The notes below the pieces were generated by a model. It saw nothing but the letters and a program-made list of their open reading frames with translations, searched no databases and had not been told where the DNA came from. From Alistipes sp. (GTDB lineage Bacteria; Bacteroidota; Bacteroidia; Bacteroidales; Rikenellaceae), in assembly GCA_017398555.1 (NCBI GenBank), contig JAFQFV010000008.1, forward strand, positions 59,385-123,384: a DNA stretch of 64,000 nt. The letters are read 5' to 3'. The position numbers were made by a program, and so were the translations under genes. Below are positions 1-64,000 of the stretch, in pieces (positions within the stretch are counted from its first letter, which is position 1; every line of letters starts with the position of its first letter).

Positions 1-149
1 CCCTCCGCCCTACATAGCAGAGTTGACAAGGTTGCAAAGCAGAATAGTACTATTCGTAGCATAGGTAATCATTTTATACAAATGTATTAAAAAGTTGAGA
101 GAGTTGCAAATTTTTTGTATTTTATCAGGCAAATTGTTATCTTTGCATT
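1..149. other. Upstream region of sdaA
   Basis: No coding region is visible. The stretch holds the perfect 14-bp palindrome GAATAGTACTATTC near positions 43-56 and, at its right end, the promoter listed separately. The window begins here, so the preceding gene cannot be judged. Confidence 0.5.
114..145 (+). promoter_or_regulatory. sdaA promoter, predicted leaderless transcript
   Basis: A -33 element TTTG (114-117) and a -7 element TATCTTTG (138-145) are separated by 20 bp, which matches the Bacteroidota housekeeping sigma consensus. The ATG of sdaA begins at 150, only 5 bases after the -7 element. Transcription is therefore expected to start at or next to the start codon, leaving no room for a ribosome binding site. 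Confidence 0.75.
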
Positions 150-1349
150 ATGGAATCACTTCGCGAATTATACAAAGTTGGCTGTGGTCCTTCAAGCAGC
201 CACACCATGGGCCCCAAGCGTGCTGCCGAGCAGTTTGCCGAGCGCACTGCGGGGGCTGAAAGCTATCGTGTAACGCTCTACGGCTCACTTGCTGCAACGG
301 GTAAAGGTCACCTCACTCACAGCGCAATTCTCTCTGTGTTGGAGCCACTTGCCCCTACAGAGATTGTCTGGAAGGCAGAGGTTGTGCTCGACTTCCACCC
401 TAACGGTATGTTGTTCGAGGCGCTCAAGGGCGGTGAGGTCTTTGACAGCTGGACTATCTTCAGCGTTGGTGGCGGCTCACTCGCGAATGAGAACACCGTT
501 GCCGCAGCACCACAGAGCATCTATCCTCTGAACACTATTGAGGAGATTAAGCAGTGGTGTTACGATGAGGGTAAGACCTTCTGGGAGTATGTAGAGGAGT
601 GCGAAGGCCCTGAGATTTGGGACTTCCTCGACAATATTTGGAACATTATGTGCGAGACTGTGCAACGCGGGCTCAACAATGACGGCGTACTTCCTGGCGG
701 ACTGAAGGTTGCCCGCAAGGCGAGTACCTACTACGTCAAGAGCAAGAGTTACACCGGCTCACTGAGCTCTCGCGCAAGGATATATGCCTATGCCCTTGCC
801 GTAGCAGAGGAGAATGCTTCGGGTGGAACAGTAGTAACTGCACCAACTTGTGGCTCGTGCGGAGTGTTACCGGGCGTGCTCTACCATATGACTACATCGC
901 GTGAATTCCTCAGAATCAGAGTATTACGTGCACTTGCCACAGCGGGTCTGTTTGGCAATGTAGTAAAGCATAACGCATCTATCTCGGGTGCCGAGGTTGG
1001 TTGTCAAGGCGAGATTGGTGTTGCTTGTGCTATGGCGGCAGCGGCAGCGTGTCAGCTCTTTGGCGGAACACCGGCACAGATTGAGTATGCTGCCGAGATG
1101 GGTCTTGAGCACCACCTCGGTCTTACTTGCGACCCGGTCTGCGGACTTGTGCAGGTGCCTTGTATCGAGAGAAATGCCGTAGCGGCAGCGCGTGCGTTGG
1201 ATGCAAATGCCTTTGCCACACTCTCTGACGGTTCACACCTCGTCTCTTTCGACAAGGTTGTGGCTGTGATGAAAGAGACAGGTATCAACCTGCCAAGCCT
1301 CTACCGAGAGACCTCGGAGGGCGGTTTGGCTGTACATATTAAACGTTAA
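150..1349 (+). CDS. sdaA: L-serine ammonia-lyase (iron-sulfur type)
   Basis: The 399-residue protein deaminates L-serine to pyruvate and ammonia in the cytoplasm. It is a single-chain enzyme: a β-domain (about residues 1-130) beginning with the conserved GPSSSHTMGP block at residue 13, then the α-domain. The cysteines expected to hold the oxygen-sensitive [4Fe-4S] cluster are in TCGSCG (about 234-238) and CDPVCG...PC (about 327-338). The length is slightly short of the usual 400-455. The start at 150 is fixed by the promoter and by the need for the SSSHT block; the next Met lies inside that block. The NifX-like gene starts 11 bases after the stop, and a DUF4405 protein and a rubredoxin follow, so it heads an operon rich in metal and redox proteins. 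Confidence 0.93.
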   Translation: MESLRELYKVGCGPSSSHTMGPKRAAEQFAERTAGAESYRVTLYGSLAATGKGHLTHSAILSVLEPLAPTEIVWKAEVVLDFHPNGMLFEALKGGEVFDSWTIFSVGGGSLANENTVAAAPQSIYPLNTIEEIKQWCYDEGKTFWEYVEECEGPEIWDFLDNIWNIMCETVQRGLNNDGVLPGGLKVARKASTYYVKSKSYTGSLSSRARIYAYALAVAEENASGGTVVTAPTCGSCGVLPGVLYHMTTSREFLRIRVLRALATAGLFGNVVKHNASISGAEVGCQGEIGVACAMAAAAACQLFGGTPAQIEYAAEMGLEHHLGLTCDPVCGLVQVPCIERNAVAAARALDANAFATLSDGSHLVSFDKVVAVMKETGINLPSLYRETSEGGLAVHIKR

Positions 1350-1360
1350 ATATAGAAGAG

Positions 1361-1717
1361 ATGATGAAGATTGCCGTTCCTACTCGTGAGGGTCTGGTCG
1401 ATGACCACTTCGGCCACTGCGACCACTACACAATTTTTACAATCGACGAGGGTCGTATCACAGAGACCACTACCCTGCCGTCACCGCAAGGCTGCGGTTG
1501 CAAGTCAAATATCGCCTCTGTACTGCAACAGATGGGCATAACCGTTATGCTTGCAGGCAGTATGGGCGAGGGTGCTAAAAACAAGCTTGAGGCGCACTCT
1601 ATCCGCGTTATCAGAGGCTGTTCAGGCGTTGTTGCAAATGTCGTAGAGGGATTTTTGAGGGGTTTTGTATTTGATTCGGGGGTAGGATGTGCAGCTCACG
1701 AATGTCACGAACACTAA
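1361..1717 (+). CDS. NifX/NifB-associated (dinitrogenase FeMo-cofactor-like) domain protein
   Basis: This 118-residue protein is a stand-alone NifX/NafY-type domain (Pfam family for dinitrogenase iron-molybdenum cofactor biosynthesis). It opens with MKIAVPTREGLVDDHFGHC, the hallmark of the family, and has an extra cysteine cluster CGCK at about residue 46 and a Cys/His-rich end (CAAHECHEH). Such stand-alone domains occur in organisms without nitrogenase and are thought to bind or shuttle iron-sulfur material; the precise role is unknown. No other nif gene is present. It sits between sdaA and a DUF4405 gene with short gaps, so cotranscription is likely. A link to repair or loading of the SdaA cluster is only an inference. 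Confidence 0.82.
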   Translation: MMKIAVPTREGLVDDHFGHCDHYTIFTIDEGRITETTTLPSPQGCGCKSNIASVLQQMGITVMLAGSMGEGAKNKLEAHSIRVIRGCSGVVANVVEGFLRGFVFDSGVGCAAHECHEH

Positions 1718-1726
1718 ATTTGAGAT

Positions 1727-2053
1727 ATGAACAAGCTGAAGACAAATATTATTATCGATATTCTAATGCTCGTTGCAATGGCTATTGTCAGCGGTTCGGG
1801 CTATCTGATTGAGGAGGTATGCCGTCGTGGTGTCACCTTCTTGGGTATGGGTCGCCGAGTTTGGACAGATATACACATTTGGTCGGGCATTATTCTGGTT
1901 GCGCTGCTTATAGTACACATCGTCTTTCATTGGAAGAGCGTAAATGGGTTCTTTACAAAACATATTCCTAATAGAGCCATCAGATATGTTGTCTATGCTC
2001 TGCTGTTGGCACTTATTTTGATAGCTTCAATTCCTTGGTTATTTTTCATCTAA
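1727..2053 (+). CDS. DUF4405-type small membrane protein
   Basis: The 108-residue protein has three predicted membrane helices (about residues 8-26, 45-65 and 83-105). The second contains histidines (IHIWSG, IVHIVFHW) spaced like the heme ligands of cytochrome-b-like DUF4405 proteins. It therefore probably binds heme in the inner membrane and could pass electrons, but no substrate is evident. It begins 9 bases after the NifX-like gene and is followed by rubredoxin 13 bases later. The arrangement suggests a small redox unit behind serine dehydratase. Confidence 0.75.
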   Translation: MNKLKTNIIIDILMLVAMAIVSGSGYLIEEVCRRGVTFLGMGRRVWTDIHIWSGIILVALLIVHIVFHWKSVNGFFTKHIPNRAIRYVVYALLLALILIASIPWLFFI

Positions 2054-2066
2054 AAAAATATAAGCT

Positions 2067-2225
2067 ATGAAGAAGTATCGTTGCGTTGTATGCGATTGGG
2101 TCTATGACCCAGCTGTTGGAGATCCTGATAATGGTATTGCACCGGGAACACCTTTTGACCAGTTGCCTGACGATTGGGCTTGCCCACTCTGCGGCGCCGG
2201 CAAAGAGGATTTCGAAGAGGCATAA
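2067..2225 (+). CDS. Rubredoxin
   Basis: This 52-residue protein starts [19 protein letters not shown] and carries the two iron-binding knuckles CVVC (residues 6-9) and CPLCG (about 39-43), with the canonical GxxFDxLPDDWxCPxCG spacing. It is a one-iron electron carrier in the cytoplasm of anaerobes. It is the last gene of the sdaA operon and is followed directly by a terminator. The length is normal for the family. Its electron partners are not in the window; the DUF4405 protein next door is a candidate. Confidence 0.95.
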
Positions 2226-2230
2226 CAAAC

Positions 2231-2251
2231 ACCCCCGCGGGGGTACTTTTT
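2231..2251 (+). terminator. Rho-independent terminator of the sdaA operon
   Basis: The perfect 14-bp palindrome ACCCCCGCGGGGGT (2231-2244) lies six bases after the rubredoxin stop and is followed by ACTTTTTG. Confidence 0.75.
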
Positions 2252-2263
2252 GATTGTTGGTTG

Positions 2264-2300
2264 CTCCTCCAAACCTCCCTTTAATCCACCTAAAGGTGGG
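2264..2300. repeat. Dispersed repeat, CCTCCAAACCTCCCTTT family (short copy)
   Basis: The stretch CTCCAAACCTCCCTTTAA followed by CCACCTAAAGGTGG is nearly identical to the left part of the long copy at 31865 and related to copies at 21597 and 23890. It includes the small palindrome CCACCTAAAGGTGG. Only the left half of the long element is present here. Confidence 0.75.
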
Positions 2301-2305
2301 TCAAT

Positions 2306-2438
2306 GTGTTAGAGATGGTGCATCACAAAAGAAATCCCTTTGGGATAGTAGTAAAACCTACAGCCCAAAGGGGTTTACTTTTAGGGATGTGCAGCAAATT
2401 TGCACTCTGCTTACTCTGTGCACTCATTTGTCGTCAAA
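2306..2438. repeat. Segmented-hairpin repeat, first tandem copy
   Basis: A left block GTGTTAGAGATGG...GCATC, a central hairpin and a right block form the unit. The hairpin pairs AAATCCCTTTGGG (2332-2344) with CCCAAAGGGGTTT (2364-2376) and closes around GTAG/CTAC. The right-hand 44 bases (2395-2438) recur exactly at 2559-2602. The left block recurs at about 2476. The hairpin arms do not match the second copy in sequence, only in architecture. Confidence 0.75.
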
Positions 2439-2475
2439 CATCACTTAAAGTGACGACCGTTTTGTTGTCAAAGCG

Positions 2476-2602
2476 TGTTAGAGATGGCGCATCGTGAAAT
2501 ATCCCCGGATGGGACATACTCGACGTATTTCCCATTCGGGGATATGAGGGATGTGCTACAAATTTGCACTCTGCTTACTCTGTGCACTCATTTGTCGTCA
2601 AA
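2476..2602. repeat. Segmented-hairpin repeat, second tandem copy
   Basis: The copy has the same flanks as the unit at 2306 but different arms. ATATCCCC pairs with GGGGATAT, GATGGG with CCCATT, and CATAC with GTAT, with a C-T mismatch between the GGGA and ATAC blocks. The outer GCGCATC pairs with GATGTGC. The arms are close to those of the copy at 15405, so this copy resembles a distant member more than its tandem neighbour. Confidence 0.75.
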
Positions 2603-2714
2603 AGGTAGTAGTAGCAACGCTCGGCGAAATTGAACACGATGGGCTGTACAAGACGTACTGCCCATTGTGGGCATATTTCGTTAGCGGAAGCTAATGCTGC
2701 CTTTTCACGGCAAA
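2591..2714. repeat. Segmented-hairpin repeat with TTTGTCGTCAAAAGG ends
   Basis: The outer arms TTTGTCGTCAAAAGGTAG (2591-2608) and CTGCCTTTTCACGGCAAA (2697-2714) pair except for one retained C-C mismatch and G-T wobbles. Inside, CGCT/AGCG, CGAAAT/ATTTCG and ATGGGC/GCCCAT pair in turn, ending in GTAC-AAGAC-GTAC with a T-T mismatch beside it. It overlaps the end of the previous repeat and stops just before the end of the acyl-CoA synthetase gene. Confidence 0.8.
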
Positions 2715-2726
2715 TGCACAACAGAA

Positions 2727-4367
2727 CTAATCTTTCTTTTTGCCTCGTCCATCATACAAGAACCTACGAATCTTCTTCGACGGAGTCTTTACGAACTCTT
2801 CCTCCTCCTCGACTACCTCGGTGATGCGGGAGTTACGATTTACCTTGGAGTTAATCCACTGCTTGATGTCATCCATAACCTCATCGCGGACCTTTGCCCA
2901 CTCCTCCTTCTTCTCCTCGAAGTCATCTACCAGCTCCTCATAACGAGCCTTAATGGCATCCATATCGAAGTTCACGAGCGCTACCAGATGGCCCTCATGC
3001 TCGGTAACGAGTGACTCGCTGATAAATACGTGCTGGTTAAGTACGCTCTCGATATCCTCAGGATAGATATTCTCACCACTTGGGCCAAGAATCATATTCT
3101 TCAGTCGGCCCTTGATGTAGAGCCAGCCATCCTTATCGAAGCAAGCCAGGTCGCCTGTACGGAACCAACCATCCTCGGTAAATACAGCCTTTGTAGCCTC
3201 CTCATTCTTATAGTAACCAATCATCTGGCTTGGGCTCTTAACGACCAACTCGCCGATACCCTCCTCATTAGGGTTCTCGATACGGCCCTGAACGCCCTGC
3301 AACAGTGGGCCTGTAGAGCCGAGGCGCAACATACCATCAACAGCACCTGCAAGCAGCGGAGCGGTCTCGGTAAGGCCATAACCGATGTCGTAGATAAACT
3401 TTGCATCGAGCAGGAACTGCTCCACCTTTGAATCGAGCTTTGCGCCACCGATACCAAAGAAACGAACACGACCACCGAAGGTCTTTGTCAGCTTCTTACC
3501 TGCCATACGGTGCAACATCTTACGGATAAAGCCAACGCCATAGAGGGCACGCATAAATGCAGAAGATGTAAACTTCTTAAGCACTGCGCCACGGTATATC
3601 TTCTCAATAATCAGCGGCACGGTAAGCATAATTGTCGGGCGAACCTCCTTAAGTGCCGGCAGAAGGATAGATACGGTCGGAGCCTTATCCAGATATACCA
3701 CATGGCAACCGTGCGAAAAGGCGAGAATAAGGCCGATTGTACACTCGTATGTATGCGCAAGTGGCAGTACAGAGAGGAAGATATCCTCCGGATAGACCAT
3801 AAAGAGCTTATCAATCATCTCCAACTGCGAGCAGAGGTTGTAGTGGGTAAGCATAACGCCCTTTGGCTGCGAAGTGGTACCTGATGTGTAGATAATAGCT
3901 GCAAGATCATCCGGCTGCGGAATACGGGTAGTACCTGCGCCACCCTTAACATTCTGAGCAATGATACCCAGGTTCTTTGTACGAATAACGATATTAAGCT
4001 TATCGGCTGTCTTCTTTGCCAACTTCGAGAAGAGGCGGTCAGAGACGAAAAGCGCCTTAGACTCAGAATGTTCTACGATACGGTCAATATCCTCAGATGT
4101 AAAATCGGGCATAATAGGCACAACTACATAGCCCGCAGATGTAATTGCGAAGTATGCAACGCCCCAATTTGGAACACTGCTACTCAAAATAGCAACACGA
4201 TCGCCGGGATGTATATCGGCATCAGCCAACATCTCATGAATCTGCTTTACTCTCTCTCCAACCTCACTATAGGTCACCTCGGCTCCTCTCCACAAAGAGA
4301 AGGCTGTACGGTTTGAAAAACTCTTCAAACTCTGATGAAGTGCCTCATACAATGTCTTCACACTCAT
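2727..4367 (-). CDS. AMP-dependent acyl-CoA synthetase (long-chain fatty acid CoA ligase type)
   Basis: The 546-residue enzyme activates a fatty acid with ATP and loads it onto CoA. The AMP-binding motif IYTSGTTSQPKGVMLTH is at about residue 160. The A8-type hinge WFRTGDLACFDKDGWLYIKGR and the C-terminal lysine region (KTPSKKIRRF) are present. The length and layout fit the FadD/FAA class. The chain-length preference cannot be read. It is transcribed alone, divergently from queG, with a predicted hairpin at the very 5' end of its mRNA. Repeats crowd its 3' end. Confidence 0.9.
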   Translation of the reverse strand: MSVKTLYEALHQSLKSFSNRTAFSLWRGAEVTYSEVGERVKQIHEMLADADIHPGDRVAILSSSVPNWGVAYFAITSAGYVVVPIMPDFTSEDIDRIVEHSESKALFVSDRLFSKLAKKTADKLNIVIRTKNLGIIAQNVKGGAGTTRIPQPDDLAAIIYTSGTTSQPKGVMLTHYNLCSQLEMIDKLFMVYPEDIFLSVLPLAHTYECTIGLILAFSHGCHVVYLDKAPTVSILLPALKEVRPTIMLTVPLIIEKIYRGAVLKKFTSSAFMRALYGVGFIRKMLHRMAGKKLTKTFGGRVRFFGIGGAKLDSKVEQFLLDAKFIYDIGYGLTETAPLLAGAVDGMLRLGSTGPLLQGVQGRIENPNEEGIGELVVKSPSQMIGYYKNEEATKAVFTEDGWFRTGDLACFDKDGWLYIKGRLKNMILGPSGENIYPEDIESVLNQHVFISESLVTEHEGHLVALVNFDMDAIKARYEELVDDFEEKKEEWAKVRDEVMDDIKQWINSKVNRNSRITEVVEEEEEFVKTPSKKIRRFLYDGRGKKKD

Positions 4368-4395
4368 TTTCTAAATATTTAATTTACACGCAGTT

Positions 4396-4454
4396 AAGAG
4401 TGTTATCTTATTGTTTATCAATAAATTAAAAGTACACTCTTCTTTGCAAATTTA
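4396..4454 (-). promoter_or_regulatory. Acyl-CoA synthetase promoter and 5'-terminal mRNA hairpin
   Basis: Reading the minus strand, TAAATTTG (4454-4447) is a good -7 element; no clear -33 element is seen. Transcription should begin near 4441. That is exactly where the inverted repeat AAGAGTGT (4396-4403) / ACACTCTT (4434-4441) begins, with a second nested stem TTATTG/CAATAA inside. The mRNA would therefore start with its own 5' end paired, a structure that often protects transcripts. Confidence 0.5.
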
Positions 4455-4476
4455 CTATTTTTTACGTAAAAAATAC

Positions 4477-4484
4477 TATTTTTG
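4477..4484 (+). promoter_or_regulatory. queG -7 promoter element
   Basis: TATTTTTG matches TAnnTTTG and lies 17 bases upstream of the queG ATG. No convincing -33 element is found at the usual distance, so the call is moderate. Confidence 0.45.
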
Positions 4485-4501
4485 TAGAAAATTTTATACC
4501 A

Positions 4502-5410
4502 ATGCTCAATTCTGACCTCATAAAAGCTACAGCAAGTGCTATCGGTTTCGATATGTGCGGTGTTGTTCGATGCCAAAAATTCGCTGCCGAGGGAGAGTTT
4601 CTCAAGCAGTGGATTGCAGATGGCAAAGTGTCGAATTTGAGCTATCTACAGCGAAATATAGATAAGCGTACTGATGCCACCCTGCTTGTCGAGGGGGCAA
4701 AATCGGTTATTGTTTGTGGTGTGTCGTACAAAAACAGATATTCGGAGGGTTACAAAGATTGCAACCAGAAGATAGCCTCGTATGCCCTTACCACAGACTA
4801 CCACATAACCATCAAACAGATGTTGCAGCAGCTCTGCGCCACCCTCAAGAAGGGGTGTCCGACACTTTCGGGGCGTATATTTACCGACTCTGCGCCTGTA
4901 TTTGAGAAGCGATATGCCGTCGAGGCGGGGTTGGGTTGGATTGGTCGTCAGTCACTACTTGTAACGCCCCAATTTGGCACCTTTGTACTGCTTGGCGTGG
5001 CGATTATAAGCGAGGAGTGCGACCGCTACGACTCTCCACTGCAGGGGGTGGGATGTGGCGAGTGTCGTCGTTGTGTGGAGGCTTGCCCGAATGGTGCCAT
5101 CGTCGAGCGCCATATAGATACCCGTCGCTGCATATCCCGCGCGACAATCGAAAGGCAGAGTGATGACAACACCCCTCTCCACGGCTGGATATTCGGCTGC
5201 GATGAGTGCCAAAGTTGCTGCCCGTACAACCGTCGCGCAGCAGCAGCGACAAATCCACGCTTTACCCCGACATTTGACCCAATTGCGATAGATTGGAATA
5301 AAATAGACGAAGCAGAGTTTTCACTCCGCTTCGCCAATACACCTCTCTCTCGTTCATCGCTTGAGAGGATTTTATCCAATATAGACACTACAACCCAAAT
5401 GGATAAATAG
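4502..5410 (+). CDS. queG: Epoxyqueuosine reductase QueG
   Basis: QueG performs the last step of queuosine synthesis, reducing epoxyqueuosine to queuosine in tRNA, using cobalamin and two [4Fe-4S] clusters. The ferredoxin-like clusters are visible: C185-x2-C188-x2-C191-x3-C195 (CGECRRCVEACP) and C233-x2-C236-x2-C239 with C240. The conserved TDSAPVFEKRYA segment is at about residue 125. The 302-residue length is short compared with the 310-380 of many homologues, since the C-terminal HEAT-like extension is reduced. It is transcribed alone, divergently from the acyl-CoA synthetase gene. Confidence 0.92.
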   Translation: MLNSDLIKATASAIGFDMCGVVRCQKFAAEGEFLKQWIADGKVSNLSYLQRNIDKRTDATLLVEGAKSVIVCGVSYKNRYSEGYKDCNQKIASYALTTDYHITIKQMLQQLCATLKKGCPTLSGRIFTDSAPVFEKRYAVEAGLGWIGRQSLLVTPQFGTFVLLGVAIISEECDRYDSPLQGVGCGECRRCVEACPNGAIVERHIDTRRCISRATIERQSDDNTPLHGWIFGCDECQSCCPYNRRAAAATNPRFTPTFDPIAIDWNKIDEAEFSLRFANTPLSRSSLERILSNIDTTTQMDK

Positions 5411-5413
5411 ATG

Positions 5414-5489
5414 TGTTAGTTCAAGGCTTGCGACGTGCGAAAAACCACAGCATACTGTACGTATGTGAGGATTTTGAGCACAAGCATAA
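5414..5489. repeat. Segmented-hairpin repeat between queG and rfbB
   Basis: The paired blocks GTTA/TAAC, GCTTG/AAGC, GTGC/GCAC, AAAA/TTTT and CATAC/GTATG surround the loop TGTAC, separated by internal loops of a few bases. The block GCATAC...GTATGTGAGGAT resembles the copy at 12796. It lies between two convergent genes, where it could also help terminate transcription. Confidence 0.65.
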
Positions 5490-5504
5490 CGCAGAAATAA
5501 CCTT

Positions 5505-6641
5505 TTATTTATTCATTTGATACATCTCCTCGTAATACTTTTCATACTCCCCCGAAGTAATATTATCCATCCACTCCTGATTGTCGAGATACCAACGAAC
5601 AGTCTTCTCGATACCCTCCTCAAACTGCAGTGAAGGCTCCCAACCAAGCTCCTTCTGAAGTTTTGTAGAGTCGATAGCGTAGCGCAAATCGTGACCTGCG
5701 CGGTCGGTAACATAGGTGATAAGCTCCTCGCTTGAGCCCTCAGGGTTGCCCAGCAGGCGATCGACAGTCTTAATCATCACCTTGATAAGGTCGATATTCT
5801 TCCACTCGTTAAAACCACCGATATTGTAGGTCTCGGCAATCTTTCCGTTGTGGAAAATCATATCAATAGCGCGTGCGTGGTCCTCAACATAGAGCCAATC
5901 GCGAACATTCTCACCCTTACCATATACAGGCAGCGGTTTGCGGTGGCGTATATTATTGATAAAGAGCGGGATAAGTTTCTCCGGGAACTGATATGGACCA
6001 TAGTTATTCGAGCAGTTTGTAACGATAGTCGGCATACCGTAAGTGTCGTGATATGCGCGTACAAAGTGGTCTGAAGAGGCCTTTGCTGCCGAATATGGCG
6101 AGTGCGGATTATACTTTGTAGTCTCGTAGAAGAACTCTGTACCATACGCCAAGTGGTGCTCACTTGAAGAGGCTGTAGTGGTAAATGGAGGCTCGATACC
6201 CTCAGGGTGTGTCATCTCAAGCGCACCATAGACCTCATCGGTTGAGATGTGATAGAAACGCTTACCCTCATACCTCTCAGGCAGGCTCTCCCAATAGAGT
6301 TTTGCAGCTTGCAGAAGGCTCAGCGTACCCATAACATTGGTGCGGGCGAAGGTAAACGGATCCTTTATAGAGCGGTCTACATGACTCTCGGCTGCCAGGT
6401 GGATAATACCATCAACCTTCTCATCCTGCATCAGTTTGTAAAACGCCTCGAAGTCGCAGATATCCATCTTAACGAACTTATAGTTCGGTCTATCCTCAAT
6501 ATCCTTCAAATTGGCGAGGTTACCCGCGTATGTCAATTTATCGAGATTGATGATGTTATACTCCGGATATTTATTGACAAAAAGACGCACTACATGGCTG
6601 CCAATAAAACCGGCACCGCCTGTGATAACGATGTTTTTCAT
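5505..6641 (-). CDS. rfbB: dTDP-glucose 4,6-dehydratase
   Basis: This is the second enzyme of dTDP-L-rhamnose synthesis: it oxidises and dehydrates dTDP-glucose to dTDP-4-keto-6-deoxyglucose. It is a 378-residue short-chain dehydrogenase with the Rossmann motif GGAGFIGSH at residues 8-16, the STDEVYG segment with the catalytic Asp-Glu pair, and YSAAK as the catalytic Tyr-x3-Lys. A serine- and histidine-containing insertion of about 25 residues before YSAAK lengthens it compared with the approximately 350 residues of enterobacterial homologues. It is the last gene of a five-gene operon and starts 2 bases after the rfbD stop. Confidence 0.95.
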   Translation of the reverse strand: MKNIVITGGAGFIGSHVVRLFVNKYPEYNIINLDKLTYAGNLANLKDIEDRPNYKFVKMDICDFEAFYKLMQDEKVDGIIHLAAESHVDRSIKDPFTFARTNVMGTLSLLQAAKLYWESLPERYEGKRFYHISTDEVYGALEMTHPEGIEPPFTTTASSSEHHLAYGTEFFYETTKYNPHSPYSAAKASSDHFVRAYHDTYGMPTIVTNCSNNYGPYQFPEKLIPLFINNIRHRKPLPVYGKGENVRDWLYVEDHARAIDMIFHNGKIAETYNIGGFNEWKNIDLIKVMIKTVDRLLGNPEGSSEELITYVTDRAGHDLRYAIDSTKLQKELGWEPSLQFEEGIEKTVRWYLDNQEWMDNITSGEYEKYYEEMYQMNK

Positions 6642-6643
6642 AA

Positions 6644-7513
6644 CTATTTTTGCTGTTTTAATCTGTTAATACAATGAATCATAGAGTCGCGCCAATGCGG
6701 AATCTCGACATCGAAAGTTCGCTTTACCTTTGTCTTATCAAGGACAGAGTATGGCGGACGGGTAACCTTTGACGGGAACTCGTCGGAGTGGCAAGGGTTT
6801 ATTCTGCACGCAGTATGGCCTGCTGCTGCGGCAATCTCGGTTGCAAAGTCGTACCAACTGCACACACCCTCATTCGAGAAGTGGTAGATACCCTCATTGC
6901 CCTCGTATGTATCATACTCTATAATAGAGAAGATAAGCACCGCCAAATCACCTGCGTATGTCGGTGTACCCACCTGGTCGAAGACTACATTCAGTGCAGG
7001 GCGCTCGGCAGTAAGGCGCAACATTGTCTTGAGGAAGTTGTTACCAAACTCCGAATAGAGCCACGCGGTGCGGAAAATCAGAGCCTTGCAGCCACTTGCA
7101 GCTATAGCCTGCTCGCCATGCAGTTTAGTAACGCCATAGACGCCCAACGGAGCGGTCGGCATATCCTCCGTGCGAGGGGTATTGCCATCTGTTCCAAAGA
7201 CGTAGTCGGTCGAGACGTGGATAAGTGTGCCATCTACAGCCTTAACAGCCTCGGCAAGGTTTGCCACCGCTGTAGCGTTAATCAGTTCGGCTGTCGCCTG
7301 ATCATCCTCAGCCTTATCGACATTGGTATAGGCTGCGCAATTTACAATAATATCTACCTTATTGGCTGCAACAAACTGAGCTACAGCACCCTTATCGGTA
7401 ATATCGAGCTCGGCAACATCGGTAAAGATATAGTTGTTGGGAGATACCGAGCCCAAGCGGCGCATCTGGCTACCAAGTTGTCCGTTTGCGCCTGTTACAA
7501 GAACATTTTTCAT
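6644..7513 (-). CDS. rfbD: dTDP-4-dehydrorhamnose reductase
   Basis: The enzyme reduces dTDP-4-keto-rhamnose to dTDP-L-rhamnose with NAD(P)H, the last step of the pathway. I take the start at 7513 (MKNVLVTGANGQLGSQ), giving 289 residues. A longer reading from 7564 adds 17 residues that overlap rfbC and lie before the Rossmann motif. GANGQLG is the nucleotide-binding loop, STDYVFG and YGVTKLHGE give the catalytic Ser/Thr and Tyr-x3-Lys. The start is 1 base after the rfbC stop, so translation is probably coupled. Confidence 0.94.
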   Translation of the reverse strand: MKNVLVTGANGQLGSQMRRLGSVSPNNYIFTDVAELDITDKGAVAQFVAANKVDIIVNCAAYTNVDKAEDDQATAELINATAVANLAEAVKAVDGTLIHVSTDYVFGTDGNTPRTEDMPTAPLGVYGVTKLHGEQAIAASGCKALIFRTAWLYSEFGNNFLKTMLRLTAERPALNVVFDQVGTPTYAGDLAVLIFSIIEYDTYEGNEGIYHFSNEGVCSWYDFATEIAAAAGHTACRINPCHSDEFPSKVTRPPYSVLDKTKVKRTFDVEIPHWRDSMIHCINRLKQQK

Positions 7514-7514
7514 C

Positions 7515-8096
7515 TTATTCAAACTCCGGATAGAGATTTTCGTTATAATCAAATGGAGAGTCAAAATCCTTCAAACAGAGGTGTTTCAAATCCTTCTCCG
7601 AGAGCAGTGCGCTCTCTGTCGGAATCTGCCAATCTATGCCAAGGCTCTCATCCTTAATGCTGATACCACCATCGGCTTCAGGGGCATAGAAGTTGTCGCA
7701 CTTGTATTGAAATACCGCCGTCTCGCTCAACACAGCAAAGCCGTGAGCAAAGCCACGCGGAACGAAGAACTGTCGGTGGTTATCCTCCGTCAGCTCTACT
7801 GCCACATGCTTACCATAGGTTGGCGAACCCTTGCGAATATCGACCGCAACATCGAGCACACGACCCTTCACGCAGCGCACCAACTTACTCTGACTATATG
7901 GCGGACGCTGGAAGTGCAGACCGCGCATAACGCCATAGCTCGACATACTCTCATTATCCTGCACAAAGTTCACCTTGCGCACCTTCTGCTCGAACTCTCG
8001 CTGCGAGAAGCTCTCAAAGAAGTAACCGCGGGCATCTTTGAACACCTTCGGCTCGATAATCACCAAGCCCTCAATATCTGTCTTTATTACCTCCAT
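7515..8096 (-). CDS. rfbC: dTDP-4-dehydrorhamnose 3,5-epimerase
   Basis: This 193-residue cupin epimerises carbons 3 and 5 of dTDP-4-keto-6-deoxyglucose. Family marks are DARGYFFESF at about 20, FVQDNESMSSYGVMRGLHFQ with the catalytic His, and FVPRGFAHGFAVLS. The length is typical. The start is 2 bases from the rfbA stop and the stop is 1 base from the rfbD start. The gene order ugd-rfbA-rfbC-rfbD-rfbB places it mid-operon. Confidence 0.95.
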   Translation of the reverse strand: MEVIKTDIEGLVIIEPKVFKDARGYFFESFSQREFEQKVRKVNFVQDNESMSSYGVMRGLHFQRPPYSQSKLVRCVKGRVLDVAVDIRKGSPTYGKHVAVELTEDNHRQFFVPRGFAHGFAVLSETAVFQYKCDNFYAPEADGGISIKDESLGIDWQIPTESALLSEKDLKHLCLKDFDSPFDYNENLYPEFE

Positions 8097-8098
8097 TA

Positions 8099-9004
8099 TT
8101 ACTCAAGATTGGGTTTTCCGGTCTCCTTCAGCTCATCAATAACCTTCAGCAGATACTGACCATACTGGTTCTTCAACATCGGCTGTGCAAGCTCGCGCAT
8201 ACGCTCCTCTGTAATCCAGCCCTGACGATAGGCAATACCCTCAAGGCAAGCCACCTTAAGTCCCTGACGCTTCTCAAGTACCTCGATATATGTCGAAGCC
8301 TCGGAGAGTGAGTCGTGAGTACCTGTATCGAGCCAAGCAAAGCCACGACCGAGGGTCTGAACCTTCAGCTCGCCATCTGCCAAAAACTCCTGATTGACCG
8401 TTGTAATCTCATACTCGCCACGTGCCGATGGTTTGATATTTCTCGCCACCTCAACAACCTTATTCGGATAGAAGTAAAGACCTACAACAGCGTAGTTTGA
8501 CTTCGGATTTGCAGGTTTCTCCTCGATAGAGAGGCAGTTACCCGCATTATCAAACTCCGCCACGCCATAGCGCTCCGGGTCATTCACCCAGTAACCAAAA
8601 ACGGTCGCCTTCTGCTCCTGCTCGGCGGTACGAACGGCCTCTTTGAGCATCTTTGTAAAACCGGCACCATGGAAGATATTGTCGCCAAGAACAAGGCACG
8701 CGCTATCATCACCAATAAAGTCGGCACCGATAGTAAATGCCTGTGCCAAACCATCCGGCGAAGGCTGCTCGGCATACTCAAAATGAACGCCATAGTCGCT
8801 ACCATCGCCAAGTAATCTCTTAAAGCCCGGCAGATCGTACGGTGTCGAGATAATAAGGATATCTCTGATACCTGCCAGCATCAATACCGAGATTGGATAG
8901 TAAACCATCGGCTTGTCATAAATAGGCATCAACTGCTTTGAAATTCCCTTGGTGATAGGATAGAGGCGTGTTCCGCTGCCTCCTGCCAATACAATACCTT
9001 TCAT
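8099..9004 (-). CDS. rfbA: Glucose-1-phosphate thymidylyltransferase
   Basis: The enzyme makes dTDP-glucose from dTTP and glucose-1-phosphate, the first committed step to dTDP-rhamnose. The 301-residue protein opens with [18 protein letters not shown], the nucleotidyl-transferase signature, and has the sugar- and metal-binding segments [20 protein letters not shown] and [10 protein letters not shown]. The length is normal for RmlA. It follows ugd after 24 bases in the same operon. Confidence 0.96.
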
Positions 9005-9028
9005 AGTTATCTGTTTATAATAGTTATT

Positions 9029-10261
9029 TTAATCCTTAAAGAAGATATCGCGAGTATAGACCTTCTCCCTCACATCATCCAAATCGGCATCGTAACGATT
9101 TGAAACAATCACTCGCGACTGACTCTTAAACTGCTCCAAATCATTCACAATTTTACTACCAAAGAAGGTCGTTCCATCCTCAAGTGTCGGCTCATAGATA
9201 ATCACCTGCGCACCTTTAGCCTTTATGCGTTTCATTACACCCTGAACAGAGGATTGACGGAAGTTATCCGACCCGCTCTTCATCGTAAGACGATAGACTC
9301 CTATCGTACATGGCGACTCTCGTTTGGCATCATAGTCACTGCTGCCCGTGTAGTAGCCCGCCATATTGAGGATTCTGTCGGCAACAAAATCCTTACGTGT
9401 GCGGTTGCTCTCAACAATGGCAGACATCATATTCTGCGGCACGTCGGCATAGTTTGCAAGCAGTTGCTTGGCATCCTTCGGCAGACAGTAACCGCCATAG
9501 CCGAATGAAGGGTTGTTATAGTGCGAGCCGATGCGCGGATCAAGGCCTACGCCCTCTATTATCGCGCGGGTATCGAGTCCCTTCATCTCGGCGTAGGTAT
9601 CAAGCTCATTGAAGTAGCTCACACGCAGCGCCAAGTATGTATTTGCAAAGAGTTTCACCGCCTCAGCCTCGGTAGCCCCCATAAAGAGGGTCTGTATATC
9701 CTCCTTAATAGCACCCTCGACAAGCATTGCTGCCAAGTGCTGTGCTGCAGCCATCAGTGCATCATCGCCACCCGGCACACCGACAATTATTCGACTCGGA
9801 TAGAGGTTATCATAGAGTGCCTTACTCTCGCGCAGAAACTCCGGCGAGAAGAGGATATTTCTGTTGCCCGACTTTGCACAAATCTGCTCGGTATAACCGA
9901 CAGGAACGGTACTCTTGATGACGATAACGGCATTTGGATTTAGCTCTGTAACCAAATTTACGACCGACTCTACAGCAGAGGTATCGAAGTGGTTAAGACG
10001 GCTGTCGTAGTTGGTCGGAGTTGCCACAACAACAAAATCAGCATCACGATAGGCAGACTCGGCATCTGTCGTAGCGACAAGATTCAGACTCTTGCCTGAC
10101 AGATACTTCTCGATATACTCATCCTGAATGGGCGACACCCTGCGATTGATCATCTCGACCCTCTGCGGAACAATATCCACAGCCACCACCTCATTGTGCT
10201 GCGCAAGCACAATGGCGAGACTCAATCCGACATATCCCGTTCCGGCAACCGCTATCTTCAT
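9029..10261 (-). CDS. ugd: UDP-glucose 6-dehydrogenase
   Basis: The 410-residue enzyme oxidises UDP-glucose to UDP-glucuronate with NAD+. The N-terminal Rossmann motif [10 protein letters not shown] is at residue 7. The central domain holds [13 protein letters not shown] and the catalytic Cys in [15 protein letters not shown]. The length fits the shorter bacterial Ugd class. A GDP-mannose dehydrogenase is less likely but not excluded. It is the first gene of the operon with rfbACDB and has a good promoter, so the products dTDP-rhamnose and UDP-glucuronate are probably made together for a surface polysaccharide. No polysaccharide glycosyltransferases are adjacent. Confidence 0.9.
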
Positions 10262-10306
10262 AATAGTTTACATCTACTTATCTGCACAATATCGCACAAT
10301 ATTATG

Positions 10307-10337
10307 CAAATATAACAAATTATATATTGAGTTGCAA
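10307..10337 (-). promoter_or_regulatory. Promoter of the ugd-rfbACDB operon
   Basis: On the minus strand TTG (10337-10335), a 20-bp spacer and TATATTTG (10314-10307) match the Bacteroidota consensus. The leader to the ugd start is about 40 bases. Confidence 0.75.
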
Positions 10338-10353
10338 CGTTACACGACATTTT

Positions 10354-12162
10354 TTAATCGAGAGGGGTCAGTTCTACTGCAAATCGAGCCTTTTTGCGCA
10401 CATTAAAATCAAATCCAACCCTGCGGGAATTCCTATTTTCAGCATCATAATCGTGTGGCGGAGTATTCGAAACAGTAAATGCTTTAGCCCCCTTCGAGGC
10501 GCAGATAAGCAACCTTTTGCCACTCTGTTTCAGCAAAATCTCTCTATTGCCAAGCAGCTCTACTTCAGCGTTAGTACACATTGTCCAACGCATAGTTGTC
10601 GGCCGCACAGCCTGCAAAGAGTCTATCACAGCAACTCGCCCATAATCATCAATCGTAATAGTTCTCATAGCTACCGATAACTCCTCAAAGAGTTGCGACA
10701 TATCAAAAGTTGCACCATGACACCCTTTACTGTCATAGCTCTCAACCATTGTTGCACGACCCGCAACAAGATGCTTTTTATCCTTGACCGTTAGCGTAGA
10801 ATGGGCTGAGCTACCTATACGAAAGACATCCCAACGCTGCGAGTTCTCCTTCATATTCCACAAATCAACACCCTTTCTCTCAAGGGTGTAGTAGTTCTGC
10901 GAGCCCAAATCTATACTCCAACGCACACCACCCCACTCGTAGATAAAACTTCCGGCATCCATATGGGCGTGTGAGAGTGATGCAGAGCCCCCTTTTGCTG
11001 CTAAATAGATATCTTTTTGGGAGTTCCAGCCACTGCGATATGCAAAGAGCGGTTGTGTCCCATCACCAACGAAGAAATTAGACTTCGGAGGCTCTATATT
11101 ATTCAGGTTGCAACGCGACAAAAAGAACATTCCTATAGGCAACAATCGTCGCTCTTCAATACGGATAGCACCACTCTCAAGGCTCCGAAAATCATCGTAT
11201 ATCTTACCCATATCGCCAGACTCTGCCGCAAACCAACCCAACAGCGGATTTTGCGCCTTTTTTACCGTTGCTCCATTATCCGAGTAGTTGAATTTACCAC
11301 CCGTAGGTGTCATCATAAAATTAACAAAATCAGCCGATTGCAAAAATCCCTCACTATCTTCAATTCCAAAGCTACTACCCAACGCACTACGCAGCCCCTC
11401 TATCATCAACACCTCAAACCAAGTGCCATAACTCCAATAGCCACTACCCTCAACATAGACTCCATTTGGAGCATAAGTAGCCATTGCTATAGGATTTGAC
11501 AAAAGCGACTTTTCAACCATCTCAAGCGCCAATTCCGAATCATATTCGGAGACAGCCAATGCACCGAGCACCATACCACAATTACAGACCTGATTCCAAT
11601 TATTTGCACGGCGATAGAACCACATCTGGCTCTCTTTCTCCGCCCCCAATAGCCCCTTTTCAACTATCGCGCCCACAATCTCCTCTCGACTCTGCTTGGA
11701 GAGCACATCGTAGAGCCAATCATAACCCAACGCCAAGGCTACAGTCATCTCTGCCACATCAAGGAAGTGTGACGGATTCCAATTATCAAACCGCGCAGCT
11801 GCAATCATCTCTTGCTCTGCACGTTGCGCATACTCAACATCGGCTGTCACCAAATAAGCATAACTACAAAACAGCACCCGCTCAAGCACCGTTCTACTAA
11901 TGGTAAGCAGTCGCTTTCCCGTCTTCTTATAGACCACCTCAGGTTGCTCCAGAAAAGAGGTAGCACGTGTAAGTATATAGTCATTCAACCGCTCCATCCG
12001 CGGAGAAGTTGCTACAGCACGTTTCAATTGTGCCACCCTATCTGCATCAATAATCAGTCGAGGATGGGGCTTTGGAGTTGCAAATTGTCCCTCATTCAAC
12101 GTCTGAGCCCGAACCGCAAACGTGGTTATGACAACGAAAAGAGTAAAAAATAACCTACGCAT
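10354..12162 (-). CDS. Secreted heparinase II/III-family polysaccharide lyase
   Basis: The protein (602 residues from 12162) has a signal peptide, MRRLFFTLFVVITTFAVRAQ, then an α-helical toroid domain (about 30-370) and a β-sandwich heparinase II/III-like domain (about 400-590; SLSHAHMDAGSFIYEWGG with the conserved His/Asp). Such enzymes cleave uronic-acid polysaccharides by β-elimination in the periplasm. The substrate (heparin, alginate or other) cannot be told. The start at 12162 is supported by a promoter 18 bases upstream; reading further upstream adds 29 residues lying across that promoter. It stands alone, without a SusCD pair or sulfatase, which is unusual for a glycan-use gene. Confidence 0.82.
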   Translation of the reverse strand: MRRLFFTLFVVITTFAVRAQTLNEGQFATPKPHPRLIIDADRVAQLKRAVATSPRMERLNDYILTRATSFLEQPEVVYKKTGKRLLTISRTVLERVLFCSYAYLVTADVEYAQRAEQEMIAAARFDNWNPSHFLDVAEMTVALALGYDWLYDVLSKQSREEIVGAIVEKGLLGAEKESQMWFYRRANNWNQVCNCGMVLGALAVSEYDSELALEMVEKSLLSNPIAMATYAPNGVYVEGSGYWSYGTWFEVLMIEGLRSALGSSFGIEDSEGFLQSADFVNFMMTPTGGKFNYSDNGATVKKAQNPLLGWFAAESGDMGKIYDDFRSLESGAIRIEERRLLPIGMFFLSRCNLNNIEPPKSNFFVGDGTQPLFAYRSGWNSQKDIYLAAKGGSASLSHAHMDAGSFIYEWGGVRWSIDLGSQNYYTLERKGVDLWNMKENSQRWDVFRIGSSAHSTLTVKDKKHLVAGRATMVESYDSKGCHGATFDMSQLFEELSVAMRTITIDDYGRVAVIDSLQAVRPTTMRWTMCTNAEVELLGNREILLKQSGKRLLICASKGAKAFTVSNTPPHDYDAENRNSRRVGFDFNVRKKARFAVELTPLD

Positions 12163-12179
12163 ATAACTCACTTTTACAA

Positions 12180-12210
12180 CAAAAATAGTAATTTTGTGCC
12201 AAATTGTCAA
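12180..12210 (-). promoter_or_regulatory. Promoter of the heparinase-like gene
   Basis: On the minus strand TTG (12210-12208), 20 bp, and TATTTTTG (12187-12180) form a consensus Bacteroidota promoter. Transcription would start about 12 bases before the ATG at 12162, which rules out the longer upstream reading. Confidence 0.75.
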
Positions 12211-12305
12211 TTTGTCTGCCAAAGTTGGCACTATATATGCGTTTGGCATAAGGATTGATTGATAAGAGTGTAAACAGAAAATTTAACTAAAACATATTCA
12301 AAACT

Positions 12306-12578
12306 ATGATTAAACCACTATCAGACAGAGTACTCATTCTGCCAAATCCGGCAGAGGAGGTGACCGCCGGAGGTCTTATTATTCCGGATACAGCAAAGGA
12401 GAAGCCGCTTGCAGGTAAGGTTATCGCAGCAGGCCCCGGCACAAAGGATGTGACAATGGAGGTAAAGGAGGGCGACCAGGTGCTCTATGGCAAGTACTCA
12501 GGTACCGAGGTTAACCACGAGGGCACAACCTATATCATTATGAAGCAGTCAGAGATTCTGGCGGTAGTAGAGAAATAA
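12306..12578 (+). CDS. groS: GroES co-chaperonin
   Basis: This 90-residue protein is the heptameric lid of the GroEL chamber. It starts MIKPLSDRVLILPNPAEEVTAGG and has the mobile loop with GGLIIPDTAKEKP at 22-34 and the core GDQVLYGKYSGTEV. The length is normal. groEL follows, but only after a 360-base gap filled with repeats instead of the usual short spacer. I see no clear TAnnTTTG promoter or CIRCE element upstream. Confidence 0.96.
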   Translation: MIKPLSDRVLILPNPAEEVTAGGLIIPDTAKEKPLAGKVIAAGPGTKDVTMEVKEGDQVLYGKYSGTEVNHEGTTYIIMKQSEILAVVEK

Positions 12579-12609
12579 TTTGGCTGTTGGCTATTGGTTT
12601 TATAGAGGT

Positions 12610-12624
12610 GTCGGCAGAGCCGAC
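12610..12624. repeat. Small hairpin after groES
   Basis: GTCGGC-AGA-GCCGAC forms a perfect 6-bp stem with a three-base loop, 31 bases after the groES stop. It has no T-tract, so it is more likely an mRNA processing or stability element than a terminator. Confidence 0.45.
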
Positions 12625-12668
12625 TTATATAAATCCGCAGAATAGCCAAAAGCAAAAAAAACAACCCC

Positions 12669-12780
12669 GTTTTGATTTTAGATAAAAAGGTCGAGGCGAT
12701 GGGACATACTAAGGGGTATTTCCCATTGACGAGAACAAGGTAGCGGCAGTAAAAACCGCATAAAATCGAAACCAAAATTA
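12669..12780. repeat. Segmented-hairpin repeat, groES-groEL copy A
   Basis: The ends GTTTTGATTTTA (12669-12680) and TAAAATCGAAAC (12761-12772) are inverted with one wobble. The apex is GATGGGACATAC-TAAGGG-GTATTTCCCATTG with the same C-T mismatch as the copies at 2476 and 38092. The ends are shared with copy B, which follows 15 bases later. Confidence 0.75.
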
Positions 12781-12795
12781 GAAAGACAAACACAC

Positions 12796-12923
12796 GTTTT
12801 GATTTTAGGTGGAGTTTTACAACGCTCTCGCAGACAATTAAACCTCAGCATACAAGAGTTATGTGAGGATTTAATTGGCAAGAGGAAGGAGGTAAAAACC
12901 GCATAAAATCGAAACCAAAATTA
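12796..12923. repeat. Segmented-hairpin repeat, groES-groEL copy B
   Basis: The ends match copy A: GTTTTGATTTTAG on the left and a right end identical over about 30 bases (AAAAACCGCATAAAATCGAA...). The interior is different: AATTAAA pairs with TTTAATT, CCTCA with TGAGG, and CATA with TATG around AAGAGT. The unit ends 15 bases before the groEL ATG, so a long hairpin would sit beside the groEL ribosome binding region. Confidence 0.75.
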
Positions 12924-12932
12924 AAGAGATAA

Positions 12933-14566
<1,634 letters not shown>

Positions 14567-14567
<1 letters not shown>

Positions 14568-14601
14568 AAAAAGTGGCAGTTCGATACTGCCACTTTTTTT
14601 T
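14567..14601 (+). terminator. groEL terminator
   Basis: AAAAAAGTGGCAGT (14567-14580) pairs perfectly with ACTGCCACTTTTTT around the loop TCGAT and overlaps the groEL stop region. Confidence 0.92.
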
Positions 14602-14637
14602 ACTCTTGGCCATTGGCCATTAGCTATTGGCTACTTG

Positions 14638-14662
14638 GGTCGTCGTTTGACGACCTTTTTTT
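14638..14662 (+). terminator. Second terminator between groEL and the 6S-like RNA
   Basis: GGTCGTC-GTTT-GACGACC is a perfect 7-bp stem followed by seven T. It lies directly before the promoter of the small RNA and would shield it from readthrough. Confidence 0.75.
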
Positions 14663-14663
14663 G

Positions 14664-14694
14664 TTGTAAAACTAAAAATCTTTTCTTAACTTTG
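14664..14694 (+). promoter_or_regulatory. Promoter upstream of the 6S-like RNA
   Basis: TTG (14664-14666), a 20-bp spacer and TAACTTTG (14687-14694) match the Bacteroidota consensus. A second, imperfect promoter (TTG 14700-14702; TATTTTTTG 14724-14732) would start transcription at the base of the RNA stem. Confidence 0.7.
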
Positions 14695-14734
14695 CATTGT
14701 TGTAGAGCAATCTGCGGCAGACATATTTTTTGAT

Positions 14735-14938
14735 GAAAGTGTATTAGCTTTTATCCTTGATACGAAATCTGGAAAATTTCATTAGGACAAGGAGAGCAAT
14801 TCACTCATCACTTCGTATTGATACATCTGAGGGTAATTACCTCATTTTCAATACGAGTGTGGGGTATTGTTTATTTGTCCTAAGGTATTCCAGAACCTCG
14901 TATCAGATAGACTAATCGGCTCCACACTTTCTTTTTTA
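14735..14938 (+). ncRNA. ssrS: 6S-like RNA (Bacteroidales type)
   Basis: The region folds on paper into one long interrupted rod of about 200 nucleotides, like 6S RNA, which binds the RNA polymerase holoenzyme by mimicking an open promoter. The arms in order are GAAAGTGT/ACACTTTC, ATTAG/CTAAT, TTGATACGA/TCGTATCAG, TCTGGAA/TTCCAGA and TTAGGACAA/TTGTCCTAA. A large central bubble follows (about 18 and 14 unpaired bases), then the upper stem CGTATTG/CAATACG and the terminal hairpin TGAGG/CCTCA. It ends in TTTTTT (14933-14938). No reading frame crosses it. The exact 5' end depends on which of two promoters is used. Confidence 0.72.
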
Positions 14939-14978
14939 CAATACTCTGCAGGAGCCACAGAGTACAACACAAATAACA

Positions 14979-15371
14979 ATGAAGAAAAATCTCATTTCTG
15001 CGGCTCTGGGTGCAGTTATTCTCTGCACCGCAACCTCTTGTGCTTCAATCTTTTGCGGCTCAAAAGCAAAGGTTACTTTCGACTCGAATATCAAGGAGAA
15101 TGTAACCCTTACAATCGACGGCATTAAACACCACGACGTCGCTTTCCCTTACACTACAAAGGTTAAGCGCGGTTTTGAAGATACAATCGTCAAGGCCGAG
15201 GTCAAGGAGTACAAGACCGAGACAATCGTTATCGACAAGACCTTCAACCCTATATCCATAATCAACCTCTGCGACGTTTTAGGTTGGGGTATCGACGCTG
15301 CCACAGGCGCAATTACCAAGCCATCCCAGAGCTACTTCGAAATCGAATTCAAGCCTGAGAATAAGGAGTAA
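14979..15371 (+). CDS. Small lipoprotein of unknown function
   Basis: This 130-residue protein has a lipoprotein signal peptide with the lipobox TATSC at about residue 21 (MKKNLISAALGAVILCTATSCAS). The mature part is a short β-rich domain (KVTFDSNIKENVTLTIDG, then TKVKRGFEDTIVKAEV) resembling PEGA-type modules, and a Gly-rich segment (LGWGIDAATGAI) that may sit in or on the membrane. It is probably anchored in the outer or inner membrane. It starts 40 bases after the small RNA and has no promoter of its own that I can see. A hairpin repeat follows. Confidence 0.75.
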   Translation: MKKNLISAALGAVILCTATSCASIFCGSKAKVTFDSNIKENVTLTIDGIKHHDVAFPYTTKVKRGFEDTIVKAEVKEYKTETIVIDKTFNPISIINLCDVLGWGIDAATGAITKPSQSYFEIEFKPENKE

Positions 15372-15404
15372 ATTCAGGTTGCACACCGCTCAATCTGTGC
15401 ACCG

Positions 15405-15528
15405 TTTTATCGTCAAAAGGTAGTAGTAGGTGCATATCGTGAAATATCCCCAGATGGGCTGTACTTGGGGTACTGCTCATTTGGGGATATGAGGGATGTG
15501 CAGCTAATGCTGCCTTTTCACGATAAAA
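15405..15528. repeat. Segmented-hairpin repeat before the rimP promoter
   Basis: The outer arms TTTTATCGTCAAAAGGTAG (15405-15423) and CTGCCTTTTCACGATAAAA (15510-15528) pair over 19 positions with a C-C mismatch. Inner blocks AATATCCCCA/TGGGGATAT, ATGGGC/GCTCAT and GTAC/GTAC close the apex with a T-T mismatch. It is the cleanest member of the family. The gap between the lipoprotein and rimP otherwise contains only the rimP promoter and leader. Confidence 0.85.
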
Positions 15529-15550
15529 CACTAATATTTCTTACGAAATA

Positions 15551-15582
15551 TTTGCTTTTCTCAATTTAATGCACTACTTTTG
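15551..15582 (+). promoter_or_regulatory. Promoter of rimP-nusA-infB
   Basis: TTTG (15551-15554), a 20-bp spacer and TACTTTTG (15575-15582) form a near-perfect Bacteroidota promoter. The predicted leader is about 93 nucleotides. Confidence 0.82.
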
Positions 15583-15598
15583 TGGTGTGAAGGAGTGA

Positions 15599-15626
15599 AA
15601 GGGGACGAAAAGGTCCCCTTATTTTG
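15599..15626 (+). promoter_or_regulatory. Leader hairpin of the rimP-nusA-infB mRNA
   Basis: AAGGGGAC-GAAAAG-GTCCCCTT is a perfect 8-bp stem starting about 11 bases from the predicted transcript start, followed by ATTTTG. It could be a weak attenuator acted on by NusA (autoregulation of nusA operons is known in other bacteria) or an RNA-stabilising stem. Which is not decidable here. Confidence 0.5.
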
Positions 15627-15680
15627 TGCCCGTGCGGCAAGAATTTGACAGAGATAAAGTAAGAGAAAATTTATAACGAT

Positions 15681-16145
15681 ATGGATATCAGCAAGTTAAT
15701 AGAAGTAGTAGAGGAGAATTTACAAGGAAGCGATGTATTTGTTGTAGAGTGCACCTCTACCCCATCAAATGAGATTTCGCTCATTCTTGACGCTGACAGC
15801 AGGGTATCGATAGATACTTGCGTGGCAGTTTCGCGTGCTGTAGATGCAGTTTTTGACAGAGATGTAGAGGATTTTTCTCTTATGGTTGCATCGGCAGGTA
15901 TTGGCGAGCCGCTCAAGTTGTTGCGTCAGTACAAGAAGATTGAGGGCTCCCCTATCGAGGTGTTGCTCAAGGATGGCATCAAGATTTTGGGCACACTTGA
16001 CCAGGCGACAGAGGAGGGTATTACAATCTCTTACGACGAGAAGGTGGCCGTTGAGGGCAAGAAGCGCAAGGAGTTGCAGCACATCGTTCGTCAGATAGCT
16101 TTCGAGGATATCAAGACCGCAAAGGAATATTTAGATTACAAATAA
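15681..16145 (+). CDS. rimP: Ribosome maturation factor RimP
   Basis: RimP assists assembly of the 30S subunit. The 154-residue protein has the N-terminal α/β domain with VVECTSTPSNEISLILD and the DTCVAVSRAVDAVFDRD segment, followed by the GIGEPLKLLRQYKK linker and a C-terminal SH3-like barrel. The length is typical for Bacteroidota. It is the first gene of the classical rimP-nusA-infB operon. Confidence 0.93.
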   Translation: MDISKLIEVVEENLQGSDVFVVECTSTPSNEISLILDADSRVSIDTCVAVSRAVDAVFDRDVEDFSLMVASAGIGEPLKLLRQYKKIEGSPIEVLLKDGIKILGTLDQATEEGITISYDEKVAVEGKKRKELQHIVRQIAFEDIKTAKEYLDYK

Positions 16146-16163
16146 TATAAAAAACAGACAACA

Positions 16164-17405
16164 ATGAACAATTTGAATCTTATCAGCAACTTTGCAGAGT
16201 TCAAAGAGCTGAAAAACATCGACAAATCGACAATGATCGGTGTTCTTGAGGATGTATTCCATCACGCCCTGCAGAAGCAGTATGGTACTGATGAGAATTT
16301 CGATGTCATCATCAACGCCGACAAGGGCGACCTTGAGATTTGGCGCAACCGCGTAGTGGTAGCCGATGAGGATTTTGAGGATGAGGTACGCGAGATTTCA
16401 CTCTCTCAGATTCAGGCTATCGACCCATCTTACGAGGTGGGCGACGAGTACACAGACCCTATCACTTTCGAGTCTTTCGGTCGTCGTGCAGTACTCTCAC
16501 TGCGTCAGAACCTCGCATCACGCATCCTTGACCTTGAGAAGTCAAAGCTCTACGAGAAGTACCGCGACCGCGTGGGCGAGATTGTATCGGGCGAGATTTA
16601 TCAGGTTTGGAAGAAGGAGGTGCTTATCCTTGACGATGATGACAACGAGCTGATTTTGCCACGCGCAGAGCAGATTCCTGGCGAGTTCTACCACAAGGGC
16701 GACACTCTGAAGGCTATCGTTAAGAGCGTGGAGATGAACAACAACCAGCCACGTATCATCCTCTCTCGTACTGCAAACCAGTTCCTTGAGCGACTCTTCG
16801 AGGCTGAGGTACCTGAGATTTACGACGGTCTGATTACAATCAAGAAGATTGCCCGCATCCCTGGCGAGCGTGCAAAGGTTGCTGTTGAGTCTTATGACGA
16901 CCGCATCGACCCTGTAGGCTCTTGCGTGGGTATGAAGGGTGCGCGTATCTACACTATCGTAAAGGAGTTGCACAACGAGAATATCGATGTTATCAACTAT
17001 ACTTCAAACACCAAGCTGCTCATTCAGCGTTCACTCAATCCGGCAAAGACTACCGAGATTGTTGTTGATGAGGAGCGTATGACAGCATCTGTATATCTCG
17101 ACCCTGATCAGGTATCACTTGCTATCGGTAAGGGTGGTTTGAATATCAAGCTCTCAAAGATGCTGACCGGTTACAACATCGACGTATTCCGTAACATCGA
17201 GGGTGGCGACTATCCGCTCTCTGAGTTCTCGGATGTTATCGAGGATTGGCAGATTGAGGCCCTCTCTGCAGTAGGTCTTGACCGTGCAAAGGCAGTTCTT
17301 GCACTGAGCGCAGAGGAGATTGCCGAGCGTGCAGACCTTGAGGTAGAGCAGGCTGAGGCTATTATCGCTATTCTTGAGAGCGAGTTGGAGCAGAGTGAGG
17401 AGTAA
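16164..17405 (+). CDS. nusA: Transcription termination/antitermination factor NusA
   Basis: NusA binds RNA polymerase and modulates pausing, termination and antitermination. The 413-residue protein contains the N-terminal polymerase-binding domain (1-125), an S1 domain (about 135-200, GEIVSGEIYQVWKKEVLI) and two KH domains (SCVGMKGARI near 255 and LAIGKGGLNIKLSK near 320). A short acidic helical tail replaces the repeats of E. coli NusA. It lies 18 bases after rimP and 78 bases before the infB start. Confidence 0.95.
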   Translation: MNNLNLISNFAEFKELKNIDKSTMIGVLEDVFHHALQKQYGTDENFDVIINADKGDLEIWRNRVVVADEDFEDEVREISLSQIQAIDPSYEVGDEYTDPITFESFGRRAVLSLRQNLASRILDLEKSKLYEKYRDRVGEIVSGEIYQVWKKEVLILDDDDNELILPRAEQIPGEFYHKGDTLKAIVKSVEMNNNQPRIILSRTANQFLERLFEAEVPEIYDGLITIKKIARIPGERAKVAVESYDDRIDPVGSCVGMKGARIYTIVKELHNENIDVINYTSNTKLLIQRSLNPAKTTEIVVDEERMTASVYLDPDQVSLAIGKGGLNIKLSKMLTGYNIDVFRNIEGGDYPLSEFSDVIEDWQIEALSAVGLDRAKAVLALSAEEIAERADLEVEQAEAIIAILESELEQSEE

Positions 17406-17483
17406 TCCGTTCCCCAGAATCCGGTTACGAGATTTTCGTAACAAGCAAAACAAGTGTTAAATAAAAAAAAGGAAAAATATATA

Positions 17484-20132
17484 ATGGAGAACGAAACAAA
17501 GAAATTACGCCTTATTCAAGTAGCAAAGGAGTTCAAGGTTGGTCTTAACACCGTAACCGACTTCTTGCGCAAGAAGGGTGTAGCTATCGACGGCTCGCCC
17601 AACACACAGATTAGCGGAGATATCTATGCTATGGTAGAGAAGGAGTTCGGTGCAAACCGTGCTGCTGCCTCTGCGCGTGACAATATCCGCGAGAAGATTG
17701 CAACAAAGCAGGCTACAGTATCTATCGAGGAGCCTAAAGCCGAGCCAAAGCGCACTATCGAGATTAAGGACGAGGTACAGCAGCCTCGCATCCTGGGTCG
17801 TGTAGAGCTCGACAAGAAGGGTAATATCGTAAAGCCACAGCCTAAACCTGAGCCAAAGCCGGAACCAAAACCACAGCCTAAACCGGAGGTAAAGCCGGAG
17901 CCTAAACCACAGCCAAAGGCTGAGCCTGTAGCTGTTGAGGCGAAGGATAATGGCGCATTCCGCGCTACCGCTACCCCAACTCTGAGCGGCCCTCAGATTT
18001 TGGGTAAGATGGATGTATCAGGCATGGTACCGGGTGGCAAGCGTCGTAAGAAGATTGACAAGGAGAAGGTCGATATCACTCGTCAGCAGCCTCAGCAGGG
18101 CGGCAGCAAGAAGAATCGTGCCGACTTCAAGCAGAATAACAACAATAACAACCAGCAGAATCAGCAGCAGGGTGGCGGCAAGAAGAACAAGCACAACAAG
18201 CCACAGCCAAAGCCTGTAGTTCGTCCGGAGGTATCTGACGAGGAGGTTTCAAAGCAGGTAAAGGATACCCTTGCTCGTCTGACTGCAAAGGGTGCCAAGA
18301 ATAAGGGTGCCAAGTATCGTAAGGAGAAGCGCGAGGAGGTTCGTGAGAAGATGAACGAGGCTGTAGAGCGCGAGGAGAAGGAGCGCAAGGTGCTCAAGGT
18401 TACAGAGTTTGTAACCGTGAGTGAGCTTGCAACAATGATGAATGTATCTCCGATGGAGGTTATCTCAGCTTGTATGAACCTCGGCCTTATGGTATCTATC
18501 AACCAGCGTCTGGATGCCGAGGCACTTGTCGTAGTGGCAGAGGAGTTCGGATTTACTACCGAGTTCGTATCTGTTGAGATTCAGGAGGCTATTGGCGATG
18601 ATGAGGTTGATGAGGCAGAGGATTTGCTCCCACGTCCACCGATTGTAACCGTTATGGGTCACGTTGACCACGGTAAGACATCACTTCTCGACAACATCCG
18701 TAAGACCAACGTTATCGCAGGTGAGGCGGGTGGTATCACCCAGCACATCGGTGCATACTCTGTTGAGCTGAATGGTCAGAAGATTACCTTCCTCGACACC
18801 CCTGGTCACGAGGCATTTACAGCGATGCGTGCCCGTGGTGCGAAGATTACCGACGTTGCTATTATCATCGTTGCAGCTGATGACAGCGTGATGCCACAGA
18901 CTATCGAGGCTATCAACCACGCACAGGCTGCAGGTGTACCTATGGTATTTGCAATCAACAAGATTGATAAGCCTGCTGCAAACGTTGAGCGCATCAAGGA
19001 GCAGCTTGCGAATATGAACTACCTGGTTGAGGATTGGGGCGGTAAGTACCAGAGCCAGGATGTATCTGCAAAGCAGGGTCTGAACCTCGACAAACTCCTT
19101 GAGAAGGTGCTTCTTGAGGCTGAGCTTCTCGACTTGAAGGCTAATCCTAACAAGCGTGCCAAGGGTGCCGTTATCGAATCAACGCTCGACAAGGGTCGTG
19201 GTTATGTAGCGACCGTGCTTGTTCAGGATGGTACACTGCGAATTGGTGATGTTGTCCTCTCAGGTACATACACAGGCCGTGTTAAGGCAATGTTTGACGA
19301 GAATGGTAAGAAGGTTACCGAGGCGGGACCTGCAACACCTGTACAGTTGCTCGGTCTGAATGGTGCTCCACAGGCGGGTGATTCATTCAATGTTATGGAG
19401 GATGACCGTTCGGCTCGTGAGGTGGCCAATAAGCGTGAGCAGTTGCAGCGTATGCAGGGTCTGATGACTCAGAAGCACGTAACTCTCGACGAGATTGGCC
19501 GTCGTATCGCTATCGGCTCGTTCAAGGAGCTCAATATCATCGTTAAGGGTGATGTGGATGGCTCTGTAGAGGCTATGTCAGGCTCACTGATTAAGCTCTC
19601 AAAGGAGAGTGTTCAGGTAAATGTTATCCACTCGGCTGTAGGTCAGATTTCAGAGAGCGATGTACTGCTGGCTACTGCATCAAATGCCATTATCGTCGGC
19701 TTCCAGGTGCGTCCATCAGCTGCTGCTCGCCGTCTGGCTGAGAAGGAGGAGATTGAGATTCGTCTCTACTCTATCATCTACGACGCTATCAATGAGATTA
19801 AGGATGCTATCGAGGGTATGCTCGAGCCTGTGATGAAGGAGGAGATTGTCTGCTCTGTCGAGGTACTTGAGACCTTCAAGATTTCAAAGGTTGGTACTAT
19901 CGCCGGTGGTATTGTCCGCGAGGGTAAGATTCAGCGCAACACCCCTATCCGCGTAATCCGTGACGGTATCGTTATCCACACAGGCCGTCTGGGCTCGCTC
20001 AAGCGTTTCAAGGATGATGTTAAGGAGGTACTGACAGGCCACGACTGCGGTCTGAACATCGAGTCTTACAACGATATCAAGATTGGCGATATCATCGAGG
20101 GCTACGAGCAGGTAGAAGTAAAGAGAAAGTAA
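17484..20132 (+). CDS. infB: Translation initiation factor IF-2
   Basis: IF-2 places initiator tRNA on the 30S subunit and hydrolyses GTP at subunit joining. The start at 17484 ([17 protein letters not shown]) gives 882 residues; a start 30 bases upstream would add a basic decapeptide and is less likely. The N-terminal domain is followed by a tandem proline-lysine tract of PKPEP/PKPQP units (about residues 115-150), a Gln/Asn-rich and basic linker, the G domain with [12 protein letters not shown] (near 394), DTPGHE and NKID, and domains II-IV. The PKPEP tract is encoded by near-perfect 6-base repeats, so its length may vary between strains. Confidence 0.96.
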
Positions 20133-20164
20133 TTTTTAACCTATAACTCAAATAATTTAGAGCT

Positions 20165-21475
20165 ATGATTAAGTTTGTAACAGCAGAAGAGGCTGTAAAG
20201 GTAATCAAGTCAGGTGATCACATTCACCTCAGTTCAGTTGCATCAGCACCACAGTGTCTGATTAAGGCTATGTGCGACAGAGGTCGCAATGGCGAGCTTA
20301 AGGATGTACACATCCACCACCTCCACACTGAGGGTCCTGCGCCATACGCAGATCCTGAGTTCGAGGGCGTATTCCAGCTCGACTCATTCTTCGTGGGTGG
20401 TAATGTACGTAAGGTAACCCAGAGCGGTTATGCTGACTACATTCCAATCTTCTTGAGCGAGACACAGAAGCTCTATCGTAGTGGCGCAGTGCCTTGTAAT
20501 GTAGCTATGATTCAGGTATCTACACCTGACAAGCACGGCTATGTATCTCTCGGTACATCTGTAGATGCTACTCTTGCAGCTGTTGAGTGCGCAGAGCACG
20601 TTATTGCAGTTGTAAATAAGTACGTTCCTCGTGCATTCGGTGACGCGATGATTCACTGCTCACAGATCGAGTTCTTCGTAGAGGACGATCAGCCACTTGA
20701 GGAGGCTCACTTCGCAGCTCCAAATGAGGTTGAGACTAAGATTGGTAACCTCTGTGCAGGTCTTATCGAGGATGGTGCAACTCTTCAGATGGGTATCGGT
20801 GCTATTCCTAACGCAGTGCTCGCACAGCTCGGAAACCACAAGAACCTCGGTGTTCATACCGAGATGTTCGCTGACGGCGTACTCCCACTCGTTGAGAAGG
20901 GCGTAATCAACGGCGCAGCTAAGAATATCGATAAGGGTAAGATGGTATCTACATTCCTTATGGGTTCACAGAAGGTTTATGACTTTATCGACGACAACCC
21001 AGGCGTACTGATGATGGACGTAGGTTACACTAACGACCCATTTATTATATCAAAGAACGACAAGGTTACCGCTATCAACTCTGCTCTTCAGGTAGATATC
21101 ACAGGTCAGGTTTGCGCAGACTCTCTCGGCCGTAAGTTCTACTCAGGCGTAGGTGGTCAGGTGGACTTCATCTATGGTGCATCACTCTCTAAGGGTGGTA
21201 AGGCTATTATCGCAATGCCATCTATTACAAATAAGGGTGTATCAAAGATCTCTGACGTTCTTACCGAGGGTGCAGGTGTTGTTACAACCCGTAACCACAT
21301 CCACTGGTTCGTTACTGAGAATGGTGCTGTAGATCTCTATGGCAAGAGCCTGCAGGAGCGTGCTCGCCTTATCATCTCTGTTGCTCACCCATCAGCACAG
21401 GAGGCTCTCGATGAGGCTGCATTCAACCGCTATGGAAGCCATCACCATTATATTAAGGGCTACATGTCGAAGTAA
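20165..21475 (+). CDS. Acetyl-CoA hydrolase/transferase family CoA-transferase
   Basis: The 436-residue protein belongs to the class I CoA-transferases of the 4-hydroxybutyrate/butyryl-CoA:acetate type. The catalytic Glu is in GVHTEMFADG (about residue 238), the oxyanion loop in GVGGQVDFIYGA. Such enzymes swap CoA between acetate and another acid in fermentation. Butyrate, 4-hydroxybutyrate, propionate or succinate are possible partners and sequence reading alone does not separate them. The protein is shorter than Cat1/ScpC succinate transferases (about 500 residues). It follows infB by 32 bases but a functional link is not obvious. A terminator follows. Confidence 0.85.
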   Translation: MIKFVTAEEAVKVIKSGDHIHLSSVASAPQCLIKAMCDRGRNGELKDVHIHHLHTEGPAPYADPEFEGVFQLDSFFVGGNVRKVTQSGYADYIPIFLSETQKLYRSGAVPCNVAMIQVSTPDKHGYVSLGTSVDATLAAVECAEHVIAVVNKYVPRAFGDAMIHCSQIEFFVEDDQPLEEAHFAAPNEVETKIGNLCAGLIEDGATLQMGIGAIPNAVLAQLGNHKNLGVHTEMFADGVLPLVEKGVINGAAKNIDKGKMVSTFLMGSQKVYDFIDDNPGVLMMDVGYTNDPFIISKNDKVTAINSALQVDITGQVCADSLGRKFYSGVGGQVDFIYGASLSKGGKAIIAMPSITNKGVSKISDVLTEGAGVVTTRNHIHWFVTENGAVDLYGKSLQERARLIISVAHPSAQEALDEAAFNRYGSHHHYIKGYMSK

Positions 21476-21503
21476 TCGAATTACCGAGACTTATCTTATG
21501 TGC

Positions 21504-21536
21504 AAAGCCTTCCCACTTGGGAGGGCTTTCTTTTTT
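21504..21536 (+). terminator. Terminator after the CoA-transferase
   Basis: AAAGCCTTCCCA pairs with TGGGAGGGCTTT (one T-G wobble) and is followed by CTTTTTT. Confidence 0.85.
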
Positions 21537-21588
21537 AACCCTTAATATAGTGGTGGTGTGACTAAAGCCACCACCCCCCCCTCATATC

Positions 21589-21640
21589 TACATTCCCTCC
21601 AAACCTCCCTTTGGAAAAGGGAGGCTTTGCTACGCAGTAC
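21589..21640. repeat. Dispersed repeat, CCTCCAAACCTCCCTTT family (compact copy)
   Basis: TACATTCCCTCCAAACCTCC, the same left end as the copy at 31858, is followed by a short perfect hairpin CCTCCCTTT-GGA-AAAGGGAGG and then CTTTGCTACGC. The long copy has the same two ends but about 80 extra bases where this one has GGA. A separate hairpin GGTGG...CCACC lies just upstream (about 21550-21576). Confidence 0.7.
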
Positions 21641-21670
21641 ATTTTTGAACAAATGACCGCACCAAATATG

Positions 21671-21702
21671 TTTGTTCGTTCGGAAATAATTTTTTAACTT
21701 TG
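21671..21702 (+). promoter_or_regulatory. Promoter of the LRR lipoprotein pseudogene
   Basis: TTTG (21671-21674), a 20-bp spacer and TAACTTTG (21695-21702) match the Bacteroidota consensus, 38 bases before the ATG. Confidence 0.78.
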
Positions 21703-21740
21703 TAAAAGTAAGTCATATCACTAATATTAATTTTCGTTTT

Positions 21741-22487
21741 ATGAAAAAGATTCTTTTTATATTGATGCTTATTACATCCTGCATTTGTTTAAGTTGCAAT
21801 AATTCAAACCGTGAAATAATATATAGTTATGTAAATGGTTATGGAGATGCACACCTTACATTAGGCAATGTTGGTGGTTGGGGTGCAGAGGTCAAATCTC
21901 ACGAGTACAAAAATGGAATAGGCAAAATTACATTTAAAAGCACAATTACGAGCATCCCAGAATTTGCATTTATTAACAGTACAATACTAAAGAGTATAAC
22001 AATTCCAAATAGTGTTACTAAAATTGAAAATGAAGCATTCAGAAGATGTGAGAATTTGGAAAGTATAACAATCCCAAATAATGTTACTAAAATTGGAGAT
22101 GGAACATTCAGTGAATGCAAAAGTTTGAAAAATATAAATATTCCAAATAGCGTTACTGAAATTGGTAACAATACTTATAGTTATTGCAGAGATCTGGAAA
22201 GTGTAACTATTCCAGATACTGTAACTAGAATTGGAGATGAAGCATTCTAAATTTGCAAAAACTTAAGCAAAGTGTATTGCAATGCGACAACACCGCCAAA
22301 TATAGGCGAGAAAGTGTTCTCATATTACGAATATATTTATGATTATAAGTCTTTTTATTCAAAGCCCCACACTAAATTGAGAAATATAAAGTGTAAAATT
22401 TATGTACCAACTGCATCGGTAAACTCTTACAAGACTGCAAATGGTTGGAGTAATTACTCTAATAATATAATTGGTTACGACTTTTAG
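21741..22487 (+). pseudogene. BspA-like leucine-rich-repeat lipoprotein interrupted by a stop codon
   Basis: The frame encodes a lipoprotein (MKKILFILMLITSCICLSCNN, lipobox near Cys 19) followed by BspA-type repeats of about 23 residues, with units such as LKSITIPNSVTKIENEAFRR and LESITIPNNVTKIGDGTFSE. A TAA at 22248-22250 ends it after 169 residues inside a repeat. The same frame then continues without a break for 78 residues (ICKNLSKVYCNATTPPNIGE..., ending in a canonical NGWSNYSNNIIGYDF tail) to the stop at 22485-22487. A single change, for example TCA to TAA, explains the break. The promoter is intact. Family members are surface-anchored adhesion-type proteins. The gene is markedly more AT-rich than its neighbours. 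Confidence 0.85.
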
Positions 22488-22570
22488 TTACACATTAGAG
22501 TACTATCCTTCCGGGAGCCTTTGTTGCTTTTAATATAATCTGTAAAGAATGAATATCCGCATTGCAAACA

Positions 22571-22599
22571 AAAAAAAGCACCTTTTCAGGTGCTTTTTT
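22571..22599. terminator. Bidirectional terminator
   Basis: AAAAAAAGCACC pairs with GGTGCTTTTTT around TTTTCA. It serves the converging LRR pseudogene and the minus-strand gene that ends at 22598. Confidence 0.88.
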
Positions 22600-22966
22600 A
22601 TATCTCAAAGTCGTAGCGGCCGTCGTCATCGGCGGGTTGGTTTTGCCAGTAGAGGTCGATAAGGTTGTCGAAGATGGCGCGTTGGGCGTCGTTTAGTTCG
22701 ACATTTGTGGTTGCCACCTCATAGAGAAGGTCTTTTGCCCAGTCGAACTCCTCCTCGTCGAGGTTTGCTACGATAATGGCAGCGGTCTCGAAGTCGATAA
22801 GGTCTGACATTGCCTGAACGCTCTCGATTCTATCTTCAGAGACAAAGCGAGCAAGGCCATATATAAGTTTATGCGCAGCTGCCGCATTTTGCGGATTATC
22901 GCTATTGGAAATAAGCTGAATTCCCAGTTTGAGAATTGCGCTAAAGTCGCGTTGTGCAAATTTCAT
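22598..22966 (-). CDS. Small acidic helical protein of unknown function
   Basis: The protein (122 residues from the ATG at 22966) is predicted to be almost wholly α-helical and acidic, with segments such as QRDFSAILKLGIQLISN and LIDFETAAIIVANLDEEEF and no membrane segment or signal peptide. I do not recognise the family. Its ATG follows the stop of the TerB-like gene after one base (TAG-T-ATG), so it is translationally coupled to it and probably acts with it. A TTG nine bases further upstream is an unlikely alternative start. Confidence 0.7.
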   Translation of the reverse strand: MKFAQRDFSAILKLGIQLISNSDNPQNAAAAHKLIYGLARFVSEDRIESVQAMSDLIDFETAAIIVANLDEEEFDWAKDLLYEVATTNVELNDAQRAIFDNLIDLYWQNQPADDDGRYDFEI

Positions 22967-22967
22967 A

Positions 22968-23756
22968 CTATTCAAGTCTTAAAAGGTTACCAACAGTGGC
23001 ATTTATCTCGATATATGCGTTCTCAATAAGCGCTGCCGAGGTAAAGCCCATAAGTTTATATCCATTATCGCTCTCAAGTGCAAAGACGATATTACCCAAA
23101 ATCTCGTGGCCCGAGCCATAGAGGAGTGTTCCGGTCATATTATCGCCAAGGCCATCCTTCTTGTAGCCCTCTCTATCAACAAGGAAGACAAGGTGGCAAT
23201 CCACAAGGCCCAACTGCTTTGAGAGTGTATTGAGCGGAGCTGTAAAGCGGACAATCTCAGTACGCTCTGCGCCAATATGCTCGGCAATATCGGCATCAAG
23301 CTCCTGCCAGCTCTCGGCCGTGCTCTGGAAAGGATATGCAAGGCCATTTGTCTTTGCAGCGATGAATGTCGGAGCGATAACATCGTCAGAGTTATCCACC
23401 AACGGAGTAGCAGGCGCCGGTAGTCCGCAGAGGTTGCGCACACCGTTGAACATTACCATCTTCTTATCCGAAATCTGCTCATCTGCACGAACAATATCTG
23501 CGTAGATATTGACTAACCTCTTCTTAACATCTACATCCAACGACTTTACCAACTCTACAGACCTCTCCATAGTAAGGTTTTTATTGTTGTTAGCACAATC
23601 AACAACCTTCATCATTGCCTCGTTGGTAAAACCATTTATACCACCGTAAAATTTCTCAAGAGGAGCAACATACTCAGGCTTCAACTCGCCATCTGCCATA
23701 ACGATAGCCATACCGACGTTATATATAGCCGCAAGAGTCTCAATGGTAACTTTCAT
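22968..23756 (-). CDS. TerB-like domain protein
   Basis: The 262-residue protein has an N-terminal helical domain (about 1-120) with features of the TerB/DjlA fold: AIYNVGMAIVMADGELKPEY, a second helical half with ADIVRADEQISDKKMVMFN. The C-terminal half (about 150-262) is a β-rich domain ending YIEINATVGNLLRLE that I do not recognise. TerB domains bind metal and occur in stress and phage-resistance gene sets, but this pair has no other ter genes beside it. It is cytoplasmic and expressed from its own promoter with the small downstream gene. Confidence 0.65.
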   Translation of the reverse strand: MKVTIETLAAIYNVGMAIVMADGELKPEYVAPLEKFYGGINGFTNEAMMKVVDCANNNKNLTMERSVELVKSLDVDVKKRLVNIYADIVRADEQISDKKMVMFNGVRNLCGLPAPATPLVDNSDDVIAPTFIAAKTNGLAYPFQSTAESWQELDADIAEHIGAERTEIVRFTAPLNTLSKQLGLVDCHLVFLVDREGYKKDGLGDNMTGTLLYGSGHEILGNIVFALESDNGYKLMGFTSAALIENAYIEINATVGNLLRLE

Positions 23757-23793
23757 AATGTACTTGATTTAGATTAGTAGTTGGTATTCTATA

Positions 23794-23826
23794 CAAATAT
23801 ACGAATATTTTATGAATAGGTTGCAA
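23794..23826 (-). promoter_or_regulatory. Promoter of the TerB-like operon
   Basis: On the minus strand TTG (23826-23824), a 22-bp spacer and TATATTTG (23801-23794) lie 38 bases before the start codon. The spacer is slightly long. Confidence 0.6.
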
Positions 23827-23867
23827 TTTTATGGATATTTTTGCAAGCATTAAGGTCACACCAACCA

Positions 23868-23975
23868 TTTTGTTGTCAAAATGCGGTAGTTAATCCATCT
23901 TAAAGATGGATTTTCCTCCTCGCAGTTCGGCATAGTCGGCAAGCAGCCTCTGCCCTCACGAGCAGCGTCGGTCGG
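23868..23975. repeat. Composite repeat: TTTTGTTGTCAAAA end plus CCTCC-family interior
   Basis: The left edge TTTTGTTGTCAAAATGCGGT is the end typical of the segmented hairpins. It runs straight into a segment (about 23890-23972) nearly identical to 31880-31960 of the other repeat family, including CCTCCTCGCAGTTCGGCATA. The two repeat families are thus fused or nested here. Confidence 0.65.
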
Positions 23976-24037
23976 TGTGCATCACGTAAAATGCCCGACG
24001 ATGGATAATTAAAGAGATGGCTAGTTTTGGCGTCAGA

Positions 24038-24137
24038 GCGGGGCAGATACTCCGCTCGGCATATAAAACAACAAAGGGCTGTACTAAAACGTACTGCCCT
24101 TTGTTGTTTATATGTGTTAGCGGAGATAGGTGCCCCA
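24038..24137. repeat. Segmented-hairpin repeat with the longest apical stem
   Basis: The paired blocks, from outside in, are GGGGCA/TGCCCC, CCGCT/AGCGG and CATATAAA/TTTATATG, then CAACAAAGGGC/GCCCTTTGTTG, a T-T mismatch and GTAC/GTAC around TAAAAC. The apical arm of 13 bp (24067-24079 with 24096-24108) is perfect. The downstream edge, CACGTCAAAA (24142-24151), reaches the end of the PPIase gene. Confidence 0.82.
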
Positions 24138-24151
24138 CTATCACGTCAAAA

Positions 24152-26176
24152 TTAGAAGTAGCCTACAGTATTATCCTCTACATCTGCCAGCTCCTGCACT
24201 GCATAGAATGCGCGAGTTGCTGACTGCTCGGCTGCTGCCTGCTGCTTAACCTTCTCTGCCTCGAGGGTCTGTGCCTCGTCTGCAACGGTTACGCCATCAG
24301 TTACCAGAACGAATACACCGCTTGCGCCCTTAATAGGAGCTGAAAGCTTGCCCTGCTCAAGTGATGCGATAGCGCCGAGTACACGTGGCTCAACACCGAT
24401 ACCTGGGATATAGTAAGCATCGTACTTAACGTTCTCAAAGTTCTTAACCTCAGACTCAGCAGCTGCTGCAACCTCTTCAAGGGTAGCGCCAGCCATCTTA
24501 GCAGAGATAAGCTCGAACTTCTTATCACGGAGAAGTGTGCTCTTAATCTGTGAAGCAACCTCATTTACTGAACGATACTCGCTATCGTTAATCTCAGTAA
24601 GAGTAGCTACTACGTAGTGGTTGTTATCAAGCTTGATAAGCTCTGAAACGTCACCAACCTTTGCCTTGTTAGCCCAGAATACAACCTCAAGAGAGTGGCC
24701 ATCGATACCGCGAACGGCGCGAGCAGCCTTCTCGATAGTAACTGTGCGAGATACCTGTGACTGAGCATTTGTTGTAGCCTCAAAGCCCTCCTTAGCTGCT
24801 GTTACAGCGAAGAGGCTTGCTTGGTTGTGTACGTCACGCTGAGTCTGCTGTGAAGCAACGAGTGGATACTCGAGTGTAGCGAGCTTATAGTGCTTCTGAA
24901 TAGCGCTAACGCCCTCAACCTTGAGAATCTGGATAACGTTACCCATAGAGATCTTAACGATATCACCCTTCTTCTTACCAAGCAGTGCATCTGCGAACTG
25001 AGGAGCGAGTGAAGCGTAAGTAACCTCACCAATCTTACCACCCTCAGCAGCAGTATCTGTTGCAAGTGAGTACTGAGAAGCCAGTGCAGCGAAGTCACCC
25101 TTCTTAGCAACTGTTACAAGGCTATCTGCGAGCTTCTCGTCGGTATAGTTGAGAACGATGTGGCTGAGAGTGTACTTCTCAGGAACATTGCGAACCTCAG
25201 CTACGCGAGCGGCACGCCACTGATCAGCAACGAGTGCAGGGCCGTACATCTTACCCTTTGTAAGAGCTGCGCTCTCCTCGGCAGTCATCTGAGATGCAGT
25301 GATATAGGTCTGAGCAACTGATGCGTGACGGTTGTCACGAGTGTAAGCCTTAAGGTCAGAAACTGTAGCAAACTGCTCTGCAGCAGCCTTAGCCTCAGCC
25401 TCAACAGCAGCCTTATCTGCCTCTGTTGGCTCTACGTTGAACTCAACATAAGAGATTGTACGGTAAGGAGTGCGCTCATACTGAGCCTTGTTTGCCTTGT
25501 AGTAAGCCTTAATCTCGCTATCAGAAACAGTTACAAGTGAATCTGCAACAGTAGTGTAACGGCTAACAACATAGCGACCATTGTAGGTGTTGTTTGCGCT
25601 CTTTACGCCACGCTCAATCTCAAGCTTATTTGCATAAGCACCCTTCTGAACAAGTGCCTGATACTTCATCATCGAACGATCAAGGTCAGCCTGCTTGCTG
25701 AAGAATGACCAAGCCTTCTGTGCCTGTGGGTTATTCTCAACCTCTGCGAGGAATGCTGCAAGTGCCTCAACATTATACTCACCGGTCTGAGGGTTACCAA
25801 AGAGACTTGACATAACGTTGCTTGCACGCTCACCACGAACAAGAGCCTTGTGCTCAGCCTCACCTACTGCAAGACCCAGCTCCTCAAAACCAGGGGTAAA
25901 TACGTGGTCTGAGAGCAAAATCTGCCAAGTGTTTGCAAGAGCCTGCTGTGCCTGCTCGTCAGTTGTTAGTTCACCCATCTGTGACTTAACATCATCATAA
26001 GCTGCAAGGAACTCAGAGTAGTGAATATCCTTGCCGTTAATTGCGCCGACCTCAGGGTCGTTGCCAGAAAATCCCATCTCTGTCTTCAGAGAGAAGATAA
26101 ACGCCAAAAGTGCGCCTGCAATAACTACAGAGAGCAGCACGCCAAATTTGGTTCTCAAAGTGTTCAAACTTACCAT
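24152..26176 (-). CDS. SurA/PpiD-like peptidyl-prolyl isomerase, membrane anchored
   Basis: The 674-residue protein has one N-terminal membrane helix (about 11-30), a SurA-N-like region (about 35-200), a parvulin-type PPIC domain (about 335-430; YTLSHIVLNYTDEKLADSLV, GGKIGEVTYASL) and a long C-terminal helical and second parvulin-like part. The layout is that of PpiD: a foldase facing the periplasm that helps outer-membrane proteins leave the Sec translocon. It is the last gene of the coaX-headed operon with a β-barrel protein and LptC, in agreement with an envelope role. Confidence 0.85.
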   Translation of the reverse strand: MVSLNTLRTKFGVLLSVVIAGALLAFIFSLKTEMGFSGNDPEVGAINGKDIHYSEFLAAYDDVKSQMGELTTDEQAQQALANTWQILLSDHVFTPGFEELGLAVGEAEHKALVRGERASNVMSSLFGNPQTGEYNVEALAAFLAEVENNPQAQKAWSFFSKQADLDRSMMKYQALVQKGAYANKLEIERGVKSANNTYNGRYVVSRYTTVADSLVTVSDSEIKAYYKANKAQYERTPYRTISYVEFNVEPTEADKAAVEAEAKAAAEQFATVSDLKAYTRDNRHASVAQTYITASQMTAEESAALTKGKMYGPALVADQWRAARVAEVRNVPEKYTLSHIVLNYTDEKLADSLVTVAKKGDFAALASQYSLATDTAAEGGKIGEVTYASLAPQFADALLGKKKGDIVKISMGNVIQILKVEGVSAIQKHYKLATLEYPLVASQQTQRDVHNQASLFAVTAAKEGFEATTNAQSQVSRTVTIEKAARAVRGIDGHSLEVVFWANKAKVGDVSELIKLDNNHYVVATLTEINDSEYRSVNEVASQIKSTLLRDKKFELISAKMAGATLEEVAAAAESEVKNFENVKYDAYYIPGIGVEPRVLGAIASLEQGKLSAPIKGASGVFVLVTDGVTVADEAQTLEAEKVKQQAAAEQSATRAFYAVQELADVEDNTVGYF

Positions 26177-26252
26177 ATCAGAATATTTTTTGTAAAATTT
26201 TCAAATAACTCGCGAATATAGTAATTTTATTCCAATTATTCGCCTTTTTGCA

Positions 26253-27521
26253 CTATTTTTTAGCTATCTCAACCCTCGCAAGTTCTATTCGGGAACGAGT
26301 GGTTCGCAAAATCTTTATCTTCAGCCCATCGAACTCCATCTGCGTACCTGCCGCAGGCAACTCCTTATAGCGATAGATGATATAGCCGGCAAGGGTATCA
26401 TACTCCTCGCTCTCAGCTATGCCGAGGGCATACTTCTCGTTCAGATAATCAACCTCAAGACGGCAAGAGAAGACATACTCGTTCTCCGCCACCTGCTTCT
26501 CGACCATATCCTCAACGTCGTGCTCATCCTCAATCTCACCAAAAATCTGCTCCAACACATCCTCAAGCGAGATGATACCTGCAGTGCCTCCGAACTCGTC
26601 AATAACCACGGCAATATTGCTCTTCTGCTTGATAAACTGTGTCAGCACATCCTGCAGAGGCATTGTCTCGACAACATAATCGACATTCATCAGCACCTGC
26701 TCGATGCTCTTGGGCGAAGTAAAGAGGCTCTTTGAATTGACATAGCCGATGATATTATCAACGCTATCTCTCCAGACGAAGATACGGGAATATTTACTCT
26801 CCACAAAGCGCTCGGTAAGGCTCTCTATCGTAGCCTCATCAATATCTACCGCCTCCATATCAACACGCGACACCATACAGTCACGCACACGAAGGTCGGC
26901 AAAATCGAGCGCATTCTGGAACATCTTTATCTCCGCCTCGGTATCGTCATCAGACTCTGCATTGTTTGTATCGAGCAGACTCTCAAGGTCGCTACGGTCA
27001 AACTCCGTCTGTCTCTCCGCCTCTGATGGTGTTTTACCAAAGAGTCGAAGCAGACCATACGAGAGCATCGTTGTAAAACGCGCTACAGGATAGAGCAGAA
27101 TGTAAAATATGAAGATTATCGGCGCAAAGATACGATAGTAAAAGTTTGGCTTACTTCTGATTACCGACTTAGGGATATACTCGGCAACAAAGATAACAAT
27201 AATAGTGGGAATGATGGTCTCAAGCAGGAAAGAGCCATTATTATAGATGCCCTCCCAGCCCAACAGATATGCAATACCACGGATAAGCTGCGACATACAC
27301 ATAGAGTAGATAACAAGTGTGATATTGTTACCTACAAGTATTGTTGTGATATACTGCCCCTGATTTCTCGAAAAGAGGTTGGCAATATAGTCAAACATAC
27401 GACTCTGCTTACGATCAATCTCGAGCTTAAGACGGTTTTTATTCAAAAACGCAATCTCCATACCCGAGAAGAAGGCCGACAGAAGCAGCATCAACAGTAT
27501 GATTATTATCGATGTGGTCAT
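26253..27521 (-). CDS. CNNM/CorC-type transporter (DUF21, CBS pair, CorC/HlyC domain)
   Basis: The 422-residue membrane protein has a DUF21 region with four hydrophobic helices (about 5-185), a tandem CBS pair (about 205-330; RDCMVSRVDMEAVDIDE, NIAVVIDEFGGTAGIISLEDVLEQIFG) and a C-terminal CorC_HlyC domain (about 345-420). Such proteins export Mg2+ or Co2+. In Bacteroidota, related proteins include GldE of gliding bacteria. It lies between lptC and the PPIase gene. Confidence 0.88.
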   Translation of the reverse strand: MTTSIIIILLMLLLSAFFSGMEIAFLNKNRLKLEIDRKQSRMFDYIANLFSRNQGQYITTILVGNNITLVIYSMCMSQLIRGIAYLLGWEGIYNNGSFLLETIIPTIIVIFVAEYIPKSVIRSKPNFYYRIFAPIIFIFYILLYPVARFTTMLSYGLLRLFGKTPSEAERQTEFDRSDLESLLDTNNAESDDDTEAEIKMFQNALDFADLRVRDCMVSRVDMEAVDIDEATIESLTERFVESKYSRIFVWRDSVDNIIGYVNSKSLFTSPKSIEQVLMNVDYVVETMPLQDVLTQFIKQKSNIAVVIDEFGGTAGIISLEDVLEQIFGEIEDEHDVEDMVEKQVAENEYVFSCRLEVDYLNEKYALGIAESEEYDTLAGYIIYRYKELPAAGTQMEFDGLKIKILRTTRSRIELARVEIAKK

Positions 27522-27538
27522 TATATACCTATATATAA

Positions 27539-28279
27539 TTACTCTATACGTTCAGTCGATTCTGTTCGACTCTGTCCTAACCTTGTCGGAGGGGTTTGCA
27601 CCGCTCGACGAGGCGGGAAGGTTGCAGTGCTCCTCTTTGGCTGCTCTACACTCTTCTCGGCTACAGGTTGTGTGGATGAACTATTATCGACAGCTGTGCT
27701 ATCCTCCGCAGACTTCATAGCCTGCTCATCCATCTTAACCTTACCCTTCCAATGGCGGAAGTTGAGCTCTACCAACTCCTCATCAGACTCAAAGCCCTCT
27801 GCGAAGTGGGTATCGTTCTCTGTAACAATCTTTGTATCTACGTTTGAATAGACACGTTTGGTTGTAGAGTTCCAGAAGAGCTGCTGGGTAAAGACCTTTG
27901 TACCATCGTGCTTGACGATACGGACATTACCCTTCGCCTCCCACAGCTTACGATTCTCATAATAAATAGCGTAATTGGACTCGATAGTAGCATTGACCGT
28001 TGTCAGAGAGTCATCCTGATAGGTAGTAATCTTGATACCCTTGCGGAACTCTCTATATGGGTCACGGCCCAATGTATAACCCTCAAGCAGTGGTGTGGTA
28101 AAGCGATATGAGCGGCGGCCATTCTCCGAGACGACGATTGTCAGATTTGAACTCTTCTCGGTCATAATAGCATCCAAGGACTCCTCCTCAGCCTGCTTCT
28201 CCTCCTTGCACGAAAAGAGCAAAGCACTCCCTAAGAAAAGGAGTGCTATTGCTAAATATCTGTGCAATAATTGTCTCAC
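27539..28279 (-). CDS. lptC: LPS export periplasmic protein LptC
   Basis: The 246-residue protein is a lipoprotein-type LptC (lipobox ALLFSC near residue 24). The LptC β-jellyroll covers about residues 50-195, with GIKITTYQDDSLTTVNATI and EAKGNVRIVKHDGTKVFTQQLFWN. It hands lipopolysaccharide from the LptBFG transporter to LptA. The C-terminal 50 residues (SSSTQPVAEKSVEQPKRS...) are low-complexity, Ser/Thr/Pro rich and not part of the fold. The gene is 12 bases from the TPR gene. Confidence 0.85.
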   Translation of the reverse strand: MRQLLHRYLAIALLFLGSALLFSCKEEKQAEEESLDAIMTEKSSNLTIVVSENGRRSYRFTTPLLEGYTLGRDPYREFRKGIKITTYQDDSLTTVNATIESNYAIYYENRKLWEAKGNVRIVKHDGTKVFTQQLFWNSTTKRVYSNVDTKIVTENDTHFAEGFESDEELVELNFRHWKGKVKMDEQAMKSAEDSTAVDNSSSTQPVAEKSVEQPKRSTATFPPRRAVQTPPTRLGQSRTESTERIE

Positions 28280-28291
28280 ACTGAAATCTCT

Positions 28292-29641
28292 TTACTGTAC
28301 TCGTGGACGAACTGTTGTTCTAACGCCCTGTGCAAAACCGCAGTTTACAACATATGTAGAACCATCAGCAAGCTCGTTGAAGAAGCACTCCTCCTTTGTA
28401 GGGAATGCGCCACGGTAAGCTGCTGCAAGCTGCTGTGCAGCCTCAACACGGTCTGCATCCTGAGCCTCAAGCAGTGGCAGAGCCTTCTGAATAAGGTCGT
28501 AAGCCACCCAATAGATAGCATCCTTTGCAAGACCTGAGCAACCCTTTGCGCCATTTACATAGCACTGAGCAAGGAAGAATGGTGCGTGTGCGTTCTCAGG
28601 GTTGATAGCCTGTGCCTCGCGGAATGCAGCTACTGCAGATGCGAAGTTGTTGATTGACATATCGAGGATACCGATACGAACATAGAGCTTCTCACGCTCA
28701 GCAGGATTCTCCTCAACATTCAGGGCCTCACGCAGATACTGGTTTGCCTTGTCGAAGTTACCCTTCTCCTGGAAAGCCTGTGCAAGGTTCATAGCTACTG
28801 ATGCAGATGGATGCAATGAGTAGTACTTCTCACCTACAGTGAAGAAGAAGTCTGAGCTACAACCTGTACGAGCCATAAGACCATATGCCTGAGATACGAG
28901 CAACTCATCCTCCATATTACCCTCGAGCTTCTTTGAGAAGATAGCCTCGATATTCTCGCAAGATGCTGCACCGCTGACGCCGAAGCACTGCTCGAACTGA
29001 TTCTTATACTGCTGCTGCTCAGGTGCAAGGTTCTCGAAATACTGTGCATACGCATCGTAAGTATTAACGATAGTCATTGCATCAACGATATCGTTCTGAT
29101 AGTCGTCGCAGAGGTTCTTGAAGTAGATAACTACAACCTCAGGATCTACTACGCCAGCCTTCTTCTGAGCCTCAAGAGCTGCCTCGAATGCCTCAGCAAC
29201 ACCCTCACGGTCGTCACCCTTATAAGTGAGGTACTCACGTGCCTTACGCTCAAGGATATAAACGCTACCACGCTTAGGGTGTGATGCATAGTGCTGCAGA
29301 CGGATGTCGTAGAGAAGGATGATTGAGTCAACATACATCTTCTTCTCAGCAAGAGTCTCTGCACGGTTTACACGCTCCTTGTAGAGCTTAACACCATTTG
29401 CATAGATGTTCTCAGACGCTGCAGGACACTTTGCCAAAAGCTGCTGAAGATAAGCCGCAGCAGAGTTGAAGTGACGGTTTGCAATCTCCTCCTTCAAGTA
29501 AGAGCTTGCAAGCATATTCTCCTTACGCTCCTCCGGTGTCTCACCCCACTTTGCATACTTAGGGTCACTAAAGTCCTGTGCAACTGCAGAAGTTGCCATA
29601 GCAGCCATAGCTGCAACGATTAAAAACTTAATTGCCTTCAT
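28292..29641 (-). CDS. Secreted TPR-repeat protein
   Basis: The 449-residue protein has a signal peptide (MKAIKFLIVAAMAAMATSAVAQ) and helical repeats, best seen at about 255-400 (SVAMNLAQAFQEKGNFDKAN, REKLYVRIGILDMSINNFAS, AVAAFREAQAINPENAHAPF). It is periplasmic and probably scaffolds a complex. The order β-barrel, TPR protein, LptC, CorC-like, PPIase recurs in Bacteroidales as far as I know, which points to envelope assembly. The exact role is unknown. Confidence 0.78.
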   Translation of the reverse strand: MKAIKFLIVAAMAAMATSAVAQDFSDPKYAKWGETPEERKENMLASSYLKEEIANRHFNSAAAYLQQLLAKCPAASENIYANGVKLYKERVNRAETLAEKKMYVDSIILLYDIRLQHYASHPKRGSVYILERKAREYLTYKGDDREGVAEAFEAALEAQKKAGVVDPEVVVIYFKNLCDDYQNDIVDAMTIVNTYDAYAQYFENLAPEQQQYKNQFEQCFGVSGAASCENIEAIFSKKLEGNMEDELLVSQAYGLMARTGCSSDFFFTVGEKYYSLHPSASVAMNLAQAFQEKGNFDKANQYLREALNVEENPAEREKLYVRIGILDMSINNFASAVAAFREAQAINPENAHAPFFLAQCYVNGAKGCSGLAKDAIYWVAYDLIQKALPLLEAQDADRVEAAQQLAAAYRGAFPTKEECFFNELADGSTYVVNCGFAQGVRTTVRPRVQ

Positions 29642-29683
29642 TGTGTGTTGTTCTTTTATGTGTTATAATTTTGTTTTAATCTA

Positions 29684-31069
29684 TTAGTCAATCTTAGGTC
29701 TTACGAACCAATAATCCTCTCCGAAGAGCGAGAAGCCGAGGTGAACCTTAACATAGTTCTGACGAATAAGACCTACACGCTGGCCAATCTTCGGCATAAT
29801 AACCGATGCGTGGTTACCACGACCGCCAAACTCGATACCTGCATTGATGCTATGTGCACTCATAAATCGCAGTGGGAAACCGAAACCGGCAGTAACTGAC
29901 CACTGTGGGATTCTACGGCCCTCGAAGCTCTGGTAGTAGTCGCCATAACGAGCACCGATGCGATACGAGATACGCTTAAAGTAGTTACGAACATCGAAAC
30001 GGTTTGGCACATACTCAAAGCCGAACTTATATGTATGAGTATCAACATACTTCACGCTCAGGCCTGTATAGGTATCGTGCTGGTAGAAGGCGTTGTCGCC
30101 GCCCCAATTCTGATACTCATAATCGAAGTTGGCAATGAACTTCGCATCCTGATACGAGATACCTGCACCAACCGAGTGTGGCAGACGCATCTGACCGCGG
30201 CTATCCTCCTGGAACACTACTGAAGAGGCATAATCGCCAATGTAAATGGTCTGTACAACCTTCGGGTTGAGTGGGCCTCCGTAGTCATAAGTGGCACCGA
30301 TGGTAAGCATTCTCTTCTTTGTGGCGATAATATTTGCCTGAAGACCAACCTGGAACTTAAAGTTCGAGATAGCGTAATCATCCAAACCCTTTGTCGATAC
30401 AAAGTCACCTGAGCCTACATAATCACCATAAATCGAGGTGGTGTAGTTGTGCAAAATATTTCCCCAATAGTACTTTGCTGCAATACCGATTGACACTCCG
30501 CGAACAAACTCCCAACCGATACCTGCCTTAATCTCTGTCACATCGCCATCGCCCTGATAGTTGTACATCACAGCACCGACAGTGCCCCAAGTATCCTCAT
30601 TCTGCTCCAAGGCGTGCATCTTATAACCGACACTGCCGTATGGAGTAAGGCTCAAACCAAAGCCCAAGCCCTTTGCGATAGGGAACTGTATTGCAATCTC
30701 ACGCAGGTTTACAGTATTCTTTGCATTTGCAGCTGTAGTGTACTCCGAAGATGACATTGACGAGTACTTGCGCTGGGTATTCTTCAAAAAGTTACCCTCC
30801 ATACCCACCTCGAAGATAAAGCTGTTACGAAGTGTTGCACTATAACCCGCAGGGTTGAGCAGGCTCGCCATCTGTGTACTGCGGAAAGCGATACCCGAGC
30901 CACCCATTGCTCTGTTAATCGCATTACCATTAACACCCAGCTCTCCGATTCCATACATTGTGTATGGTGAGTAGGCATTGACTGCCGAATCCTGAGCCGA
31001 CGCGCGACCCGCAACACCAAAAACAGCGATGACAAACGCCATCAAAAATAGTCTGTTATATATCTTCAT
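29684..31069 (-). CDS. Outer-membrane β-barrel protein
   Basis: From the ATG at 31069 the protein has 461 residues with a signal peptide (MKIYNRLFLMAFVIAVFGVAGRASAQ) and alternating aromatic β-strands. The segment INRAMGGSGIAFRSTQMASLLNPAGYSATLRN resembles the N-terminal part of FadL/PorV-like barrels. It is probably an outer-membrane transporter or assembly factor, substrate unknown. The start overlaps the 3' end of coaX by 14 bases; an ATG nine bases further upstream (MQRMK) is equally possible. Overlap suggests translational coupling to coaX. Confidence 0.78.
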   Translation of the reverse strand: MKIYNRLFLMAFVIAVFGVAGRASAQDSAVNAYSPYTMYGIGELGVNGNAINRAMGGSGIAFRSTQMASLLNPAGYSATLRNSFIFEVGMEGNFLKNTQRKYSSMSSSEYTTAANAKNTVNLREIAIQFPIAKGLGFGLSLTPYGSVGYKMHALEQNEDTWGTVGAVMYNYQGDGDVTEIKAGIGWEFVRGVSIGIAAKYYWGNILHNYTTSIYGDYVGSGDFVSTKGLDDYAISNFKFQVGLQANIIATKKRMLTIGATYDYGGPLNPKVVQTIYIGDYASSVVFQEDSRGQMRLPHSVGAGISYQDAKFIANFDYEYQNWGGDNAFYQHDTYTGLSVKYVDTHTYKFGFEYVPNRFDVRNYFKRISYRIGARYGDYYQSFEGRRIPQWSVTAGFGFPLRFMSAHSINAGIEFGGRGNHASVIMPKIGQRVGLIRQNYVKVHLGFSLFGEDYWFVRPKID

Positions 31070-31811
31070 TCTCTGCATTATACTCTAAAATTCTGTTAAG
31101 TCCGAAAAAGAGGACTTTACGACCTGCAAATATCGCATTTTTAATTCGATTAACAAAATATTCTGCGTCTCCACCAACAAAAATTGTCAATAAATCTGCA
31201 TTTTTCTCCGTAAAAGTGTCAATATACCCTTTTACTTCGTAAAAAACACCCTCCATAACGCCAAAAACTATCGCCTCTTCGGTCATCTTACCCAACTGCG
31301 GCACCTGACCTGTCAGCCCTTTGGGCGAGCAGAGCGGAAGGGTCGCCGTCTTCTCATTCAGAGCCTCAAGTCGCATATCTACACCAGGCGAGATATTACC
31401 CCCTCGGAATACTCCGCAATCGATAAAATCGATTGTTATCGCCGTACCCGCATCCACGACAAGAATCTCTCTATCGGCGCCATACAACTCCACAGCCCCC
31501 ACTGCCGCCGCTATGCGGTCTGTGCCGAGCGTCGAGCGGTTGTACTCAACCTCTATCGGCAGTGGCGTTGAACGATCCAAACAAAGAACATACTGCACCC
31601 GACCTTCGAGCAGTGCTCTACTCCTCGCTGCATCCCCGCGAGTGGATGAGATTATCGCCTTTGAGGGTGCAAAAACGCTACAAAGTTCACAAACAATCTC
31701 CTCTGTAAGTTCAGGCACTACCCTCTCCTCCAATAGGTTGTTGTTTGCATCAATAACGGCAATTTTGTGAAAAGTATTGCCCGTATCTATGATTAAATTA
31801 CATGTTTGCAT
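31056..31811 (-). CDS. coaX: Type III pantothenate kinase
   Basis: CoaX phosphorylates pantothenate, the first step of coenzyme A synthesis. The 251-residue protein has the ASKHA phosphate loop DTGNTFHK (residues 9-16), LGTDRIAAAVGA (about 95) and DAGTAITIDF (about 118). The length is typical. Its 5' end (the first 16 codons and the adjacent upstream DNA) is duplicated 231 bp upstream, so the gene now starts about 290 bases from the only good promoter. It heads the envelope operon. Confidence 0.94.
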   Translation of the reverse strand: MQTCNLIIDTGNTFHKIAVIDANNNLLEERVVPELTEEIVCELCSVFAPSKAIISSTRGDAARSRALLEGRVQYVLCLDRSTPLPIEVEYNRSTLGTDRIAAAVGAVELYGADREILVVDAGTAITIDFIDCGVFRGGNISPGVDMRLEALNEKTATLPLCSPKGLTGQVPQLGKMTEEAIVFGVMEGVFYEVKGYIDTFTEKNADLLTIFVGGDAEYFVNRIKNAIFAGRKVLFFGLNRILEYNAENEDI

Positions 31812-31814
31812 CGT
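31764..31814. repeat. Direct repeat, copy 1 (within the 5' end of coaX)
   Basis: These 51 bases, from TTTGTGAAAAGTATTGCCC to the coaX start codon region, recur at 31995-32045 with a single mismatch. This copy belongs to the functional coaX gene. Confidence 0.9.
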
Positions 31815-31857
31815 CTATCGCTATACTGTCGTACTGTTTGCCGTTAAATTGTATCTT

Positions 31858-31994
31858 TACATTCCCTCCAAACCTCCCTTTAATCCACCTAAAGGTGGCT
31901 TTTCCTCCTCGCAGTTCGGCATAGTCTGCAAGCAGACTCTGCCCTCACGAGCAGCGTCGGTTGACAAAAGGGGGCTTAGTCGCTACGCTCCGAC
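31858..31994. repeat. Dispersed repeat, CCTCCAAACCTCCCTTT family (long copy)
   Basis: The element starts TACATTCCCTCCAAACCTCC, contains CCACCTAAAGGTGG and CCTCCTCGCAGTTCGGCATA, and ends with AAAAGGGGGCTTAGTCGC and TACGC. Its ends can pair (CCTCCCTTT with AAAAGGGGG). The interior recurs at 23890-23972, the left part at 2264 and both ends at 21589. It lies exactly between the two direct repeats of the coaX 5' end. Confidence 0.8.
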
Positions 31995-32042
31995 TTTGTG
32001 AAATGTATTGCCCGTATCTATGATTAAATTACATGTTTGCAT
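31983..32042 (-). pseudogene. Truncated duplicate of the coaX 5' end
   Basis: From an ATG at 32042 the minus strand reads MQTCNLIIDTGNTFHKVGA and then TAG. The first 16 residues are identical to CoaX, the last three come from repeat DNA. It is a remnant of a duplication. Because it sits directly below the coaX promoter, ribosomes may translate it as a 19-codon upstream frame. Confidence 0.82.
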
Positions 32043-32045
32043 CGT
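31995..32045. repeat. Direct repeat, copy 2 (duplicated coaX start)
   Basis: It is identical to 31764-31814 except for one base. Weaker similarity continues past it for about 15 further bases (TTCGCTATA against ATCGCTATA), so the duplicated segment was somewhat longer. Confidence 0.9.
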
Positions 32046-32102
32046 TCTTCGCTATATTACTACCGTTAGCTATCAGCTATTAGCAATTGCTTTACAATCT
32101 TG

Positions 32103-32133
32103 CAAATTTACCACAATTCATTGTGAAATCCAA
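32103..32133 (-). promoter_or_regulatory. coaX operon promoter
   Basis: On the minus strand TTG (32133-32131), 20 bp and TAAATTTG (32110-32103) fit the consensus. Transcription would start near 32097, about 55 bases above the duplicated ATG and about 286 bases above the functional coaX ATG. Confidence 0.78.
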
Positions 32134-32209
32134 AAAAATAGGGAGCTAAAGAGATTAGGGAATTTAGAGTCGCCACCTAAATTCCCTAAACTTCTATTCT
32201 GTGTAACAA

Positions 32210-35200
32210 TTATTCCTTAAGTTCTGTCAGCACCCTCACTCCATCTGCCACCGAGGCGACATTTCGCACGGTCATAGCAAGTTTCGTGTCGCGCTGTTTA
32301 AGGACGAAGCGTTCCGGCTGCGAGGTGACGCGGCGCAGAAGGGTCATAAACTGTTCGGTCTTATAGAATGGCGAGCGGTCATCACCCACAAAGGCGACAA
32401 TCATAAGTCCATTCTTAATCTTCACGCGTTCGATACCGAGTTCGGCAGCAATCCAGCGCAGGCGGATAACATCAAGCAGCTGTCGTGCAGCATCCGGAAG
32501 GCGACCAAATCGGTCATTCAAGCGCGCCTCAAACTCAACCAAGCGCGGCTCATCAACAATAGAGTCGAGCTCTCGATAGAGTCGTAGTCGCTCTGCAGGT
32601 TGTTGTACATAATCAGCTGGCAATGAGGCATCTACGCCAAGCTCTACCGACACATCATCGATATAGCTTATTCTATCGACAACCTTCTGCTCCTCGGCAC
32701 TAAGTCCCGCCACATCAAGTCCCTCGGCGCGAAGTTCGGAGATAGCCTCATTAAGGATTTTCTGGTATGTTTCAAAGCCGATATCGGCAATAAATCCACT
32801 CTGTTCAGCGCCCAGCAGATTACCCGCACCACGAATATCGAGGTCCTGCATAGCGATATTGAATCCAGAGCCCAAATCCGAAAACTCCTCAATAGCCCTC
32901 AAACGACGACGGGCATCGCTTGACAGCAGTTCATCGGGTTTGCTGAGCAGGTAGCAGTAAGCCTTGCGGTCACTTCTTCCCACACGACCTCGCAGCTGGT
33001 GCAGGTTACTCAAGCCGAAGTGGTCGGCATTGTTGATAATTATCGTATTGACATTCGGTATATCCACGCCGCTCTCGATAATCGAAGTTGCCACAAGTAC
33101 ATCACTCTCGCCATAGATAAAGTCCATGATGAGTCTCTCCATATCTGCCGCCTTCATTCGACCATGCGCCGCAACGACACGAGCCTTTGGACAGAGGCGC
33201 GAAATCATACCGCGGATATCCTCAAGTTGCTCAACATTATTGTGTATAAAATAGACCTGACCGCCACGTGACAGCTCCTCCTCGATAGCATCACGCACAA
33301 GCTCCTCGGAGAATGTATGTGACTCTGTAATAATCGGTTGGCGATTTGGTGGCGGGGTCGAGATGACCGACAAATCGCGTGAGCCCATAAGCGAAAACTG
33401 TAGCGTTCGCGGAATAGGTGTTGCCGTAAGTGTAAGGGTATCGACGCTAATGCTCAGCTGTGTCAGTTTCTCCTTTGCCGCAACGCCAAAGCGCTGCTCC
33501 TCATCTATAATCAGCAGTCCTAAATCGCGGAACTTTATCGCGCTGCCGAGCATCTTATGCGTACCTATAAGAATATCAATCTTTCCCGCCTCCAAATCCT
33601 CGGCAATCTGACGTGTCTGCTTTGCACTCTTTGAACGATTGAGATACTCCACACGCACAGGCATATCGCGCAGGCGCTCCATAAACGAACGGTAGTGCTG
33701 CAGCGCCAAAATAGTTGTCGGCACAAGCACAGCTACCTGCTTACCATCCACCGCCGCCTTAAATGCCGCACGGATAGCCACCTCGGTCTTTCCAAAGCCC
33801 ACATCGCCACAGATAAGGCGATCCATCGGGCGTGAGGACTCCATATCACTCTTTACTGCCTCAATAGCGCGCTGTTGGTCGGGGGTCTCCTCATAACGGA
33901 ACGACGCCTCCATAGCCTGCTGAAGATAGCTATCGGCCGAGAAGGCAAAACCCTCACTCGCCTTACGCTTGGCATAAAGGGCAATAAGTTCACGCGAGAT
34001 ATCCTTAACAGCCTTTTTAGTCGCCGTCTTTATCTTCTGCCAAGCACCACTGCCGAGTTTATGCACCTTCGGACGCTCGCCATCGCCACTCTTATAGCGA
34101 GATATGCAGTGCAGCGAATGTACGTTGATAAAGAGTACATCGCCATCACGATAGACGAGCTTGATAACCTCTCTCGGCTTACCACCCATCGGGTCAGGCA
34201 GTGTCACAAGGCCATCAAAGCGACCTACACCATGGTCGATATGCACCACATAGTCGCCCACACGCAGAGCGTTAAGTTCGGCGATAGTCATCTGCTCATC
34301 GCGCTTAATCTCGCCATTGATTTTATAGCGGCGATAGCGGTCAAATATCTGATGCTCAGTATATAGGCACAACTTTGTATCGTAATCGACAAAGCCCTCG
34401 TGCAGCAGCAGTCGCATCATCTCAAGGCTCACATCCGGGCGCGAGATAGAGTGAAAAATATTCTCCAAGCGCTCAATCTGCGCCAGATTATCCGAGAGGA
34501 TATAGCACTTCAGACCCTCGCCCTTGCGATAGGCTATATCATCGGCAAGACGTTCGTAATTCTTACCAAACTTCACCTGCGGTTGCGTATGGAATACCAC
34601 CGTTGCACGCGCAACACGCTCCGAAAGGTTATTCTTGAGCAACAACAACGTGCTACCCTTCATATCCTCAAGCAACTCTCGGCGCGAGGTCATTCGCTGC
34701 GCCACCAACTGTGGCTCCTCGCTGCTCTCCATCGCCCTTACGCGCAGGTCATCAACCTTACGCAGCACATAGTCAGCATCGTAGAACCAATAGTTTGCCC
34801 CCTCGCCGACAAAAGATGCAAAAGAGCTATTGCGACCCTCCGCACGGTTGATATTTCCGATAATATCTACACTCTCCAATCTATCCGAAGAGAGCTGATT
34901 GGCAATCTCAAAACGGCGCAACGACTCCACCTCATCATCAAAAAAATCAAGACGATACGGGCGGCTCTCGGAGTATGAAAATATATCGACAATACCACCT
35001 CTGACGGAGTACTGCCCCGGCTCATAGACAAAATCTACGCGCACAAAGCCCTGACGCTCCAACTCATCAACCAAATCGGCAATATCTATCTTGTCGCCAC
35101 AAGATATCTTAATAGTTTGATTATCAAGAGCTTCACTCGCCACAATCTTCTCAACAATAGCATCGGGATATGTGCAGACAACAAGATAGTCATCTGCCGC

Positions 35201-35539
35201 AAGGCTCTTGATGGCGTTAATGGTATTTGTACGCATAACGATACTCTCGGCATCCTCACTTCCGTAGAGCACCGAGCGTTTATATGCAGATGGGAAGAAG
35301 AGCACCCTCTTCTCGTCAAGCAGTGCGTAGAGGTCATTCATCGCGTATGCCGCAGCGTCACGATCCTCTGCCACAAGTATATGCAGACCGGCAGTTTTTG
35401 TCACCGCCGCTGCCAAATAAAACGAAAGGGCCCCTCCGACTAACTCGTTGAGATAGACGGTGTTGCCCTTCAGTTTCAACTCTTTTTGCAGCTGCACAAA
35501 CGGAACAGTCTGCACCGCTGCCTGAACTATTTTGTGCAT
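32210..35539 (-). CDS. mfd: Transcription-repair coupling factor Mfd
   Basis: Mfd removes RNA polymerase stalled at DNA lesions and recruits UvrA. The 1109-residue protein has the UvrB-like N-terminal module (about 1-350), the CarD-like polymerase-interaction domain (about 445-520, DYVVHIDHGVGRFDGL), the RecG-like helicase domains with GDVGFGKTEVA (near 580), DEEQRF and QLRGRVGRSDRKAYCYLL (near 850), and the C-terminal D7 domain. The length matches the family. It follows rng by 16 bases. Confidence 0.96.
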   Translation of the reverse strand: MHKIVQAAVQTVPFVQLQKELKLKGNTVYLNELVGGALSFYLAAAVTKTAGLHILVAEDRDAAAYAMNDLYALLDEKRVLFFPSAYKRSVLYGSEDAESIVMRTNTINAIKSLAADDYLVVCTYPDAIVEKIVASEALDNQTIKISCGDKIDIADLVDELERQGFVRVDFVYEPGQYSVRGGIVDIFSYSESRPYRLDFFDDEVESLRRFEIANQLSSDRLESVDIIGNINRAEGRNSSFASFVGEGANYWFYDADYVLRKVDDLRVRAMESSEEPQLVAQRMTSRRELLEDMKGSTLLLLKNNLSERVARATVVFHTQPQVKFGKNYERLADDIAYRKGEGLKCYILSDNLAQIERLENIFHSISRPDVSLEMMRLLLHEGFVDYDTKLCLYTEHQIFDRYRRYKINGEIKRDEQMTIAELNALRVGDYVVHIDHGVGRFDGLVTLPDPMGGKPREVIKLVYRDGDVLFINVHSLHCISRYKSGDGERPKVHKLGSGAWQKIKTATKKAVKDISRELIALYAKRKASEGFAFSADSYLQQAMEASFRYEETPDQQRAIEAVKSDMESSRPMDRLICGDVGFGKTEVAIRAAFKAAVDGKQVAVLVPTTILALQHYRSFMERLRDMPVRVEYLNRSKSAKQTRQIAEDLEAGKIDILIGTHKMLGSAIKFRDLGLLIIDEEQRFGVAAKEKLTQLSISVDTLTLTATPIPRTLQFSLMGSRDLSVISTPPPNRQPIITESHTFSEELVRDAIEEELSRGGQVYFIHNNVEQLEDIRGMISRLCPKARVVAAHGRMKAADMERLIMDFIYGESDVLVATSIIESGVDIPNVNTIIINNADHFGLSNLHQLRGRVGRSDRKAYCYLLSKPDELLSSDARRRLRAIEEFSDLGSGFNIAMQDLDIRGAGNLLGAEQSGFIADIGFETYQKILNEAISELRAEGLDVAGLSAEEQKVVDRISYIDDVSVELGVDASLPADYVQQPAERLRLYRELDSIVDEPRLVEFEARLNDRFGRLPDAARQLLDVIRLRWIAAELGIERVKIKNGLMIVAFVGDDRSPFYKTEQFMTLLRRVTSQPERFVLKQRDTKLAMTVRNVASVADGVRVLTELKE

Positions 35540-35555
35540 CTTTACAGGTTATACC

Positions 35556-37241
35556 CTACTCTTTATCCTTTGTCTCGCTCGTCTTTTTAGCCTTACGCTT
35601 GCCTCTGCCACTACCCTTGCGCTCCTTACTCTGTGGGGTAATCTTATCGACATTTATGGCAACCTTCTTCGGCTTGCGATGACCTACATAGTTGGGGTGC
35701 AACATATCCTCGCCCTTGCGATCGAGATACTTAACCTCGATAATACCTGCGCTCTGCGAAGCAGTAATAGAGATATACATACCATAACGCAATGCCCAAC
35801 GGGTACGCAATGATACAAGTCCCTGCTTCAAGAATGCCGCAATATATGGGCTGACCACAAGGTTTACATAGCGCTCGCCATGCTCCTCCGAGAGCAGCGA
35901 GAGCTGATTCTCGATAGTACGCTCCAAAAGCACTGTCGGCTCAACCTTACCCGAACCGCCACAAGTAGGACAGAGCTCGCGGATATCCTTCACCGCCACA
36001 GGACGGATGCGCTGACGGGTAATCTGCATCAATCCGAACTTGGTGAGCGGGAGAATTGTATGACGAGCCTTATCGGTGGCCATCAGGCGTTGCATCTCCT
36101 CATAGAGCAGCTGACGGCTCTGCGCCTTGTGCATATCGATAAAGTCGATAATCACAATGCCGCCCAAATCACGTAGGCGCAACTGACGAGCCACCTCGGC
36201 AGCTGCTGCCAGATTGACCTCAAGAACGTGCTCCTCCTGATTATCATCAGCCTTTGTACGGTTTCCGGAGTTTACGTCGATGACATTCATCGCCTCCGTT
36301 GACTCTATAATAAGGTATGCACCACGCTTGAGGGATACATATCGGGCAAAGAGCGACTTTATCTGTCGCGAAATGTCAAAATTGTCAAAAATCGGCACCG
36401 AGCCACGGTAGAGCTTTACCAGCTTAACCTTCTCTGGATCAACCGATTGGATATAGTTGCGAATTTCGTTGTACATACCCTCGTCATCAACGCAAATCTG
36501 CGTAAATGAGCCATCGAGGGAGTCACGAATAATTGTGTTGGCGCGACTCATCTCGCCCATAAGCAGTGCCGGAGCCTGATGGCGGCGAATCTGCTGGCAG
36601 GTCTTATTCCACTTCTCGACTGCAGCAAGGATATCCTGCTCAACGTCAAGATCGGTAGCATTTGTAGCCGCCGTGCGGATGATTACACCAAAATTCTTCG
36701 GAAGTACGCCTGCAGCAACACGCTTGAGGCGCTTTTTCTCCTCATTGGAGCGAATCTTCTGCGAAAGGAAGACCTTTGAAGAGAAGGGAACAAGGACAAT
36801 ATTTCTTCCCGCTAACGAGATATCGCAAGTCAGACGTGGTCCCTTTGTGGAGATTGCCTCCTTTGAAACCTGAACCATTACGGTCTGACCTACTTGCAGA
36901 TGGTCTGAAATCTTACCATCCTTCTCCAGAGCAGAATCGACCTTCATCGCCTCTACTCGAATACACTTCTTTCCTGGAGCCCAACTATCGACAACCTTGT
37001 CGAGTGACGGGAAGTGTGGTCCTAAGTCCTGATAGTGGATAAACGCGTCGCGCTCGTGTCCGATATTCACAAACGCGGCATTGAGTCCGGGCATAATCTT
37101 GCGCACCTTTCCCAGGTATATGTCACCAACCGAAAAGCCGGTCTGTGCCATATCCTTTCCCAACTCTACCAGCACCTTGTCCTCACAGAGGGCAATGTTT
37201 ATCTCGGTAGATGTTACATTGATTATTAACTCACGATTCAT
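35556..37241 (-). CDS. rng: Ribonuclease G/E family
   Basis: The 561-residue endoribonuclease acts in rRNA and mRNA processing. It has an S1-like RNA-binding insert (about 35-125), the catalytic RNase H-like core with the DVNSGNRTK (about 325) and IVIIDFIDM (about 365) acidic residues, and the zinc-link motif CPTCGGSGKVEP (near 430). A lysine-rich tail of about 35 residues extends beyond E. coli RNase G. It is transcribed from HU through the small COX24 gene toward mfd. Confidence 0.93.
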   Translation of the reverse strand: MNRELIINVTSTEINIALCEDKVLVELGKDMAQTGFSVGDIYLGKVRKIMPGLNAAFVNIGHERDAFIHYQDLGPHFPSLDKVVDSWAPGKKCIRVEAMKVDSALEKDGKISDHLQVGQTVMVQVSKEAISTKGPRLTCDISLAGRNIVLVPFSSKVFLSQKIRSNEEKKRLKRVAAGVLPKNFGVIIRTAATNATDLDVEQDILAAVEKWNKTCQQIRRHQAPALLMGEMSRANTIIRDSLDGSFTQICVDDEGMYNEIRNYIQSVDPEKVKLVKLYRGSVPIFDNFDISRQIKSLFARYVSLKRGAYLIIESTEAMNVIDVNSGNRTKADDNQEEHVLEVNLAAAAEVARQLRLRDLGGIVIIDFIDMHKAQSRQLLYEEMQRLMATDKARHTILPLTKFGLMQITRQRIRPVAVKDIRELCPTCGGSGKVEPTVLLERTIENQLSLLSEEHGERYVNLVVSPYIAAFLKQGLVSLRTRWALRYGMYISITASQSAGIIEVKYLDRKGEDMLHPNYVGHRKPKKVAINVDKITPQSKERKGSGRGKRKAKKTSETKDKE

Positions 37242-37316
37242 GGTACAAGATTATGTGTTTTATAAGGCTGCAAATAGTCGTAAAAATATCCATTTCAGCC
37301 TCGTACTTTTAATAGG

Positions 37317-37347
37317 AACGCTAAAGGGTTTTGCTCCCTTTAGCGTT
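37317..37347. repeat. Intercistronic hairpin between the COX24 protein gene and rng
   Basis: AACGCTAAAGGG and CCCTTTAGCGTT form a perfect 12-bp stem with a 7-base loop. There is no T-tract on the minus strand, so partial termination or RNA processing that lowers rng expression compared with HU is more likely than full termination. Confidence 0.6.
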
Positions 37348-37380
37348 ATACTCCTATCTAAGCAATATGCCTCGGGCACA

Positions 37381-37470
37381 CTACTTCTTCTTGTGACGAT
37401 CCTTACGCAGACGCTTCTTACGCTTGTGGGTCGCCATCTTGTGACGCTTATGCTTCTTTCCGTTTGGCAT
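37381..37470 (-). CDS. AURKAIP1/COX24-domain small ribosomal-type protein
   Basis: This 29-residue protein (MPNGKKHKRHKMATHKRKKR, then LRKDRHKKK) is almost wholly basic and matches the short AURKAIP1/COX24-domain proteins of Bacteroidota, relatives of mitochondrial mS38 and the bacterial bS22-like protein. It is expected to bind rRNA of the small subunit near the decoding region. It lies 35 bases downstream of the HU gene on the same strand, with a recognisable ATG, and is easily missed because of its size. Confidence 0.85.
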   Translation of the reverse strand: MPNGKKHKRHKMATHKRKKRLRKDRHKKK

Positions 37471-37505
37471 AGTTGTAAATATTAATGATTAAACAAATGT
37501 GTCAA

Positions 37506-37778
37506 TTATTTTACCTTTGCAGCAAAAGTCTTAGCAGGCTTGAATGCTGGAATCTTGTGCTCAGGGATAGTGATAGTTGTGTTCTTAGAGATGTTGCGAG
37601 CAACCTTCTCAGCACGAGTCTTAACGATGAAAGAGCCGAAGCCACGGAGGTAAACGTTCTCACCACGACCCAGAGAGTCCTTAATCTCATCCATAAAAGA
37701 CTCAACGATAGCCTGAATCTGAACCTTCTCAACACCGGTCTGCTTCGCAATCTCTGTTACGATATCTGCTTTTGTCAT
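37506..37778 (-). CDS. hup: HU-family DNA-binding protein
   Basis: The 90-residue protein has the HU fold: helices MTKADIVTEIAKQTGVEKVQ and the signature GFGSFIVKTRAEKVARN leading into the β-arm, with IPAFKPAKTFAAKVK at the end. It bends and compacts DNA as a dimer. The length is standard. It is the first gene of the HU-COX24-rng-mfd run. Confidence 0.94.
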   Translation of the reverse strand: MTKADIVTEIAKQTGVEKVQIQAIVESFMDEIKDSLGRGENVYLRGFGSFIVKTRAEKVARNISKNTTITIPEHKIPAFKPAKTFAAKVK

Positions 37779-38091
37779 AGCTGTAAATTTTTTGAGTTAT
37801 TAATTATATTTACCTAATTTCTAAAATGCTATCTCACTCTCAATCAGAGCGAAATCGGCGACAAATATACACTTATTTTTGCAAAAGGTAAAACTTTCGA
37901 CCTATTTTTTTGCAAAAATTTTCAAAAATCCCCGATATTCAGAAAAAGTGTGTGTTTTGCTACAACGTTGCACCTTTTTTTGGATATTAGCAGGCTGAGA
38001 GAGAACAGAGAACAGAGTACAGAGTACAAACAGAGAATTAATAAAGTTAAGGGATGTGGTGCAGGTTTGCACTGTGCTCTACCTACGCACT
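37779..38091. other. Gap upstream of hup with promoter element and AG-rich simple repeat
   Basis: CAAATATA (37862-37869), read on the minus strand as TATATTTG, is a -7 element giving an approximately 80-base hup leader; no clear -33 is seen. At about 37995-38030 there is a degenerate AGAACAG/AGTACAG simple repeat. No gene is apparent. Confidence 0.5.
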
Positions 38092-38216
38092 ATTTTATCG
38101 TCAAAAGTGCGTAGCTGTGGTACATCGTGATATATACACGGATGGGACATACTCCTGTATTTCCCATTCGGGGATATGAGCGATGTGCCGCAGATGCGTG
38201 CTTTTCACGATAAAAT
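38092..38216. repeat. Segmented-hairpin repeat abutting the SRPBCC gene
   Basis: The outer arms TTTTATCGTCAAAAG (38093-38107) and CTTTTCACGATAAAA (38201-38215) pair with the same C-C mismatch as at 15405. The apex GATGGGACATAC-TCCT-GTATTTCCCATTC repeats that of 2476. The right edge touches the stop codon of the SRPBCC gene (38216-38218), so the mRNA would end in this hairpin. Confidence 0.85.
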
Positions 38217-38623
38217 TAAATTCTGTTGAAGGCGGATACAAACCCCTCTACGGCCTGATCAAGCCCCTTCTGGATTTTGCTGCCGACCATCATACGCATC
38301 ATCATATTGAGTTCACAATGGAGAACCATACGGATACGGGTATCGGTTGGGGTTACCTCGTGGAGCTGAATCCAAAATGCGAAGTCGATAGGCACGCCGC
38401 CATCGTCACCGGTAATTTTGACATGCTTGCCATAGACCTTATCTATCATTCGCAGTTTGACGGTAAAACCCTTAACTTTGAATGAGCAGGTATCCTCAGT
38501 AGCCTGCCACTCCTCCACCTTATCGGATACGGCGGGGGTGAGCAGCGAGAAGTTGGATATAAGCGGATATATCTGCGCTGCTGACTTAAAGATTTGGCCC
38601 TGTTTTGATTCGTATTTCTCCAT
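38216..38623 (-). CDS. SRPBCC-family (START-like) protein
   Basis: The 135-residue protein looks like a polyketide-cyclase/START-type hydrophobic ligand-binding fold: MEKYESKQGQIFKSAAQIYP, then LISNFSLLTPAVSDKVEEW, β-strands with CSFKVKGFTVKLRMIDKV, and a C-terminal long helix. No catalytic residues can be assigned and the ligand is unknown. It stands alone. Confidence 0.7.
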   Translation of the reverse strand: MEKYESKQGQIFKSAAQIYPLISNFSLLTPAVSDKVEEWQATEDTCSFKVKGFTVKLRMIDKVYGKHVKITGDDGGVPIDFAFWIQLHEVTPTDTRIRMVLHCELNMMMRMMVGSKIQKGLDQAVEGFVSAFNRI

Positions 38624-38688
38624 AATTTTTCACTTTGCCGCAAAGGTATAAATAAAAAATGGAAAGTCTGCTTTACATATGCAATTTT

Positions 38689-39507
38689 CTACAGATTTTT
38701 CACCATTTTATACTTCTCCACGAGCAGTTCGACCACTGCATTGGTAGCCTTCGGGAAGACTTTGCGCAGGTCTATCTCGTCGGTTGTGGTAAGTATTGCC
38801 TTCAGGTTGCGCATAAAGGTATCTTTAATCTCGGTTGCAAGATTTACCTTGACAATACCGTTCGAGATAGCCTGCTGCACCATATCGTGCGGAATACCTG
38901 AGCTGCCGTGCAGAACAAGAGCCACATCTGTAGCTGCGTGAATCTGCGCCAGACGCTCGATATCGAGCTTCGGAGCCTGCTTATAGAAGCCGTGAGCAGA
39001 GCCGATAGATACAGCCAGAGCATCTACACCTGTCTGTTCAACGAAGAGTTTTGCCTCCTCAGCAGTTGTAAAACCACCACCCTGCTGCTGACCGAGCTTT
39101 GCCACATAGCCCAACTCCGCCTCAACATTGACTCCATAAGGTGCAGCAAGTTCTACCACACGGCGAGTAGTTGCGACATTAACCTCAAACGGCTCCTCAC
39201 TCGCATCAATCATCACCGAGTCAAAGCCCGCATCCAGGCAGCGCTCAACAAGCTCTACGCTACCGCCGTGGTCGAGGTGTACCCAACCCTCAACGCCATA
39301 GTCAGAGATAGCCTGACGAGCCATTGTAACCGCATTTTTCAGACCCATATAGTCAATACTTGAGCGGGTAAGCTGCAGCAGAACGGGTGCTGAGGTTGCT
39401 TGTGCTGCGCGCATAACAGCCTGCAGTGTTTCGAGATTATAGAAGTTGGTAGCAAGCACCGCACACTTATCCTGCTGGCACTGCTTAAGAAGTTGCTTTA
39501 CATTCAT
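38689..39507 (-). CDS. Class II fructose/tagatose-bisphosphate aldolase family protein
   Basis: The 272-residue zinc-dependent aldolase carries HLDHGG (the zinc/catalytic region, about residue 99), EAELGYV (about 136), GSAHGFYK (about 183) and VLHGSSGIP (about 212). The family includes FbaA, GatY and KbaY; the shortness (272 versus about 285-350) and the YKMVKNL end favour a GatY/KbaY-like enzyme. A GatZ-like protein is encoded 5.5 kb away. It is cotranscribed with the nucleobase permease gene 21 bases upstream. Confidence 0.85.
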   Translation of the reverse strand: MNVKQLLKQCQQDKCAVLATNFYNLETLQAVMRAAQATSAPVLLQLTRSSIDYMGLKNAVTMARQAISDYGVEGWVHLDHGGSVELVERCLDAGFDSVMIDASEEPFEVNVATTRRVVELAAPYGVNVEAELGYVAKLGQQQGGGFTTAEEAKLFVEQTGVDALAVSIGSAHGFYKQAPKLDIERLAQIHAATDVALVLHGSSGIPHDMVQQAISNGIVKVNLATEIKDTFMRNLKAILTTTDEIDLRKVFPKATNAVVELLVEKYKMVKNL

Positions 39508-39528
39508 TTTTTATCCTTTAAGGTATGT

Positions 39529-40782
39529 TCAAGAATTTTTATCTCTTAGAAATAGATGTTCGAGAAGTAGAATAATAATGATACCCATCACAAAACCATT
39601 GCCCACGATAGGTCGGAGCAGCGACGGAATGGTCTGAGTTGCCGACTGCGGAGCAAAGGAGAGGATTGTGGTAAACATAATCGGAATAGCGAGCACAAGT
39701 CCATCTCTGAAGCTTGTCGTTGCCGAGGTGGTATGCACCATATGCAGACCGGCAGCAATCTGTGTGGACATAAGGTACAGCAGTACCACACCCATTACAG
39801 GCTGCGGAATGGTGAGCAGTACCGACACCGCATCAGGGATAAAGGCGAGGGCTATCATCAGCACAGCCGCCGGCAGTACGGTATATCTTGATGCGCAGCC
39901 CGTAGAGGCAACAACGCCCGGAGAGAGCGAGTAATCTACAGGGCCGATAACGCCAAGCGCACCGCTGACAACATTCATCACTCCCTGTACTATCATACCG
40001 CGACTCTGTCGAGCTCCGATATTATCTGCACCAATAAACTCACCAAGTGACTGCACCGAACCTATCTGATTAATAAACAGAGCGATATAGCAGAATATAA
40101 ATGCAATAACGATACCTGCATCAAACTGGGCACCCTCTACAAACAATCTTCCCGGTGCGCTATCTGTCACAAACTCCGACGGAAATCCGACAAAGCAGTA
40201 GTAGATTAACGAGCCGAGAATCATCGCCACGATAACCACCATAGATTTCCAGACACCCTTCAGCAGATTATTTGCCACCGCCATAGCAATCACAGCCACC
40301 ACAGCAAAGACCATAGCCAGTAGCTGATGGTCGGCATCCGAGAATATCATGCCCAAAATAGGTTTTGCCATCGTAAAGGCGATAAGCACCACTATCGCTA
40401 CGACAATTCGTGGAGTAAAGAGGCGCTCCATCTTACGCATAAGACCAAAGGTGGCGATAAGGGCTATCATAATACCACCAAGTGCCATTGACGGGTATAT
40501 AGCAGCACTACTGCCTCCATACTGCGAAGCCGAGAGCACGCCCATAAGCAGTACGGCCGCAGGGCCCGCGATAAGTGGCAGACGATGACCCCACAGAGAG
40601 TTTATAATCATCGTCACACCCATCACCGCGAAGAGTTTTTGGGTAAAGAAGAGGGTCTGCCCCTCCGGCGCGACAAAGGTACTTGTCAGCACAACGGGGA
40701 TGCAGATCATCAACCACTGTATTCCGTACAGAATAGTCGTCCCAAGAGAGGGACGACTATTCAAACTATACTTAAAATCCAT
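39529..40782 (-). CDS. NCS2-family nucleobase (uracil/xanthine) permease
   Basis: The 417-residue inner-membrane protein has about 12-14 hydrophobic helices and the NCS2 layout, including AGPAAVLLMGVLSAS, the central QSLGEFIGADNIGARQSRG loop and GPVDYSLSPGVVASTGCASR. The substrate (uracil, xanthine or urate) cannot be fixed by eye. It lies first in a two-gene operon with the class II aldolase. Confidence 0.85.
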   Translation of the reverse strand: MDFKYSLNSRPSLGTTILYGIQWLMICIPVVLTSTFVAPEGQTLFFTQKLFAVMGVTMIINSLWGHRLPLIAGPAAVLLMGVLSASQYGGSSAAIYPSMALGGIMIALIATFGLMRKMERLFTPRIVVAIVVLIAFTMAKPILGMIFSDADHQLLAMVFAVVAVIAMAVANNLLKGVWKSMVVIVAMILGSLIYYCFVGFPSEFVTDSAPGRLFVEGAQFDAGIVIAFIFCYIALFINQIGSVQSLGEFIGADNIGARQSRGMIVQGVMNVVSGALGVIGPVDYSLSPGVVASTGCASRYTVLPAAVLMIALAFIPDAVSVLLTIPQPVMGVVLLYLMSTQIAAGLHMVHTTSATTSFRDGLVLAIPIMFTTILSFAPQSATQTIPSLLRPIVGNGFVMGIIIILLLEHLFLRDKNS

Positions 40783-40827
40783 TAGAAACAGAAGTTGTTT
40801 AATATTTGTTTACAAAGTTTTTTTAGA

Positions 40828-40915
40828 GCTGTTTTGTGGCTATTTTCTCGTATGATTTGAGGCACATAGGGGTCCTATGTAACGAAAATCAGATGAGAAA
40901 AGAGTCGTAAACAGC
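40828..40915. repeat. Segmented-hairpin repeat upstream of the permease gene
   Basis: The blocks GCTGTTT/AAACAGC, TTTTCTC/GAGAAAA, GATTT/AATC and ACATAGG/CCTATGT pair in order around GGT, separated by internal loops of about 4-6 bases on each side. The architecture is that of the family, though the sequence is different from every other copy. Confidence 0.72.
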
Positions 40916-40951
40916 ATAAAAGAATGAGATAAATAAATTTTAATCAACTTC

Positions 40952-41755
40952 CTACTTACACATCTCCTTAATGAGTTTGGTTGCAAGCACAGGGTCGTCA
41001 GTTGTGATAAAATCGACGCCCTGCTCGATAACCCAGCGGAGCTTATCCTCATCATTTACTGTCCAAACATTCACAGTAAGACCGCGCTTCTGGCAAGACT
41101 TAATCCACTTTGGCTTCTTCTTGAGCACATCGTACTTATAGTCGATACCGGAGATACCCATACCCTTAACGTATGTAGCATCGTAGTCGCCATTCAGATA
41201 TGCAATCGGAGTACCCTCCGGAGCGATGCGCTTAAGCTCAAAGCATACCCACGGGCGGAAAGCGATATACTCAACCATATCGTTTAGACCATACTTAGCA
41301 ACCATCTCAACGGTCTTCTGAACAATCTCAGTCTCCTTTGCAGGGGTGTAGTGGTTCTTAATCTCGATAATGAGCTTGGTCTTCTTGCTCTTCTTTGCCT
41401 GCTCAAGGTACTGCTCGAGTGTAGGGATTGTCTCGCCATTCTCAAGCGGAATAGTTGTCAGCTCCTCGTATGTACTCTTCTGGATATTGAGACGAGGGAT
41501 ATCCTCACCCTTGCGATAGGCAGACTTATCAGGGTGCATACCGCCGTGTGCCACAACGATAACACCATCCTTTGTAAGGTTAATATCGCACTCCGAGCCA
41601 TAAAGGCCCAGCTTCTGTGCCTGTTTGAGCGCCTCGATAGAGTTACGGCAAGAGCCCTTTGTTGCGTGGAAACCACGGTGAGCAATAACCTGAGGCTGAG
41701 CCATTGCGGTAACAGATATAAGTGCCGCAGCGGCTACTGTAAGAATTTTTTTCAT
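40952..41755 (-). CDS. Secreted glycerophosphodiester phosphodiesterase
   Basis: The protein (267 residues from 41755; an ATG two codons upstream is possible) has a signal peptide (MKKILTVAAAALISVTAMAQ) and a GDPD TIM barrel: VIAHRGFHATKGSCRNSIEA with the catalytic His, ECDINLTKDGVIVVAHGG with the metal-binding Glu/Asp and second His, and VNVWTVNDEDKLRWVIEQGVDFITTD. It hydrolyses phospholipid-derived glycerophosphodiesters in the periplasm. Confidence 0.92.
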   Translation of the reverse strand: MKKILTVAAAALISVTAMAQPQVIAHRGFHATKGSCRNSIEALKQAQKLGLYGSECDINLTKDGVIVVAHGGMHPDKSAYRKGEDIPRLNIQKSTYEELTTIPLENGETIPTLEQYLEQAKKSKKTKLIIEIKNHYTPAKETEIVQKTVEMVAKYGLNDMVEYIAFRPWVCFELKRIAPEGTPIAYLNGDYDATYVKGMGISGIDYKYDVLKKKPKWIKSCQKRGLTVNVWTVNDEDKLRWVIEQGVDFITTDDPVLATKLIKEMCK

Positions 41756-41786
41756 AATCATTCTCGTTTTAAGTGTTTTAGTATAA

Positions 41787-41844
41787 CAAAAGTAGAAATT
41801 TTCTTCAAAATTCGCAATTTATTCTCCAAAAAATATTATCTTTG
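41787..41844. promoter_or_regulatory. Back-to-back promoters for the phosphodiesterase and the epimerase
   Basis: On the minus strand TTG (41817-41815), 20 bp and TACTTTTG (41794-41787) serve the phosphodiesterase. On the plus strand TATCTTTG (41837-41844) serves the epimerase, 31 bases before its ATG, with no clear -33. The two polymerase footprints overlap, so the promoters may compete. Confidence 0.65.
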
Positions 41845-41874
41845 TCACCAATAGAACACTAATTTAAGAAAAAC

Positions 41875-42543
41875 ATGGCTAATAAAATTTCTGTATCTGT
41901 AATGTGCTCGGATCTTATGAATCTTGAGCGCGACATCAAAGACCTCGAGCGCAACGGCGTTGATTGGTTGCATATCGATGTTATGGATGGTCACTTTGTA
42001 CCAAATATGACATTTGGTCCTGACTTCCCTAACGCTATGCACAAGGTTACCAATCTGCCTCTCGACATCCACCTTATGTGCGAGGAGCCTGAGTTTATCT
42101 GCTCAAAGATTGACGTACACGAGGGCGACATCGTATCAACACACGTTGAGTTGGACAAGGATTTGAGCGATTTTGCTGCAGACATCCACTCTAAGGGCGC
42201 GCTGTTTGGTGTTGTTGTAAACCCTGACACCCCGGTAGAGGCTGTTGCTCCGCATATGGCTTATACCGATATGGTAACCCTTATGCTTGTTCACCCTGGT
42301 TTCTCCGGTGCAAAGCTCGTTGACGGCATTCTTGACAAGGTTGCTCTGATGCGTCAGTGGCTTGATAACAACGGTTATGAGAAGGTGCTCATCAGCGTTG
42401 ATGGCTCTGTATCTTGTGAGCGTGCCGAGCTTATGGCAGGTATGGGTGCTAATGTATTTGTTGGCGGTACTGCGGGTGTATATCGCAAGGGTATGACCCT
42501 CGATGAGTCTATTCCACAGCTTCGCGCAGCCATCTCTAAGTAG
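41875..42543 (+). CDS. Ribulose-phosphate 3-epimerase family protein
   Basis: The 222-residue TIM barrel has the family motifs HIDVMDGHFVPNMTFGP (metal-binding His/Asp), LDIHLMCEEP, VHPGFSGAKL and ISVDGSVS. It interconverts ribulose-5-phosphate and xylulose-5-phosphate or acts on a related sugar such as allulose-6-phosphate. CEEP and the unusual VSVMCSD start differ from the usual PSIL/SPS and MxxxP of Rpe, so a sugar variant is plausible. YbaK-like prolyl-tRNA deacylase follows after 1 base. Confidence 0.83.
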   Translation: MANKISVSVMCSDLMNLERDIKDLERNGVDWLHIDVMDGHFVPNMTFGPDFPNAMHKVTNLPLDIHLMCEEPEFICSKIDVHEGDIVSTHVELDKDLSDFAADIHSKGALFGVVVNPDTPVEAVAPHMAYTDMVTLMLVHPGFSGAKLVDGILDKVALMRQWLDNNGYEKVLISVDGSVSCERAELMAGMGANVFVGGTAGVYRKGMTLDESIPQLRAAISK

Positions 42544-42544
42544 T

Positions 42545-43039
42545 ATGAGTGAGCGACAAGAGCGAGTATTCGATTTCCTACAACAGCAGGGTATCGAATA
42601 CTCTTTTTATACCCATCCCGAGGCACCGACCATCGATATTGCCCGCCAATATTGGCGCAATGACGGCTCAAAGCACTGCAAGAACCTCTTCTTCCGCAAC
42701 CACAAGGGCAACCGCCACTATTTGGTTGTCTTTGATAGCGAACAGTCTCTTGCCATTCACGACCTTGAGCACCGCCTCAAGCAGGGAAAGCTATCCTTTG
42801 CCTCGAAGCAGCGTATGGAGCGATATTTGGGACTTAAGCCCGGCTCTGTCTCCCCTTTCGGACTTATAAACGACACCGACAACCACGTGCATCTATTCTT
42901 AGATAAGAACCTGCTTGACTATCCGTCACTCAGTTTCCATCCAAACGACAATCGTGCCACAGTGGTTATCAGTCAGCAGATGTTTGCAAAATATCTCGAA
43001 GCTGTAGGAAATACATTTGAGTACATTGAGTTATACTAA
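42545..43039 (+). CDS. Prolyl-tRNA deacylase (YbaK/ProX family)
   Basis: The 164-residue protein removes misacylated alanine or cysteine from tRNA(Pro). It has the INS-type editing fold with the KHCKNLFFRNHKGNRHYLVV segment containing the key Lys, and GSVSPFGLINDTDNHVHLFLD. The start at 42545 (MSERQERVF) follows the epimerase stop by one base; a longer frame upstream lies inside the epimerase gene. The length is typical for ProX. Confidence 0.88.
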   Translation: MSERQERVFDFLQQQGIEYSFYTHPEAPTIDIARQYWRNDGSKHCKNLFFRNHKGNRHYLVVFDSEQSLAIHDLEHRLKQGKLSFASKQRMERYLGLKPGSVSPFGLINDTDNHVHLFLDKNLLDYPSLSFHPNDNRATVVISQQMFAKYLEAVGNTFEYIELY

Positions 43040-43041
43040 AC

Positions 43042-43071
43042 AAAAAAACGAGGCCTTAGACCTCGTTTTTT
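43042..43071. terminator. Bidirectional terminator
   Basis: AAAAAACGAGG and CCTCGTTTTTT pair around CCTTAGA, between two convergent genes. Confidence 0.9.
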
Positions 43072-43073
43072 GT

Positions 43074-43517
43074 TTACTCTGCAAGTTGTACCTGCTCCTG
43101 CACCTCAACCACAGGCTCTTCAGGTAGTATTGAACCCTCAGGCAGTGCCGGAATATCGTGAGAGATAATGCTATCTACGATAAAACGTGTAAAACCTCTC
43201 CAAGGCAGAGCACCGAAGTACTCCTTATAGCGCAACTCAACAACCTTACCACCCTCAAGCATCAGGCGCTCGGCGATACGCTGGTTCTCAACCGAGAACT
43301 CAAACTCGTACGACTGAATAGAGCCGGCAGCCTTTGAGCGGATACCCGACTGGATGAGTTTTCCCTCATAGGTCTTGAAGATTACACCCTTCTTTACAAC
43401 ATAGTTAAGCTCTCCGCTCTTTACACCCTCGCCAAAGACGAAGTAGAAACGGAAGTAGAACGCTCCTGCGCCAACTGCAAGGAGCAGCAGCAGAATTACA
43501 AGCCAAAACTTTTTCAT
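43074..43517 (-). CDS. Single-pass membrane protein of unknown function
   Basis: The 147-residue protein has an N-terminal hydrophobic helix (MKKFWLVILLLLLAVGAGAF) followed by a periplasmic or cytoplasmic β-rich domain (SGELNYVVKKGVIFKTYEG, SYEFEFSVENQRIAERLMLE, RYKEYFGALPWRGF) and an acidic tail. I recognise it as a conserved Bacteroidales protein, often mislabelled, without known function. It begins one base after the acyltransferase gene, so the two are coupled and it may act with it at the membrane. Confidence 0.7.
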   Translation of the reverse strand: MKKFWLVILLLLLAVGAGAFYFRFYFVFGEGVKSGELNYVVKKGVIFKTYEGKLIQSGIRSKAAGSIQSYEFEFSVENQRIAERLMLEGGKVVELRYKEYFGALPWRGFTRFIVDSIISHDIPALPEGSILPEEPVVEVQEQVQLAE

Positions 43518-43518
43518 A

Positions 43519-44691
43519 TTAGTCCAAATTTATACCCAAATTGAGTTTCGCCTCCACAGGATTTGCATAGATACCGAGCAGAATCTCACGAGCAACATCC
43601 TTATCTACGCCCATAACCTCAAACTGTGCATTTGAGCGGACAAGATAGATAGCAAACTGCTGCTCTGCAGCTGCTGTGTAGTACTTCTTAAAGCGACGAG
43701 TACCATTCTTAATATCGTACGCGATATAGTTCGTGTCGTAGAGCTTATAACCTGCAATAATACGCTTGTCGATAAGCTCGGCAAGGGCCTTACACTGCTC
43801 GGCACGTGGCAGCTGACCGATAACCTCCAACTCCTCTGTAGTGATAGGGTCACAGAAGGTCATGTGGGTATCGCCCTTCCACGCCTTGATACCTGTAAGG
43901 ATGCTGAGGAAGTCCTCATTCTCCGCCTTATGGTACGGAGCACCACTCTGACGACGGCAGAGCTCAACGGCCTTAAATACATCACACGGCTCATACTGAT
44001 AGCTGATAGCCACAGGTGCGATGTGGAGCTGACCGAAGTTTTCAACAACATCTGCCGAGCCACTAAGGCTGAACATCTTGATAATGCCCGGCTCGGTCAT
44101 ATCGACACCATCCTTCGTACGGCCATTACGCTGGGCAATCCACACCGAACGATGCGCCTCGTTGATACGGTGGCGGATATACTCCGACAGGTGCTTTGAG
44201 TTCTCAAGAAACTCTCGCGGAGTGACGTCATCCTTGCGGATAACCTTAATCATATAGTTAGCCTTACAGAGCTCGAACACCAGCGGCGTACGCAACAGAT
44301 TATCACCCAGCGAGATATCTGTTGTAGGCAGATTGTTCTCAAAGAGTGCGTACTGCATCAGCATCGCATCAAGGGTAATATCTCGGTGATTCGAGATAAA
44401 GAGCCAACTATTTTCATCTGACAGATGGTCGCAGCCCGATGTTGTAAATTTACGCATTGTACGGTGAATAATACCGCCAATGGCAGGGTACATTATCTTA
44501 CGCTGAATATCATCTGAAGTCTTACAAGTGCTGATAAGCGCTCGCACCTGTTCAATATCCAAATTCGGAAAGACAAACTGTGCCGCAGGGATAAGCAGCG
44601 GATCTGAAGCAATCTTCTCCACAACCGCCGGAATCTCCTCATCTCGATAAGCACGAATGTCATCAAAGAATGATTGAGTATTTTCTTCCAT
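43519..44691 (-). CDS. Glycerophosphate acyltransferase family (PlsC-like)
   Basis: The protein (390 residues from 44691, MEENTQSFFDDIRAYRDEE) has the acyltransferase motif NHRDITLD (about residue 100) and the phosphate-binding SVWIAQRNGRTKDG, as in 1-acyl-glycerol-3-phosphate acyltransferases. No membrane helix stands out. An ATG at 44736 would add 15 residues and cannot be excluded since the promoter lies above both. The product is probably an acylated lipid precursor. Confidence 0.83.
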   Translation of the reverse strand: MEENTQSFFDDIRAYRDEEIPAVVEKIASDPLLIPAAQFVFPNLDIEQVRALISTCKTSDDIQRKIMYPAIGGIIHRTMRKFTTSGCDHLSDENSWLFISNHRDITLDAMLMQYALFENNLPTTDISLGDNLLRTPLVFELCKANYMIKVIRKDDVTPREFLENSKHLSEYIRHRINEAHRSVWIAQRNGRTKDGVDMTEPGIIKMFSLSGSADVVENFGQLHIAPVAISYQYEPCDVFKAVELCRRQSGAPYHKAENEDFLSILTGIKAWKGDTHMTFCDPITTEELEVIGQLPRAEQCKALAELIDKRIIAGYKLYDTNYIAYDIKNGTRRFKKYYTAAAEQQFAIYLVRSNAQFEVMGVDKDVAREILLGIYANPVEAKLNLGINLD

Positions 44692-44767
44692 CACAAAAAC
44701 TTTTTCTTCTGTCGTCAGTCTATGGTTTGACGGCATAAACCGACAACTATGTGTGCAATATACTTCG

Positions 44768-44826
44768 CAAAGATAGTAAAATTTTCCTCAATAGTGCAAA
44801 TTTCTCGAAAAATTACCATATCTTTG
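44768..44826. promoter_or_regulatory. Divergent promoters of the acyltransferase and the GatZ-like gene
   Basis: On the minus strand TATCTTTG (44775-44768) with TTG (44799-44797, spacer 21) serves the acyltransferase. On the plus strand TATCTTTG (44819-44826) serves the GatZ-like gene with no clear -33. They are separated by about 40 bases. Confidence 0.62.
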
Positions 44827-44846
44827 TAGCGGTAAAAGTGTGAAAC

Positions 44847-44896
44847 ATACAATATTCACTATTGTATTAGGGTAACATCCCCGTAAGGTGTTTTTT
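44847..44896 (+). promoter_or_regulatory. Leader hairpins of the GatZ-like gene
   Basis: The leader of about 105 nucleotides has a perfect stem ATACAATA-TTCAC-TATTGTAT (44847-44867) and a second short stem ACATC/GGTGT (44875-44891) followed by TTTTTT. The second looks like a weak intrinsic terminator in the leader, consistent with attenuation. No known riboswitch class is recognised. Confidence 0.45.
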
Positions 44897-44936
44897 ATCT
44901 GATGAATCGAAGTCAAACCTTATAATATTTTCAACA

Positions 44937-46163
44937 ATGGCTAAAACTGAAAGACTCTTAAAGCGTATGGCAGAGCTTGAGGAGCAGACTGGTGTTAAGC
45001 GCACCATTTTTGCTGCCTGTCCTAACTCATCTGCTGTAATTCGTGCATCTATCCGTTCAGCAAAGCGTAACAACGCACCTATCTATTTTGCTGCAACTCT
45101 CAACCAGATTGACACTGACGGTGGTTATACCGGCATGACTCCTGCTGACTTTGTAAAGGTTTGCCGCATGGAGTGCGAGGCTATCAACTTTACCGGCGAC
45201 TGCATCATCGCTGTTGACCACGGTGGTCCATGGCTCAAGGATAAGCAGAACACTGAGCGTTGGGAGACTGAGCGTGCTATGAACGCTGTTAAGGCATCTT
45301 TCGAGGCCGCTATCGCTGCAGGTTTCGACCTTATCCACGTTGACCCAACTGTAGATATCAACGTTCCTAAGGGTGAGGTTATCGACATCCACCTCGTTGT
45401 TCGTCGTACTGTTGAGCTTATCGAGCACTGCGAGAAGTTCCGTCGCGCAAACAACTATCCAGAGATCTCTTACGAGGTAGGTACCGAGGAGGTTCACGGT
45501 GGTCTTGCTGACGATACTACTTTCGACACATTCCTCGTAGAGCTTAAGGAGGGTCTTGCTGCAGTAGGTCTTGCAGATGTATGGCCTTGCTTTATCGTAG
45601 GTAAGGTTGGTACTGACCTCCACACTACACTCTTCGACGGTGAGGTTGCAAAGAAGCTCACTGCAAAGGTTCGTCCACTCGGCAGCTACATCAAGGGTCA
45701 CTACACTGACGGTGTAAGCAACCCACAGGACTACCCTCTCTGCGGTATGGGTGGTGCAAATGTCGGTCCAGAGTTCACTATCAGCGAGTACGAGGCTCTT
45801 GAGGAGCTGGAGGCTAAGGAGGTTGAGTACTACAACGCAGGTCGCGTAGCTATGCTCTCAAATATCACTGAGGTACTCACTCGCCTTGTTTACGAGTCTA
45901 ACCGTTGGAAGAAGTGGTTGCTCGAGTCTGAGAAGGGCGTTGATTTCTACGAGATTGACCCTGAGCGTCGCGCTTGGCTCGTTAAGACAGGTTGCCGTTA
46001 CATCTGGCAGAAGCCTGAGGCGCTGGTTGCTCGTACAAACCTTTATGAGAACCTCAAGCGTGTAGGTATGGATCCTGAGAATATCGTTCTCGACCGCATT
46101 GAGCACGATATGGATAAGTACTTCTACGCATTCAATATTGTCGATCTGAACAAGATGTTATAA
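44937..46163 (+). CDS. GatZ/KbaZ-like class II tagatose-bisphosphate aldolase accessory protein
   Basis: The 408-residue protein belongs to the family of the 'non-catalytic' subunit of tagatose-1,6-bisphosphate aldolase. It opens with MAELEEQTGVKRTIFAACPN, then AVDHGGPWLKDKQ and LIHVDPTVD, and the EVGTEEVHGG segment. In E. coli GatZ supports the catalytic subunit GatY; a class II aldolase gene lies 5.5 kb to the left on the other strand. The protein is highly expressed in type of codon use (strongly biased, few rare codons), suggesting a central role. It is transcribed alone. Confidence 0.85.
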   Translation: MAKTERLLKRMAELEEQTGVKRTIFAACPNSSAVIRASIRSAKRNNAPIYFAATLNQIDTDGGYTGMTPADFVKVCRMECEAINFTGDCIIAVDHGGPWLKDKQNTERWETERAMNAVKASFEAAIAAGFDLIHVDPTVDINVPKGEVIDIHLVVRRTVELIEHCEKFRRANNYPEISYEVGTEEVHGGLADDTTFDTFLVELKEGLAAVGLADVWPCFIVGKVGTDLHTTLFDGEVAKKLTAKVRPLGSYIKGHYTDGVSNPQDYPLCGMGGANVGPEFTISEYEALEELEAKEVEYYNAGRVAMLSNITEVLTRLVYESNRWKKWLLESEKGVDFYEIDPERRAWLVKTGCRYIWQKPEALVARTNLYENLKRVGMDPENIVLDRIEHDMDKYFYAFNIVDLNKML

Positions 46164-46186
46164 TTGACGACTCTCAAAGAGGATAT

Positions 46187-46222
46187 AAAAAAGAACTATC
46201 GCGGTTGCGATAGTTCTTTTTT
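46187..46222. terminator. Bidirectional terminator
   Basis: AAAAAAGAACTATCGC and GCGATAGTTCTTTTTT pair around GGTT, between two convergent genes; its right edge overlaps the glycosyltransferase stop. Confidence 0.92.
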
Positions 46223-46937
46223 ATATCTTATCTACTCGCTTAAAGAACTTAAGCAGATAGTACTTAACCGGATTTTTATACTTCATCTGTTTCCACGGGC
46301 GCGATGCGTGTGGGCGGTGGAGAACAGGCAGATTACAGAAGAGGTAGTTATTCAGCCCCAAATCCTGCGAGATGTGCGAGATATGGACATCAAACCAATG
46401 CTTATCGGGGTTTAGGTTATAAAAATCGTAGCTACTTAGCAGGCGAAGAGTCAGCAGCGAGCAGCAGAAGCTGCAATGCTTATCCACCTTATACGCCTCC
46501 CCCTCATGGCCCTTGGCGTAGTTATACGGATAGTTTATCACACCGCTCTCATCGACCGTAACTGAGGCTGCAATACCGCAATCCTCACGCTGCTCTGCCC
46601 CATCAATAAGTCCCTGCACGGTCAGCTTATCGACAACAACATCGCTCTCCACGATAAGCAGTCCCGCCTGCTGCTCAATGGCGCGTTTCTGCGCCATCTG
46701 CAACACCAAAAGGTAGTTTGGCGACGGGTGGTCGGTAATATCCGCAAGATTTACAAGCTCGAAACCGAGCTCTTTTGAGTACTTCTCAAGCAGTGCAGTA
46801 TTCTCTGCACTGCTGAAGTCGTTATAGACCGTATATATATATGGTACATCTATCTGTGATGAAAGCAACGCACGGATAGTCTGAATTGTAGAATCTATAG
46901 AGTCTTTTACAGGCGTGATGATATGCAGGTTTTTCAT
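46221..46937 (-). CDS. Family 2-like (GT-A) glycosyltransferase
   Basis: The 238-residue protein has the GT-A opening MKNLHIITPVKDSIDSTIQT and the motif ESDVVVD at about residue 98 as the DXD-like metal site. The end is basic (YLLKFFKRVDKI), suggesting membrane association. It transfers a sugar to an unknown acceptor, perhaps for a surface glycan. It stands alone between the GatZ-like gene and the divergently transcribed glucosaminidase. Confidence 0.78.
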   Translation of the reverse strand: MKNLHIITPVKDSIDSTIQTIRALLSSQIDVPYIYTVYNDFSSAENTALLEKYSKELGFELVNLADITDHPSPNYLLVLQMAQKRAIEQQAGLLIVESDVVVDKLTVQGLIDGAEQREDCGIAASVTVDESGVINYPYNYAKGHEGEAYKVDKHCSFCCSLLTLRLLSSYDFYNLNPDKHWFDVHISHISQDLGLNNYLFCNLPVLHRPHASRPWKQMKYKNPVKYYLLKFFKRVDKI

Positions 46938-46944
46938 CTGTCTG

Positions 46945-46975
46945 TTGATTTTTCTTAAAAAATAGTGTACCTTTG
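46945..46975 (+). promoter_or_regulatory. Promoter of the glucosaminidase gene
   Basis: TTG (46945-46947), a 20-bp spacer and TACCTTTG (46968-46975) match the consensus, 24 bases before the ATG at 47000. The location supports that start over the upstream ATG at 46973, which lies inside the promoter. Confidence 0.78.
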
Positions 46976-46999
46976 TTACGTTTACATACGCAAAGGTAT

Positions 47000-47986
47000 A
47001 TGAAAAAAATCAGATTTACAATAGTTTATGCCATATTTGCAACATTGGCGACCCTATATGCAACAGCGCAAAGTCGCCAAACACGCGAGGAGTACATCGA
47101 GCGCTACAAGTCTATAGCTGTAGCACACATGGAGCGTTACGGCATTCCGGCAAGTATCACTATGGCACAAGGCATCCTCGAATCGGATGCCGGCAATAGC
47201 GCGCTTTCGCTCTCCTCCAACAACCACTTCGGCATAAAGTGTAAGAAGAATTGGACCGGCAGAAAGGTCTATCACGATGACGACGCCAAAGGCGAGTGTT
47301 TCCGTGCCTATCCATCTGTCGAGGAGTCCTATCTCGACCACGCGGAGTTTCTCGACTCTTCACCGCGTTACGACTCGCTATTCAGCTATCCGTCAAATGA
47401 TTATCGCAGTTGGGCACGAGGTCTGAAGGCTGCAGGTTACGCCACAGCGCCTGACTATGCCGAGCGACTTGTGGCCATTATCGAGAAGTACAATCTCCAC
47501 CTGCTCGACCAGCAGGATGGCGATGCTATCTACTCTTCAGGCAAGAATGCCAAGGAGAATGCCGAATATTTTGCCATTCAGAGCAACCTCAATCGTCAGG
47601 AAGCTGTCGGCATTGACCCATTCCGCATCAGCTCCTCTGTTCACAAGGGTTACAACGTCTATCGTACCAACAACACTTGTTACGTTGTGGCCAAGAAGGA
47701 TGACACATACGCCACATTGGGCAAGACCTTTGCCATTAGTGAGAAGATGCTCCGCCGATTTAATGATGTGGCAAAGAGCGACACTCTGGCAGAGAATGAT
47801 ATAGTCTATATCGAGCGCAAAAAGGATAGATGGCTCGGCGATGCGCTACTGCACGAGGTAAGGGAGAATGAGGATTTGCACTCTCTCAGCCAGACATTCG
47901 GCATACGAAAGAAGAACCTTGCCCGTCTCAACCACCTCCGCACAAACAGCAAGGTTGAGAAGGGTCAGACAATCAGAATTAGGTAG
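47000..47986 (+). CDS. Secreted glucosaminidase with LysM domains
   Basis: The 328-residue protein has a signal peptide (MKKIRFTIVYAIFATLATLY...AQ), a glucosaminidase (GH73-type) domain (about 35-180; SITMAQGILESDAGNSALS with the catalytic Glu, NNHFGIKCKKNWTG) and two C-terminal LysM-like modules (about 225-275 and 285-328; HEVRENEDLHSLSQTFGIRK). It cuts peptidoglycan glycan strands, probably in cell division or turnover. asnA follows 33 bases later. Confidence 0.9.
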   Translation: MKKIRFTIVYAIFATLATLYATAQSRQTREEYIERYKSIAVAHMERYGIPASITMAQGILESDAGNSALSLSSNNHFGIKCKKNWTGRKVYHDDDAKGECFRAYPSVEESYLDHAEFLDSSPRYDSLFSYPSNDYRSWARGLKAAGYATAPDYAERLVAIIEKYNLHLLDQQDGDAIYSSGKNAKENAEYFAIQSNLNRQEAVGIDPFRISSSVHKGYNVYRTNNTCYVVAKKDDTYATLGKTFAISEKMLRRFNDVAKSDTLAENDIVYIERKKDRWLGDALLHEVRENEDLHSLSQTFGIRKKNLARLNHLRTNSKVEKGQTIRIR

Positions 47987-48019
47987 TTCAGATTACCCCC
48001 CACTACTACTAACAACACT

Positions 48020-49060
48020 ATGAGCAAACTGATAATACCCGATGGCTACAAGGCTGCACTTTCGTTGCAGCAGACCGAGATTGCCATCAAAAAGATTAAG
48101 GATTTCTTCCTGAGCAGCATATCCACCGAGTTACGTCTGCGCAGAGTAACTGCACCACTATTCGTACTGAAAGGGTTGGGTATGAATGACGACTTGAGCG
48201 GCACCGAGCGTCCCGTAACTTTCCCCGTAAAGGATATGGGCGATGCCGAGGCGGAGGTGGTACACTCTCTTGCCAAGTGGAAGAGGGTGACCCTTGCCGA
48301 GTATCAGGTAAAGAGTGGCTACGGAATTATTACCGATATGAACGCCATTCGTGCCGATGAGGAGTTGGACAATCTCCACTCCCTCTACGTGGATCAGTGG
48401 GATTGGGAGCGTGTGATGGATAGTAATATGCGCACGGTAGAGTATCTTAAAAACATCGTAAATCGCATCTACAACTCCATTCTCCGCACCGAGTACTACA
48501 TCTGCGAGACCTATCCGCAGATTGAGCCGTTCCTGCCCGAGAATATCACATTTATCCACGCCGAGGAGTTGCTGCAACGCTATCCCAATATGACATCCAA
48601 AGAGCGCGAAGATGCTATCTGCAAGGAGTATGGCGCCGTATTTATCATAGGCATAGGCGGTAAGTTGAGCAATGGCGAGGTACACGACCATCGCGCACCC
48701 GACTACGACGACTACTCGACAGTTGCCGCAGACAGCAACTTTGCGGGACTTAATGGCGACCTGTTAGTGTGGTATCCGATACTCGGCAGAGCTGTAGAGC
48801 TCTCTTCGATGGGTATTCGCGTTGATAGCAAGGCGCTGGAGCATCAGTTACAGCTCAGCGGCAAGGAGGATCGTCGAAATCTCTACTTCCATCGTCGTCT
48901 GCTTGAGGGCTCACTGCCACAATCTATCGGCGGCGGTATCGGCCAGAGCCGTCTGTGTATGATACTGCTCCACAAGGCGCACGTGGGCGAGACCCAATCG
49001 AGCATCTGGCCGCAAGATATGCGCGAGGCCTGCAACGCAGCAGGAATGACACTGATTTAA
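48020..49060 (+). CDS. asnA: Aspartate-ammonia ligase AsnA
   Basis: AsnA makes asparagine from aspartate and ammonia with ATP. The 346-residue protein is a class II tRNA-synthetase-like enzyme: LRLRRVTAPLFV, SLAKWKRVTLAEYQ, LHSLYVDQWDWERVM and the C-terminal GGGIGQSRLCMILL. The length is standard (about 330-350). It follows the glucosaminidase and precedes the GH3 gene by 19 bases; the three may share a transcript. Confidence 0.95.
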   Translation: MSKLIIPDGYKAALSLQQTEIAIKKIKDFFLSSISTELRLRRVTAPLFVLKGLGMNDDLSGTERPVTFPVKDMGDAEAEVVHSLAKWKRVTLAEYQVKSGYGIITDMNAIRADEELDNLHSLYVDQWDWERVMDSNMRTVEYLKNIVNRIYNSILRTEYYICETYPQIEPFLPENITFIHAEELLQRYPNMTSKEREDAICKEYGAVFIIGIGGKLSNGEVHDHRAPDYDDYSTVAADSNFAGLNGDLLVWYPILGRAVELSSMGIRVDSKALEHQLQLSGKEDRRNLYFHRRLLEGSLPQSIGGGIGQSRLCMILLHKAHVGETQSSIWPQDMREACNAAGMTLI

Positions 49061-49079
49061 CGCCTAAAAACAACCTAAT

Positions 49080-51302
49080 ATGAAAAGAGTTTTTACATCA
49101 CTTTTTACCGTGACTACCCTACTGTGTATGGTTGCTTGCGGTGGCAGTCAGGCGGAGCTTCCTGACTATCTTAATCCGAAGAAGGATATCGAGGTGCGTA
49201 TTGACGATGCAATGTCAAGGATGACTCTCGACGAGAAGATTGCCATCATTCACGCGCAGAGTAAATTCTCATCCGCAGGTGTTCCTCGTCTTGGAATTCC
49301 TGAATTATGGACCACCGATGGTCCTCACGGCATTCGTCCCGAAGTGTTGTGGGATGAGTGGGTACAGGCAGGTTGGACAAACGACTTTTGCGTAGCCTTC
49401 CCAGCTCTTACAGCCCTCGCAGCTACTTGGAATACCGAGATGTCGGCACTCTATGGCAAGAGCATTGGCGAGGAGGCTCGCTATCGTGAGAAGGATGTGC
49501 TGCTCGGCCCGGGTGTAAATATCTACCGCAGTCCGCTTGGTGGTCGTAACTTCGAGTATATGGGCGAGGATCCATATTTGGCCTCTCGTATGGTCGTGCC
49601 GTACGTTCAGCAGGTGCAGAAGATTGGTGTTGCAACTTGCGTAAAGCACTATGCCCTCAACAATGCCGAGACCTTCCGCCACACTACCGAGCCTGTGGTT
49701 GATGACCGTACGCTCTATGAGATATATCTGCCTGCATTTAAGGCTGCCGTTATCGAGGGTGGCTCTTGGTCTATTATGGGTGCTTACAACCTCTTCCGTG
49801 GCGAGCACGCCTGTCATAACGACCTTCTGCTCAACAAGATACTCAAGGAGGAGTGGGGTTTTGACGGCGCTGTTATCTCCGATTGGGGCGGTACTCACGA
49901 CACCCGCGAGGCTATTAAGAATGGTCTTGACCTTGAGTTTGGTACTTGGACAGACGGCCTTACAATGGGCAAGACAAACAGCTACGACCTCTACCACTTG
50001 GCAGATGCGTACAAGAAGTTGATTGAGAGTGGCGAGTTTACCACAAAGGAGCTTGACGACAAGGTTCGCCGAGTACTTCGACTGATGTATCGTACCTCAA
50101 TGAAGGCTGACAAGCCTAATGGTGCTTTGGTATCCGATGAGCATATCGCTGCTGCATATACCATTGGTGCTGAGGGTATTGTGCTGCTCAAGAATGAGAA
50201 GAATCTGCTGCCTATCGACCTTAGCAAGACCAAAACTATTGCCGTAATTGGCGAGAATGCAATCAAGATGATGACTATCGGTGGCGGTAGCTCGTCGTTG
50301 AAGGTTAAGAAGGAGGTCAATCCACTTGAGGGTCTGCGCAAAAGAGTGGGCAAAGATGTTGAGATTCTCTACGCTCGCGGATATGTCGGCGATACTACCT
50401 CTGTATATAAGCGCGTAGATTCGGGTCAGAGATTGGCTGACGACCGTAGCGAGAAGGAGCTTATTGCCGAGGCTGTTGAGGTGGCTAAAAGGGCCGATGT
50501 TGTGCTCATGTTCGGTGGCCTGAACAAGGCAAAGAAGCAGGACTGCGAGAGCACCGACCGTGCCGAATTAGGTCTGCCTTATGGACAGGATCAACTTATC
50601 GCTGCGCTGACAGAAGTTACTGATAATCTGATATATATCAACATCTCAGGCAACGCTGTGGCTATGCCGTGGATAGACTCTGTACCTGCCATTGTTCAGG
50701 GTTGGTATTTGGGCTCTGAGGCGGGCAACTCGCTGGCTGCGGTGCTTGTGGGCGATGTTAATCCGTCTGGAAAACTGCCATTCACATTCCCTGTACAACT
50801 TGCCGACACAGGCGCGCACTCTATGGGCGAGTTTAGTAAAGATGGCGAGGAGCACTACGGCGAGGGTCTGCTTGTCGGCTACCGTTGGAATGATGCAAAG
50901 GATATAGATCCTCTCTTTGCATTCGGTCATGGTCTGTCATACACCACATTCGAGTATGGCGAGGCAACTGTCAGCCGCAAGAAGATGAGCCGTGACGGCA
51001 GCGTAACAGTTACCGTTCCTGTAACCAACACCGGCAAGCGCCAGGGCAAGGAGATTGTACAGCTCTATATCACTGATTGTCAGGCAAGTGTTATGCGCCC
51101 TGTAAAGGAGCTCAAGGGCTTTGCAAAGGTCGATTTGGCACCTGGACAGACCAAGAAAGTGAAGTTTGAAATCACAGCAGAACACCTGAGTTTCTTCGAC
51201 GATAAGCAACACGCGTGGGTTGCCGAGCCTGGTGAATTTGAGGCCCTTATCGGTGCCGCATCCGACGACATCCGCACCGCCGTCAGCTTCACCCTCAAAT
51301 AA
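49080..51302 (+). CDS. Lipoprotein glycoside hydrolase family 3 (β-glucosidase type)
   Basis: The 740-residue protein is a lipoprotein (lipobox MVAC near residue 20) with the GH3 N-terminal TIM barrel (about 45-340), an α/β-sandwich (about 365-620) and a C-terminal fibronectin III-like domain (about 650-735). The nucleophile Asp lies in VISDWGGTHD (about residue 268), and KHYALNN and GEDPYLAS are typical. It releases terminal glucose or xylose from oligosaccharides at the cell surface or in the periplasm. No SusCD partner is adjacent. It is the last conserved gene before the accessory island. Confidence 0.92.
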   Translation: MKRVFTSLFTVTTLLCMVACGGSQAELPDYLNPKKDIEVRIDDAMSRMTLDEKIAIIHAQSKFSSAGVPRLGIPELWTTDGPHGIRPEVLWDEWVQAGWTNDFCVAFPALTALAATWNTEMSALYGKSIGEEARYREKDVLLGPGVNIYRSPLGGRNFEYMGEDPYLASRMVVPYVQQVQKIGVATCVKHYALNNAETFRHTTEPVVDDRTLYEIYLPAFKAAVIEGGSWSIMGAYNLFRGEHACHNDLLLNKILKEEWGFDGAVISDWGGTHDTREAIKNGLDLEFGTWTDGLTMGKTNSYDLYHLADAYKKLIESGEFTTKELDDKVRRVLRLMYRTSMKADKPNGALVSDEHIAAAYTIGAEGIVLLKNEKNLLPIDLSKTKTIAVIGENAIKMMTIGGGSSSLKVKKEVNPLEGLRKRVGKDVEILYARGYVGDTTSVYKRVDSGQRLADDRSEKELIAEAVEVAKRADVVLMFGGLNKAKKQDCESTDRAELGLPYGQDQLIAALTEVTDNLIYINISGNAVAMPWIDSVPAIVQGWYLGSEAGNSLAAVLVGDVNPSGKLPFTFPVQLADTGAHSMGEFSKDGEEHYGEGLLVGYRWNDAKDIDPLFAFGHGLSYTTFEYGEATVSRKKMSRDGSVTVTVPVTNTGKRQGKEIVQLYITDCQASVMRPVKELKGFAKVDLAPGQTKKVKFEITAEHLSFFDDKQHAWVAEPGEFEALIGAASDDIRTAVSFTLK

Positions 51303-51319
51303 CCCACACCCAACACAAA

Positions 51320-51355
51320 CGAAAAAAGAGAACTCAATCGAGTTCTCTTTTTTCG
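51320..51355 (+). terminator. Terminator after the GH3 gene
   Basis: CGAAAAAAGAGAACTC and GAGTTCTCTTTTTTCG form a perfect 16-bp stem around AATC. It works in both orientations. Confidence 0.93.
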
Positions 51356-51380
51356 TGGTGCCACCGGAATCCTTGAACCA
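51352..51380 (-). other. tRNA 3'-end-like sequence at the island edge (possible att remnant)
   Basis: Read on the minus strand, GTGGTTCAAGGATTCC is followed by GGTGGCACCACG. The T-arm and acceptor of a tRNA ending ...GGTTCGATTCCCGGTGGCACCA would look much like this, with small insertions and deletions. No complete tRNA surrounds it. It marks the transition from conserved genes to the AT-rich island, and integrating elements commonly use tRNA 3' ends. Confidence 0.4.
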
Positions 51381-51523
51381 CGGCTTTAATGCTCAATGTT
51401 TCAATTACTTATGATTTGGAAACGTCTCAAAAAAGGCCATTTCCATAATTGTATCACTCGATTTTTTCACAATTTTGCATCGAAATCGAGGGGTGATTTT
51501 GGGCAGTTTTTTAGGGGTAATTT

Positions 51524-51586
51524 CAGTTGGTTAGTGCGACTAACCAACTGCCCGATAGATACTTCAACCGGTTAGTATCACTAACC
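51524..51586. promoter_or_regulatory. Paired palindromes GGTTAGT-N3-ACTAACC
   Basis: A 27-bp perfect palindrome CAGTTGGTTAGT-GCG-ACTAACCAACTG (51524-51550) is followed at 51570-51586 by GGTTAGT-ATC-ACTAACC. Both share a 7-bp arm and a three-base centre; centre-to-centre distance is 41 bp, about four helical turns. This is the pattern of a dimeric repressor or recombinase binding site. The 388-base gap between GH3 and the island otherwise holds two terminators and the tRNA-like segment. Confidence 0.6.
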
Positions 51587-51603
51587 ACTTTAAAAAACAA
51601 AAA

Positions 51604-51630
51604 CAACTCGTGAGTATCGCTCATGAGTTG
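51604..51630 (-). terminator. Terminator of the island three-gene unit
   Basis: CAACTCGTGAG and CTCATGAGTTG pair (one wobble) around TATCG. On the minus strand the stem is followed by TTTTTGTTTTTT. Confidence 0.8.
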
Positions 51631-51690
51631 CTTGGTTTAATCCTCACGGTCATTATAAAATCGAATGGATATTTTGGTCATAAACGATAC

Positions 51691-52281
51691 TTATATCTTT
51701 TGATACTCCTCTCTAAGCTTACTCATAATCTCGGTTATTATGGTAATTTGCACATCTATTGCTCTAGCAAACTTTTTTAGAATGTCCAGAACTTTAGTTC
51801 GTAATGTCTTTATTTGATCATTTTCATCTGTTAGACCTTGATTATATAGTTCTAAAATAATCTGATCTATTCTACCTAATTCTTTTACTGCATAGTTGAT
51901 ATACTCCCATGAATGTTGAATATCGTATTTGGTTTCAATATCGCTAAAATTGTAATATAAATATATTGGATTAAGAACTTTACTTGTATTTGCGTAAAGC
52001 CTACCAGCTTGTGCAAAAGATGCCTCTAACCTATTATATGTTGTAGGATTATATTCCTCCTCCAGGGCATCGCAAGCTGTTTGCATCATTCTATAGCAAT
52101 CAATCGCTTCTTGATACCACGAGATAGCTCTCTCAACCGCATCAGTTTTTCTCTGAAAAACTAATTTTTGCATTTCGATTTTAGTACGGTATTTTTCTTT
52201 TATAAAATCGATTATGGCTGTTAGAAATAGTGTAATAGTAGAACCTATAACGCCAGCAATAATTAGATTGTAATTTTCCAT
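51691..52281 (-). CDS. Membrane-anchored helical protein, island gene C
   Basis: The 196-residue protein has one N-terminal membrane helix (IIAGVIGSTITLFLTAIIDF, residues 7-26) and a long cytoplasmic helical domain (KIEMQKLVFQRKTDAVERA..., residues 32-196) predicted to be almost all α-helix. No enzyme motif is visible and I do not recognise the family. It starts 4 bases after the GIY-YIG gene. It is AT-rich compared with the conserved genes. Its plan resembles that of the 295-residue gene at the front of the unit. Confidence 0.7.
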   Translation of the reverse strand: MENYNLIIAGVIGSTITLFLTAIIDFIKEKYRTKIEMQKLVFQRKTDAVERAISWYQEAIDCYRMMQTACDALEEEYNPTTYNRLEASFAQAGRLYANTSKVLNPIYLYYNFSDIETKYDIQHSWEYINYAVKELGRIDQIILELYNQGLTDENDQIKTLRTKVLDILKKFARAIDVQITIITEIMSKLREEYQKI

Positions 52282-52285
52282 AGCA

Positions 52286-53113
52286 TTATTCTAATTGCTT
52301 TCTATAAACTGAGTCTAAAGTATTACCATCCTTATCTTTCCATACAAGCCATCCGTTATTACTGCTGCCAATACAGAAATCAGCGGCTGTGCTTGGGCTT
52401 GCGAATGTCTTATCGGACGTCATAACAAGTTTGTCGCCTTCTATTGTGGTGTACTCGCTAACCAAGTTATTACGCTTGTCTGACCATTTGAGAGAAGGTA
52501 CAGCCGTTTTTGCTATCACACTACCTTTCAGCACAGTGAAACCATTTGAACTATAAAAGCCTTTTGCATCACAACCACGACCTTTGGTATAGAAGATGTG
52601 TTCTGCCTTTGGTTGTGATACCTCAAAGATATTGCAACCGATAAACGATGCCAAGAATTTTACATCCTCGAAAAACTCATCCATTGAGTCCTGCTGATAT
52701 TCGGGTAAGTTTGGAGCCTTTGGGGTCTGTTTATTGTCGCTCAACACAAAAGCATTCGCCTTCTTTGCCTCTGCGATTGCTTTGTACTCTAGATATTGCA
52801 CATCGGCTTTGGTCATATCGGCATCTTTCGATACAAATATGAGGGCCTTTTGCCAGAATGATTTCTTGCTATCGTGATCCTTCACACGCTCACGAAAATT
52901 CTCGGTTTCTCCAATATATGCTTGCGGCTTTGTTGCTTCATCTTCGCCGAGAAGGATGTAAAACGCAGGCTTCTGTAACTTCTCCTGCGTATTGAGATAT
53001 GCAAGATTTGAGCGAGGAACAACAAACATCTGACAAATCTTGTTGCTGATAAACGCATATTGAGTTCCTTTAGGATCTCCGTCAATTAAGTATGTGGTTA
53101 CCGTTTTGCCCAT
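52286..53113 (-). CDS. GIY-YIG nuclease with C-terminal DUF4357
   Basis: The 275-residue protein has a GIY-YIG endonuclease domain (about 48-140): PAFYILLGEDEATKPQAYIG with the GIY replaced by FYI, YIGETENFRERVKDH with the catalytic Arg, and QYLEYKAIAEAKKAN with the catalytic Glu. The DUF4357 domain closes it (about 210-270, GSSNNGWLVWKDKDGNTLDS). Proteins of this plan occur in restriction and defence islands. It is cytoplasmic and sits 4 bases before gene C and 23 bases after gene A, so its partners are probably these membrane proteins. Confidence 0.82.
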   Translation of the reverse strand: MGKTVTTYLIDGDPKGTQYAFISNKICQMFVVPRSNLAYLNTQEKLQKPAFYILLGEDEATKPQAYIGETENFRERVKDHDSKKSFWQKALIFVSKDADMTKADVQYLEYKAIAEAKKANAFVLSDNKQTPKAPNLPEYQQDSMDEFFEDVKFLASFIGCNIFEVSQPKAEHIFYTKGRGCDAKGFYSSNGFTVLKGSVIAKTAVPSLKWSDKRNNLVSEYTTIEGDKLVMTSDKTFASPSTAADFCIGSSNNGWLVWKDKDGNTLDSVYRKQLE

Positions 53114-53136
53114 AGTTGTATTGCATGTTCGAATTT

Positions 53137-54024
53137 CTATGACTCTATATTTTCTGTTAGAAGCTTATTGATATCCTCTTGTTCTTGTTTGATGTATTCG
53201 TATAATTTATCACGCGCGTCTGCCTCAAAGTTGGCTGCAGTTGCAATAGAAGTCCATACTAATTTTCTAAAATAGTCCCAATTGTTTTTAGAAACTATTG
53301 GTTGTTGTAATAAATTCATTAACCTATTTACACTACCGTCTCCATTATCTTGTCGCTGCAAAAATAGATGAAATCGCTGAGGTTGCCTATTGTTGGGTTC
53401 TGTTTCGGCCACGTAATATAGCACAAAATATTGTACATCACTTAGTACTTCACGATATTTCGTATCTATATCGCCTATAGTTGTTGCTAATTTATCAGCA
53501 GTGCTATCTTGTTTTCTGACAAATGAGAATGTGGCATTTGCTGCAGTCACACGATCAAATAGCAGTTTGATTCTTTCAAAAGCGCCATTGGGATCCAGCC
53601 ACATAATATTGTAAATCATTACAAGGTCATTGTGATTAAAAGCACTACAATACGCTAAACTCGCGTTTCGGAATTCATCAAGCCAATGACTCTGTTGATG
53701 ATATTTCATGATATTAAGTTGCAGTTGCCTATTCGCTCTATTTAACTTTTTGTTTTCAACTCTATTTTGTTTGTTCTGAGTCTCATTGTCAGCCCTATTC
53801 TTTTCGTTCTCAGATTCGTTATCCTTGCGCTGTATGTACAGAATTATAAATGCAGCAGTAGCGCTAATAATAGCACCCAAATATCCACCCCAAAATGACA
53901 ACCACGCTATTTCATCTCCGACAATAGCTGTAAACGAGGGCGTTAGTAATATAAAATTAAGAGCAATTGGCAATAGTAAAATCACTAATGCAACCCACCA
54001 GTATTGTTTAATCGAAATTTTCAT
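53137..54024 (-). CDS. Two-helix membrane protein with coiled coil, island gene A
   Basis: The 295-residue protein has two N-terminal membrane helices (about 9-28 and 40-64, with IAWLSFWGGYLGAIISATAA), then a charged Asn/Glu/Lys coiled coil (ENEKNRADNETQNKQNRVEN, about 70-105) and a C-terminal helical domain. The FWGGYLG helix resembles that of some phage abortive-infection-type membrane proteins, a weak similarity by eye. It is the first gene of a three-gene unit with the GIY-YIG nuclease and gene C. Function unknown. Confidence 0.7.
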   Translation of the reverse strand: MKISIKQYWWVALVILLLPIALNFILLTPSFTAIVGDEIAWLSFWGGYLGAIISATAAFIILYIQRKDNESENEKNRADNETQNKQNRVENKKLNRANRQLQLNIMKYHQQSHWLDEFRNASLAYCSAFNHNDLVMIYNIMWLDPNGAFERIKLLFDRVTAANATFSFVRKQDSTADKLATTIGDIDTKYREVLSDVQYFVLYYVAETEPNNRQPQRFHLFLQRQDNGDGSVNRLMNLLQQPIVSKNNWDYFRKLVWTSIATAANFEADARDKLYEYIKQEQEDINKLLTENIES

Positions 54025-54117
54025 GCTTTTTTATTCGCATTAATTTGTCATAAAGATATAAAAAATTTTGCTATAATCATAAATTTTGAGGAAAAACAAC
54101 GTATTTAGGCTAAAACA

Positions 54118-54147
54118 AAAACGAGACCCCTTGCGAGTTCTCGTTTT
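54118..54147. terminator. Terminator below the HTH gene pair
   Basis: AAAACGAGA and TCTCGTTTT form a 9-bp stem with a 12-base loop, 22 bases after the stop of the HTH gene. It is bounded by A/T-runs on both sides. Confidence 0.7.
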
Positions 54148-54168
54148 GAAGCAGTGTGTGTAAATCTG

Positions 54169-54495
54169 TTATCGTCTGCCGTACACCGCAGGGAAGTCCT
54201 CGGCGTTGCGGTGGGCGAATAGGGCGACATAATTTTTCTCCAAGGCAGTACGCAGGTCCGACTCTCGGTAGAGCATCTTGCCCGGCAGTGTGACAAACGA
54301 CACAAGCCCATCATCACGGTATTGCTGCAATGTGCGTTTAGTTATTCGCAAAGCCTTGCATACCTCCTCACCCGATAGGTAGTGTTCTCCATTCAGCACG
54401 GGACGGCAGAGCCCTCGAATCTGCTCGATGCCGGCATCAACCTTTGCAAGGTCGCCAAGCACCTCCCTTAAATTTTCGTTAAATACCAAGTTCAT
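54169..54495 (-). CDS. Excisionase-like helix-turn-helix protein
   Basis: The 108-residue protein has a MerR/excisionase-type HTH (residues about 40-85; YLSGEEVCKALRITKRTLQQ, YRDDGLVSFVTLPGKMLY) after a helical N-terminus. Such proteins, usually in pairs and next to an integrase, belong to Bacteroidales mobile elements. Here it follows a second HTH gene by one base, with no integrase in the window. It may control excision or island expression; it is a candidate to bind the palindromes at 51.5 kb. Confidence 0.8.
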   Translation of the reverse strand: MNLVFNENLREVLGDLAKVDAGIEQIRGLCRPVLNGEHYLSGEEVCKALRITKRTLQQYRDDGLVSFVTLPGKMLYRESDLRTALEKNYVALFAHRNAEDFPAVYGRR

Positions 54496-54496
54496 A

Positions 54497-54775
54497 CTAT
54501 TTACATTTTATTGTGTTGATTTTAATAAGTTTCTCCACCTCGGCACGGCGATAGTAAATCTTGCGCCCGATTGTCGAAAAGCCCAATACACCTCGCTCTC
54601 GATAACCCTGCAACTGGCGTTTGGAGAGCCCAAGAATCTCTGCCAATTCGCTATTCTCCACCCACTCCGAATTGATGCTGCACTCCTCTGCAATGGCACG
54701 AATCTCCGTCGCTGCCTTCTTGATGGTCCCGAGCAACTGCTCGTACTCACTCTTTTCAATCGCTACATATTCCAT
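54497..54775 (-). CDS. Excisionase-like helix-turn-helix protein
   Basis: The 92-residue protein has a helical N-terminus and a winged HTH (about 42-85; WVENSELAEILGLSKRQLQG, YRERGVLGFSTIGRKIYY). It has the same plan as the following gene (helix, HTH, wing with xGRKIYYR), suggesting that the two are paralogues from one ancestor. They are separated by one base and translated together. Confidence 0.8.
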   Translation of the reverse strand: MEYVAIEKSEYEQLLGTIKKAATEIRAIAEECSINSEWVENSELAEILGLSKRQLQGYRERGVLGFSTIGRKIYYRRAEVEKLIKINTIKCK

Positions 54776-54856
54776 AATTCATCGTTTTTAATTTAGAGTA
54801 GGTGGCTTTTTGGGAAAAGGTTTACGGATTTTTATAATTTTATCGATTTTGTACAC

Positions 54857-54888
54857 AAAAAAAATAGCAGAGGTCTTTGCCCCTGCTA
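54857..54888 (-). terminator. Terminator of the DUF262 gene
   Basis: On the minus strand TAGCAGGGG and CCTCTGCTA pair and are followed by eight T (54864-54857), just after the DUF262 stop codon. Confidence 0.85.
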
Positions 54889-54907
54889 ATTCCTATTAAA
54901 ATTTACA

Positions 54908-56737
54908 TTACAAAAATATTTCTTGTTCTTCAGTAATAACCTCGTCATTTAAATCAGCATCCTTATTTTCTCGCCCCGCAACAGCCTTACCTGTAGCCTT
55001 CTCAATCAAGTCGTATATCGCGTTAGCCCTATTCTGAAAGTAAGTATCGAAATCATCTCTTCTTATCGCCTCAACATCTATTAAATGAGACTCTAAATAA
55101 TTGTTCAAATCCGCAGTGTCTACACCGTGATTTCTTTCAATACTGCTAAGATATTTGGTCGGAGCATATCCACCTATTATTCTGTTTGTGCGAGCGTATA
55201 TAGGAGTTTTATTAATCACACTATTCCATCGCTTAATGTCAATCTTTTGCTGCTCACAGTAGTTAGCAGGGAATATATGATGAATGTCGGTAGCTTCGCC
55301 TACATATGATGCAAAGTCCATCTCTGAACCCGATATGAAGTCTTTGCAGTGATTCTTTAATATTAAAGCCATCACACCCTTGTATGCTGCACTATTGCGT
55401 GTTGTAAGCTGGCTTAGACGAGATGCAAAGAAATTTGAGCGCTGTACTGTGTCAGGTCGGTCATTATCATCCTGAGCCCATCTTGCCAATCCTTGCACAT
55501 CGGTAACATATCGAGTTTCATTTGCACCTCCATACAATTCACCAAATACACCACACCAATACCATTGTGTCAGTTTTGCTTTGTTTTTAGCATTAAACCA
55601 TAAGTTCTTATCTATTGCAAAAGTAACGGCTAATGGAATAATTTGTGAGGTATAAGGTAAGTCTACAGATGTGTAGATACATTGCTCCTTGATGAATTTG
55701 ATGGCTTCATTAAGACCTTCTATCAATGTATCTTTGTGCTCTTTGTATTCCTCATATTGTAGTCGCAGAACATCCTTCTTTTTGCAGCTTACGCCACCTC
55801 GTTTCCCCGCTTGCCATAGTTTATAGTTATTTAGTAAGGTAATAGCAGTAAGGAAATCCGTTCCTGTAAATGCGGGTTGGTTATTTTTGTACTGCATTAC
55901 TTTATCATTCTTCAACTCGTTCCAAATAGAATCCCAATCTTTACGAAGCTCAAAGTTGTCCGCCGCAAAAGTTGCAGTTACCAACTCAAATACAGTTAAT
56001 GATACTCCGCCCTGGTTTACATTCTCAAATACTTGACAAACCGCTTCTTTAGGCACATCACTTCCTAATTCTATAACAGGTATCTGATATTGTGACATTG
56101 GCGAGAGTATCTCTTTCCAAAAGTTGGTCCATTGGCTTTGAACCTCCTGTGAATGGCTATGAAAATTCAAATAGCCAAACATCCAATTCATCGTGCTGTT
56201 AGGGTCAAAAACTATATTCAGAGGAAAATAATGCTGTTCATACTCCTTCTCAGGGGTAGATAAATCCAACTTTATATCCCTACCGATATTCTCTTTAATA
56301 ACTCTATCCTCGGGCACAGAAACCACCGCATCAATTCTATCAGTCAATGTATCCAAGCACAATGGAATGTTCAAGTAGTAATATCTCGAAATGGTTTTCT
56401 TCTTTGAATCCATCGTTTTCACCGCAGATTTGCAATACATAGAACGATAGATGGATGTCGTACGCTGCTGCCCATCGAGTACGAGCGTTTTAGGCGAGAC
56501 TGACGAATGAGATGCGTTAACACCCTCGAACAGCCTGCTCTTGAAATGCACATTGTCTCCCGTAGCATCCAAGAACATTGCAGCACCAACGGGATATGCA
56601 TTGCTTATACTTGCAATTAGTGCTCGGATTCGATTATCCTCCCATACCCAGCCGCGCTGAAAGTCGGGCAGTTGTATCGTGCCGTTATCTATTCCTCTAA
56701 GAATGTCGGCAATGGGTGTATCAATAGACTTTATCAT
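54908..56737 (-). CDS. DUF262 domain protein with C-terminal HNH-like motif (GmrSD-type)
   Basis: From the ATG at 56737 the protein has 609 residues. The N-terminal DUF262 (ParB-like) domain has IQLPDFQRGWVWED (about 20) and LVLDGQQRTTSIYRS (about 85). The C-terminal part has DIHHIFPANYCEQQ (about 487) and PIYARTNRIIGGYAP, a DUF1524/HNH-like metal site. The plan is that of fused GmrSD or SspE-like proteins, which restrict phage DNA with modified bases. No modification genes sit beside it. A TTG start 24 bases upstream is possible. Confidence 0.82.
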   Translation of the reverse strand: MIKSIDTPIADILRGIDNGTIQLPDFQRGWVWEDNRIRALIASISNAYPVGAAMFLDATGDNVHFKSRLFEGVNASHSSVSPKTLVLDGQQRTTSIYRSMYCKSAVKTMDSKKKTISRYYYLNIPLCLDTLTDRIDAVVSVPEDRVIKENIGRDIKLDLSTPEKEYEQHYFPLNIVFDPNSTMNWMFGYLNFHSHSQEVQSQWTNFWKEILSPMSQYQIPVIELGSDVPKEAVCQVFENVNQGGVSLTVFELVTATFAADNFELRKDWDSIWNELKNDKVMQYKNNQPAFTGTDFLTAITLLNNYKLWQAGKRGGVSCKKKDVLRLQYEEYKEHKDTLIEGLNEAIKFIKEQCIYTSVDLPYTSQIIPLAVTFAIDKNLWFNAKNKAKLTQWYWCGVFGELYGGANETRYVTDVQGLARWAQDDNDRPDTVQRSNFFASRLSQLTTRNSAAYKGVMALILKNHCKDFISGSEMDFASYVGEATDIHHIFPANYCEQQKIDIKRWNSVINKTPIYARTNRIIGGYAPTKYLSSIERNHGVDTADLNNYLESHLIDVEAIRRDDFDTYFQNRANAIYDLIEKATGKAVAGRENKDADLNDEVITEEQEIFL

Positions 56738-56891
56738 ATGTTTATCTTTTTTATTATTCAACTCCTTGTTTACAAAATAGCTGTTTAATCTCTTTGTATA
56801 TACTCACCATATCCAAACTCACAATATTGTAGTATCTTTTTTTAGTGACCTAGAGAATTCTCCTACTATATTAAATATATATATAATAGAT

Positions 56892-58241
56892 TTACAATCC
56901 GGTTAGGTCCAAACTATACCTAACATCGACAGATTGCTCTTTTTGAATAAACATCATCATATATATAGGTGCGTAGACAACTTTTTCTTGTATCGAGTAG
57001 TTGTCGTTACATAAGACAATAGCCTCTGGGATGGTGTATTCATCACAATCAAGGATGTTATTAAGCGCACGATGACGAGCATAGTCCTTACCAGATTTAA
57101 CCTCAATAGGGAACACCTCTCCGTTTAGTTCTACTACAAAATCAACCTCTCCCATCTTCTTGCTATTGTAGTAATACAGTTCATTAAATCCGTGGGCAAG
57201 TAGCTCTTGCGCTACAACATTCTCGAAGATAGAGCCGTGGTTAATAGTGTCATCGCCCGTCAATATCTTCAATTGAAGACCATCTGAGTATTGACACGCC
57301 AACAAGCCTACATCATTTGAGAATAGTTTGAATAGATTTCTCAAACTTGCCAACTTCAAAGGAGACTTTGGCTCCTCTATATTATATACAGGTATGGCGA
57401 CTCCTGCATCTTTCAACCACAAGAACTCATCTTTATACTTCTCCATTCGGGCCTTCTCGTTAAGGTCTTTAATGATAAAGCGTTTGTTTTTAGAGTTAAG
57501 CTCCGATGGAATGAGATCAAAGACCTCTTTAATGCTCAACTGTCGTGCAGAGTCATACTGTGAGATATCTTTGCGGTACAAACGAATTATCTCCTTCTGT
57601 TTTTCCATCACATCCTGGAGATTGTTATTCTCTTTATAGGCGTTGACAGCGTCTGGCATACCACCCACGATGAGATACAAACGAAATACCTCCATCATTT
57701 TGCGATGAATAAAATCATCTACGGGTTGCTTGTTTTCCCAGGATGATTTTAGTGCCGCAATAATATCCTTATTCACACCAACTGCCCACATGAACTCTTC
57801 AAGATCCAGCGGATACATATCTTTTATATCCATATAACCCACTGGTACAGATCGGAGGTTATTAAGCTCTACACCGAGCAACGAGCCACTTAATATGTAA
57901 CGATATCTACCATCATCAACGAGAAACTTAATGGCTGTCACAATCTCTGGACACTTTTGTACCTCATCAAAGAAGATTATCGTATCGTCCTTGATTAGAG
58001 GTTTGTCTGTCAATGCCGATAGACGCAACAATATGTCGTTGCTATTCTTGGCTGTCGAGAAGATTTCAACTGCCCCTGATGTCTCTACGAAGTTAATCTC
58101 GATAAAACTCTTGAAGTGCTTCTCAGCAAACTTTCTTATCGAATATGTTTTACCGATCTGACGCGCTCCAGCAAGCAGTAGTGCGCCTTTATTCACCTCA
58201 TAGAAGTGCTCAATGTAGCGTGATATTTTTCTTTCTAGCAT
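56892..58241 (-). CDS. AAA ATPase with DUF4143 and PD-(D/E)XK-like C-terminus
   Basis: The protein (449 residues from 58241; an in-frame ATG at 58253 adds four) has an AAA_14 domain with Walker A AGARQIGKT (about residue 24) and Walker B IIFFDEVQ (about 91). The C-terminal DUF4143 region contains GEVDFVVELNGEVFPIEVKS, a D...ExK pattern like PD-(D/E)XK nucleases. Such ATPases are common in gut Bacteroidota; the function is unproven, sometimes linked to defence or toxin systems. The promoter is well defined and partly inside a repeat. Confidence 0.82.
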   Translation of the reverse strand: MLERKISRYIEHFYEVNKGALLLAGARQIGKTYSIRKFAEKHFKSFIEINFVETSGAVEIFSTAKNSNDILLRLSALTDKPLIKDDTIIFFDEVQKCPEIVTAIKFLVDDGRYRYILSGSLLGVELNNLRSVPVGYMDIKDMYPLDLEEFMWAVGVNKDIIAALKSSWENKQPVDDFIHRKMMEVFRLYLIVGGMPDAVNAYKENNNLQDVMEKQKEIIRLYRKDISQYDSARQLSIKEVFDLIPSELNSKNKRFIIKDLNEKARMEKYKDEFLWLKDAGVAIPVYNIEEPKSPLKLASLRNLFKLFSNDVGLLACQYSDGLQLKILTGDDTINHGSIFENVVAQELLAHGFNELYYYNSKKMGEVDFVVELNGEVFPIEVKSGKDYARHRALNNILDCDEYTIPEAIVLCNDNYSIQEKVVYAPIYMMMFIQKEQSVDVRYSLDLTGL

Positions 58242-58250
58242 AACTTTTTG

Positions 58251-58328
58251 CATTTTTCCAAAGCAAATATATAGCAAATTTTGCATTTTTCCAAACAAAA
58301 ATACGCGTCAAATCAGCATTTTTCCAAA
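58251..58328. repeat. Three 33-bp-spaced repeats over the AAA gene promoter
   Basis: CATTTTTCCAAA occurs at 58251, 58284 and 58317, exactly 33 bp apart. On the coding strand each reads TTTGGAAAAATG, so each contains a purine-rich GGAAAA followed by an ATG. The first two are in the AAA frame (FGKMQ repeated at the protein level), the third opens a three-codon frame (ATG CTG ATT TGA). Spacers are only partly similar. Confidence 0.75.
58264..58294 (-). promoter_or_regulatory. AAA ATPase promoter
   Basis: On the minus strand TTG (58294-58292), 20 bp and TATATTTG (58271-58264) match the consensus. Transcription would start near 58258, just before the ATG at 58253 and 17 bases before the one at 58241. 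Confidence 0.72.
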
Positions 58329-58607
58329 AATATTTATTGTAAAACTTTTAGTAGTGGCTCTCTCCTCTATGGTAAAAAGTGCTTCAATCGTGCGGAATCT
58401 ATCAAAAAATTACACATTCCGTACGATTGCGAGCGTATTGGTTTATACACTTCCCCGATATCCTGCGAATGCGAAAGTTTGGCCTGATGATAAATATCAG
58501 ACATAGAATGCCGACTATATCGTTGTAGATGTTTAGTGTTAAACAACACCCGGTTGGGCAGTAACGCCTCAACCGGGTGTAAAAGAAGAATTGCTCGATA
58601 TTGAACT

Positions 58608-58934
58608 CTACTCGTCTTTAACTTTTAGACTAGACTTAAAACAATCTCTGAGAGCTTTCCATTCGGCCTCCACCGAATCTGATTGGTGTTTCTTGTCATC
58701 TTTGGATAAGCCACTTGCGTATATGCGAGCTTGGTCTCGATAAATGACGCAATCAAAAGCATCATCAAGCGTAGCTTCTGTAATTTCAGTAGGTCTTCGA
58801 TGACAACCGTCCCATATAAATTGTACAAGATCATTCAATGCTGGCAACTTCATTACATACAAAGTGGTATATTTTGCCACCTCTGCATTATCCTGATTCT
58901 CAATCGGATGGAATGTGTATATTTTATCTTTCAT
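58608..58934 (-). CDS. Hypothetical protein, island
   Basis: The 108-residue protein (MKDKIYTFHPIENQDNAEVA) is mixed α/β in pattern, with a charged C-terminal helix (SVEAEWKALRDCFKSSLKVK) and no membrane segment or signal. I do not recognise a family. It is isolated, with about 120 bases of plain AT-rich sequence upstream. A hairpin follows. Confidence 0.6.
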   Translation of the reverse strand: MKDKIYTFHPIENQDNAEVAKYTTLYVMKLPALNDLVQFIWDGCHRRPTEITEATLDDAFDCVIYRDQARIYASGLSKDDKKHQSDSVEAEWKALRDCFKSSLKVKDE

Positions 58935-59057
58935 ATCGTCTTATATTTATACTCCCATAAAATGAGGAATAACATATGGTAGTATCTCCAATGGTAATTA
59001 ATACGGTCTCCGTCCTCAACTCAAATAACTTGAAGCATTATTATTAACAGAGGTTCA

Positions 59058-59837
59058 TTACTTGTTATATACTATACAGCGCTCTCTTACCATGTGGTTG
59101 GCAACTAACTCTTTATCTATCAAACGACATAGTTCACAAACTTTTTTAATAGCACTAGATGACATCTCATAATTTATGGGCAGTTTTTTGTTTGCATGGA
59201 TTGTCAATTTCCCATGAGCTTTCGTCATAAAATTATCATCAGCCAAAGATCTGTTATGCATGATAAGATGTCGTATTTCAAGGTATAATAATGCATTTTC
59301 TTTGACTTCGCTATCAATATTAATTTTTGTATATGACAAAATCTTATCTAATAACTTTGTAGTACTTCTTTCATTCTCAAATTTTCTAAAAATAGAATTA
59401 GCCATAAATTCTATGATTTTCCCATAGTCTCCTATTGATATAATTTTTGCATAGTTAATCGTGTTATCTTTATTTCCACAAACTTGTTGTAATAACGGCA
59501 TCGGGTCTGTATGCATAAACTCCTCTATTAAATCTTTTATGTATCTTGAAAAAAATCGATACAAATCGACAATGGCCTGTTCATGAATTTTCTTTCTAGA
59601 GGTTGTGTAAACGCGACTAATATCAATAGACGAGCATGGAACATTGAGTTGAGGATGAGTATCAACCGTACATCCAAGTGCTTCACAAATTAGCTTTGAT
59701 TTAGCATCTTTTTTAACAATCTTATTTGCAATAAGTAAAGATCTATCAACTAACTGTATATGTTGATTTAGAGTTCTAATACTTCCTTCAAAAGCTTGCA
59801 GGGCTTTGGTCTCTTTAAATGTAATAGTTTTAGCCAT
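59058..59837 (-). CDS. HEPN-domain protein (putative RNase)
   Basis: The 259-residue protein ends in a helical domain containing YLEIRHLIMHNRSLADDNF (about residues 190-208). The R-x4-H pattern (RHLIMH) with the following Asn is the signature of HEPN ribonucleases, in the style of RiboL-PSP/MAE_28990 families. The N-terminal part is also helical (about 1-150). HEPN proteins cleave RNA in abortive-infection and toxin-antitoxin systems. No adjacent MNT antitoxin is seen. The gene is AT-rich compared with the conserved genes. Confidence 0.75.
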   Translation of the reverse strand: MAKTITFKETKALQAFEGSIRTLNQHIQLVDRSLLIANKIVKKDAKSKLICEALGCTVDTHPQLNVPCSSIDISRVYTTSRKKIHEQAIVDLYRFFSRYIKDLIEEFMHTDPMPLLQQVCGNKDNTINYAKIISIGDYGKIIEFMANSIFRKFENERSTTKLLDKILSYTKINIDSEVKENALLYLEIRHLIMHNRSLADDNFMTKAHGKLTIHANKKLPINYEMSSSAIKKVCELCRLIDKELVANHMVRERCIVYNK

Positions 59838-59863
59838 GGGTAAAAAGTTTTAGTTTGGTGTCT

Positions 59864-59871
59864 CAAAGTTA
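59864..59871 (-). promoter_or_regulatory. HEPN gene -7 element
   Basis: CAAAGTTA, read on the minus strand as TAACTTTG, matches the -7 consensus 27 bases before the HEPN start; the nearest TTG gives a long spacer of 23. Confidence 0.5.
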
Positions 59872-60051
59872 ATAATAAAAACCTTTCGTTATTACAATAA
59901 AATGCAAAAGCGAAAGGTCTTGTCTTTACTGATATTCAATTTATGCTAAAATATCACCAAAAATGCAGTCGCCATGTATTTGATTAGTACGATAATTAAC
60001 CTCATGTCGGTCAAAATTAGGACCTATCTGCTATCGTTTATTCTCCCATAA

Positions 60052-60450
60052 TTATAGCACTCTATCCAATGTTATCAATACCTTGTTTGGGTAATAGCCT
60101 TGCAAGAGGATTTGCTGTTCCGACTTCTCTACAATATGCCAAGTGCCATTCAAAAGAGTGTAGATGCCGCTATCGATAACAATAATTGCTCTATCTACCT
60201 CGTAGGTGAATTGGCGAACGGTATTCATATCCGGCTCGCTGTATTTGCCCTCTGTCTCGGATAGAAATTCTACAATACAACTATTGCTGCCTGTTGCGTT
60301 GCCGTTTTCATCAAAATATTCAATCTCCGCATTCCATACGGTTTGAGCAAGAGTTTGTGGTGTAACATCAAAGGTCTCTTCTTTATCGCAGCTGACTGTA
60401 AAAAGCAGCACCGCGCACATCAATAGGTCTCTTAGTGTTTTCATCATCAT
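60052..60450 (-). CDS. Small lipoprotein of unknown function
   Basis: The 132-residue protein has a lipoprotein signal (MMMKTLRDLLMCAVLLFTVSC, lipobox TVSC near residue 21) and a small β-barrel-like domain (TVWNAEIEYFDENGNATGS, CIVEFLSETEGKYSE, TYEVDRAIIVIDSGIYTLLN) like the lipocalin-type lipoproteins often found in Bacteroidales. Three ATGs in a row make the exact start uncertain by up to two codons. It lies 32 bases after the barrel-protein gene and is probably cotranscribed with it. Confidence 0.72.
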   Translation of the reverse strand: MMMKTLRDLLMCAVLLFTVSCDKEETFDVTPQTLAQTVWNAEIEYFDENGNATGSNSCIVEFLSETEGKYSEPDMNTVRQFTYEVDRAIIVIDSGIYTLLNGTWHIVEKSEQQILLQGYYPNKVLITLDRVL

Positions 60451-60482
60451 TTATTCTTGTTTTCTCTGTTTAGTTGCAATTA

Positions 60483-61022
60483 TTAGAAATTTATTGCCAG
60501 ACCCAACGATAATGAGTGTATCTTGAGATGAGCCTTAGTGTTATAGTGTATATCGAGATCGGGAATAGTAATATCTGCTGACATCGGAAATAGGTTGAAT
60601 CCATATCGAATGAATAGTGAGAAACGTCGCAGGTCCACACCTAAGGCGGGCGAGAGGTAGAATCCCGTAGTGAGCGAGTCGGTAATGCTAAAACCTGTAC
60701 GCAGAGATACGAATGGCGACAGGCCTCTCTGCATAGGTGAATACTTAGTCTCAAGAAAGATAGGGACGTTATATACGTAGTATAACTCGTGCACATCGAG
60801 ATATAGACCAGCACCTATACCCATTGCTAAACCGTGCCCGAGGCGACCACCGTGTACGGTACTAAATCCGATATTGCTACCTTCACCAAGCAAAGCTCCT
60901 CCATTGAGTTCTATATTGCCCCAATAACCCGGTCTATGGTAGCTGTACTTTGCTCGTTGCGCCTCGGCACTATAAGCTCCTGCGAATAGCGCAATAATAA
61001 GGATTACTAAACTCTTTTTCAT
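60483..61022 (-). CDS. Small outer-membrane β-barrel-like protein
   Basis: The 179-residue protein has a signal peptide (MKKSLVILIIALFAGAYSAEAQ) and alternating amphipathic strands with glycines and a terminal Phe (SLSLGLAINF), the usual outer-membrane signature. It is the size of an 8-strand barrel. Function unknown. A -7 element TAAATTTG (61073-61066, minus strand) lies 43 bases upstream. Confidence 0.72.
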   Translation of the reverse strand: MKKSLVILIIALFAGAYSAEAQRAKYSYHRPGYWGNIELNGGALLGEGSNIGFSTVHGGRLGHGLAMGIGAGLYLDVHELYYVYNVPIFLETKYSPMQRGLSPFVSLRTGFSITDSLTTGFYLSPALGVDLRRFSLFIRYGFNLFPMSADITIPDLDIHYNTKAHLKIHSLSLGLAINF

Positions 61023-61065
61023 AATCTGTTTTTGTTAGTTTATTTATTGTTAATTTTTTTGCCTA

Positions 61066-61094
61066 CAAATTTACCCCCCCCACGAATTTTCCAA
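61066..61094 (-). promoter_or_regulatory. Promoter of the barrel-protein/lipoprotein pair
   Basis: On the minus strand TTG (61094-61092), an 18-bp spacer and TAAATTTG (61073-61066). The spacer is a little short and contains a run of eight G. Confidence 0.5.
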
Positions 61095-61129
61095 ATTTTT
61101 AGACAGGAAAGTCATGAGGAGGGCATTAT

Positions 61130-63574
61130 TTAGTTACTCTTCACCACATCTGCGGGATTCTCTGTTGCGGCACGCCACGAGCGGAGGGTAACAGTGATCA
61201 GCGTAATCGCAAGGATTATTGCAACTGCCACAGCATATACCCACCAAGACATTGGCGTGCGATAAACATATTGTTGCATCCAATTATCAATTACATAATA
61301 GCTTAGCGGTATGGCAATCGCCGAGCAAATAGCCACTATGCAGACATATTTTAGGTTAAAAAGAGTCAATATACCACTGAACGATGCTCCATAAACTCTT
61401 CGAATTGCAATCTCTCTTCGGCGATACTGCGTCTCGAAGAGTACCAAGCCAAAGACTCCGATAATCGAAATCACAATCGAAAGGAATGAGAACAAAGTAA
61501 CGAGTGTCGAGAGCTTATCCTCGCGCTGATACACCATTTCCAACTCGTTGTCGAAGAATTTTACCTCGACCTTCTCGGGGTCGGCATTGGGAGCGAACTC
61601 CATAATTGTATCGAAGATATACTTTCTCACCGCGGCAATATCTGCCCCTGCAACGGTGCGGATGTAGGCGTGGCTTGGCATATCGCCGCCATATCTACCC
61701 CATACAAGAAAAGCATAGGGTTGAACATCGTGATAGGCACTCACTGCATTAAAATTCTCGCAAATGCCTACAATATTGGCATTCTCATCTTGAATATGTC
61801 CCATCATAATAGATTCCAACGACACACCCAATGTTTGAGTAGCCTTCTGATTGAAAATCATAGCACCCGTCTCGCTCTGCTCGTCAGAAGGAAGGAAGTC
61901 GCGTCCTTCAACAACTTCGATATCCATAACCTTAAGAAAGTCCCACGAAACGGTATAGACACCGAATGATTGATGTTCGCCGTCAATCGGTCGTCCCCAA
62001 GCGTAATTACCACCACTACCACCCCAAGAGACCAATTGCTTACCTCCAAAAATAACCTCTGTGATTTGAGGATTTTGTTTGAGCTTATCGACAAGCGCAT
62101 CTCGCTTCGTGTAATCCATCACATAGGAGAAGCTGTCGGGGAATATGGCATCGTCGGGCACATCCACCGCCAGAAGATTCTCTTTATTAAATCCCATATC
62201 GCGCGTGAGCATATATTGATGCTGACGATAGATAAAGAGTGAACAGATAATCAACGCAATGGAGATGGTATATTGCACACCAACAAGAGTGTAACGCAAG
62301 ATGCGACCTGCCCGTGATGCAGCAAAATCACCCTTAATCACAAACGCTGGTGAGAACTTGGTAATATACCACGCAGGATAGAGCGATACCACCACACCAA
62401 AGAGAATCACACCCAATGCGATAGCACCTGCCAGCGACCAATTATCATCAATAGCAACCGAGGTCGAGATATACTCTTTGAGTGGCGTGTCGGCAAAGAG
62501 CACCACAATAACTGCCGCACCGAACAACGATACGAGAATCAAGCCTACGGTCTCGAACAAGAAGTTAAGACGCAGTTTTGCTGTCGGAGCGCCGAAGATC
62601 TTGTAGTTATTCACCGCGCGGATTCGGCTCGGTATCAATGCAAAGAAGAAATTCACAAAGTTGATAAACGAAATAACGAGAATCAGCACTGCAATAGCAA
62701 TAATCGTATAGGTCGTAATTCGGCTGCCCTGTAATGCCTCGGGTGGCGAATCGGTAGTGAAGTAGAGTTCGCCAATAGGGGTTAATCTTACGGTGGTACG
62801 CTCAACATTAGTCTTAATATCCTCCTCTGAGAGGCCTCGTTTGCGAGCATCCTCAATAATATAATCATTCATTCGCTTCTCGACCTCCTCGGGCGAAGTG
62901 CCCTCGCGCAAGCGGATGTAGTAGGGATCGCCCCAATTATCTTTACTTGTGTCATCTTGAGCAGGCATACAAAACCAACCTTCGGTACGAGCAATAGATG
63001 AGGGCTGTGGGAAATCCTTAAAAATCGCTACAATGGTACGCATTTGACTACTCTCAGCTCCTCGGCCATAGTGTAGTCTGTCGCCAACTTTAAGATTACA
63101 ACGCTTGGCTGTTGATTCGCTAATAATCATATCGTCAGTTGTGTTGTAATCGGCCAAACTACCCGCCACAAACTCGAACGGAAAGACAGCCAAGCCCTCT
63201 GGCTCGGCAGTTGCAATCTCGATAGTATAATTCTCTATTGCCGAGTTACGCTTAACTGAGTATTCGCGCTGTGATGAATAAGGAGTGATATGGAACGAGC
63301 CCGCAGCTTCGATTTCGGGACATAATGCACTCACCTCGTCGGGCCATTGGCGATTCCAAGAACAATCCCAAACGCCTTCTTCATCGAACCAATGCGGATG
63401 CTCCAAACGATAGATGCGCTCCGAGTTTTTGATAACGTGGTTGTACGATAGGTCAAACTTTACCTGTACGGCAATAAGATATACCGCAGCAAAGGCTATC
63501 GCCATACCCACAATGTTGAGTAACGATGATGCCGTATAACGGCGTAGTAGTGTTATAAAGTTTCTCCAGAACAT
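61130..63574 (-). CDS. FtsX/MacB-type ABC transporter permease
   Basis: The 814-residue inner-membrane protein has one N-terminal membrane helix, a MacB-type periplasmic domain (about 45-285), an FtsX helix bundle (about 290-440), a second periplasmic domain (about 445-690) and a final FtsX bundle (about 690-805, ending TLRSWRAATENPADVVKSN). It works with an ATP-binding subunit not in the window, typically moving lipoproteins, peptides or antimicrobials. A paralogue begins six bases from its start and shares the last 19 residues exactly. Confidence 0.9.
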   Translation of the reverse strand: MFWRNFITLLRRYTASSLLNIVGMAIAFAAVYLIAVQVKFDLSYNHVIKNSERIYRLEHPHWFDEEGVWDCSWNRQWPDEVSALCPEIEAAGSFHITPYSSQREYSVKRNSAIENYTIEIATAEPEGLAVFPFEFVAGSLADYNTTDDMIISESTAKRCNLKVGDRLHYGRGAESSQMRTIVAIFKDFPQPSSIARTEGWFCMPAQDDTSKDNWGDPYYIRLREGTSPEEVEKRMNDYIIEDARKRGLSEEDIKTNVERTTVRLTPIGELYFTTDSPPEALQGSRITTYTIIAIAVLILVISFINFVNFFFALIPSRIRAVNNYKIFGAPTAKLRLNFLFETVGLILVSLFGAAVIVVLFADTPLKEYISTSVAIDDNWSLAGAIALGVILFGVVVSLYPAWYITKFSPAFVIKGDFAASRAGRILRYTLVGVQYTISIALIICSLFIYRQHQYMLTRDMGFNKENLLAVDVPDDAIFPDSFSYVMDYTKRDALVDKLKQNPQITEVIFGGKQLVSWGGSGGNYAWGRPIDGEHQSFGVYTVSWDFLKVMDIEVVEGRDFLPSDEQSETGAMIFNQKATQTLGVSLESIMMGHIQDENANIVGICENFNAVSAYHDVQPYAFLVWGRYGGDMPSHAYIRTVAGADIAAVRKYIFDTIMEFAPNADPEKVEVKFFDNELEMVYQREDKLSTLVTLFSFLSIVISIIGVFGLVLFETQYRRREIAIRRVYGASFSGILTLFNLKYVCIVAICSAIAIPLSYYVIDNWMQQYVYRTPMSWWVYAVAVAIILAITLITVTLRSWRAATENPADVVKSN

Positions 63575-63580
63575 AGGCTT

Positions 63581-64000
63581 TTAGTTTGATTTAACGACAT
63601 CTGCGGGGTTTTCGGTTGCGGCACGCCACGAGCGGAGGGTAACAAGACCGACCGTAACGGCGAGGACAACGGCGAGGGCGGCGATATAGAGCCACCAAGG
63701 CTGTGCGATGCGGTTGGCGAATGACTCCAACCAGCGTGAGGTGATATACCACGCCACAGGTGCTGCCACCACAAAGCAACCTCCGACAATCCATACATAG
63801 CGCAGGTTAAGCATCTCTACAATCTGGTGTGTCGTTGCGCCATAGACCTTGCGAACAGCTATCTCCGAGCGGCGGTGCTGCGTCTCAAACATCACAATAC
63901 CAAAGACTCCCATCAGTGCGATTATGATAGCCAACCCCGCAAATAGTCCGATAAGTACCATATCCTTTTTGGTCTGTGCGTAGAGGCTCTCTACCCACTC
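63581..64000 (-). CDS. FtsX/MacB-type ABC transporter permease, partial
   Basis: The C-terminal 139 residues of a second permease are visible; the frame stays open to the window end, so the gene extends beyond 64000. It ends with the FtsX helix bundle (GLFAGLAIIIALMGVFGIVM, FETQHRRSEIAVRKVYGATT) and TLRSWRAATENPADVVKSN, identical to the end of the neighbour. It is the upstream gene of the pair and starts outside the window. Confidence 0.88.
   Translation of the reverse strand, partial: EWVESLYAQTKKDMVLIGLFAGLAIIIALMGVFGIVMFETQHRRSEIAVRKVYGATTHQIVEMLNLRYVWIVGGCFVVAAPVAWYITSRWLESFANRIAQPWWLYIAALAVVLAVTVGLVTLRSWRAATENPADVVKSN

Follow-up and report, generated by a model that had tools for sequence, protein, structure and literature searches.

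An unusual set of intergenic elements lies in a 64,000-nucleotide stretch of an Alistipes sp. genome (contig JAFQFV010000008.1, hereafter the window). A first-pass annotation had described about ten of them as hairpins built from short paired blocks that keep the same mismatches. These loci raise the question of whether the elements are one family, which form of them is selected, and how they came to lie where they do.

A hairpin family found in one genus

We built a covariance model, R1, from 26 copies in the element's own genome, taking the structure (53 modelled pairs) from the fold of one of them. Since the window copies at 15404, 2589 and 24022 are in this alignment, they match R1 by construction; the model also matched two window copies outside it, 38092-38216 and the inner part of 2487-2556. 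The R1 unit is a hairpin of about 126 nt with five members in the window (2487, 2589, 15404, 24024 and 38092; Table 1). The elements at 2306, 12669 and 12796 are relatives of this family; 12669 has the R1 apex and shares its outer arms (a 41-nt arm, repeat D16) with 12796. Thus, the proposal that all ten elements belong together holds for five members and three relatives, and the elements at 5414 and 40828 represent separate hairpin repeats.

The original observation was real and proved stronger than stated, with at least 131 non-overlapping R1 matches in the own genome (2.03 Mb) and matches in 15 of the 41 genomes searched, every one in a single genus. Relatives G003, G006, G011, G017, G021 and G022 are rich in hairpins, and G001, G002, G007, G010, G013, G014, G016, G018, G019 and G023 gave no match. 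Note that the own copy number is a lower bound, with 150 of 953 first-look candidates scored and a genome that is 89% complete. The foreign set comprised 251 matches, of which 150 were aligned, representing 110 places and 108 distinct copies; opposite-strand duplicates and identical rows were removed before counting. For the first count of pairs, 7 of the 45 blastn copies were dropped. No Rfam covariance model matched the window at the gathering threshold, and the four matches at E<=1 between 2200 and 24200 were each under the gathering score. Our literature search returned no description of such a stop-codon hairpin family in an Alistipes-type gut genus.

Table 1. Hairpins and host genes in the window. 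Fold z-scores compare the + strand with 200 dinucleotide shuffles.
Feature	Coordinates	Strand	Evidence	Context
Related hairpin, another sub-family	2306..2400	+	blastn; z -5.7	Left member of three-hairpin array; several own-genome copies, 95-98% identity
R1-family hairpin, inner part only (model 29-98)	2487..2556	+	66.2 bits (outside R1 alignment); z -8.4 (2476-2560)	Central hairpin of the array
R1-family hairpin	2589..2716	+	94.3 bits (in R1 alignment); RNA fold z -11.4	10 bp away from stop codon of gene 2727-4367(-)
Host gene, AMP-binding enzyme	2727..4367	-	Pfam	
Separate hairpin repeat, not R1	5410..5500	+	z -2.2 (marginal, 5/200 shuffles equal the fold at 5414); ~80% copies elsewhere	Flanked by two convergent stop codons
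Sister sub-family hairpin, outer arms GTTTTGATTTTA, apex GATGGGACATAC	12669..12777	+	blastn; fold z -5.1	Between groES and groEL; hairpin of this type there too in genomes G003 and G006
Second hairpin, outer arms as in 12669..12777	12796..12925	+	z -6.5; 41-nt arm, D16	Likewise between groES and groEL
R1-family hairpin	15404..15529	+	137.5 bits (in R1 alignment); z -12.2	Upstream of rimP; genes either side on +
R1-family hairpin, CGCTCGGC/GTTAGCGG sub-family	24024..24152	+	86.6 bits (in R1 alignment); z -13.0	Overlies stop codon of gene 24152-26176(-)
Host gene, SurA/PPIC-type protein	24152..26176	-	Pfam	Orthologues both with and without hairpin
R1-family hairpin	38092..38216	+	122.6 bits (outside R1 alignment); z -12.3	Overlies stop codon of gene 38216-38623(-)
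Host gene, weak CoxG match	38216..38623	-	Pfam 19.5 bits, below cut-off 22.2	
Separate strong hairpin, apical motif absent	40815..40930	+	z -8.7; one weak own-genome match (70%)	Relatives in G044 (94%) and G045 (91%) at different gene borders, not syntenic with the window

Shape and mismatches are conserved while the letters change

The four window copies at 2589, 15404, 24024 and 38092 fold much better than their shuffles (z -11.4 to -13.0), and the stem is paired to a sharp border at either end. An outer C-C mismatch had been reported as fixed. Of 74 own and 100 foreign copies, 69 and 79 could be anchored (5 and 21 could not), and the mismatch is retained in 68 and 72 of these, respectively. 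The position next but one to it carries A-T or G-A in 67/69 own and 76/79 foreign copies. At the apex, where C-T or T-T had been proposed, the opposition is C-T in 24 and T-T in 12 of the 43 own copies (out of 74) that the search expression matched; the other seven differ (A-G 4, T-C 2, G-T 1), and Watson-Crick pairs never occur. The aligned sequences also have an internal loop with GA steps on each arm.

The arms differ between copies and still pair, as claimed: two-sided changes occur at 27 of the 53 pairs, 92.4% of cells are paired versus 81.3% after shuffling, and none of 500 shuffles was as good; structures slid along the alignment reached 38-52%. The outermost pair changes with the final stop-codon base (A with TTA in 13/15 cases, G with CTA in 6/6). 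Copies elsewhere in the own genome and in relatives, searched with the covariance model as had been suggested, keep both pairing and mismatches. The folded shape and its mismatches are therefore conserved while the letters of R1 change, and the covariation, the kept C-C and the wobble asymmetry described below support R1 as a selected structure with retained mismatches.

Strand asymmetry

Wobble pairs were counted in columns with at least 50% Watson-Crick pairs. G-T outnumbered A-C by 315 to 47 in the foreign copies and by 70 to 13 in the own copies. The structured strand is the better RNA fold in 103 of the 108 foreign copies, and the DNA fold favours it in the four window copies tested (at 15404..15529, -39.2 vs -26.1 kcal/mol for the opposite strand). 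Judging from these substitutions, only one R1 strand is the structured form. A symmetrical DNA cruciform, one of the forms put forward earlier, was rejected as the selected form because tolerance of wobble pairs is confined to one strand.

Stop-codon position and replication polarity

The polarity count covered 67 own copies in fetched stretches, forming 53 groups, of which the 14 with low skew were left out. In 37 of the 39 clear-skew groups, including 9 of the 10 that do not adjoin a host stop codon, the structured strand is the one rich in C and hence the leading-strand template. Among gene ends followed by 50 bp or more, a hairpin is present at 25/75 on the leading strand versus 1/36 on the lagging strand. 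GC skew, gene direction and the host rule are partly confounded.

Of the 108 foreign copies, 8 have no right-hand gene and were left out; in 89 of the remaining 100 that gene runs on the opposite strand. The offset of the hairpin from the opposite-strand gene is exactly -2 in 27 of these 89 cases and between -15 and +11 in 67. An R1 hairpin usually starts at the stop codon of a leading-strand gene. Stop-codon position, replication polarity and the module swaps described below had escaped the first-pass annotation.

Copying, module exchange and the search for a mover

Since own pairs that are 96-99% identical have unrelated right flanks, the hairpin itself is the unit of copying. The apex and the outer stem are sometimes swapped as modules, with the joint at the internal loop. 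One arm only is common to 12 own pairs, showing that linear recombination or deletion takes place as well. In several species hairpins lie at the identical stop codon of each of two host genes, which fits old resident structures too.

The link to a REP-type (Y1) transposase suggested earlier found no backing: Y1_Tnp (PF01797) matched none of the 41 genus genomes, including the own one, and the control matched in 6 of 14 genomes; a RAYT/IS200 origin was accordingly rejected. The proposed tyrosine recombinase fared no better. No integron integrase (TIGR02249) was over the cut-off in the 41 genomes, all of which have tyrosine-recombinase matches under it, and an integron was rejected on this ground; since the control genomes also stayed under the cut-off, the negative rests on the curated score. 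A third tyrosine recombinase of the own genome (C29) has its closest relatives in hairpin-rich G003 (62%) and G006 (57%). As a mover it is not supported, since it does not follow copy number and has no relative in G022, which has 59 hairpin matches.

The own genome and hairpin-rich G011 lack reverse transcriptase (RVT_1, PF00078); hairpin-rich G003 and G006 have it, as do hairpin-free G002, G007 and G014 (the search did not take in G017, G021 and G022). This distribution does not follow the hairpins, and the reverse transcriptase route was rejected. The search for IS91-type Y2_Tnp gave no match, but its control was silent and nothing follows from it. Viral contigs gave no match to the one exact apex pattern used, nor did plasmids and phages in blastn with one hairpin copy.

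What the hairpins may be

One way to read the wobble asymmetry is that an antisense transcript of the host gene's end carries the structured strand and works as an RNA hairpin, for example an insulator, a small RNA or an RNase target, with the G-U pairs as the trace of selection on RNA. We consider this combined proposal rather unlikely. It would account for the tolerance of G-T and not of A-C and would fit the GA steps on both arms of the internal loop; moreover, when neighbours are merged irrespective of strand, convergent genes flank 22 of 52 own groups, so that a left-hand transcript could read through. However, in 16 of the 52 both neighbouring genes run in the direction opposite to the structured strand, so that the element would need its own promoter; the left flank is only moderately conserved, and the polarity of the copies without a host gene is left unexplained. 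Selection of terminators or mRNA caps at gene ends, homogenised by ectopic recombination with no dedicated mover, is also unlikely. At the SurA-like gene, the 3' end is readable in 24 hairpin-free genus orthologues, 20 of which have a terminator called 41-65 nt after the stop, and the five hairpin-bearing genes (the own one and four others, 80-82% identity) have none, bar one call inside the hairpin; foreign copies moreover have a T-rich stretch behind the stem in the coding direction in 43/108 cases vs 20/108 in the other. In the own copies such stretches (6 of 8 T) are seen in 2/26 in the coding direction versus 1/26 in the other, however, and only 8 of 24 hairpin-free orthologues of the AMP-binding gene have a called terminator. 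The coding-strand fold is the weaker one, and lagging-strand genes also need terminators yet lack hairpins. Note that the terminator caller also calls some hairpin apices, and its 10/35 for hairpin genes is left out. With support at one gene, but weak at the second gene and in the own copies, intrinsic termination was rejected as a full account.

R1 could also be a miniature inverted-repeat element belonging to a DDE transposase, in which case its terminal repeats, long and imperfect, would differ at fixed positions and thereby give the mismatches. Its sharp borders and its outer ends, conserved in sequence and different at fixed positions, agree with this, but the inner arms vary while keeping pairing with strand-specific wobble, and no target-site duplication is evident on inspection of the flanks, so that we regard it as very unlikely. 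Hardly probable at all is pairing without selection, by hairpin template switching during replication that rewrites one arm from the other: the outermost pair does track the stop codon, but the fixed C-C and G-A oppositions would not survive such rewriting, which also does not yield G-T far above A-C. Finally, we hold as doubtful a strand-specific recombination system in Alistipes in which folded strands would swap apices at the internal loop and insert at stop codons during replication through an undescribed enzyme. If true, an attC-like tag behind ordinary chromosomal genes would be a possible route for genes to gain recombination hairpins.

The explanation that we tentatively favour, at somewhat less than an even chance, is a REPIN-like repeat that folds as a single strand, with attC-like polarity and no mover enzyme found. 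Comparison shows the folded structure, its strand asymmetry and polarity, the position at stop codons, copying as a unit and new combinations of parts. R1 consists of dispersed non-coding units of about 126 nt, copied as a hairpin, whose two parts, outer stem and apical hairpin, sometimes occur in new combinations joined at the internal loop. The acting form would be one folded single strand, the complement of the preceding gene's coding strand. The unit mostly settles at stop codons of leading-strand genes, can supply the stop codon, and has the strand that folds on the leading-strand template. Little single-stranded DNA is exposed there, and by analogy with integron attC sites copies in this orientation would be those that persist. 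Folded single-stranded DNA, as used by REPIN/RAYT or attC, is therefore the most likely route of spread. A settled hairpin might conceivably also replace an intrinsic terminator in 3'-end work. Against this explanation stand the lack of a candidate enzyme and the fact that hairpin movement is inferred from comparison. Moreover, IS200/IS605-type movers use the lagging-strand template, the opposite orientation to that of the R1 hairpins, which also counts against it.

Comparison with known systems

The R1 hairpins resemble known palindromic repeats and lack the defining traits of those repeats. In a common gut genus they mark the 3' ends of genes, and their three joint regularities (one folded strand, leading-template orientation and a start at the stop codon) constrain how palindromic repeats spread and persist. 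Like ERIC/IRU and the Rickettsia palindromic elements, with which we compare them by description, they are imperfect palindromes of about 100-150 bp in one bacterial group; we know of no strand, stop-codon or replication rules for those elements. The Rickettsia elements are named in the consulted part of PMC3733652, and palindromic RNAs of Bacteroidetes are treated in passages of PMC8040213.

With the REP/REPIN group R1 has in common a high-copy hairpin outside genes that is copied as a unit (131 places). As described in parts of PMC3116915 and PMC3733652, REPINs and GTAG-REPs with RAYT are likewise high-copy, intergenic, non-coding hairpins near 3' gene ends that sometimes supply the stop codon and are copied as a unit. 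REPs, at 20-40 bp in the same excerpts, differ from R1, which is one 126-nt stem with inner parts. Unlike RAYT-mobilised REPINs, R1 occurs in genomes without Y1 transposase and, unlike REPINs, shows replication polarity and mostly single-orientation arrays. A conserved unpaired GTAG or CGTC end tag was not found in R1, where CGTC, if present, lies inside the stem. Many R1 copies do have CGTC near the 5' end of the outer stem, as do the CGTC-tagged REPs, for which the relevant passages of PMC3733652 know no dedicated transposase; in those REPs the tag is unpaired and the stem has 8-9 bp, whereas in R1 CGTC is within the 53-pair stem.

R1 is unlike attC in that its genomes have no integron integrase over the cut-off and its hairpins are not in cassette arrays; unlike attC cassettes, the host genes that we looked at are ordinary chromosomal genes. 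An attC site follows the stop codon, folds on the strand opposite the coding strand and has the core sites RYYYAAC/GTTRRRY. R1 likewise lies at the stop codon, folds opposite the coding strand and occupies the leading-strand template. According to PMC5371416, attC bottom strands are on the leading-strand template in all 10 chromosomal integrons analysed earlier, and in a larger set some chromosomal integrons, those with smaller arrays, lack this orientation. R1 is a natural setting in which to test the idea, put forward for integrons, that the lagging-strand template is kept free of folding strands.

Copy number and distribution of the hairpins

The first-pass annotation had proposed that segmented hairpins lie between the genes of this stretch, and the folding z-scores of the window copies confirm that these structures are real. 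Copies 2589, 15404, 24024 and 38092 of the R1 family (hairpins of approximately 126 nt) scored between -11.4 and -13.0 on the + strand. In its own genome (2.03 Mb, 38 contigs), copy 15404 had 59 blastn matches. A covariance model built from 26 of the genome's copies, including 15404, 2589 and 24022 from the window, gave 146 matches at E <= 0.05. Once overlaps were removed 131 were left, which is a lower bound since 150 of the 953 first-look candidates were scored; some of the weakest matches, at about 24-36 bits, may have arisen by chance.

With stricter filters and at most 85 candidates scored per genome, hairpins were found in 15 of 41 genomes (its own and 40 relatives), all of them within 25 genomes of one genus; 16 genomes from other families of the order had no match. 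A pattern scan of named genomes returned at least 80 records; the matches listed were from Alistipes sp., from Rikenellaceae and from one Bacteroidales MAG, and the ruminant hindgut was the source of many. One hairpin pattern had no match in viral contigs, one copy had none in plasmids and phages, and no Rfam family reached its gathering threshold. The features of the window are collected in the table; the GCTATTAGCC/GGCTATTGGCT-type runs look like another dispersed palindromic repeat.

Hairpins, repeats and neighbouring genes in the window
Feature	Position	Strand	Remarks
R1 hairpins	2487, 2589, 15404, 24024, 38092
AMP-binding gene	2727-4367	-
Second, unrelated hairpin repeat	5410-5500		GCATACTGTACGTATGTGAGG core; flanked by convergent stop codons; further copies at about 80% in own genome and relatives
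Two tandem hairpins	12579-12938		Same outer arms; between groES and groEL; hairpin of this type in that gap also in relatives G003 and G006, absent from G045
GCTATTAGCC/GGCTATTGGCT-type repeat runs	12579-12660		Also at locus L268 of G003; in gene gaps of several species
69-nt repeat	21993-22268		Four in tandem, partly within a small open reading frame
72-nt repeat (ctcctcgcagttcggcatagtc...)	23901-23972, 31890-31961		94% identity; recurs in further gene gaps of the genome
SurA-like gene	24152-26176	-
Block inverted in G003	38216-43039		Inversion of about 5 kb relative to window, at G003:C40, about 64.8-69.4 kb (L268)
Third hairpin repeat	40815-40930		94% and 91% relatives at different gene borders in G044 and G045

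Structure and strand

In the alignment of 26 copies, two-sided change was seen at 27 of 53 pairs, and none of 500 shuffles attained any of five pairing measures, the structure tested being that of one of these copies. Amid changing pairs, the outer C-C opposition was near-invariant (68/69 own and 72/79 foreign anchored copies), and the next-but-one position inward was A-T or G-A in 67/69 and 76/79, respectively. The stem has a sharp end. Where a stop codon lies at its border, the outermost pair varies with the last base of that codon (TTA-A in 13/15, CTA-G in 6/6).

In columns where Watson-Crick pairs made up 50% or more, G-T cells outnumbered A-C cells 315 to 47 in foreign and 70 to 13 in own copies, counting related copies many times; note that foreign rows were aligned with a model of the structured strand, the one on which the hairpin folds tolerating G-T, so their G-T count may lean towards it. 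The direction was the same at 90% columns, with few cells (23 vs 6 foreign, 8 vs 3 own). Moreover, of 108 foreign copies, 103 folded better on the structured strand (means -69.5 vs -53.6 kcal/mol). Thus, one strand is the target of selection or recognition, in the form of RNA or of single-stranded DNA.

Copying of the hairpin

Among 74 own copies, 24 equal-length pairs had an identity of 90% or more. On average, the right flanks of these pairs were unrelated (block means 0.25-0.32, one tandem pair being higher). Their left flanks were partly related, declining from 0.61 to 0.26, and several pairs showed no relationship there. So the copied unit is the hairpin, and a left leader often travels along. 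Comparison across 2,701 pairs of own copies and 5,671 pairs of foreign copies revealed 7 that had both arms in common with a different apex and 7 that had the apex but neither arm in common; in all six examined in full, the switch point was at or near the internal loop on both sides. One arm only was common to 12 own pairs; in eight of these, the copies involved are mostly a small number of chimeric or partly deleted ones. Since the two arms have to pair, finding them shared together is by itself no proof that an exchange took place in the folded state.

Position at stop codons and polarity

Read in element orientation, 42 of 52 own groups had a right-hand gene on the opposite strand, as did 89 of the 100 foreign copies with a gene on that side. 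Hairpin-to-gene distances peaked at -2 (27/89 foreign), with a further 5/89 at -12, the distance expected of a stop codon within the unit in another frame. Requiring at least 50 bp behind the gene, the hairpin was present at 25/75 leading-strand vs 1/36 lagging-strand gene ends, genes being simple longest-frame calls of which single rows may be wrong.

Copies on one contig mostly shared a direction (C34 15/15 and C26 10/10 minus; C16 12/12, C2 9/9 and C35 8/8 plus); C1, C11, C21, C23, C27 and C33 had both. In fetched stretches with a GC skew of at least 0.03, the structured strand was the C-rich one in 37 of 39 own groups, skew being partly confounded with gene direction; this held for 28/29 groups adjoining the stop codon of a host gene and 9/10 elsewhere. 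Bacterial leading strands are usually G-rich. If G-richness marks the leading strand here, the structured strand serves as the template for leading-strand synthesis. Relatives G045, G006 and G044 had the same polarity in their stretches, except for one low-scoring G006 match, and skew was near zero in 3/4 stretches of G003:C40.

The same sites in other species

An R1 hairpin lies at the stop codon of the SurA-like gene in its own species and four relatives (80-82% identity), and the arms of these five are unlike; the end is readable in 24 of the other orthologues, and in 20 of them a terminator was called at this position. Behind the AMP-binding gene, R1 hairpins were found in 4/30 cases and a hairpin not detected as R1 in two more, and 8 of the remaining 24 orthologues had a called terminator. 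The inversion in G003, a single case read by eye, has its borders at the hairpin/stop junction: the gene newly facing the hairpin terminates at a stop codon within that hairpin, whereas no hairpin stands at the stop of the gene brought to the other border. In G045, also one case read by eye, a hairpin sits between the stop codon and another hairpin, which G044 has as well.

A candidate mechanism and known systems

No Y1 transposase was found in the 41 genus genomes (its own included), no integron integrase exceeded the cut-off in the 41 genomes, and its own genome had no reverse transcriptase. We found no description of this hairpin family in searches of the open-access literature. Our analysis favours a mobile repeat that would fold as a single strand and would be retained where the foldable strand is on the leading-strand template. 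For attC sites, the recombination sites of integrons, PMC5371416 reports that bottom strands in many chromosomal integrons have the leading-strand template orientation.

Since some of the features that define REPINs (REP-derived units moved by a RAYT) and attC sites were looked for and not found, we file the family under neither. Its likeness to REPINs is that the hairpin is copied as a unit, and to attC sites, strand and polarity.
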